Assembly (NCBI GenBank): GCA_004369085.1
Contig: ML210403.1
Location: 1,902-35,539 of the forward strand
Length of the DNA stretch: 33,638 nucleotides
From: Coprinopsis marcescibilis
Taxonomy: Eukaryota; Basidiomycota; Agaricomycetes; Agaricales; Psathyrellaceae
Direction: 5' to 3'
Shown here: piece by piece, positions 1-33,638 of the stretch
Layout of the letters: each line of letters starts with the position of its first letter
How positions within the stretch are numbered: position 1 is the stretch's first letter
The notes under the pieces: generated by a model
What the model saw: the letters and a program-made list of their open reading frames with translations, nothing else
What the model was told of the DNA's origin: nothing
The model's database searches: none
Program-made: the position numbers and the translations under genes

Positions 1-917
1 CAGGTGGCATTCCACCAGGGCCGAGACCGGGATGTGATGTTCTTCTCGGCAGTGTGGGACTCCCACGCTGCGGAGAACATGTCGGAGATGGCCTGGGCCC
101 TCTCCTCCACGTCATCGGGGGTTCGGAGTGGTCCCCTGCGATGCAAGGCACCTAGTTCCATAGTAACTTGAGAGACGAATTCATCTTCATCTTCGGGATC
201 TAAGAAGCCTCGCTTCTTTTGATTTTGCCAGTCGCCAATGTTGACAACAGCCGATAGGGGGACGTGATCAGACGGTCCCTGGAGATCGGGTAACCGCTCG
301 ACAGTACCCGCCAAGCAATCCCTGGAATCAACGAACACGAGGTCAATGACTGAGGAGCCACCACCCTGCGCTCTAGAGATGAAGGTGGGGCCCGGGTTGA
401 CCGGAATGGCCAAATCGAGTCCCATCTGTGCTGCTGCCCCTCGCAGCAAAGTAGCATTGCCTTCGTTAGTCTGGGTGTCTGGGTCCCAGTCCTTTGAATG
501 GCAATTGAAGTCCCCCGCCATGTAGACGCAGGGGGGTAATGACGCCCTTGACTGATCGAGGAGTCGGATGGCTGTGCCGGCCTCATCTGAATAGACGCCG
601 CACAATGTGAATACTTCCTGCCCTCTGAACAGGGACACAAAGATGATGTCGCGGTGACTCATAATGTCACTTTGCATGGATGGTCTCAGGGGTGCCAGCC
701 TACGCGACGCGTAGGCCATCACCCTTGGGCGTGTTCCTTCGTCTTCCCCGGACCACCGGACCATCGAGATCCAGTCGGGGTGATTAGGTGCTCCGATCAC
801 AGCCTCACCCTCACGGGTTGTTGTGGACGGGGCACGTCTTACAGTGCGCCACGGTGGCTCCTGAATGAATAGTATATCAAAGTCCTCTTTCGAGGACTCC
901 AGCAGGGCGTCAACATG
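1..917 (-). CDS. LINE ORF2, endonuclease domain (main part, runs off the window)
   Basis: One frame stays open from 917 down to the window edge, over 300 codons. It shows the marks of an APE-like endonuclease/exonuclease/phosphatase domain, which nicks target DNA for target-primed reverse transcription. In order these are a QEPPW motif near the start, GDFNCHSKDWD in the middle and GPSDHVPL towards the end. These correspond to the metal-binding Glu, the Asp/Asn pair and the terminal Ser-Asp-His of the family. The reverse transcriptase would lie beyond the left edge. There is no start here: the missing first 20 codons are at 33295-33354, and codon 21 (His) begins exactly at 917. A minus-strand stop at 942-944 lies inside the inserted DNA. 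The split is explained by the transposon insertion. The clade is probably Tad1/I/Jockey-like, which I cannot fix without the reverse transcriptase. Confidence 0.85.
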
Positions 918-920
918 CAA
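918..920. repeat. Target-site duplication, left copy (CAA)
   Basis: CAA at 918-920 is repeated at 33295-33297. On the LINE strand it is TTG, codon 20 (Leu) of ORF2. Keeping one copy and removing the insert restores the reading frame across the junction, so this is the duplicated target. Confidence 0.8.
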
Positions 921-938
921 CACTGGAGGCATGATGGC
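921..938 (+). repeat. Left terminal inverted repeat
   Basis: It reads CACTGGAGGCATGATGGC from the tip inward. Against the right tip (CACTGCAGGCAATGGC) it matches 15 of 16 bases if a 2-base gap is allowed. The similarity fades beyond about 18 bases. Confidence 0.75.
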
Positions 939-1009
939 TGTTCACCACCCCCGAAAGGGTCGAATAAAGAGTCCACTACACCAACCCATTCCTGCTCAGT
1001 TCAATACTA

Positions 1010-1606
1010 AAAATATTTGATGCTTCATGGTACAGGAAATGTCCATAAGTTCATAATCAAATAAGTTCATTTTAAACTACTTGACAGAGTAAGAAAAAAG
1101 AAATTGAAACACAATGCCATTTCAAACTTGAAATCACCTTTTGCAAAAACATAAACCTTAAATATCTAGCATTATTTCCTATTTCAGTTTTGGAGACCCC
1201 AAAGGAACTATTTTCCCTGATAATTCGAGATGCACTTTTGGAGTACCGTAACATAATCTTTTTGTCGTGTTTCTTGACTCTCGAAAGAACAAGATGCCTC
1301 AGCCTTCAACTTGCGCTGACGTCAGCACCAGATTTGGTCAGCGACTTGGGGCGCGGACTGACCTTGGCCCGTCAGCGCGGTTGGGTGGTGAGACAATCAC
1401 AATTGAAAGACAAGATTCAGTTAATCACTCAAAGCAAATATATTCATACAATCATAAAATCGAAAATTGCATAAATCGTATATACACCCACGACTGGTTC
1501 AGAGTGTTGACTTGATGTCGTTCAGTTTCAACGCATCGCGTGGTGGTATGCGAAGAAACTTCGCGACCCAAGTCGCGGCACAAACCAACGATCGCAAAAA
1601 CCCGAC
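1010..1606. other. AT-rich left subterminal region, no gene seen
   Basis: From about 1010 to 1260 the sequence is AT-rich, with a short direct repeat (AAGTTCAT at 1048-1055, and again at 1064-1071). No ORF with coding character or splice structure was found. It probably belongs to the transposon's subterminal zone, where transposases of this type often bind; that role is inferred. Confidence 0.4.
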
Positions 1607-2480
1607 CTAGGCTGCGCGGATGGCCCGATATGCAACATAGAGGGAGCTGATAGAATGTCCGAGAGAGGTCATGACGTGCATATAAACTGTAAGAAAGTAA
1701 AGTACTCACAGAAAAAAGATGATAGCAGTCATCAACTCGGGTAATGGGCAACCATCGCCTCCAGAGTTAATCGTAACACTGTACCTAGAATTTATGTTGG
1801 GGTTCAAGAATCAGACATGAAAAAGCATGAGTACATACCTGTAACGGTCCTGAGCAAAAGAAAAAGAAGCGGAGATGTCAGGCCACTGTGCCATTTGTCT
1901 GAGAACGACGCTTCTGATTATGGGTGGGTGGACTAGCAGAGAACTTAGAAGGTTGCGGGTTCTGATTTTGGGAGCTGGTTGAAGGACTTGCAGACGGTGG
2001 AACAGCGAGGCGATGAAATCGTGGCGAAAATGGGAGCTACGTGGGGAACAGGGAGGGATGGGTAAAAAGAAAGGATTTATCCCATCTTAAGCTAAATGAG
2101 TCGGCAGTTCACACCTATATCGATTTGCAGTAACGGATATGGCTCAGGGGTTGGACGACAGTGGACACTGGGGGTAATGACCAAAACCAGAGTTTTAAGG
2201 AGCTTTTAGCACTGTGTAGGGTGATACAAGGAAGTAGGAACATACCTGAAGTTTCCTTCGCCGCGCGTTCAGTGCTTGAAGAGCGTTCAGAGCTGGGAGC
2301 GGTGAGGTGCTGGTTGAAAAGGTCCAGGTTGGGGGGAGTGATGGCTGCCAGGTGGCGGTCTAAAAATGGCACTTGCTTGTGGCCAAACCAAACGACACCA
2401 GTGGCCACGCCGGACGCAAGTTCTGTGATGAAACGCAGGGCTGTAGCTTCGAAAAAAAGGCGACATAGGCTGTAGGGCGC
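1607..2480 (-). CDS. Candidate multi-exon gene, model incomplete
   Basis: Three stretches on the minus strand look like exons. The first, about 2480-2246, includes the peptide GVVWFGHKQVPFLDRHLAAI and ends at a good GTATGT donor. The second, about 2072-1870, is Pro/Ser/Gln-rich. The third, near 1764-1607, can be spliced to a hydrophobic tail ending LSLYVAYRAIRAA then a stop at 1607-1609. The tail recalls VYVGYRAARAVRG near the start of the long membrane gene at 10385, so it may be a related or truncated membrane protein. I could not join the first two exons in frame without guessing, and found no convincing start codon. Function is unknown. Confidence 0.3.
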
Positions 2481-2569
2481 AAAATAATTAACTATACGGC
2501 GAGAAGAAGCGGTAAACTGGATAGTTTGCGTGAATTGCACTTCATTTGTCCAGACAATCTAAGGTGCTT

Positions 2570-3099
2570 CAGCCGTAGCCCCACCCTCCAATCCCAATCT
2601 TCCGCCTCTGTGTACGCAGCCCTTCATCTACTATGCGGAAGCCCGTACATTATCGTGCTCCCTCGATACACATGTGGCAAAGACGGCTCCTACTTCTCGA
2701 AAAGCGACGCCTGGAACGACCGCCCTAGGATCGACTTCAGTTCTGCCAAACGATCTGTTCGGCCTAATCGACGCCGTCAAGAGTGGGAACACCTCCGGAT
2801 CAAATTCAAGGCCGACGGTGGTTGCTGAAGCTGCCAGCTGCAGCACTCCCCCAAGTGTGGGGACAACCTCGTTGGCTGACAATGGCCCCTGGCCACTATT
2901 TATTGCGACATCCCTGTCGGGCTGGCGTGCTCCTCCAACTTTCTGTTAGCTTCCACAGGATTGCGGATGATCAATCACAGCTTACGTGTATGTTGGCTAC
3001 TCGTGTAGCACCCGAGGACTATCTTCCAACCAAGCGTCCGGTAATTTCCAATGCTTTGAGCTCTGCATCAGCGGTCGTCCAGCTCAACTACATAATTGA
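2570..3099 (+). CDS. Possible two-exon hypothetical protein, low confidence
   Basis: A plus-strand frame is open from about 2570 to 2944. It encodes a Pro/Thr/Ser-rich segment followed by a less biased one (LPNDLFGLIDAVKSGN). Splicing at a GTTAGC donor (2945) to an ATCACAG acceptor (2980) continues the frame as SYVYVGYSCSTRGLSSNQ and so on to a TGA at 3097-3099. There is no ATG at the front, so an upstream exon would be needed. Another acidic run (NEDEDEEEP) is encoded just after, near 3150. This may be a real gene whose ends I cannot place, or chance. It overlaps no recognised family. Confidence 0.22.
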
Positions 3100-3480
3100 G
3101 TGTGCTTATTCCCCGTCCACACTCCAGTACGGCTCATTCAACTCCGAACGAAGACGAGGATGAAGAAGAACCGGCCTCCTTATATCGGATTTGTTGGGGC
3201 ATCGATCCACTTGCTTCCGTATTTGAACAGGGTATCGAATGAGGTTACAATGTGGTCGAAAGAGCACGAGGTGTTGCACTTAGCAGAGATTAGCGAGAAC
3301 ACAGCGAAACCAATGCTCAATACAGTGGTCATTGCCAAATTATGAGAGCATGGTTAGGCGACGGTGGTCTGGAGGGCGCCGCGCATCGAGCTGTGAAACG
3401 AGATTAAGGGCAGATATGAGGTGCAATTTGGTTTACAAATACAGCGAGCGGAAATCAGGCACCGGAAGCGATTGATCTAG

Positions 3481-5078
3481 CTATCGTGGAAGATCCTCAG
3501 GTTTCCGCCCAAGCAATTCGTCGAGGGTGCTCAGTAGCCCCAGCCCCATCTTCCATCGCGTTGCCTTTAGGGCCACCATCTCCTCGTATTTCACTGGATT
3601 TGTCTTGCGAAGTGATTCTTCCGTTTGGAAATCATTGTCTACAAATCTGAATAGGCCCCCAGGGCAATACTGGGTGAAAGAAAACCGGGTTTGGCCCTTC
3701 AAGACCTTGGTGTTTGAATGGGTGAGCGTCGCAGAGGGCATGAGCACAACCGACCCTGATGGAAACTCGATGACAAGCTTGAGGTCAGGTAATACGAGGT
3801 GGCCGCCCTTCCTGTGGTTGAAGTTGCCCAGCGCATGGATCGTGCACCACCCAAACGGGCAGTTCATGCAGTCGCGGTGATCGACGGTGCAGACTTGGGT
3901 GCCGAGATTGAAGGCCGCACGAGGGAACACGCTTTTACAGAAATTTCTTTGAAGCTCGGGCATCCTTGTGAATAGGGCATCGAGTTTTTCTTTATAGTAT
4001 CCATATAAGCGAGGTGCCCAAAGCGAAAAGGAGTCTAAGCTCTGGGAGTTAGATGGCAAGAAGGGCTGGGGAGGGGGCAGGGCACTTACAGCTTCCAAAT
4101 GTGGCCAACCGTTGGACGTCTTTGTCTCTAAGCAGCCGCTCCACAAGTTCAACATCGTGGTGCCTGAGATTTGCCGGCTTCTTGCTGCCTTGGCCGTACG
4201 AAGTCCCAACGTTGACTGCAGGGAATCGGCCGCGGCGGTGAACCAACTCTGAGCGCCTGAAGTTTCTGGTTTTGCCGAGCAACTCAAATAGGTGGGCAAC
4301 GTTGTCGCAGGACTGGCGGTAGCTATCGCCGTCGATTTTGGCCATGAGGACCATGAAGATCCTCTCCGTTTCTGGATATAGAATGGGAATCGTGGTACTG
4401 AGTGATATGAGATAGCTATTTAAGTAAGATGGTAAGGGGGGACTTACCTAGCATCCCATTCAATTAAAGTATATCCATCCTCCAAGAGGTCTTCGAGAGC
4501 ATGCTCCTGCACGCCCATCTTCTTCGGGTTTTTCGCGCGATACCCGCAGCTTGAGGACGGAAGATCTTCTAGTTTGATGTTGCATGCGATAGAGGATGAT
4601 TCTGCGCGATGGACATGGTCGTGGACGATGACTGGGTCGGGGTATTGGCCAAAGGCGGCGACAAAGGTGCTGCGTTTCGCTTTACGATGTTCCTTCTTGC
4701 GACGCTTTCGCTTCTCCTTGCGGCTCTCGGAACGGGTGGGTGGCAACGGAGGGTGTTCGAGCGGGAAGACGGCATGCCCGCTCATGTCTGGGACCTGATC
4801 TTGAGTATATTCTTCGTCGTCACTATGCACCTCCTCTCGCCCTCGCTTCAAGCCGCACTCATCCTCTGCTTCCATATGTTCATCCGAGTCGAGCTTGATG
4901 GCTTCGTGCAGCAAAGGAGATAGCCTGAAGAAAGAGGGGCATGGCAAGGGCGAAATTTTAATGGGTTCGGTGGTGTATGCCTTGCCGGAGCGTAGGGTTT
5001 CCGGCTGCATATTTTGCGTAAACATCAGTTTGGATGGTAAGATAACGGGACTAGTTTACATACAGTGGGATAATCCAT
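3481..5078 (-). CDS. TET/JBP family 2-oxoglutarate/Fe(II) dioxygenase
   Basis: It is predicted to oxidise 5-methylcytosine (or thymine) in DNA. The spliced model has four exons, 5078-5064, 5004-4448, 4397-4090 and 4034-3481. Introns are 50-59 nt and the product is 477 aa. Start choice: ATG at 5078 gives MDYPT spliced to PETLRSG, and an internal ATG at 5025 is less likely because it lies in the intron. Residues about 1-190 are acidic then Lys/Arg-rich and probably disordered. The C-terminal half is the double-stranded beta-helix. It has HRD at about 345-347 (iron ligands His and Asp), a GGHLVLPDL strand near 369, the distal iron ligand His in THSN at about 398, and the 2-oxoglutarate-binding Arg in TRFSF at about 409. 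All key residues are present, so it should be active. Such genes are expanded in basidiomycetes and often travel with transposons. The nearest gene upstream ends at 5791, and two 173-bp repeats lie between. Confidence 0.88.
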
Positions 5079-5135
5079 ATCTCCAGATGCCTGGGCCTTA
5101 GGCGGAGAGCCGAAGTGAGGGAGAAATGGGTAACC

Positions 5136-5481
5136 GTAGGTGCGCACTCGAGTTAAATGAATACACTGGCGGGTAGTGGGTCTTGAACGGGTCGCCCGGT
5201 AATCGCGCTGCTCCTGGAACGAAGTCAAACGCAGATACCTTATGGCGTTTTGGCCCTGAAGCTATAAGAGGAAAGAGGAGGACCCAGGGCGGGAGCCGAG
5301 TGGAATATGTAGGTGCGCACTCAAGTCAAATGAACGCGCTGGCGGGTAGCGGGTCTTGAACGGGTCACTCGGTAATCGCGCTACTCCTGGAACGAAGTCA
5401 AACGCAGATACCTTATGGCGCTTTGGCCCTGAAGCTGTAGTATAAGAGGAGGAGGACCCAGGTGAGAGCCGAGCGGAAGAT
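5136..5481. repeat. Tandem duplication, two units of 173 bp, upstream of the TET/JBP gene
   Basis: Unit 1 (5136-5308) and unit 2 (5309-5481) share long identical blocks, for example GGAACGAAGTCAAACGCAGA at about 5215 and 5389, with scattered substitutions and small indels. The start of a third, decayed unit (AGAGCCGAAG) is visible at 5106. The array lies just 5' of the dioxygenase start and 3' of the F-box gene, so it may act as promoter or terminator. No coding frame is kept in both units. Confidence 0.85.
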
Positions 5482-5790
5482 GTAAGGTCTTGCTTTTCTT
5501 TAAAAACGGCGGAAGTCCGATCGGGTCGGATATATGCGATCTGGGGTTGTTTATTCCGATGATGGCAGAAAGCTGCATTAGGTTTAGCTACTCAGTCTTG
5601 ATTCATTGGGACACCTACAATCGGAGTGGCTCCCTTTTCGCACAGCAGAACCTGATATTTTGGGTATAGCGGGAGTTTCAATCTTCGAACTAGCTTCATC
5701 CGCTGTCTTCGACGAGGATACGGTAGCCCGTTTAGCTCTGCTCTCAGTGGAGTGCTAGACTCGGTTATGCACACGGTGTAGGGATACTAT

Positions 5791-8700
5791 TCACATAATT
5801 CGATAGCTTTGAAGAAGGAATATTTGTAATCCTAACCCCCTAAGAAGATGTGGGATATCGTCACCCCTGACTTCCACCAGGCAGTCGCTGGCATTCTCCC
5901 ATGGGAGCTTGAACACAATTTGTTCGAGCCTGCTCTCCTCCTTCAGAACTTGCCATCGAATGATTTCTGCAATCTCCCGCTGAACGATGAGGTCTCGGAC
6001 CGAATTTGCGTAAAGTGATAGTTTTGTCAACTTTGGCGCGAAATTGGTGTGGCCACGATCACGTATCCAACGAACGAGTTGGTTGAAGGCCGCTTTATCA
6101 GGTAGAATAAGGAGGTCGACGTCTTGCATGCCGGCGAAGGAGAATAAGCGTGGCGTAATGGTGGCATATGAGTCTTCTACATCGAACATGACAGTCTTCA
6201 CAGTCGAAAGTACCCGCTTCATGGCACTAGCAAAGCTGATCCAAGCCCCATTTTGCATCCATATCGCTTCAGCCGGGAGTGGTTCCACTGAAGGCATATG
6301 GCCAAACGCGTAATGCCAGAACGTGAGCGCAAATGACCTCCGGTGCTCCCCTCCTGGAGGAGAGCACGTGTAAAGAGTCATTTGCTCTGCATGAGCACCG
6401 AAGTAGCAGATGCCAGCGGGCTCCCAGTTGATTAGATCAAAGCATGAAGCCATGTATGCAATCGTTGCGGGACCTAACAGCCGAGATTGAGGTCCTGTGG
6501 ATTCTTGACCAACATGCAAGCGAACATGGGAAGCGTTGGGCAATTTGAGGGCCTGAACAAGGCTGTAGACTGCAGTCACATCTGCGTGGAGATCGAGATG
6601 CTCGAGAAGGGGGAGATTCGTGGATGTGGAGATGCTTGGGGGCGTCAGCGGGCGGACGCAACCTCGCAAAGTGAGCGAGACGAGTTTCGGCAAGCGTTTC
6701 AGGATGTCCAGCCAAAACGAAACGTCGAGAGGCTCCCGGTGTAACTCTTGACGATAATGTTGCTTTGCCGGCCTCCCAAACGACCCATCTGTGACTGAAA
6801 GCGTTGTGAGTCTGCAGAAGCTTTCAAAGCAATAGGAACCGCTGGATACGCTGCCCGGGGAAAGACAAGGCCGACTGCCACTACCGCTTGAGGGCAGAGG
6901 AACACTAGGGAGTGCAAATGCACAGTGAGAGACGGAATGAATCTCAACACCGACAATCCAAGATCTATAGGAGTCAATTCGAAGGCTGGAGAAACGGTAG
7001 GCATTGAATAGAATTTCGCTTCTTTTGAATGATATGGATTCCTCGCTCCCCCTTTCTTGGTATTGCTCTTCGAAGCAGACGTGTAGATTCTTCATTTGCA
7101 GGCTGTCGTCCACAGCTGGGTCCTGCGATTTCGATAAAGCTGCGCAGAGCCACTCCGTAGGTGCACGATCAACTTCCAACACGCACGCCCAAAGGTGTCG
7201 CCCATTGTTGAGAACTTTATTCCATTTGCGAGACACCAATGTGAGGTTGAGAAACGTGGCCGTAGCTGCCTTCCATTCCATCGGAGTTCGGTTAACTTTG
7301 GGGTCGACCACAACAGCGGCAATGGCCAGGATAGCGTGATCGTCCAATTCAAAAGAGCAAGCAATGTTGCGGAACTGGATGATATTGCATCAGAAATGTT
7401 TCAGGCAAAAATGTGCAGATGCAGCTTACCAGATGCGCCCGCGGGGGAGAGGGATCAGTGCATGGTAAGGGTAAGTATGGTTGGAGATGGGATTGTATTG
7501 CCCCGACCAAGGGGTGTAAGGCTAGGAAATCTTCTGCAATGCCTTTGGCAGCTGAGTTCGCGAGGTCTTCGGTGAGGTCTTCAGTGAGGGCTTCAGTGGG
7601 GTCTTTGGTGAGGACTTTGGCGTCTAGCTGTTCTTCCGGTACAGATTCCAGCTGTCGAAAATCCTATAATACGGATATATCAATGCCTGTGTTGCCCAAA
7701 CGAAGCTTCAATTACCTGTGGTAATAGGTCTGCCCTAGTGTTATGCATCGTATCGGATAGTGCTTGGCTAACCGAGGCTCTGAGGTCCTGCAATCCGTGA
7801 AAGGTTGGTGTTTGGTTTTGACGAAGTAAAATATCCATACCTGATTGAAAATAATCCCTTGAAAATCATAATCTGGTGTCTAAGGGGCATGCATGAGGAC
7901 AGGGAGGAAAAGGAGGGAGGGGAGGAGAGATTCAATCCTACCTGTTTCTGCCGATGATTTGAATTGTTTGCATTCAAAATGAAGCCCAGATCCTGAAGCC
8001 GTGGATCAGATGGGTTTCGTAGTTTGAGCAAAAGACCTTACGGAGTTACTAGACGGTGTCCGTGCCCATGTCCTTAAACGTTTCTAAAGAGCACGCATCA
8101 TGGAGTGTAGAGAGTAATATATAGGCAGGCCTACAGGCGAAGGACTAGTCGAGTTACTCAGTGTTTCACCGAATCTGACGTCGTCAAAGCTAATTGTCGT
8201 TCGCACGCATGGTACATAAGACTTCGGGCTTTGGAAATCGGGGGGGTTCCACAAGCCTAAGGGTCGCTGGGCATGGAAGAAACGTCAGGGCCAGTTCCTG
8301 AGCTTCCATTATCTCTAGCTGAAGTCAAAGACTTACAGACCTTGTGGAACCGGGTCCATCTCCCATCGTCCCTTTGGGTTGAAAAGCCGGACTGGCGGCA
8401 TCCCAAACGCTTTTCAAATCCTTGTCCTTCATTTTTTGATTGTCTGGAGGGAAATCATTGTCTTCGCTGCTGCCATAGTCTGGTACCTGATTCCCGCTCT
8501 CGCGATAGGCCCATGCGCCACTGTCGTTGGGTCCTTGAGTGTGATCGTATGGAGTTGGCTAAGTGGATGAGTTAGCAACTACAAAGATATAGAGACTGGG
8601 ATATTTACCGAACGACGTGTCTTCTCCGTGGAAGCAAAGGCCCTGAGGCCCTCATGTTGGCTAGACCCTACACAATCACCTTGAGAGCTGCTGTTGTGAG

Positions 8701-10385
8701 CTTCTTTTCCGAAGGTACCGTCATGAATTGAAGTGTTGTCGTCGCAAGTGTCTTCTTCCCCTGCAGATGCATCGTTGATGCCATCGTCAACGACGACAAC
8801 ATCTGCAGTTACTGTTCCACAGGCATTTTCTCCCAAGTCGCCTCTCCCGCTGCCTTCCTCTGCTATTGCCTCCGCTGGAGACATACGCCCACTGGGTTGA
8901 CGAGAAGAGCTTGACAACCTCGCATTGACGTCGTTATCTTGCTCTTGGGTTGACTGCGGAATGAGAGTTGAGCCCAAAACGTTAGTAACGACGGCCTAGG
9001 AACGCACAGAGGGTATTGTTGGTGAAATCGGTTCTATTTGCACTACATCTTGGGCGTCTTCATGCCGTTCATCTGACCGAAGAGGCGCCATGCCGTTGTG
9101 CTGTTGGGGAAAGGTGGGCTCTGTGGCTCCTGAGCTACTGCTTTTGAGTGCATTGTCATCGTCCTTTTCCATAGGCGACGGTGCACTTGCAGCCGCTGTT
9201 CCGCAGTCATTGTCATTTTCTACCGGTTTGGAGGCGTTGCTTTCAACTGCACCGTCGTCGTCATCCTCCATACGCAACGTTAGACAAAGGGCGCAGTACT
9301 GCACAGCGGACGGCCTCACCGAATCTCCAGGTCGCGCCATACGAGGAAACAAAGTTTCGTGCAGCATGGCTGCAAAGTAAATGAAAGCGCCAATAGAGTC
9401 GCCCAGCTTGTCCTGAAGATAGTTTAGAATTGGCACATGAGGTATGAAATGGGAGGGACGTACCCAGATATGTAGAAGTTGGTTGCTCAGTCCTTCATGA
9501 AGATAATCTGGGAGTATGCGGGGCAAGATTCCGTGCAACCATTTCTCGGCGAAAGGGAAAGATACTTGAGAGAATATAAAAGCCTGTAGGGAGGTAAGCT
9601 GCCTTGTACTACACAGAATTTGTAAAAAATGAGGTACTTACCCACAAAAAGCGCGGTAAAAGCCACATCTTGTAATTTGTCAAATGGGTCAGCCATCGCA
9701 AGGTCAATTCTTCCAAATGGTACGAGATGAACGCCTAGTCGAGTTTAAACAGCGGGCCATGGCGATGGGAGCTTGACGAACCCATAAAATGATCCCGGAA
9801 AAGCACGCCTTGTCTACGAGTCGACTGACGAAATACAGCCATTGCGCCCAGCCCTTTAAAATGTGAACGAGGGGAGGCCGGAAAGCAGCGTTGAGAAAGC
9901 AGCGGGCTGCAAAGGCCTTGATGAAGAGATAAGCTCGTTCAGATCAGGCGGAATCAAATGAACATACCGATATCTGCGAACGATACGATGCCTCAATGTC
10001 GCTGACTCCCGGTGTAAGTCGCAGCTGAAACAAGATGAATTGGTTTCAGGAAGTCTATTGTTGAGATTTGCTTACCCATACGTTATCCAAACCGGACAAC
10101 GCAATCAAACCTGCACTCTGAAAAGACAATCAGCGATTATTCCGAGAAACGGAGGCTACACAGTCACCTTTATGTGAGGCCAGATACGAAAGAGTGTGAG
10201 CCCATCGATAATCCCGCGTACTGCTCGTGCTGCTCGCTACCAGACCAGTTGAACCAAGTTAGATGGAGTCACAGTCGGAGAGAACTACGCACATATCCAA
10301 CATATACCAAGACCGCGACAGCAATCAGAATAATAAGGACGATGATTGTGACTTCAAGAACCCTGGAAATCAGGTCTGTAGCCAT
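5791..10385 (-). CDS. Long multi-exon gene: N-terminal membrane protein joined to C-terminal F-box/LRR-like part (may be two genes)
   Basis: I can chain 17 exons from ATG 10385 to a stop at 5791, about 1244 aa. Every intron falls in phase 0, so each exon is a whole number of codons. Exon 1 has one strong membrane helix (TIIVLIILIAVAVLVYV). Exons 2-8 are Trp-rich and amphipathic. Exons 8-10 (9412-8337) are acidic, Ser-rich and probably disordered. The last exon (7374-5791) resembles the back half of an F-box (LTLVSRKWNKVLNNGRHLW) followed by leucine-rich segments such as LPLLEHLDLHADV, as in the large agaricomycete F-box families that recruit SCF ubiquitin ligase substrates. The weakest joins are 8336-8267 and 8134-8084, and the second intron contains a TATATA. 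The F-box part may therefore be a separate gene starting near 8070, though no clean ATG was found. The role in the element is unknown. Confidence 0.55.
7556..7620 (-). repeat. 12-bp degenerate tandem repeat inside coding exon
   Basis: About five copies of a GTGAGGTCTTCR-like unit (plus strand) lie in the 7663-7430 exon. On the minus strand they encode repeats of the type Leu-Thr-Glu-Asp (LTKDPTEALTEDLTEDLA). The frame is kept because the unit is four codons long. Confidence 0.7.
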
Positions 10386-10533
10386 TACCACAAAGGAATT
10401 CGCGCTCAAAGGTCTGTCGGCGGGGGAGAATAAACGGTGGACGATCACAATTGTTTGAACAAGGCGAGTACAGCATGATAAGTAAAATGATCACTGATGC
10501 AAGAAAATGATGCGGAGAAAGAGTGGTGCCAAG

Positions 10534-13429
10534 CTACAACGAGCAGTGCCTATCAAGAAATGCATGCGATTGCTTATGAACCTCCTTGTGAAAAGCACGA
10601 ATAGGTCCTACACCGTGTTGTCGACTCTTCCATTCCGTATACGTCAAGGGTTGCGGCGTGTCGGACGATGATCCGTCAATTTGAGCCAATCGCAATGTGT
10701 ACCATTCTTCTCGCCTGTTGCACCATCGGCCATAATTTTCCCCGCATTCATCCTTTTCGTAGAACCTGACGAGAGGCCACCAAGACTTGCAAGCTCTGCG
10801 AGCATTGTCACCTAGAGAAACTTAGTACCTGAGGATACTGATGGATAATAATCAAACGCATACCATCCGAGCAGTCATAGGCTCCGCAGATCAAGTCTAG
10901 CTCTTGGAGTGTGAGAGAATCTTCCTTCCACTCCTTGCCTGACATGTTAATGGAAACCATTGCCCCGGTGGCTTTCGGATTGGCTAAAGCGTCACTAATT
11001 CCCAGCGTGTCGAGAGCAAGGCGCCATACCAGACCACCCCTCCTCAATACTGCTTTCATGTGGGGCTGCGCCAACAGCAGTCCTCTAATGTACACGTAGC
11101 CATCGTAATCTTGCTTGGTGAACTTGTGATCGAAAGGGCGCTTGAAGAGCTCTTTGCTGATGGGAGGGCGGGCGAAGGTTGGACGCGGAATTTTGGAGGA
11201 TTCGTGAAAGAGCCGGAAAGTTATGCCGCGGAGCATGAGATAGTATGCGATGTCGCGCTCGCTTAGATTTCCTGGAAGCCTACAGACCAAAAGTGCGTCA
11301 TGTGGGGTAACGAGGGCCAATCTCCAAGGTACAGTCGGCTCGGGAGGATCAAGGACCCAGTATGCATCAATGTCGTCAACCGTTCCTGAATCCCTCCCCA
11401 TCCTGTCCAAAATATTAATGCGCCGTAGACATTTTAGTCGATTCGATAGCTTCAAAGGATAGACGGCGTCGTCCACAATATCCCACATTCCTGAAGGCGG
11501 TTTCTTTTTGCCTGATATTGCTTCGAAAAACGCGATATGGGCGGGATAGAGGGATGATGCGCGATATATCTCTATCGAGTTGGGTAGCATCCCCAAACCG
11601 AGAACACGGGTTAGCATATCATGAGACTTCTTTTGGATCTCTCCGTTTCCCGGCGACCAGTCGGGAAGGGGAGGGAGAAACCCATAAACCAGCCCCATAA
11701 CCTCTGACAAGTCCAACATGATGCTGCTTTCCGGCTGATTCTCCATCACGGGTTGGAAGAGGTCCGGAGAGGGATCTGATTCAACGAGCTTCAATGCGGG
11801 AACTGCGGCACGGGTAACTGCCAAAGGTTCGTCGTTGTCGTCTGATGCAACACTGGGTGTCGGGGAAAGTGGGGAATCAGGGATGCGTTCAGATTCAATT
11901 CGGAGAGCTGATGCTGCTGCAGCCACCGCGGCCTGTGGATTCTTCGGGACGACGACGTGCGAAAGCTCGAACATGGTTCCGTCTTCAAAGTCAACGTCAT
12001 CCCATGGGCTGTAGGTGTCAGGTCCCCAGAGAAGGCAGCATTCCCAAAAGTTGAAGATGGGGTTATAAACTCTTTGGTTATCCCCAAAATCCTCGAGCCT
12101 ATCGGCCCGTTCACGTCTGGTAAGCTCCTCCTTAACGTATTGCGTCAGACTATTGGAAGTGGGGCCCGCGACCCATTCAAATACTCGAGCACTAGTCGTA
12201 GGCGGATGACGAGCTCGATTTTCGCGAGCCCCCGCTTGCTTAGGGGTTTCGACTGCCAGAAGAGCCTGCTCTTTTTCGTTGAGGCTCCGGAAGTGTTTAA
12301 CCCAAGATGGCTGTATCTCATCCGGGGTTTCTTCTGGAATAGGGCGACCACATGTTGGAGTCCAATACGAAAGGCTGTCAAAAGACTTTGGAGGCACAGG
12401 AAGAAAACAAAGCGGCTCCTCCTGTTGCGTCTGGATGGAAGGGGGGGCCATGTCGTAAGCAGGAGAATCAGCACTTGGGTGGTAGGCAGGAGAATCGGCA
12501 CGTGGGTAATGGTCTGAAGAAGATGCCGGTGGGGGCGTCGAGGGTGTCGGGAAAACGAGGGTGGAAATTTCTTGAGCAAGTAGGATGGGGGGCATAAGCG
12601 AGGAAAATTTGGGGTCGACTTTGACCAAATCACACTCCTTCTGACCCCACCGATACCAAACGCCCACCCCTTGCCACATTAACCATTCAATGCTTGGCTG
12701 ATATCTCGTGGTTTTGTGTAGATCGATAATGCACCCAACACGAGAATTATGTCCCAATGGCCTCCCAACGAAAGACATAGAAATTCCATCGACCCAGGTG
12801 TGCGGGAACCCCTTTTCCGTCAAAACCCATTGCCACCGGGGATAATTGCGCGAGACGAAGTTGAAACCTCTTCCCTGCCCATGGGCCTCTTCTGCAAATG
12901 CGATAGCGTAAGAGAGCGCTGCGAACCAGACGCTGAACCACTTGCGAGCATTGGATGCGACTATTTTGATGAGCTGAGCATCACTCGAGGCCTTGTCGTA
13001 GTTTCTTGCTTGAGGGCGAAAGGGAAGGATCATAGGGATGTCGTATTCCTTGCGAAGGGTCGTCACTGCATCGTATATGTCTTGATCCAGCGTCTTCCAC
13101 TCATATATCAGTTCCATAGGAAGCTGAAACTTGTTGTCCTCGGTTTTATCCAGATAACTAGGGATGCGAGACAGGCACTCCAATGGATATGCTGTGTAGC
13201 GAGGCTGCAGTGGTATGAACGCAAGCCAGCCGAACGCTTCTGACCACGGCCTTGGGTGGAGTAGTTCCTCGAAATGGACATCGGACGTGTAGACGCCAGC
13301 GGGACGGAAAGGATTCAGGTCTATACCGTTGGCGTCCTTGACAGCGGGGATGTACTCAAGCTTATACTTGGAGTTTGGGGAGCAGTATAGGTCCCCCTCA
13401 ACAAGTTGAACACTTCCCAAATGCGCCAT
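10534..13429 (-). CDS. 947-aa protein of unknown function, Trp-rich
   Basis: Two exons, 13429-10864 and 10811-10534, are joined by a 52-nt phase-1 intron. The continuous 13429 frame would otherwise run into intron sequence. ATG 13429 begins MAHLGSVQLVEGDLYC. The first 300 residues and the last 300 look folded, with many Trp/Tyr residues (WVDGISMSFVGRPLGHNSR, EWLMWQGVGVWYRWGQKECD). Between them is a Pro/Ser-rich linker with the repeated motif ADSPAY. The C-terminal exon carries GRWCNRREEWYTLRLAQID. I see no catalytic motif, signal peptide or membrane segment. I recall similar large uncharacterised proteins in agaricomycete genomes but cannot name a domain. Its stop lies 148 bp before the start of the membrane/F-box gene on the same strand. 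The long uninterrupted frame argues for real selection. Confidence 0.75.
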
Positions 13430-13649
13430 TTGCCCTGCCTAGTTGTATTAGATTAGTTCTCAACTCTCTAACAGTGACAATACATACTTACTTCCACAGC
13501 TTCGAGATGGCCTGCACCTTACTGACCCGTCAGAGCGAAACAGCTAGACTTTCCGTGGGCTTGGGCTACGCGTTAGCTTATGGGTTTTCTGAAAACAGAT
13601 TGGCATAATAACACCCACCGTGTTATTGAGAAGGAGTGGACCGTTTGGG

Positions 13650-14085
13650 TACAGCAGTCTGCGCTTCGGGAACCGAACACGCAGCTTGTCGCCGTGGAGC
13701 TGAATAAGAGGCAGCTGTAATGCGCTTCGAGAATCGAACGCGCACACAGTGTCCTATCGTACTTACTGGTACATAGTACTGGTAGGTAGGTAAGTGCTTG
13801 ACATTATGATTTGCTTCACCAGCCTTGGCTGGTCATCATGTGATTGATCCCACGGTGGCGCAGGCCCGGCATATGATTCTCATCCGACCTACCTGTGTCC
13901 CGGGTCCCGACGCCAGCCTCAGCAAAACCTCTAAAGGCTAGGATTACCTTGAAAAGGAAGGATTGGTCCCAAGTCTTAGCCATGCTCGATTCTCGAGGTG
14001 GTGGATTTGAGACTGGTCCGACCTGCGATGGGCTGCGTTCGGTTCCCGAAGCAGTCTTGTGAATACCGCTCGATTCTCGAGGAGT
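13650..14085. repeat. Inverted and palindromic repeat cluster in an intergenic region
   Basis: The 13430-14572 interval has no supported gene. It holds an inverted pair, CTTCGGGAACCGAAC near 13664 and GTTCGGTTCCCGAAG near 14037. It also holds near-palindromes of the related form CTTCGAGAATCGAAC (about 13723) and CTCGATTCTCGAGG (about 13985 and 14070). The shared core suggests one repeated binding or hairpin motif. It lies between the 3' end of the WD40 gene and the 5' end of the 947-aa gene. Function is unknown. Confidence 0.55.
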
Positions 14086-14572
14086 TCGCCATCGCTACCC
14101 GGAAAGGGGCTCCCTTCAGTCAATCGAAACGCTGGATATGTTAAACGTATGTCCTTGCATACAAATGTGTCTATTAACAGCTATCCTAACTTGCTCGTAC
14201 GTTACCAGCGAAGCAGGACAATGTCCATTGCTCTAGCCACCGGAACTCCCCAAGTTCTCAATTCCCACCACCGAAACACCCGCTCTGCATTCGTACCCAG
14301 ATCCTGCGCTCGTGCCCCTGTCATCGCTGCACATTTGCCCAATCCCAACCATTCTAGTACCCAGCATCGTAGCAGATGCACTGCCACTCTCCAGCATTGT
14401 CGTATCGGGTGCCAAACGAAGGAGAGCATTTGAGCGGTGAAGATGGTGCTATAACTTGCACTTGCTGTAATCGTGGAGGCAAACGAGCGCGTAGGATAGC
14501 CTACGTGCCGTAGAAGTCGACCAATAACCTATGGCATCAATCAGTGACGTTTCTCTTATCAAGTGCATTCAG

Positions 14573-16050
14573 TCATACATTCTGAGCACCTGCGGCGGTG
14601 AGAATCACCAGTACCACCGCCAGGACTTGGAGGCCTAGGTCCCGGTTGTCATCAACCCATCGCTGTATTCGCAACCGATCACCTTTTGCCCGATGTTAGG
14701 GAAAGGACTGGACGCACATAAAACCTCTCCAACCAATTAAACAGAGCATTGAAAGGAAATCTATCTGGACCCATGACACCGCGAATCAGTCTATGTGCAT
14801 CCCCAGCGCAATGAACCTCACCGTATCCACTCTTCCAAAGTGTGATGGTATTCGATGCATCGCTGGAAGCCGTCACCAAATAAGTACCATAACCACGCTG
14901 GCGACTCTATTGCGATAGAGAAGAAGTTCGGTAACCTTGGCGGACAGGATGGCAAGCGGTCTCACCTGCACAAATGGGACCACAGAGCCTGTGTAGGCTT
15001 CGCATCAGCCTTCGTAAGGAGCAGAATCACTGCGGAACCTACCTTTATGGCCTAGCCTTTGCACTGGGTTTCCACTTTCGACGTCCCATATACGAAGTGC
15101 GCCGTAATGGGCCCCCGACAGGATTTCCTTACCTCCTTTTACAAACGCAATTTGCATGGGCACGTTGTTGTTTTGGTCCAAGTTGATAGGCAGCGTCTTG
15201 ATGCGTCGCTGGTCCTGAACAGAATAAATATCAATGCCGGAGGATAGATTGAACACTGCGATCCATTTGCCGCTCGGGGAGAACGCAGAGTGACCGCTTC
15301 TCAATGGTAAGTTTTCTAATGGTCGAATGTGATATAAAACGTACATTAACCTATGATCATGTCTAGGCTCGATTTGCCACAATGTGTCACCGGTAGCCAA
15401 ATCCCAACACCTGAGCTAAAGCTAGAGCAATGTGCATATACAGCTTGAGACAACGGATCACTTACACAACTCCATGGTTTAAATACGACACCATTAGCAT
15501 GGTATCCCCTTGATAGAAATGTAGATCTCTTGGAATAACAAGGTCTTCAATTTCGATAGTTCCTTTCTTGCGAAAAGCAGGCGGGTCGGATAGCACGACC
15601 ATCGGTTCGCCGGTCTTTCCAAACTGCCTGTCCAGTACCCACACCGCTGTGCCTCTAGATATGGCGACTAGGTCCTTATTCTCGCTGGCTACAATGCTGT
15701 AAATTGGGGAATCGTCCTTGGGGGCCAAGATCTGCTGTGGGGTAGCCTTGAAGCAATTAAACCACGATTTAGGTCGGACAATCTCAGTCACTCACGGACC
15801 AACTGCTCATCCTCCTCAACTCGCCAGAATACAACCCTATCCAGATTCTGGACCTTCGATCCCACGCCAAAGCCTCTACTAGGCCTTCCAATTCCATCTG
15901 CTCGACCACCTTCCCAGTCTCAACCTTCCAAACAATCACAGTTCCTTCTTCATGCGCGCTCGCAATGTAGTCCGCTTTCGGCGATATCGTTACACACCTT
16001 ACAGGGCCTGCGTCTGGGGGAGACATAGTACGGTAAAGCCGGAAAGACAT
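14573..16050 (-). CDS. WD40 beta-propeller protein with C-terminal membrane anchor (copy A)
   Basis: Six exons (16050-15796, 15746-15466, 15410-15043, 14988-14966, 14906-14718, 14662-14573) give 401 aa. One of them is a 23-nt microexon. Start MSFRLYRTMSPPDAG is the first ATG, 62 bp downstream of a TATAAG on this strand. Blade-like repeats end in GTVIVWKVETG, TAVWVLDRQ, VCWDLATGDTLW, GALRIWDVESG and NTITLWKSG, so the body is a beta-propeller, a protein-binding platform. The last 25 residues contain one hydrophobic helix (LQVLAVVLVILTAAG), which would make a tail-anchored protein with the propeller in the cytosol. The final intron is the least certain. An alternative donor at the helix end would replace the last few residues. 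It is paralogous to the gene at 20950: same fold, a matching microexon position and the same anchor. Confidence 0.75.
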
Positions 16051-16111
16051 TGCTCAGGCTGTTCAGGAGGGCGAAGGGTTGGGGAATAAATGCCCAGTTT
16101 TCCTTATTTTC

Positions 16112-16117
16112 CTTATA
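16112..16117 (-). promoter_or_regulatory. TATA-like box of WD40 copy A
   Basis: TATAAG on the minus strand, 62 bp before the ATG at 16050. The 16051-16370 gap between this gene and the stop of the next is otherwise featureless. Confidence 0.35.
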
Positions 16118-16370
16118 ATTCGCAAACGCCTGTGCAACGTGTTTAGCTCCCTTTGTCTGGACGGTTAATCCGCTCTATATCCTCAGGGTAGTGCTCTCCG
16201 TCCCGGGCTCCTTTGACACCTTGTGATAGCGCATGGTGAGCATATATTCGCCTCAACAATATTTTTAATAAAAATTCATTTATCTTATTTTCCGCACAAT
16301 CCTTCCGATTCTGAAACTGGGCTTGACTGTCGATTACAAGTTGGAATCCCACAAAAGATTATGGTACGTT

Positions 16371-19093
16371 TCACACACTGAAATCATACTCGGTCGTTAT
16401 AGCTAACATTGCTTTCTCCCAGCCCGGCAATCCGTCGAGATACTCGTCCTTGAAGCAGCTCTCTGGAATTCCAATCGGAGGAACTCGGGCTTTATCCACA
16501 CGTCCTGCTTTCGGGGAGTGGCGAAACTTCGAGTACCCTTCTCTCGCTCTGGGATTCAATTGGCTTGCTCGAATCTTGGCCCCGACCTTATCCAGCTCGT
16601 AATAAAACTCAGCCAAAGAGTCGCTCCTCCAGCCAGGTGGTAGTTTTCGAACGATAGAAAATTGCTCCCCAGCGGCGTTGGTTTCGGTGTCGGGCTCCTC
16701 GTCACTCATGCCTCCAATCCCGATTGCCAGAAATACGGCTTGGTGCTTTCGCCAGTCTGGATCTAATTCAACTACCCTCTTTCGTCTCTCGAACAACTGC
16801 CAGTGCAAATTAGCGTAATCTTTGGAGCCCATGTTGAAAGTACGCACTGTCTTTCGAAGCGAATTGGACCTTGCATCGCCCAAGCGATTTCCTCGTTTCT
16901 CCGCGAAGTTGGCATTAGCCGCCTCGTTCCACTGGCTTTTGAGATACTGGAAGTGACGCTTGGTGGAGGCCATGATGTACTCCTTTGTTATAAGCTCCTT
17001 GTTCAGACGAGTCGTCTCGTGCCCTTGTCCATACTCCCCTGCCCGCAAAGCACTGTAGAAACCGGTACAGGCAACGTGAATTGCATCCCGGTTGAATCGA
17101 TCATTAACAGGCATCGCAAAATCGTAGCGAAAGGCGGCTGTTGTGATAACGATGGAATCTTGAGCTTTTGTTTCGTACGCTTTGCGCTCTTCCGGTGTAA
17201 GGGATGGAACTTTGTCGATGAGCAGCTTTCCGAAAACTGCGCCGTCTTGGTCGCCTTCGGGGATTGTCATCTTGAGCAGAGTTATACGGACAAAGTGACG
17301 CAAATACTTCTAAACCTCTGTCAGTACGCAAGTCACAGGGGGAAAATGCGGCGGGGTGCACCTTGAATCTGGGCTTGTGAGGGTTTTCCTTTTGCAGAGC
17401 AAGAACATCTTTGCCTTTGGGCTTTTGTCCAGCGCGTTGACTCTGGCCGCCCTTCAACACGTTCGCCGCAGCAATGACTTCACCGGCCAGTGCCTCTAAT
17501 GCATCCCTGTCTTTTGCCACCTCGCTCAAACTCGATGAGATCATGGCCGAAGTATTTCTTTGACCGTCGGTCACCGCCTGTTCGACGTTTCGCATGAATT
17601 GGGCCAACATCGCAGCGATATTTCCGGGACCTGGATCGGGTTCCTCCCCATCCCCATCTACATCCTCGCCCTCATTCTCGCCCTCCTCCTCGCTCTCATC
17701 ATCGCTCTCATCATCACTCTCATCATCGTTCTCATCATCATCCGAACCCGAATCATCCTCTCCTCCTCCGCCTCCTCCACCTCCACCACCACCTCCTCCA
17801 TCTGGTCCTCCACCCCCACCTCCATCCGAGCCTCCACTTGCGCCTTCATCCGGACCTCCACTTGGACCTCCGCCTCCACCTCCACCTCCATTCGGACCCC
17901 CGCCTCCACCACCACCACTGTCATCGCCACTCTCGCTGCTCACGTTTTTAGTCCCTCCTCCTCTCTTCCTGGCTTTTCTGCCCCTTTTGCCCTTCGTGCC
18001 TGCACGTTGCTTGCCCTTCTCTCTCCAGCGTTTTTTTCCGCCGTTCTCGCTTGCTGTCTGGTATCCACCCACACTCTCAGCCTCGCTCAATGCGTCATCA
18101 TCTCCCTGCGGTACGGTTGAGTAACAAAACTAGGAAAACTGGGGAATCGCAACGCACGATACCAAAATCACCGGGCATCTTTGAAGGCACATCGCCCTGT
18201 TTCCCAAGATGCTCACGAGCGGACGGAGCAAGGGCCTCACCAGCAAGCGGATCAGGTGTCTGAGTAGTAGGGGAGGCATCAGCTTGCTCATCATCGATGT
18301 CTCCACTTGGGGTCGGAGAAGGGGTGCCTCTTGCGCCGACGCCCTGTTAACAGGTCAGCGAACTGCAGCACCGCTTATCATCGTAGTTAGCTGACCTCAG
18401 ATTCTCTAGACGGACGCTTCTCGGAAGCATCAGCTTCAGACTCGGATTGTCGAGCATCGATATCCTATAGACAAGGTAAGCCCCAATATGCACAACGCTG
18501 TTTTCGTAACCCTAACGTGCCTCAGTGTTCCTCATCCGTTGCCTTCGAAGAACCGCTGTTATAGATAGATCCCGGTCGAAAGCTACGCTCGTGTCTGACA
18601 TGTGGACGTCCGAAAATCCATCGCCCGGGCCCTCTGTTTCGTTGGCTGGGGATGTCCGCGGATTAGGCGTCTCCTTACTTTGCGACGCTTTAGTGGGGAC
18701 TGGCATCTGGGTTGCAGATTTTCTGGACGTTCTGGACTCTTTCGGCGCTGTATTCGCAGCCAGTCTATTACCTCTTGACCTCAGCTTCTTTTTTATCGGA
18801 GAGTATTGAACGCCCTGGTGCATGGGCTTAGTATCATCCAGTGTCCAGTTTGAGTGGCTTACCCAGCCTTTGGCCCTTTTCTCTTTGGGCTGCCTCTTTC
18901 TCGGTGTCGACGTCTAGTTTGGTGTGAGGCACTCAAGCTCTGTTCCAGTGCTTCCGTTTCTTACCTTGGTACTTCCTTTGTCCGACTGGTTCGCTTCAGG
19001 CGGGCTTTCCGAACGCGGTGATTTCGATAGCCTATCGTCGGGAATGGCATCTTCAAGTGGCCTTTTCTCCGCGGGAGGAGTTGGATCATCCAT
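16371..19093 (-). CDS. Acidic/Gly-rich, probably nuclear, protein with conserved C-terminal region; unknown function
   Basis: Seven exons (19093-18965, 18913-18863, 18814-18521, 18464-18396, 18343-18158, 18105-17362, 17309-16371) give about 803 aa. All six introns are in phase 0. One intron (18520-18465) has a GC donor (GAG then GCACGT), as reading on or using GT there breaks the frame. Residues 1-240 are charged and disordered with basic nuclear-localisation-like runs (TPRKRQPKEKRAKG, SPIKKKLRSRG). Exon 6 has a basic stretch, a long Gly tract and then an Asp/Glu tract. The last exon looks globular (KYLRHFVRITLLKM, YSALRAGEYGQGHETTRL, SLAEFYYELDKVG) and matches nothing I can name. Chromatin or DNA association is plausible from composition only. 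It starts the left gene block, head to head with the gene at 19585. Confidence 0.7.
17690..17935 (-). repeat. Low-complexity Gly and Asp/Glu coding tract
   Basis: It consists of trinucleotide-rich repeats (GGN, then GAN, on the minus strand) within exon 6 of the acidic/Gly-rich gene. They encode poly-Gly blocks separated by short Pro/Asn/Ser interruptions, followed by alternating Asp-Glu-Ser. The opposite strand shows a spurious Pro/Ser-rich ORF from the same repeats. Confidence 0.85.
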
Positions 19094-19584
19094 TGGTGCT
19101 ACAAGAGAGAGAACAAGTCACAAGCGCTAGTTCTACTGAAAAAAAATCGACACGAGCTAAACATCACGACAAGATTACATTTTGGTCCCAAACCTAAGGG
19201 GTTGATTCTGCGCGTCGGACTTGCAGCGTGCCTGGTGCGAGATAACCATAATCCCCAAAGGGCTGGTGGCATTCCTTGACGGTGGCCAAGAATTCCTCAG
19301 CTAGAGGTTCTAGATTATCTTGGTTGGCCCATTTGGACTCATTTTCGCTCGTATGCCATCTCAATCAAACCACAAACCAACGTGCATATGGGAACCTCGA
19401 TGGGTGATGGCTTACAATGGGACGCAATCTTCTTCCGTGCCCTTTGGTCGCGCGCCATCAACGCTTTACTTCCGCCTTTATTCCGCCATTCAAACGGCCT
19501 CCGCCTCCAAATGTGGATATAAAGACAGCCACCTCCCATTCAAGGCCAGAAGTTGGGCATTTGCTTCCTTAGTTCCGAGTTACC
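19094..19584. promoter_or_regulatory. Bidirectional promoter region at the centre of the element
   Basis: This 491-bp gap separates the only head-to-head gene pair in the element, whose starts are 19093 (minus) and 19585 (plus). It includes TATAAA at 19518-19523, 62 bp before the plus-strand ATG. Everything to the left is transcribed leftward and everything to the right rightward, up to the transposase. I see no coding exon here. Confidence 0.5.
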
Positions 19585-20789
19585 ATGAACGAGGTGGGTC
19601 ACGCTGTGCTCTGATTTTTTGTTTTCGTCAACTGACTATTCCTTTTAGGCCACGGTGTCTGCGTTGGTGTTTTTTCATGACGGGCACGAGGCAAGCAGGA
19701 AACCTGTAAGGGTTATTCGAGGAGAAGATCGCGATTACCCGTCTTTGGACCACATTTTGAAGGAACCCAACGAATATTCTTTGCGATCAGAAGGCATAAT
19801 TCGAAGCTTCAGTCCGCAGCTGAACTTTACCATCCACCTCTCGTATCATCACGAAAGCCAATTCAACCGGCCGATCTCCAGACTCTGTGCCCAATCACAA
19901 ATTCGTGGGCCGACGGTAGTCATCAAATGGGACCACTCAGAAAGGAGGTGTGAAGACTTGGGTCAGATTGACGTTGCAAGAGCCTGCGCAGCTGTATCCT
20001 AGTTCGTCTTCCAAATGGGATGACAAAAACGTGTCCGCAACTGAACCTCGCTATAGCTTTGCCAGTACAGCAGTTGCAAGACCGCCTTCGTTGTATTATA
20101 GATCTGGAAAACTGGACTTTGAGAGTCCCACTTTATATCACGGACCATAATTGGAAAACATCTGCTGAATTTCTTGTCAAAATCGTCCCTTCTCACTTTC
20201 GGGACGGCCTCACCGAAACACCTGACGCGACATGAGGCATAAGCTATAAAATCAAGTGGAATGGGAACAGGGGCACAATTACTACCAATGATGGTTCAAC
20301 CAATCGCAGCAGCGACCCTGTCCGCCCTCTATTTTCCTTCCGACCTGCCTCAGACTCCTAAGCGGGTTAAAGTACCATACACCAAGGACAACGGCTCTCG
20401 ACATCTCGTTCCTTCTGTAATTCAGCACAGACCTCGCAGTATCCCTATGGGAAGGGCTGTTGTCCACCTGACTGGGGCGGAACCCGTTTCGTTTATGATC
20501 TCTTATCGTTCGGACATGGCCCTTCCTATCAACAAAGGACTCAATCATGTCCTTCGCGGCGCCAGCTGGAATGGAGATCTTCTGATCGCTAGAGTTGGAA
20601 AACGCTTGTCTTTCATTAACATGAGAGGGTGGAGTGACAGTACCCTTGCCCGCAAAGCTGTCAAGCTGTAAGTGACTCTCATCTACTCGATTTAATAATA
20701 GTACTCATCGAGTTATTAGGTTCCTGATGGAAGTCAAACAACGACGAAGGAACCACGAGATGGGGTATCCGACAGAGATTATCCATTAA
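19585..20789 (+). CDS. Hypothetical protein, frame unresolved in the middle
   Basis: A TATA box 62 bp upstream supports the start at 19585. Exon 1 is only MNE (19585-19593), spliced in phase 0 to 19649-19915 (ATVSALVFFHDGHEASRKPV and onward). A third exon from 19981 runs to a TGA at 20233-20235 (LVRLPNGMTKTCPQLNLAIA). Then 20243-20667 continues in another frame (MGRAVVHLTGAEPVSFMISY). A good GTAAGT intron leads to a last exon ending MEVKQRRRNHEMGYPTEIIH at 20789. The join around 20200-20250 has no standard intron that keeps frame. It could use an unusual splice site, or a small indel could have broken the gene. No domain is recognised; the order of folded and linker segments suggests a beta-rich protein. 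Confidence 0.5.
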
Positions 20790-20949
20790 CTTTGGGCGGA
20801 TGTTGCGTTATCTCTACAAATCATGTCTTAGTAGAATACTGCACTCGATTGGAAAGCAACAGACCATCATTTCTCCACAATCATGCCGTTGTTCGCCTTA
20901 AAAAGCCCATGCGACGAACGGAATTCGTCTTCCCATTTCTCCTCCACTT

Positions 20950-22596
20950 ATGGCCCACTTCCGCCCATCTCACAGCGTCGAGCTTCACTCCGCCCCGACC
21001 TTATGCCTTGATATATCCTCAGACGGCCAGTTCGTGTTATCGGGAGGTTAGTTCCCGGATGCACTCTTTACTGCCTTCGCTTATGGCCGGGGCGGCAGGG
21101 TTTGACGGGATTATCTTCGTTTGGTCAAAATCGCTTAAGAAACCCATTCGCATAAGCCCTAAACAAGGCCCAATCACGTCAGTTAAATGGGTTAACTTCA
21201 ACCATTGGGCAGGGACAGTCTTTTTCGTTGCTGCTGGAGCCCGAGGAACGTTGACGCTTTGGAGGAAGAGTGGCAGAGCTGTAAGTCTCTTTTGCTCATT
21301 TCACTGTCAATAGTTTCATTGACTTTATCTGCCTACTAGTCCGCGTTCTCACTCGATGATCAGTTTACCGTCATGGAGCTGCCAATCGAGTCAATCGATG
21401 TTCATGGAAGGCAAATCGCAGTTGTTGGCGGCCACCATTTACGCATCTTCTCCATCACAGCGGAAACCCCGAGTCGTGCGTTGAGGCCTGATGCGATGTG
21501 TATTTGTTTTAACGCAATTTTGAAGGTCTAGTTGAGGTCACCGATGATCTCGACGGGGTCGTGAACGGCAAGATCATATCTGAACCAGACCACATCCTGT
21601 ATCGAACGGTCTCGTTCTATGATGAAGGCAAGGGCATAATTGTCGGAGTTCTTGACGCCGGGGTGCTGTGAGTGCTGATATATCTTCTTACGTGCTTGAT
21701 CTCAACGATATGATTCAAGGATTGCTTGGGATCTGCGCTCCAAACGCCGTCAATGGCGTGGCATTTTGCATCATCGCATGTAAGCACTTTCGCAGTTTCT
21801 TTTGCCTGTGCTGACTCGAAGTACCCAGTGGCGCCATGGCATTCAACGAACCGACCAAAACACTCGCTGTATGGAATCTCCAGGATGGTATTCACGTTTA
21901 CACAATCGAGGATCGACCCAAGCTGCGTTTGAAGCTACATGTCGCCATTCAACGTAACGTTCCTGTCGGCCTTGCCTTTATTACCGACGAAATACTCGTA
22001 GCGGGAAGCGACAACGGGGAGGCATATATTTGGTCGCTGAGCGACAGAAGGACGACCAGCACCCTTCGCCTCAGTGATCGTACGTTTCGAATGCCGTCTG
22101 TACACATCCTCAGGCTTACCGCCATTTAGGTGCTATCCCCGTTCAAGTTGTCGCGGTAAATATCGTCTTTCTTCTTTCAAATGACGCCTGATGTCTCCCT
22201 TTCAAGCATGCCCGCCTTTCAGACGGCACTCACATAATCGCCTGCGGTTCGTCCGCTATGCAGGAGCCATCCACACTGCACATATGGGCTTCAGCACCGG
22301 TGAGCATACTTTGATACCGAGCCATTCGATGTGTTCATTCTTTAAATCAGCCGTCACCGTCTCATCTAAGTCTTGCGAAAGTCTTCCGTCTCATCGGCGT
22401 CTTGCTCGTCGTTTTCTGCATGATGTTTTTTGCAGGCCGCCACATCAGCCTGATACTCGATGACCTGGACTTCATGATTCGCAACTTAGCATCGGTCGCG
22501 GAAACTCTGCAGTGGCTCCGGGGGGAGATACCGACATTGGGAAATCGAGGTTTTCAAGCCATTCGCGACTTAGTTGCGAGGCGAAATGAATTGTAA
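20950..22596 (+). CDS. WD40 beta-propeller protein with C-terminal membrane helix (copy B)
   Basis: Nine exons (20950-21046, 21099-21280, 21340-21475, 21526-21667, 21720-21779, 21829-22079, 22130-22155, 22207-22299, 22351-22596) give 410 aa, in frame throughout. Blade ends read GIIFVWSKS, GTLTLWRKSG, IAWDLRSKRRQW, LAVWNLQDG, EAYIWSLSD and STLHIWASA, consistent with a seven-bladed propeller. Residues about 341-358 form one membrane helix (LIGVLLVVFCMMFFAG), followed by a 50-residue amphipathic tail. The 26-nt exon 22130-22155 corresponds to the 23-nt microexon of copy A. The residues around it match in kind: VQVVA then HARLSDGTHIIACGSS here, and VVPFVQ then SRQRGYGTYLVTASS in A. The pair likely arose by duplication within this element lineage and then diverged strongly. 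Confidence 0.8.
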
Positions 22597-22687
22597 ATCT
22601 GTAACCGTTATAGGGACAATGTGTACTCGGCTGAGTCCGTGTCCATCAATCATCTGAGTCAAATGAACATGCCTCGTGTTTTGCGGG

Positions 22688-22693
22688 TATAAA
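22688..22693 (+). promoter_or_regulatory. TATA box before the gene at 22744
   Basis: TATAAA, 51 bp before the proposed ATG. It supports transcription starting in the 22597-22743 gap, which holds nothing else recognisable. Confidence 0.45.
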
Positions 22694-22743
22694 GCCAACC
22701 CAGCTTACACTGCACAGAAGCATCTCGTCTGATATTCTTGGAC

Positions 22744-23599
22744 ATGAAGGAACCTAAAGTTAAATTCGCCAGCAACTCCTGAAGAGAAAGCCCGCACAAG
22801 AGTAGCAAGGCCCGGAAGGTAATCATCACCAGTCAATGCTTAAGAGCCCTGCCTGACGTTGTTTCTAGCATAGGCTCCCTTCGATGATCACCAAAACATT
22901 CCCGCTTGTATCTCAATCCGCTGTAAGTCATACATCCTGAACTCCAGTTCCGAGGACATAATAGTCGCTTCGCAGAAGAGCAAAAGAGAAACACCTTCTG
23001 TCGCATCCTCATCTCGTCATTCTACTCCTGCTTTCGACAATCAAAACACCGGTTATGACGATTCCACTGCTCAGGAAGGTGAGCAAAGTCATCTCAACAA
23101 TCCTTTCTCAGCTAACATGCCATATGCATGCCACAGGGCCACAGCTCATCCCGGATGCGCAATCGCAGAAGACTCAATCGCAAGATGAAATCGGTCGGCG
23201 AAGCCTTATGCAATCCCTCCTGCCTAAGCTGACATGCTGGACCACACAGGCGCACATTCCCGGCCCACCATACGGATGAAGTCGCACAAGATACGAAGCA
23301 TGAATGTTATCTTCCATGTCTTCCGCTACACGGGAAAGACAGGCGAACACCTGGGATCGCCGCACTCTTTCGACTCCACTGAGAAGCAAGTGAAGGAGGC
23401 CACCGCGGGCGATCTTTTCGTAGCAGTCTCCGGAAATCTGAAGGCTTTCTGGGTCATGAATAGCGACAACAAATGGCGCCATATCTCTGAAAAGGAAGCG
23501 CATCCGACCCTTTCTAATCACCAACTCCGCATTTCCCAAGGGAACCCAAGCTGGGTGACCGATAAGACGGGACGTACGTACGAATACAAGGGGATATAA
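22744..23599 (+). CDS. Small protein of about 197 aa, unknown function
   Basis: Proposed exons are 22744-22758, 22810-22818, 22874-22922, 22965-23078, 23137-23193 and 23250-23599. Without splicing, the ATG frame meets TGA at 22780-22782. Using a GTTAAA donor at 22759 removes that stop and leaves a 9-nt microexon, the weakest part of the model. The first half is polar and Ser/Gln-rich (SQKSKRETPSVASSSRHSTP) and looks disordered. The second half (MNVIFHVFRYTGKTGEHLG, AVSGNLKAFWVMNSDNKWRHI) is a compact globular segment ending DKTGRTYEYKGI. The donor GTCGGC at 23194 is also unusual. It lies between WD40 copy B and the transposase. No family is recognised. Confidence 0.5.
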
Positions 23600-23696
23600 G
23601 TAGATCGTCATGTGGTCTCTCTCGAAAATGGCAATATTTGATCCACCCATGTATATCTAACAGTACAACTTCTAATCTCCTGCCTGTTCTCCTGCA

Positions 23697-24125
23697 ATGT
23701 TCCAACGCTATGATCCGAGTCCCACAACGCTTCAAATCTTTCCCCACGAGCGCACGCCCAGCCCCGACTACGCATCCATCCCCACAATGTTGAAAGTATT
23801 CGCGCCCTCCTTAATCACTGGCAAGTCAAAGTATCTCGCAGTCACACATATTCTCAGCAATCCACGTCCTTCAGATATCCGCGCGCCCTGCAGCCCCCCA
23901 CCCGACGCGTATGGGCGCTCCGGCTCTGCACCGGTCATTGAGGCATTTTTCCCTTTCAGAAATGCCCATGACGCTCGTATGGAAAAACCGAAAAGGCCAT
24001 CTGGCCAGCGCGGTAAACCGAAAGAGCGAGGGTGGTCGCTTAGACCCACGCTTGGGTGGGTGGATGAATCATACAACAGGGTTCAGGTAGCAAACATACT
24101 CCTTCTGGACAAGGACCTTTGTTGA
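23697..24125 (+). CDS. Short Pro/Arg-rich ORF, doubtful
   Basis: An uninterrupted 142-codon frame begins MFQRYDPSPTTLQIF and ends VQVANILLLDKDLC, with a basic middle (EKPKRPSGQRGKPKERG). It begins 97 bp after the previous stop, on the same strand. No intron, domain or strong promoter is seen, and the antisense strand also has an open frame, so it may be chance. The stretch from 24126 to 24508 holds only the transposase promoter. Confidence 0.3.
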   Translation: MFQRYDPSPTTLQIFPHERTPSPDYASIPTMLKVFAPSLITGKSKYLAVTHILSNPRPSDIRAPCSPPPDAYGRSGSAPVIEAFFPFRNAHDARMEKPKRPSGQRGKPKERGWSLRPTLGWVDESYNRVQVANILLLDKDLC

Positions 24126-24372
24126 CTATCCTCAGGAAAGTCTCCATCCTATCTGTAAACGCAATCTAGACATGAGGGTCCGTTGGAAGCGACAGACTCA
24201 AGAAGCGAGGACTAAATTCAAAGAAGCAGTAAATAAACCCTTCGCCATCTGGTTTCCACGTTAACATTCTCTTTCCCGCTGCCTCTTTCAGGTCTTGCGC
24301 GAACACCCTTTCTTCGCGCTCTATGATGAATCTTGGCCATGCGAAGATTTCGCCGATATTTACTTGGGAAAC

Positions 24373-24378
24373 TATAAA
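24373..24378 (+). promoter_or_regulatory. TATA box of the transposase gene
   Basis: TATAAA, 131 bp before the ATG at 24509. It would place transcription start near 24405. Confidence 0.45.
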
Positions 24379-24508
24379 TCACCTGCTCAAGCACATTGAT
24401 ATCATTGATATGTAATCGATCTTGTTTCATCAATTTCGGCATCCGGTCGTTCTTGTTCTGCTGGAGCCTCGTTGGCTTTGTTTTCGTAGTCTTGTTCACT
24501 TGCATGAT

Positions 24509-27500
24509 ATGAAGCTGTGTAAATGCGACGTCTGCAAACTCCAGAGTACCTTCGATCCTGTAACCGGTCACAAGGTACCTGGTGCTCTCATATCACGCGC
24601 CCAACATCGACGACACCAAACGGAACAGCAAACACGCACCGCACAAACGTTATGCGATACACAGTTTGGAGTCTCGGCGACTAGTCATCCCACTGCTTCG
24701 CTAGCTGACATCTCCAGAAGGCCCATCGAAAGGGGTAAGTGACCGTACATTGATACTTGTTGAGCATTCGTAGCTTAACTCTTTCAGATCAAACTCCTCA
24801 GACTCGTCTGCGTAAATTGGAGATTGAGTTTAGCAGGAAGCAAGCAGAATTCGCGGAGAGCCCTGGAAGCTACAACGTCATCTTTGAAGAACCGGATCGC
24901 ACCAATCCTCAGAAGATGCCTTCTGTTCCGTTCGGGAAGAATATGGCCTTGGTGGCGTATAAGGATTGGCTGCAAAGTGCGGCGTATAAAGCAGGGGACC
25001 TGCAGGTTGATGGCCCGGTTTCAATGCAGAGCCGAGCATCTTTCCTTCAGCTTATCCAATCGGAAATTCAGTTTCTGAACAACTCGATTTCCCGGGCTTG
25101 GGAAAGTCAAAAATTTCGACAGATGCAAAATTCAAATCCAAATTCTTCTCTACCTCGAGTCATTCTTCTCGGTATGTTTGACGCACCCATAAACGTAAAC
25201 AGTAGCTTATTTCTCTCCAGATACCCCGATGGATCTCAGCCGATTTGCAGGCCCTCTTCTTGTCTGCCTCCTCACAGTTGTCATCCTCAGCATCATCCCA
25301 GGGGCCTCACGGGAAGCATCGAACTTTAATCTCATCATGTCCCGCATCCTCGTCACTACAGGCTGCATCACATATGTGAAGAACAGCGGGCTGTCGATTC
25401 CCATCACCGATAATCCGCTGTCACTCCTAGGTGGGGACAAATTGTGGCCCAAAGACATTCGCACTGCCACTGCTGCATTGGAGTTGGACTCAGAAACAGT
25501 TCGGTACACCACCTGTGAAGGCTGTATGGCCATACATGAACCAACTTCCAATGGCCAGTATATTTCGCACTGTTCATTCAAACCCTTCGAAAACTCGCCC
25601 GCCTGTAACACCCCCCTCACTAAACCATCCGCAGCCGGGACAGGGCCCCCGGTTCCTATTCTCCCGTACCTTCACCAACCAGTAGAATTGTGGCTTAAAC
25701 GCCTTCTATCTCGACCGGAGGTCGTTTCGGTGATAGAAAAGCATTCCGAAAGTTGGGGAAACGGACGTACGCGTGCAGATATGTCGGATATTTTTGATGG
25801 TGACGGCCTTCGCAACCTGAGGGCAGCGGACGGATCCCGGTTTCTATCCAAGAAAGCCGGCCAACTCCGACTTATCTTTACTCTCAACATTGACTGGTTC
25901 AACCCGTTCGGGCAGTCCCACAAAGCGATCAGTATCGGAGCAATATACTTGGTCTGCCACAACCTCCCCTTCCACATGCGGTACCGCACAGAAAATGTTT
26001 ACCTTGCCGGAATCATACCAGGTCCTTCAGAGCCGAATTTTGATCAGATCAATCACTTCACCCGACCAATTGTCGATTCATTCCTTCGGCTGTGGGCTCC
26101 GGGCGTGTTCTTTTCGAAGACCTCCAGACATCAATTCAGCTTCCTTGTTCACGCGATAATAATCGCCCTTGTTTGCGATCTTCCTGCTGCTCGGAAAGCT
26201 GGGGGTTTCATGGGACACAGCGCCAAAGTTTTCATGTGCTCTTGCTGCGGAACGACCAAAGACAACATTAAGGACACATTTGCCAACTTTCCCGACCGCT
26301 CCTGCGCCGACCATCGAAAGGCAGCCGAAGAATATCTCAATGCCTGCGATCCAACGGCGCGCAAAGTTGCCCTGGACAAGAATGGAGTTCGGTGGTCAGA
26401 ATTCCTTCGCCTGCCTTACTGGGATCCATCCACATTCTCGGTGGTCGATACCATGCATAACCTCTTCCTCGGGAACATCAAGCGGCACTGCAGGAATGCT
26501 GAGATCTGGGCAATGGACGCAGCAGCTTATCCGAACGCGAATGTCAAGGTGCACTCAAACGAGGAACAGCAACGAGAAATCGACAAAATCCACAGAATAC
26601 TCGCAAACGGGGCACTCGATTCGCTCAGCCGCAATACTCGAAGAGGTTATCTGGCCGAGTTTGCACGATTGAACGGAGTGCCTGTTGCTGCACAAACTCC
26701 CACTAAGCATGACTATATTGCAAGTCTAAAGGCCTGGGTATGTTGCCATCTCTCTTCTGTGACTGGATATTGATGCCACAACCCCATCATAGCGTGAAAA
26801 TCTTGAAGTAAATATCAACATCCAGAAGCCTGAGCCAATGGCCTTCCCCGTCTTCGACTTTCCCATGCCGCCTAAGTCCCAGCCAATTCTTAACGGCAAC
26901 ATCATCGACAAACTATTTGAAGACATCGATCAAAGAATGATTATGCCGAGCTGGGTTAGCCCACCTCCTCAAGACCTCGGAACCAAGAGGGGTGGCAAGC
27001 TGACCGCGGACCAGTGGCGCACCCTAGCCACGATTTTTCTCGTACTAACTCTGGTAAACCTTTGGGGCAACGGATCGCCGGAGTTGAAGGATCGGCTGGA
27101 CAACTTTATCTCGTTAGTTATCGTAACGAAATACGCCACCAAGCGTAGAATATCCACCCAAGATATTGCAATCGTTGAAGAGAATCTCGTCAAGTACCTG
27201 GAAGGACTCAAAACTATCTATCCTCGTCACAACTTCACCATCAATCACCACATGTCTTTGCATCTGCCCCAGTTCTTGCGACGCCTCGGACCTACCCATT
27301 CGTGGTGGACCTTCCCTTTCGAGCGATTCAACGGCGTCATTCAGCAAATTAACAATAACAGCAGGCTAGGTGACATCCCGTGCTCTACTTGATCTACCTA
27401 CCAGCGAACTGATGGCATAGAATCTTACAGGTGAACTTGAAGCTACCTTCATGCGAACATTCTGCCGCATTGCCAACTTGAAGGCCCTCTTTGCTGGAAG

Positions 27501-28160
27501 CCTTGGCCATGATCCAGTTCTGGACGAAGTCAGACAGATCTTTCAATCGTCCTTCGGGGACAAAAACGAGGTGACCTTGCGTCAGGATGTCTCCGTGGCC
27601 ATCTCCGACACCACTGAGGCCATCTGGGATGAAGCAGAGCCGATAAGAAAACTCGACGGTGCACTTTTCATCCAAATAACCGCGCTCGTCAATGCATTAT
27701 CTCTTAACGCAATGCACGACGACAGTGTCCAGGACATTTCTTTGGTGACATTCCGTGGATTCAAGTACCAGCCTTCGCGAAACCATACGGCAAACTCCCA
27801 GATACAATTTCGATTTGGCGAGCAGATTCTGTTCGGGCAGATCAATGATATCTTTGTGCACCGACATACTGTTTTAGGGGGCGACCGATCAACTGTTGCC
27901 CATTATTTGGACATCGTTGCATACCGAGAGATTCCTGAGGCGGAACGAGTGGGACACCCTTTTTACAGATATCCCGAATTAGGAGCATACGTCGCAAGAG
28001 GATTCTTACCCGAAAACACCATCATCCGGCTTTCAGACGTCATTGGCCATGTTGGTGTACTATGCATCCCGGGAGATGGCCGTGTCTTGCTGCCTTTGGC
28101 AAAGGTAAGGATCTATGCGATCAGTCCTGGAATTGTTTATGACCTTTGTTCTAGGACTGA
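24509..28160 (+). CDS. Plavaka-type (CMC/CACTA-like) transposase
   Basis: Six exons (24509-24734, 24788-25171, 25221-26737, 26793-27369, 27431-28104, 28155-28160) give 1127 aa in frame. Start ATG 24509 gives an N-terminal zinc finger: CKCDVC at 4-9 with His at 33 and 36. The catalytic RNase H-like domain follows. It has IDWFNPFGQSHKAISIGAIY (Asp about 428), NLPFHMRYRTENVYLAGIIP, CDLPAARKAGGF (Asp about 523), a CSCC zinc pair near 544, VVDTMHNLFLG (Asp about 613), the KLTADQWRTLATIFL helix and SWWTFPFERFNG (Glu about 886). These make up the DDE-type site expected of this family. Which Asp residues coordinate metal I infer from family pattern. The last intron leads straight to GAC TGA. Reading through it would extend the frame to 28470. 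No stop or frameshift interrupts the model, so the enzyme may be functional and is the likely mover of the whole 32-kb unit. Confidence 0.88.
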
Positions 28161-28990
28161 CCCATCTGTTAACGTCAAGCGATTGAAATTGGCGACGCCT
28201 TCTCCGCCGCTTAAATTCCAACACGCTTACAACGCTGGACGACGAATCACACAATGCTGCCAACGGGATTTGGATCGTGTTGCCACGGCAGTAGTGGAGG
28301 CACAGAGAGAGGAGGAAGGCGACGAGGAGTTTAAGAGTGGGAAGGGGAGGAGTAGATGTTCGGCCATAAGACAGTGCATGCAATACAAAAACAACTGCAA
28401 CCTCACCCTATCTGCAACAGGCGTCAACGTCATTCTTTTAACTCAAGAATGGAATACGGGAATGCGATGAGATTTGCGATCTGGCACACAAACGATGGCT
28501 TTCACTACGTTTTCAACTTATCTCGACGCACGTGTTTAATTCAGGTCGATCAACTGAGAACAGATGCAGTTTGCAGGTTTGACCTCAGACCAGGGGTTGC
28601 CAAATAACTGCTTCGGTGCTCTTGCCGACCAAGTGATGCTTTGCCAGTCAGCCGCGGGTGATGTTGCACCTGCTGCGCCCTCTGGTTGTAATATCCGGAA
28701 CACAAGTAAACAATACCAGCCCAGCCCTCCATTGGGTTTGGAGGACTCGAAGGACCTGAGTGATTGCATCACTTGCCACCAATCCTCCTCCTTGATACTC
28801 GAAGTGGCTGCTTCGTCGAAGACTACCTCCATGACAGGCTTCAACCTCTCTGAAGCATTCAGAGTCAAAGCCTTAAATCCCGTTTCGAAACACCAGGCTA
28901 TTGCCGAGGTTTATCTAACCTTGACTCTCAGCCAGGCACCAGACTACGTGAAGCAACTCATCAGTCTCATCTACAAGACCTAAATAGGAT
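28161..28990. other. Unassigned stretch after the transposase
   Basis: A 139-codon plus-strand ORF (28564-28983, starting MQFAGLTSDQGLPNN) and an overlapping minus-strand ORF both exist. Neither shows a domain, splice structure or promoter, and I cannot choose. The first 300 bases are probably transposase 3' sequence. Confidence 0.3.
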
Positions 28991-30410
28991 GCATTGCAAA
29001 GCTCGGGGCCACCAAGCGCCAGTTCATTCACCCCCGCCACATGCTAGAGCTCGTTAGTTGAGACTGTGCTCGAGGTGAGTGTCTGTCCGTCCGTAAGAGG
29101 ATTACGGAAGCTGATTGTGATTCCTTGTAGAACTCGTCCATCTCGGGTGGTGCAACGTTGGCCGGATTGTCGAGGGCGTTGAGGATGGCCAATGTGCTTG
29201 AGGAGCTGTGCAAGTTGAATAGGGTGCTTAGAGCCCAGTGGGAGGGGAGACGAAGCAAGATTCTGACGACGGTATGGGATTTGGCTATGGCTAGGATCAG
29301 CATGTGTTTCTTGGACTTGTTGGGGTATTCACACCAAAACTTTGTTTGGCAAAACCGAATGCGGTGTGTAGAGGGCTAGTGTTGTCGATTGCTCAGACTT
29401 TGCCGGCTTCGTTGATTGGCCATGAAGCGCTCGGAAAGGTATGTCCGGATCGTGCTCTTCCGGAATTCAGGCTAATGATGGGCGGCACGGTAGATGTGTC
29501 ATCTTATTATTGATCCGTCGACCGAGGTGCAGAAGATGGCGTTTCAGCTGTTAAAGACTGCAGCGGAAAGGAGAACGGAGTATCTGGTTATTGAGGTTGG
29601 GGTTGGGATTATTGGGGGCGAAAAGGAGGAAGAAGAACAGGCTGAGCCTGAGCTTGTGGAAGAGAAACCGACGAAAGGGAAAAAGAAGAAGCAGAAGGAG
29701 GGCGAAAAGAAGGATGACCAACCTGCGTTGCTCCCTGTAGAGTTGGTGAATATTTTGCAGAGGGATGTTACGTTTGTCCCTGGCACTGGGGAGGACGAGG
29801 AGAAAACAGGTGACTATCTTCGGGTGTTTCAGACTAGTTGGTAACCGGGGATGGTCATAACGTGTTCGGGTGGATGTTGGCGTGGTTGTTGCTGTTTGAT
29901 TCGTTCAAGAATGCGGTGGGTGCACTGGGATATTTACGAGGTGTGGCGTGATTTGACATTGGTTTCAGAGTTTCAAGGTCAAATCGATGTATATGGAACA
30001 ACTGTGCAATCGACCTGGTCGGGTCGAGATTGTCGCCGACGATCGTCAATATTCTACATCTGGGCGAAGGACCCGGAAAGTTCAGATCTGGGTGGTGGAT
30101 GAGTTTTATGTTGAATGTAAGTGTTCTAGTGTTTGGTTGATTGGTGTATTGGTACTGACCTATGTGCAGACTATGAGGCGTCGATGGAAAGTAGCATCCC
30201 GGTGCTTGCAGCGCATTTGTATTACCGGGCGTTACTCTGTGTTCCGTCGCTGGTGCATAGCTGGGTGTTGTACTGCAAGGACCGGCAGCTGAATAACGCG
30301 ATTACGAGCATGACTTCGCAGTCATTCTCTCCGCTAATTATTGGCACATGTGCGGTCACCTGAAGGGGTTGAGCTGACCGGTGATGGGTTGACGGTGAAT
30401 AACACACAGT
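28990..30410 (+). pseudogene. LTN1: Captured, broken fragment of the host listerin gene
   Basis: Pieces in several frames spell the C-terminal HEAT-like part of listerin, the E3 ligase that tags nascent chains on stalled ribosomes. In order they are ATLAGLSRALRMANVLEELC, VFTPKLCLAKPNAVCRGLVL, CHLIIDPSTEVQKMAFQLLK, NVFGWMLAWLLLFDSFKNA then SFKVKSMYMEQL, VPVLAAHLYYRALLCVPSLV-like residues, and LAHVRSPEGVELTGDGLTV. Introns remain in place with good borders (about 29066-29130, 29440-29491, 29924-29967, 30120-30170), so it was copied from genomic DNA and not from mRNA. Frame breaks near 29055, 29320, 29835 and 30340 mean it cannot make listerin. The N-terminal bulk is absent and I found no intact RING finger downstream. 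Confidence 0.85.
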
Positions 30411-31875
30411 ACGCAGCGCACAACAGACAGCGCACAACGCAGATTCCCCACCAAGTTCCAACCCGTCGTCCACAGTCGTCCAGATTGCGGCTGGGTCAAG
30501 CATATCTAGCAAATGTGTATGTGTGATCTGCTCCAATGTGTGGAATGGGACCGATTTGAACCAACATCAACGGCTTGCGGGTGTTCAGTGTAAAAGCTGG
30601 CCGCCGGTTATCTCCGGTCTACCCACTCGATATTTGCTTGGGAGGTCCTTGCTGAACGTCGGTGTCTGCACCTGGCGCTCTCGAGTGTCAACGTCGGGCA
30701 CCAGTTTCCGTCGTGTGTACCTTCCCCGGCAGGATCGTTCTTCGTCGAGCCTTGTGGCCTTGTGCCTTTACGTATATGCATGGAGCTTGCTGGAAGGTAA
30801 TCACGATCCCTCCGTTAACATAGTGCTCGAAACTTACTTTGAATGACCTGCGCAAGAAGGGCCACTCATGACGGAAAACCTGCGGTGCGGCAGTACGGGT
30901 CTGGCTGCCGCCGACATCCTTTCGACATCATACGCTGTCTCTCATCGAAGTTTAGACCGGAATCGAGGGATTCTTTCCCAGTAGCGGCCAGACTTGGGCT
31001 GGTGCACAGGTATGAGCAAATCGCCGTGTGCTGCACGTTGCTGGCAGTCGAAGGAACTCACTGAAGAAATTTTTGAGGCGTGCCCTGGTGCGTTCCAAGG
31101 CGGTCAAGAGAGGCAGGGCGGAATGTCGATTTGGAACAGCTTCGAGACCAAAAGTCGGCTCGGAAGTTCCAGATCATGTGGCGAATCGCTGTAGGCTCAT
31201 GCAGCATCGCGACTGGGAGAGCGTGTGGTGGAGAGGAATTGAAACAGCAGAAAGGAGGGGGGAGAGAGAGGCATGGGTGTTGGGAACATGGGTGTTGGGA
31301 ACATGGGTGTCGGACGCATGCACCTGTTAATGCTGCCCCAGGTGTTAGGGCAGAGGCATTAGTTGGAGGTCGGATGTGAATGTCAACATCTATAGCGGCG
31401 ACGGCGACGTCACTGCTTTTTGGAATGGGTCGGCTAGAATTCGCTACACGAGGACCGTCTGAAGCTGCATCGTCGAAATCAACGAGCAGCACCGGCTTAG
31501 GTGAAAAGGGGAGGGGTCGTCCATCACACGACCAAATTCCAGCCCCAATTCGAAGGCGAGGTTGAGGGGTGTTGGCGGACTAGGGCCGAAGTTTGTGGCT
31601 TGTACAGGGCGCACAGCGGGACGTGAGGAATTCGTAAGGGCAGCTTCGCGAACGAGCGACGTCCGAGATGCAATCAAAGCATTTGTTTTCAATTCCCGCC
31701 CTATAATGGTCGAGCTCGCGCCGCTCGGCTGCAGCTTGTTCTTCATTTCTTACCACATCTTACCTGCTTTCAACCCTCAAACATCCTTGCCATAAAACAT
31801 TCTCCGACACAGGTACGGCTTAGCCGTCGTATCCCTGCCACTGCACTCACCGAAAACCCTCAATCTATCCTAGCT
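30411..31875. other. Unassigned stretch, possibly more captured host DNA
   Basis: It has only short overlapping ORFs on both strands, without recognisable domains. A CVCVICSNVW peptide near 30516 recalls a zinc-binding Cys pair but lacks the rest of a RING. It contains the 15-bp repeat at 31272. It could be decayed flanking DNA taken with the listerin piece. Confidence 0.3.
31272..31316. repeat. 15-bp tandem repeat, three copies
   Basis: CATGGGTGTTGGGAA at 31272-31286 and 31287-31301, then a diverged third copy CATGGGTGTCGGACG at 31302-31316. Confidence 0.9.
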
Positions 31876-32315
31876 ATGGGTGTAGAGAGCATGCCAAACC
31901 CGAACGCGAAGCAGGACACGGACGTTCCTTGCAACAACAAAAGCAGCAGCATCGATTACTTCGAGTTTATGATCAAGATTGGTCGGGAGCCGTGGGGGTA
32001 TGTATCTGCTACATTGTCCTGCACGTCGCCTGGGAGCTCATAATCCTCAGTTTCGAGTGCAGGGATAAGCGGCTACGCGTTAGCCCTCCAGACAACGCCA
32101 CATCGAAGACCACCAGTTCCCCTATGCCGCCTCATGATCCTCGACTTGTGGTGGCAGGAGTGGCCGTATGGACTGCTGTAGTAGTCCTTGCCTGTAGGAG
32201 TGCCATCTGCCCTGGCCGTTCCCCCCTTCGCCTAATCTCCGGCGGTCTTCCAGCAGCACCACTGTCTCGCCCAATTCGCCGTCGACGCAGCTCTCAAAGG
32301 TCCCGCAAGATTTGA
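31876..32315 (+). CDS. Small single-pass membrane protein, unknown, perhaps captured
   Basis: Exon 1 from ATG 31876 (MGVESMPNPNAKQDTDVPCN, then SSSIDYFEFMIKIGREPWG) is joined through a 53-nt intron. The donor is GTATGTAT near 31996 and the acceptor CCTCAG at 32050. The frame then continues to a TGA at 32313-32315, ending in a strongly basic RPIRRRRSSQRSRKI. A hydrophobic segment LVVAGVAVWTAVVVLAC suggests one membrane helix. The splice is phase 2 and keeps frame, which favours a real gene. It follows the listerin fragment on the same strand, so it could be part of the same captured host segment. I recognise no family. Confidence 0.45.
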
Positions 32316-32639
32316 CTGCGCGCTCCAACGATCTGCACCTCTCGTCATTCCATCCGCCATTCGCCCCCTATCCCGCTGCTTTCGTCTCACGTCGCTTTTC
32401 ATCTCGCTTTCTATCGCTCTCTTGCTTCTCGATCGCCTCTGCTTTGCTGGATGTGCAACCGAGTCGGACAATCCGCGCCCCGGACAGCCAATTAACGCCG
32501 CCCTCGAGGTTCCCATTCGGCCCTTATACCCTTCGTTTTCTCCGCCCACCAAAATCCATGGAATCTTCATCTGTCTATTTTGAGCGATTTACCTGCTTGT
32601 ATGTACGATATACTCTTTGCTATTGCGTTGCCCAGATAT

Positions 32640-33270
32640 CGTAAACTTACTTACTTTACCATGTACATCTTTCTTGACCTTGGGCTTGAGGGTTGTCGAT
32701 TATCTATGATTAATCGATTTTCTTTCAGGTTTGTGATTACCTGCAGGTTCGGATAAGATTCATTTGTGATTTCTCTGATTATCAGAGCTCAGATAAGATT
32801 AGTGTATGATTATCTTGTGACTGCGCTTCGGCGGTGACGCGCTGATCGCCAACGCCAAGAAGTGCTTTTCAGCGCTGGCTCTGATGGAAATGCCAGGAGA
32901 ATGATCCGGCCATGTGCCGAGTTCGTACACAAGAAAAGACTCTCGAAACAATGGATTTCATGACCAGTTTCTCACTGGTGAAGTAACTCCCAAAAAGGCT
33001 TATATTTTGATATACTAAGGGAAGTTTTATTAAACTACAAGGAAACTATTATTTGAGGTATTTCCTGGGCCAATCAGTTATCCTTAACCAGCATGTTTAT
33101 TGAAAGGAGAAATTAACATGAAATATAGCCGAGAAGTTGTAGTTTTGCAAAGTCTTTCATAGATACTTCTATTCTTCAATGATTACCTGTTTCCACATGG
33201 AATTCCAGTGCCTTCAACCTTGCATGAGACAGTTAATTTTCACACAAATCAAACATTGATTAGTTGGTCA
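32640..33270. other. AT-rich right subterminal region with short repeats
   Basis: No gene is supported. GATAAGATT occurs at 32752 and 32792, TGATTATC at 32776 and 32807, and the two kinds are interleaved around a near-palindrome TTATCAGAGCTCAGATAA (32779-32796). Such subterminal clusters are common transposase binding zones in CACTA-type elements. That use is inferred. Confidence 0.45.
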
Positions 33271-33278
33271 CGAGGGAC

Positions 33279-33294
33279 GCCATTGCCTGCAGTG
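33279..33294 (-). repeat. Right terminal inverted repeat
   Basis: Read inward on the minus strand it is CACTGCAGGCAATGGC, the counterpart of the left tip. Confidence 0.75.
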
Positions 33295-33297
33295 CAA
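33295..33297. repeat. Target-site duplication, right copy (CAA)
   Basis: It matches 918-920. A longer shared string, TGCAA, is present at both junctions, but the first two bases belong to the right transposon tip if the ends are to be CACTG at both sides. Confidence 0.8.
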
Positions 33298-33354
33298 GTA
33301 ATTACGTGCTACGTTGAAAGTCAATACTCTAATTTCCCGCGCGGTGTGACTCAT
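33295..33354 (-). CDS. LINE ORF2, first 20 codons (cut off by the transposon)
   Basis: ATG at 33354 overlaps the ORF1 stop in the form ATGA, an arrangement suited to reinitiation. The 20 codons read MSHTAREIRVLTFNVARNYL. LTFNVAR is the first strand and the Asn of the APE-like endonuclease. The next codon of the protein is found at 917 on the other side of the insert. Confidence 0.85.
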
Positions 33355-33638
33355 TGGCCTACGTGCGGGATGTTAGATTGGTTCCGGGCGTTAGCTCGAC
33401 GCTGACGTACCTCGGCATATCTTCGCTTGATCCAATCCGAATCAAAGCGGCGGCCCCAGAAGGAGCATTTCATGCTGTTAGCTGCGTGGTTGCCCGCGCA
33501 GTTGACGCATCTCATATGTGTGCATGGCACGTCCATCGGTGCCGCAGGTACCGGTGGGGTGGCATTCGGATTCCCCTTGCAGCAGCCCGCCACTTGACGA
33601 TGTTGTCCTTGTTCGTGGGGGCCTCCGCATTCGGGGCA
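33351..33638 (-). CDS. LINE ORF1 (gag-like), zinc-knuckle C-terminus, partial
   Basis: The frame is open from the right window edge to TGA at 33351-33353. It carries zinc-knuckle patterns CPECGGPH and CVNCAGNHAANSMKC (C-X2-C-X3-H-X6-C), then a basic tail KRRYAEVRQRRANARN. ORF1 proteins of this kind bind the LINE RNA. The N-terminal part lies outside the window. It is followed by ORF2 with a 4-base overlap. Confidence 0.85.
   Translation of the reverse strand, partial: CPECGGPHEQGQHRQVAGCCKGNPNATPPVPAAPMDVPCTHMRCVNCAGNHAANSMKCSFWGRRFDSDWIKRRYAEVRQRRANARNQSNIPHVGQ

Follow-up and report, generated by a model that had tools for sequence, protein, structure and literature searches.

Results and Discussion

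In the genome of the basidiomycete Coprinopsis marcescibilis a LINE is split within its endonuclease domain, and its two parts lie at opposite edges of the window, i.e. the whole stretch of 33,638 nucleotides that was analyzed (positions without a contig label refer to it). This raises the question whether everything between the two parts is one transposable element and, if so, of which kind. A preliminary description had proposed a single precise insertion of a large, gene-rich element of the CACTA/CMC type. Our analysis makes it very likely that one CACTA/EnSpm transposon of 32,374 bp, probably an autonomous one, occupies the whole interval (Table 1); its large size and gene richness are confirmed.

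Table 1. Features of the window
Feature	Position	Strand	Basis or remark
Whole CACTA/EnSpm element	921..33294		32,374 bp; TIR, TSD, empty site in LINE copy
Left TSD copy (CAA)	918..920
Left TIR	921..938	+	CACTGGAGGCATGATGGC, begins at 921
Right TIR	33279..33294	-	CACTGCAGGCAATGGC read on - strand, ends at 33294
Right TSD copy (CAA)	33295..33297
Interrupted LINE ORF2, 3' part (endonuclease domain)	1..917	-	PF14529, PF03372; protein match C97:2691-3608
LINE ORF2 5' part and upstream, to contig end	33298..33638	-
TET/JBP-type 2OG-Fe(II) dioxygenase	3481..5025	-	3 exons (5025-4448, 4397-4090, 4034-3481); 479 aa, presumed start
173-bp tandem duplication adjoining TET gene	5136..5481	+
532-aa ORF, weakly F-box-like	5791..7389	-	PF12937, E 0.013, below cut-off
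ORFs common to C377	8579..10500	-	Gene structure by eye; no Pfam match in two ORFs scanned
Segment missing in C377	10501..21251		Interpreted as lost from C377, the break lying inside an ORF
891-aa accessory protein (P0121 as annotated)	10537..13438	-
WD40 beta-propeller gene	14700..16060	-	Limits by eye; PF25174 2.1e-8, below its own cut-off (ORF 15005-15415)
ORFs with Gly/acidic-rich part	16371..19090	-	Limits by eye; three ORFs scanned, none above cut-off
Gene, beta-propeller-like by eye only	20243..22590	+	Spans C377 breakpoint 21252; no Pfam match, two ORFs scanned
CACTA transposase	24506..28470	+	5 exons, open frame of ~1,248 codons, presumed start
Host LTN1 (listerin) gene fragment	29057..30399	+	Intron retained

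Element ends and empty site

The inverted ends starting with CACTG and the CAA duplication that had been noticed before are both present. The left end CACTGGAGGCATGATGGC and the inverted right end CACTGCAGGCAATGGC share 15 identical positions, with one mismatch and one 2-base gap, and direct CAA repeats flank the element as a 3-bp target site duplication (TSD). The originally proposed limits, 918 and 33297, hold for the interval including both CAA copies, the element proper being shorter by these two triplets. When the flanks are joined they read MSHTAREIRVLTFNVARNYLHVDALL..., with Leu20 followed by His21 and the frame restored, as had been noted before. Pfam recognizes the LINE endonuclease at 3-941 (PF14529, 8.8e-11; PF03372, 5.2e-8), and the 3' part has an 85% protein match to an uninterrupted LINE copy on another contig (C97:2691-3608). 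The joined flanks align with this copy without any gap over the junction (283 of 319 positions), the full match extending over 1,264 columns (87%, 3 gap positions). Terminal inverted repeats (TIRs), TSD and gapless alignment to the empty site together bear out a single precise insertion into ORF2.

None of 20,000 random end pairs reached the TIR score of the element. The real window contains one pair of CACT ends that has a 3-bp TSD and matches at 10 or more of 14 positions, namely the element ends, as compared with a mean of 2.9 such pairs in 30 block-shuffled windows. As shuffled sequence yields so many, the proof is carried by the LINE breakpoint and not by the TIR alone, and a search for such pairs independent of the LINE would be weak evidence. 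No clear subterminal repeat array of the plant style was seen in 900-5800 or 30880-33310. Such arrays have been described for plant CACTA elements and, in the literature covered, are not given as a feature of fungal EnSpm.

Transposase and superfamily membership

The transposase matches PF02992 (Transposase_21; 5.7e-17, 62.1 bits against a cut-off of 28.6) and PF13960 (DUF4218; 1.3e-8, 35.1 bits against 27), and its spliced frame stays open; an extra last intron (28105-28154) was dropped because the frame is open to 28470 without it. CACT-type TIRs, a 3-bp TSD and Transposase_21 combined with DUF4218 place the element in CACTA/EnSpm, in agreement with the earlier assignment, while the CACTG ends and a PF18759 score of 15.1 bits (cut-off 26.3) rule out Plavaka as the superfamily. 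The end pair, the TSD, the empty site and a transposase whose frame is open and contains two CACTA domains argue for one CACTA/EnSpm insertion. The transposase would bind the element ends, excise the element and insert it at a cut in LINE ORF2 that is staggered by 3 bp.

Four transposase exons, each in its own frame, gave omega values of 0.53, 0.215, 0.063 and 0.38, which also speaks in favor of this reading. Relative to the copies on contigs C377 and C17, the window copy has lost 87 bp before the last ~34 residues, and with them a stop that is kept in C377 and, by eye, in C17. Since the C-terminus is thereby altered, full activity is not certain. Among the 29 distinct ORFs scanned with Pfam (70 ORFs of at least 110 aa are listed for the window) there is no second transposase besides the CACTA one.

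A TET/JBP-type dioxygenase

The spliced frame of the dioxygenase gene is intact and without stops. An AF2 model of its 190-aa catalytic part (pLDDT 93) retrieves TET-type structures from the PDB at all of ranks 1-22 (NgTET1, CcTet, TET2, CMD1). In an alignment of 26 proteins H181, D183 and H234 are invariant and R245 is nearly so; by homology we take these to be the HxD...H iron triad and the 2OG-binding arginine, respectively. D105 of P0001 is invariant in 39 sequences (HxD, not HxE). At the level of Pfam profiles, the window ORF stays below the gathering score of PF12851 (16.2 against 34.9 bits), a family to which 11 of the 26 relatives have hits at E <= 1 (best 1.4e-5); for the generic 2OG family PF13640, hits were obtained with 14 of the 26 (best 0.0044).

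The HxD motif rules out a PE-type TET (HxE). An AG-type, CcTET-like TET is ruled out by sequence, as there is no match to CcTET: a search of the PDB sequences with the profile of this protein family retrieved no TET chain at E values up to 10. Most likely, the enzyme would oxidize 5-methylcytosine on element DNA and thereby weaken silencing by CpG methylation.

A broken sister copy and the unity of the element

Contig C377 carries a broken sister copy that is colinear with 5788-30885, minus 10.75 kb. A breakpoint of this block cuts an ORF, which argues for a deletion in C377 and not for an insertion in the window; for the same reason the alternative that the block was inserted into the element, with TGAYGC as the duplicated site, was considered and rejected. 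The homology ends at 5788, where 128 bp of the C377 contig remain, and at 30885, where 412 bp up to the contig end are unmatched, and C377 could have different ends there. A DNA search of the genome for the two ends, the check that the preliminary description had asked for, found no second copy of either, nor of the outer parts 900-2000, 3400-5100 and 30886-33320. The 32.4-kb unit is thus known from one example. For 5788-30885 the claim that the interval is one element is well supported by the colinear sister copy, and it is the LINE breakpoint by itself that assigns the outer stretches of 4.9 and 2.4 kb to the unit.

Among the further stretches scanned, one-mismatch matches to the element ends were found in C377 (3) and C17 (2) and in none of the eight others. 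Pairs of CACT ends with a TSD at 10 of 14 matches occur once each in L010 (C377) and L037 (C343), which is the level of the shuffles. Around the transposase of C343 there is only a 9/12 TIR and TSD candidate, and around that of C209 no such pair in the stretch read.

An element built up by nesting, in which the LINE was initially hit by a smaller CACTA that subsequent insertions (e.g. of a TET-bearing Kyakuja or Zisupton) brought to 32.4 kb, appears unlikely. The outer parts are missing from the C377 contig, no DNA copy of the TET gene was found elsewhere in the genome, and the published AG-type TET carriers in Agaricomycetes are Kyakuja and Zisupton in the accessible part of PMC12730594, all of which would fit nesting. 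However, the CACTA transposase is the sole one among the ORFs scanned, the 10.75-kb block looks like a loss from C377, and the TET does not resemble CcTET in sequence.

CpG o/e is 0.61 in C377 as compared with 0.91 in the window copy, and C377 has lost many CpGs, as methylated DNA does. CpG loss was also seen in some other transposon copies. The open frames and little CpG decay lend indirect support to the recent insertion suggested earlier. Contig C209 is rich in CpG (0.86-0.89), and C209:1-16000 gave no match to TET; the TET gene need not, therefore, be the cause of the CpG contrast.

Accessory genes and captured host DNA

The 891-aa protein has relatives on seven other contigs. On two of these, C209 and C75, the distance to a related transposase is ~5 and ~8 kb, which suggests that the lineage probably has in this protein a second core gene product, though the linkage is found on only two of the seven. 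As its model is of low confidence (mean pLDDT 58.7) and none of its 17 PDB matches at E <= 10 reaches E <= 0.001, no function is claimed. The F-box-like ORF has a single relative in the genome, in C377 (omega 0.34 between both), and for 8999-9634 omega is 0.94. ORFs other than the transposase, the TET gene, the 891-aa protein and LTN1 are probably accessory cargo.

The LTN1 fragment matches C97:17198-18590 at 89% and PF22999 at 8.8e-8 (1.5e-30 for the host gene). As the intron is retained, it was taken up as genomic DNA. C377 holds a longer LTN1 capture, and the capture would predate the split of the two copies.

The LTN1 piece, clearly of host origin, could also point to composite mobilization, with two CACTA ends moving a host segment between them, so that most of the cargo would be relocated host DNA. 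The WD40 gene and its neighbors would agree with this, as they show none of the hallmarks of transposons and a DNA search found no second copy of them. Host capture of these genes was rejected, since a DNA search with 13440-21260 gave three short matches only, all within one repetitive stretch. We consider composite mobilization slightly less probable even than nesting, as there is one transposase among the ORFs scanned and no further CACT pair with a 3-bp TSD at 10 of 14 matches or better in the window, and as proteins related to the 891-aa one are encoded close to transposases in two other places. The order of F-box-like ORF, transposase and LTN1 is moreover common to C377, so any capture would be old. 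An assembly artefact that joined the LINE halves to unrelated sequence can practically be dismissed: the window extends to the contig end, and bases 1 to 1,901 of the contig are given as N, but the window itself contains no N, and a misassembly would not be expected to yield a perfect TSD together with matching TIRs and a junction that is exact in frame. A single CACTA/EnSpm insertion thus remains the preferred reading.

Relationship to known elements

The captain of Starship giant transposons is a tyrosine recombinase (DUF3435). Starships are likewise large fungal DNA transposons with cargo, whereas the present element, from a basidiomycete host, has TIRs, a TSD and a transposase of the CACTA type, and none of the 29 ORFs scanned matches a tyrosine recombinase. 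Plavaka (CMCT clade; PMC12730594) has a transposase of a related superfamily and an association with TET, but its termini are given there as CATCA..TGATG or TGT..ACA instead of CACTG. Plant CACTA elements (PMC8978399) share Transposase_21, DUF4218 and CACT ends; unlike these, no TAD or DUF4216 match was obtained in the window ORFs scanned, no clear subterminal arrays were seen, and the accessory genes are different. Enlarged En/Spm families of Chondrus crispus also carry several extra ORFs, but at 16-20 kb with 4-5 ORFs (PMC6431247) they compare with 32.4 kb, a TET gene and a captured host gene piece here.

TET-positive EnSpm transposons of fungi have already been published (Kojima 2025, PMC12730594), the carriers described in its accessible part having PU-type (Pucciniomycetes) or PE-type (HxE) TET. 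They resemble the present element in their EnSpm/CACTA transposase, CAC..GTG termini, 3-bp TSD and internal TET/JBP gene; the HxD TET without a match to CcTET (the AG reference), the 891-aa accessory protein and the host-gene fragment set it apart. The kind of element is thus known, while its size and its combination of transposase, TET and host-gene piece look unusual. Judged from sequence, the type of TET, the size and the host-gene capture would be new relative to the published TET-EnSpm elements. Our literature search found no paper on transposable elements of Coprinopsis marcescibilis and none on host gene capture by fungal EnSpm.

Conclusion

It is conceivable, though we put this forward only tentatively, that the element represents a mushroom CACTA lineage whose TET, outside the PU/AG/PE scheme (HxD, not CcTET-like), is a core anti-silencing gene acting on the 5mC of element DNA against silencing by CpG methylation. 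The copy with TET would have kept its CpGs, which decay linked to methylation would have removed from the broken sister. The lineage, which would also pick up host genes, would behave as a cargo-carrying giant transposon of basidiomycetes.

The CpG loss in C377 and some other transposon copies bears on the mutation of methylated transposons in Agaricomycetes, where the accessible part of the 2025 paper states that hypermutation was not detected (PMC12730594). The locus provides a complete, base-exact and apparently intact element in which captured host sequence is combined with a demethylase-type gene and a transposase, and the genome also contains a sister copy in decay. It thereby makes two questions testable, namely whether transposon-borne TET genes guard their carriers against CpG methylation, and by which route large CACTA elements in fungi take up host DNA.

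Insertion site and ends of the element

The window occupies bases 1902-35539 of contig C258. The element inserted cleanly and duplicated 3 bp of its target. The frames of its transposase and TET genes are open, it holds host DNA captured long ago, and a sister copy is decaying. The ends claimed in the preliminary description are exact, with inverted repeats bordered on the outside by the duplicated CAA. Compared with each other, the repeats show 15 matching positions, one mismatch and one two-base gap; among 20,000 end pairs drawn at random from the window, not one scored as high. An end search untied to the LINE would not convince on its own, as pairs matching at 10 or more of 14 positions with a TSD numbered 2.9 on average in 30 shuffles against 1 in the real window.

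Joining the flanks restored MSHTAREIRVLTFNVARNYLHVDALL, including the Leu20-His21 pair claimed to span the junction. The best relative of the LINE in the genome searched (36.3 Mb, 448 contigs) is an uninterrupted one on contig C97, which has 85% protein identity and three TGA within. The joined flanks align to it at 283 of 319 positions, gaplessly across the junction; the full match is at 87% over 1,264 columns and includes 3 gap positions. It follows that the LINE came first and the new DNA was then set exactly between two copies of CAA. The transposase would act on the CACTG ends. En/Spm families of 16-20 kb are called significantly enlarged in a 2019 review (PMC6431247); at 32.4 kb the present element is larger than these.

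Locations of the features discussed (window positions unless a contig is named)
Feature	Location	Remarks
Left inverted repeat, start	921	
Right inverted repeat, end	33294	
CAA direct duplicates	918-920; 33295-33297	flank the element
TET-type gene	5025-3481	three exons; 479 aa from presumed start; stop-free
Tandem duplication	5136-5481	173 bp; directly upstream of TET-type gene
Second TET-type gene	C247:19928-20845 (assembly G000)	51% in best stretch; frame open
Transposase ORF	25199-26773	Transposase_21 62.1 bits (Pfam cut-off 28.6); Plavaka weak, 15.1 bits, below cut-off 26.3
Transposase gene, end	28470	
Site of 87 bp missing from window	about 28375	
Short relic of transposase end	C17:204608-204887	shares with C377 the 87 bp
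Captured LTN1 piece	29057-30399	PF22999 8.8e-8
Retained GT-AG intron	about 29074-29131	read by eye
LTN1 stretch used for omega	29494-29840	113 codons
Host LTN1 gene	C97:17198-18590	
Uninterrupted LINE relative	C97:2691-3608	
Range matched by C377	5788-30885	
Segment absent from C377	10501-21251	
ORF holding one end of that gap	20720-21313	
Stretch of lower identity to C377	around 8648-9074	71-84%
Further stretches compared	8999-9634; 23228-23596	omega 0.94, no sign of constraint; omega 0.24

Transposase and accessory protein

The transposase gene has five exons with GT-AG introns and an open frame of approximately 1,248 codons. A later exon matches DUF4218, which is listed together with Transposase_21 for plant CACTA ORF1 in the text excerpted from PMC8978399. 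Near the gene end the window lacks 87 bp relative to C377, the contig carrying the broken sister copy, and likewise, by eye, relative to the C17 relic. In C377 these 87 bp begin with a TAG in frame, so the final 34 or so residues of the window protein are likely to be derived. Searching the genome with the transposase protein gave 12 rows: one for the window, one for C377 and ten spread over nine further contigs. Relatives scoring above 100 bits lie on six of these contigs (C209, C75, C246, C343, C178 and C140) and weak ones on three (C263, C233 and C372).

The 891-aa accessory protein, as annotated, has only two other proteins related to it in the large database, one from Ephemerocybe angulata. 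Within the genome, relatives occur on seven other contigs (C36, C75, C391, C259, C209, C385 and C315), and open frames of 876-936 aa span the protein in all five loci fetched. On two of the seven contigs the relative lies near a related transposase, at about 5 kb (C209) and 8 kb (C75); the other five are absent from the rows of the transposase search. The accessory gene is likely to be a second core gene. Its predicted model is poor and matches nothing, and a role as DNA-binding partner of the transposase would be a guess.

TET-type dioxygenase

A protein search with the TET-type gene found 230 related proteins, and the species named among the 120 listed are mushroom-forming fungi. The expected iron-site H, D and H are invariant in 26 aligned proteins and an Arg is nearly so. 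The window ORF scores 16.2 against Pfam Tet_JBP, below the cut-off of 34.9; of the aligned relatives, 11 of 26 match this domain at E <= 1 (best 1.4e-5) and 14 of 26 match the generic PF13640 (best 0.0044). The 190-aa catalytic part was modelled with a mean pLDDT of 93.2, and the best 22 PDB matches of this model are NgTET1, CcTet, TET2 and CMD1. The family profile run against PDB sequences found no TET chain, CcTet included.

In the scheme of Kojima (2025; PMC12730594), as excerpted, AG types, which occur in Kyakuja and Zisupton, are relatives of CcTET, and PE types carry HxE. The window protein fits neither, by CcTET relation or HxE motif, and may fall outside the three types (PU, AG and PE) of that scheme. 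Another TET relative named for C. marcescibilis, P0069 (79% over 37% of the query), comes from a 76,179-bp contig; it was looked for in the G000 assembly and not found, and the assembly may lack or mask it.

Sister copy and captured LTN1

C377 (17,548 bp) retains the order of the window over the range matched, except for one absent segment, with 84-93% identity in the longer pieces. Because the gap ends within an ORF, the segment was more probably deleted from C377 than inserted into the window. In C377 the F-box-like ORF contains one or two stops, and the transposase exons compared have two plus three stops in frame, five in all. Four transposase exons gave omega values of 0.53, 0.215, 0.063 and 0.38 between the copies, and the F-box-like ORF gave 0.34. 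The left match begins 128 bp from the contig end, and the 412 bp beyond the right match gave no blastn hit in the window at E below 0.03; as matching stops short of both contig ends, C377 neither confirms nor refutes the ends of the element.

The captured piece is 89% identical to a host LTN1/listerin locus, identified by PF22999 (1.5e-30) and a UBC-like domain, with matches in two of eight ORFs scanned. This donor gene and the best LINE relative lie about 14 kb apart on one contig. The capture in C377 is longer, covering, on the strand-turned host locus, positions 1588-5801 and a further 64 bp at 655-718, and its right boundary nearly coincides with that in the window (5803). The capture therefore predates the split of the two copies, and the window later lost the middle. 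The host alignment runs through the retained intron, which argues for genomic DNA rather than mRNA as the captured material; copying at the DNA level, as in excision-gap repair, may have brought it in. A three-way comparison of 1,332 positions assigned 54 changes to the window alone, 75 to C377 alone and 30 to the host alone. Omega for part of the piece is 0.30, on small counts (12 synonymous, 15 nonsynonymous), an unexpected value if the fragment were dead.

CpG depletion

CpG observed/expected is 0.91 in the element against 0.61 in C377. At sites that read CG in one copy and TG or CA in the other, the CG was kept by the window 336 times and by C377 63 times. The C-to-T excess in C377 is found mainly at CpG (343 against 71 in the opposite direction; CA 121 against 107, CC 90 against 81, CT 89 against 100). 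With the host as reference, 9 of 72 LTN1 CpGs are lost in the window and 29 in C377; six are TG or CA in both copies and may be shared losses. Methylation of CpG sites and their subsequent deamination would produce this trend, and the window copy shows either a short exposure to such decay or protection from it.

The dioxygenase would oxidise 5mC in the element or its vicinity and would delay silencing. The CpG data do not show TET as the cause: CpG is also high on C209, and a tblastn search of its positions 1-16000 with the TET protein gave no hit.

Ratios are low in the transposase copies with in-frame stops on C246 (0.48) and C178 (0.39) and in the C97 LINE (0.56). They are 0.84-0.89 on C209, C75 and C343 and at the accessory loci of C391, C259 and C75, and 1.02 at a fourth accessory locus, on C315. 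C140 is an exception, with a stop-free match and a 742-aa open frame yet a ratio of 0.39. The separation of low (0.39-0.61) from high (0.84-1.02) loci is a hint that transposon copies in this agaric decay by mutation linked to CpG.
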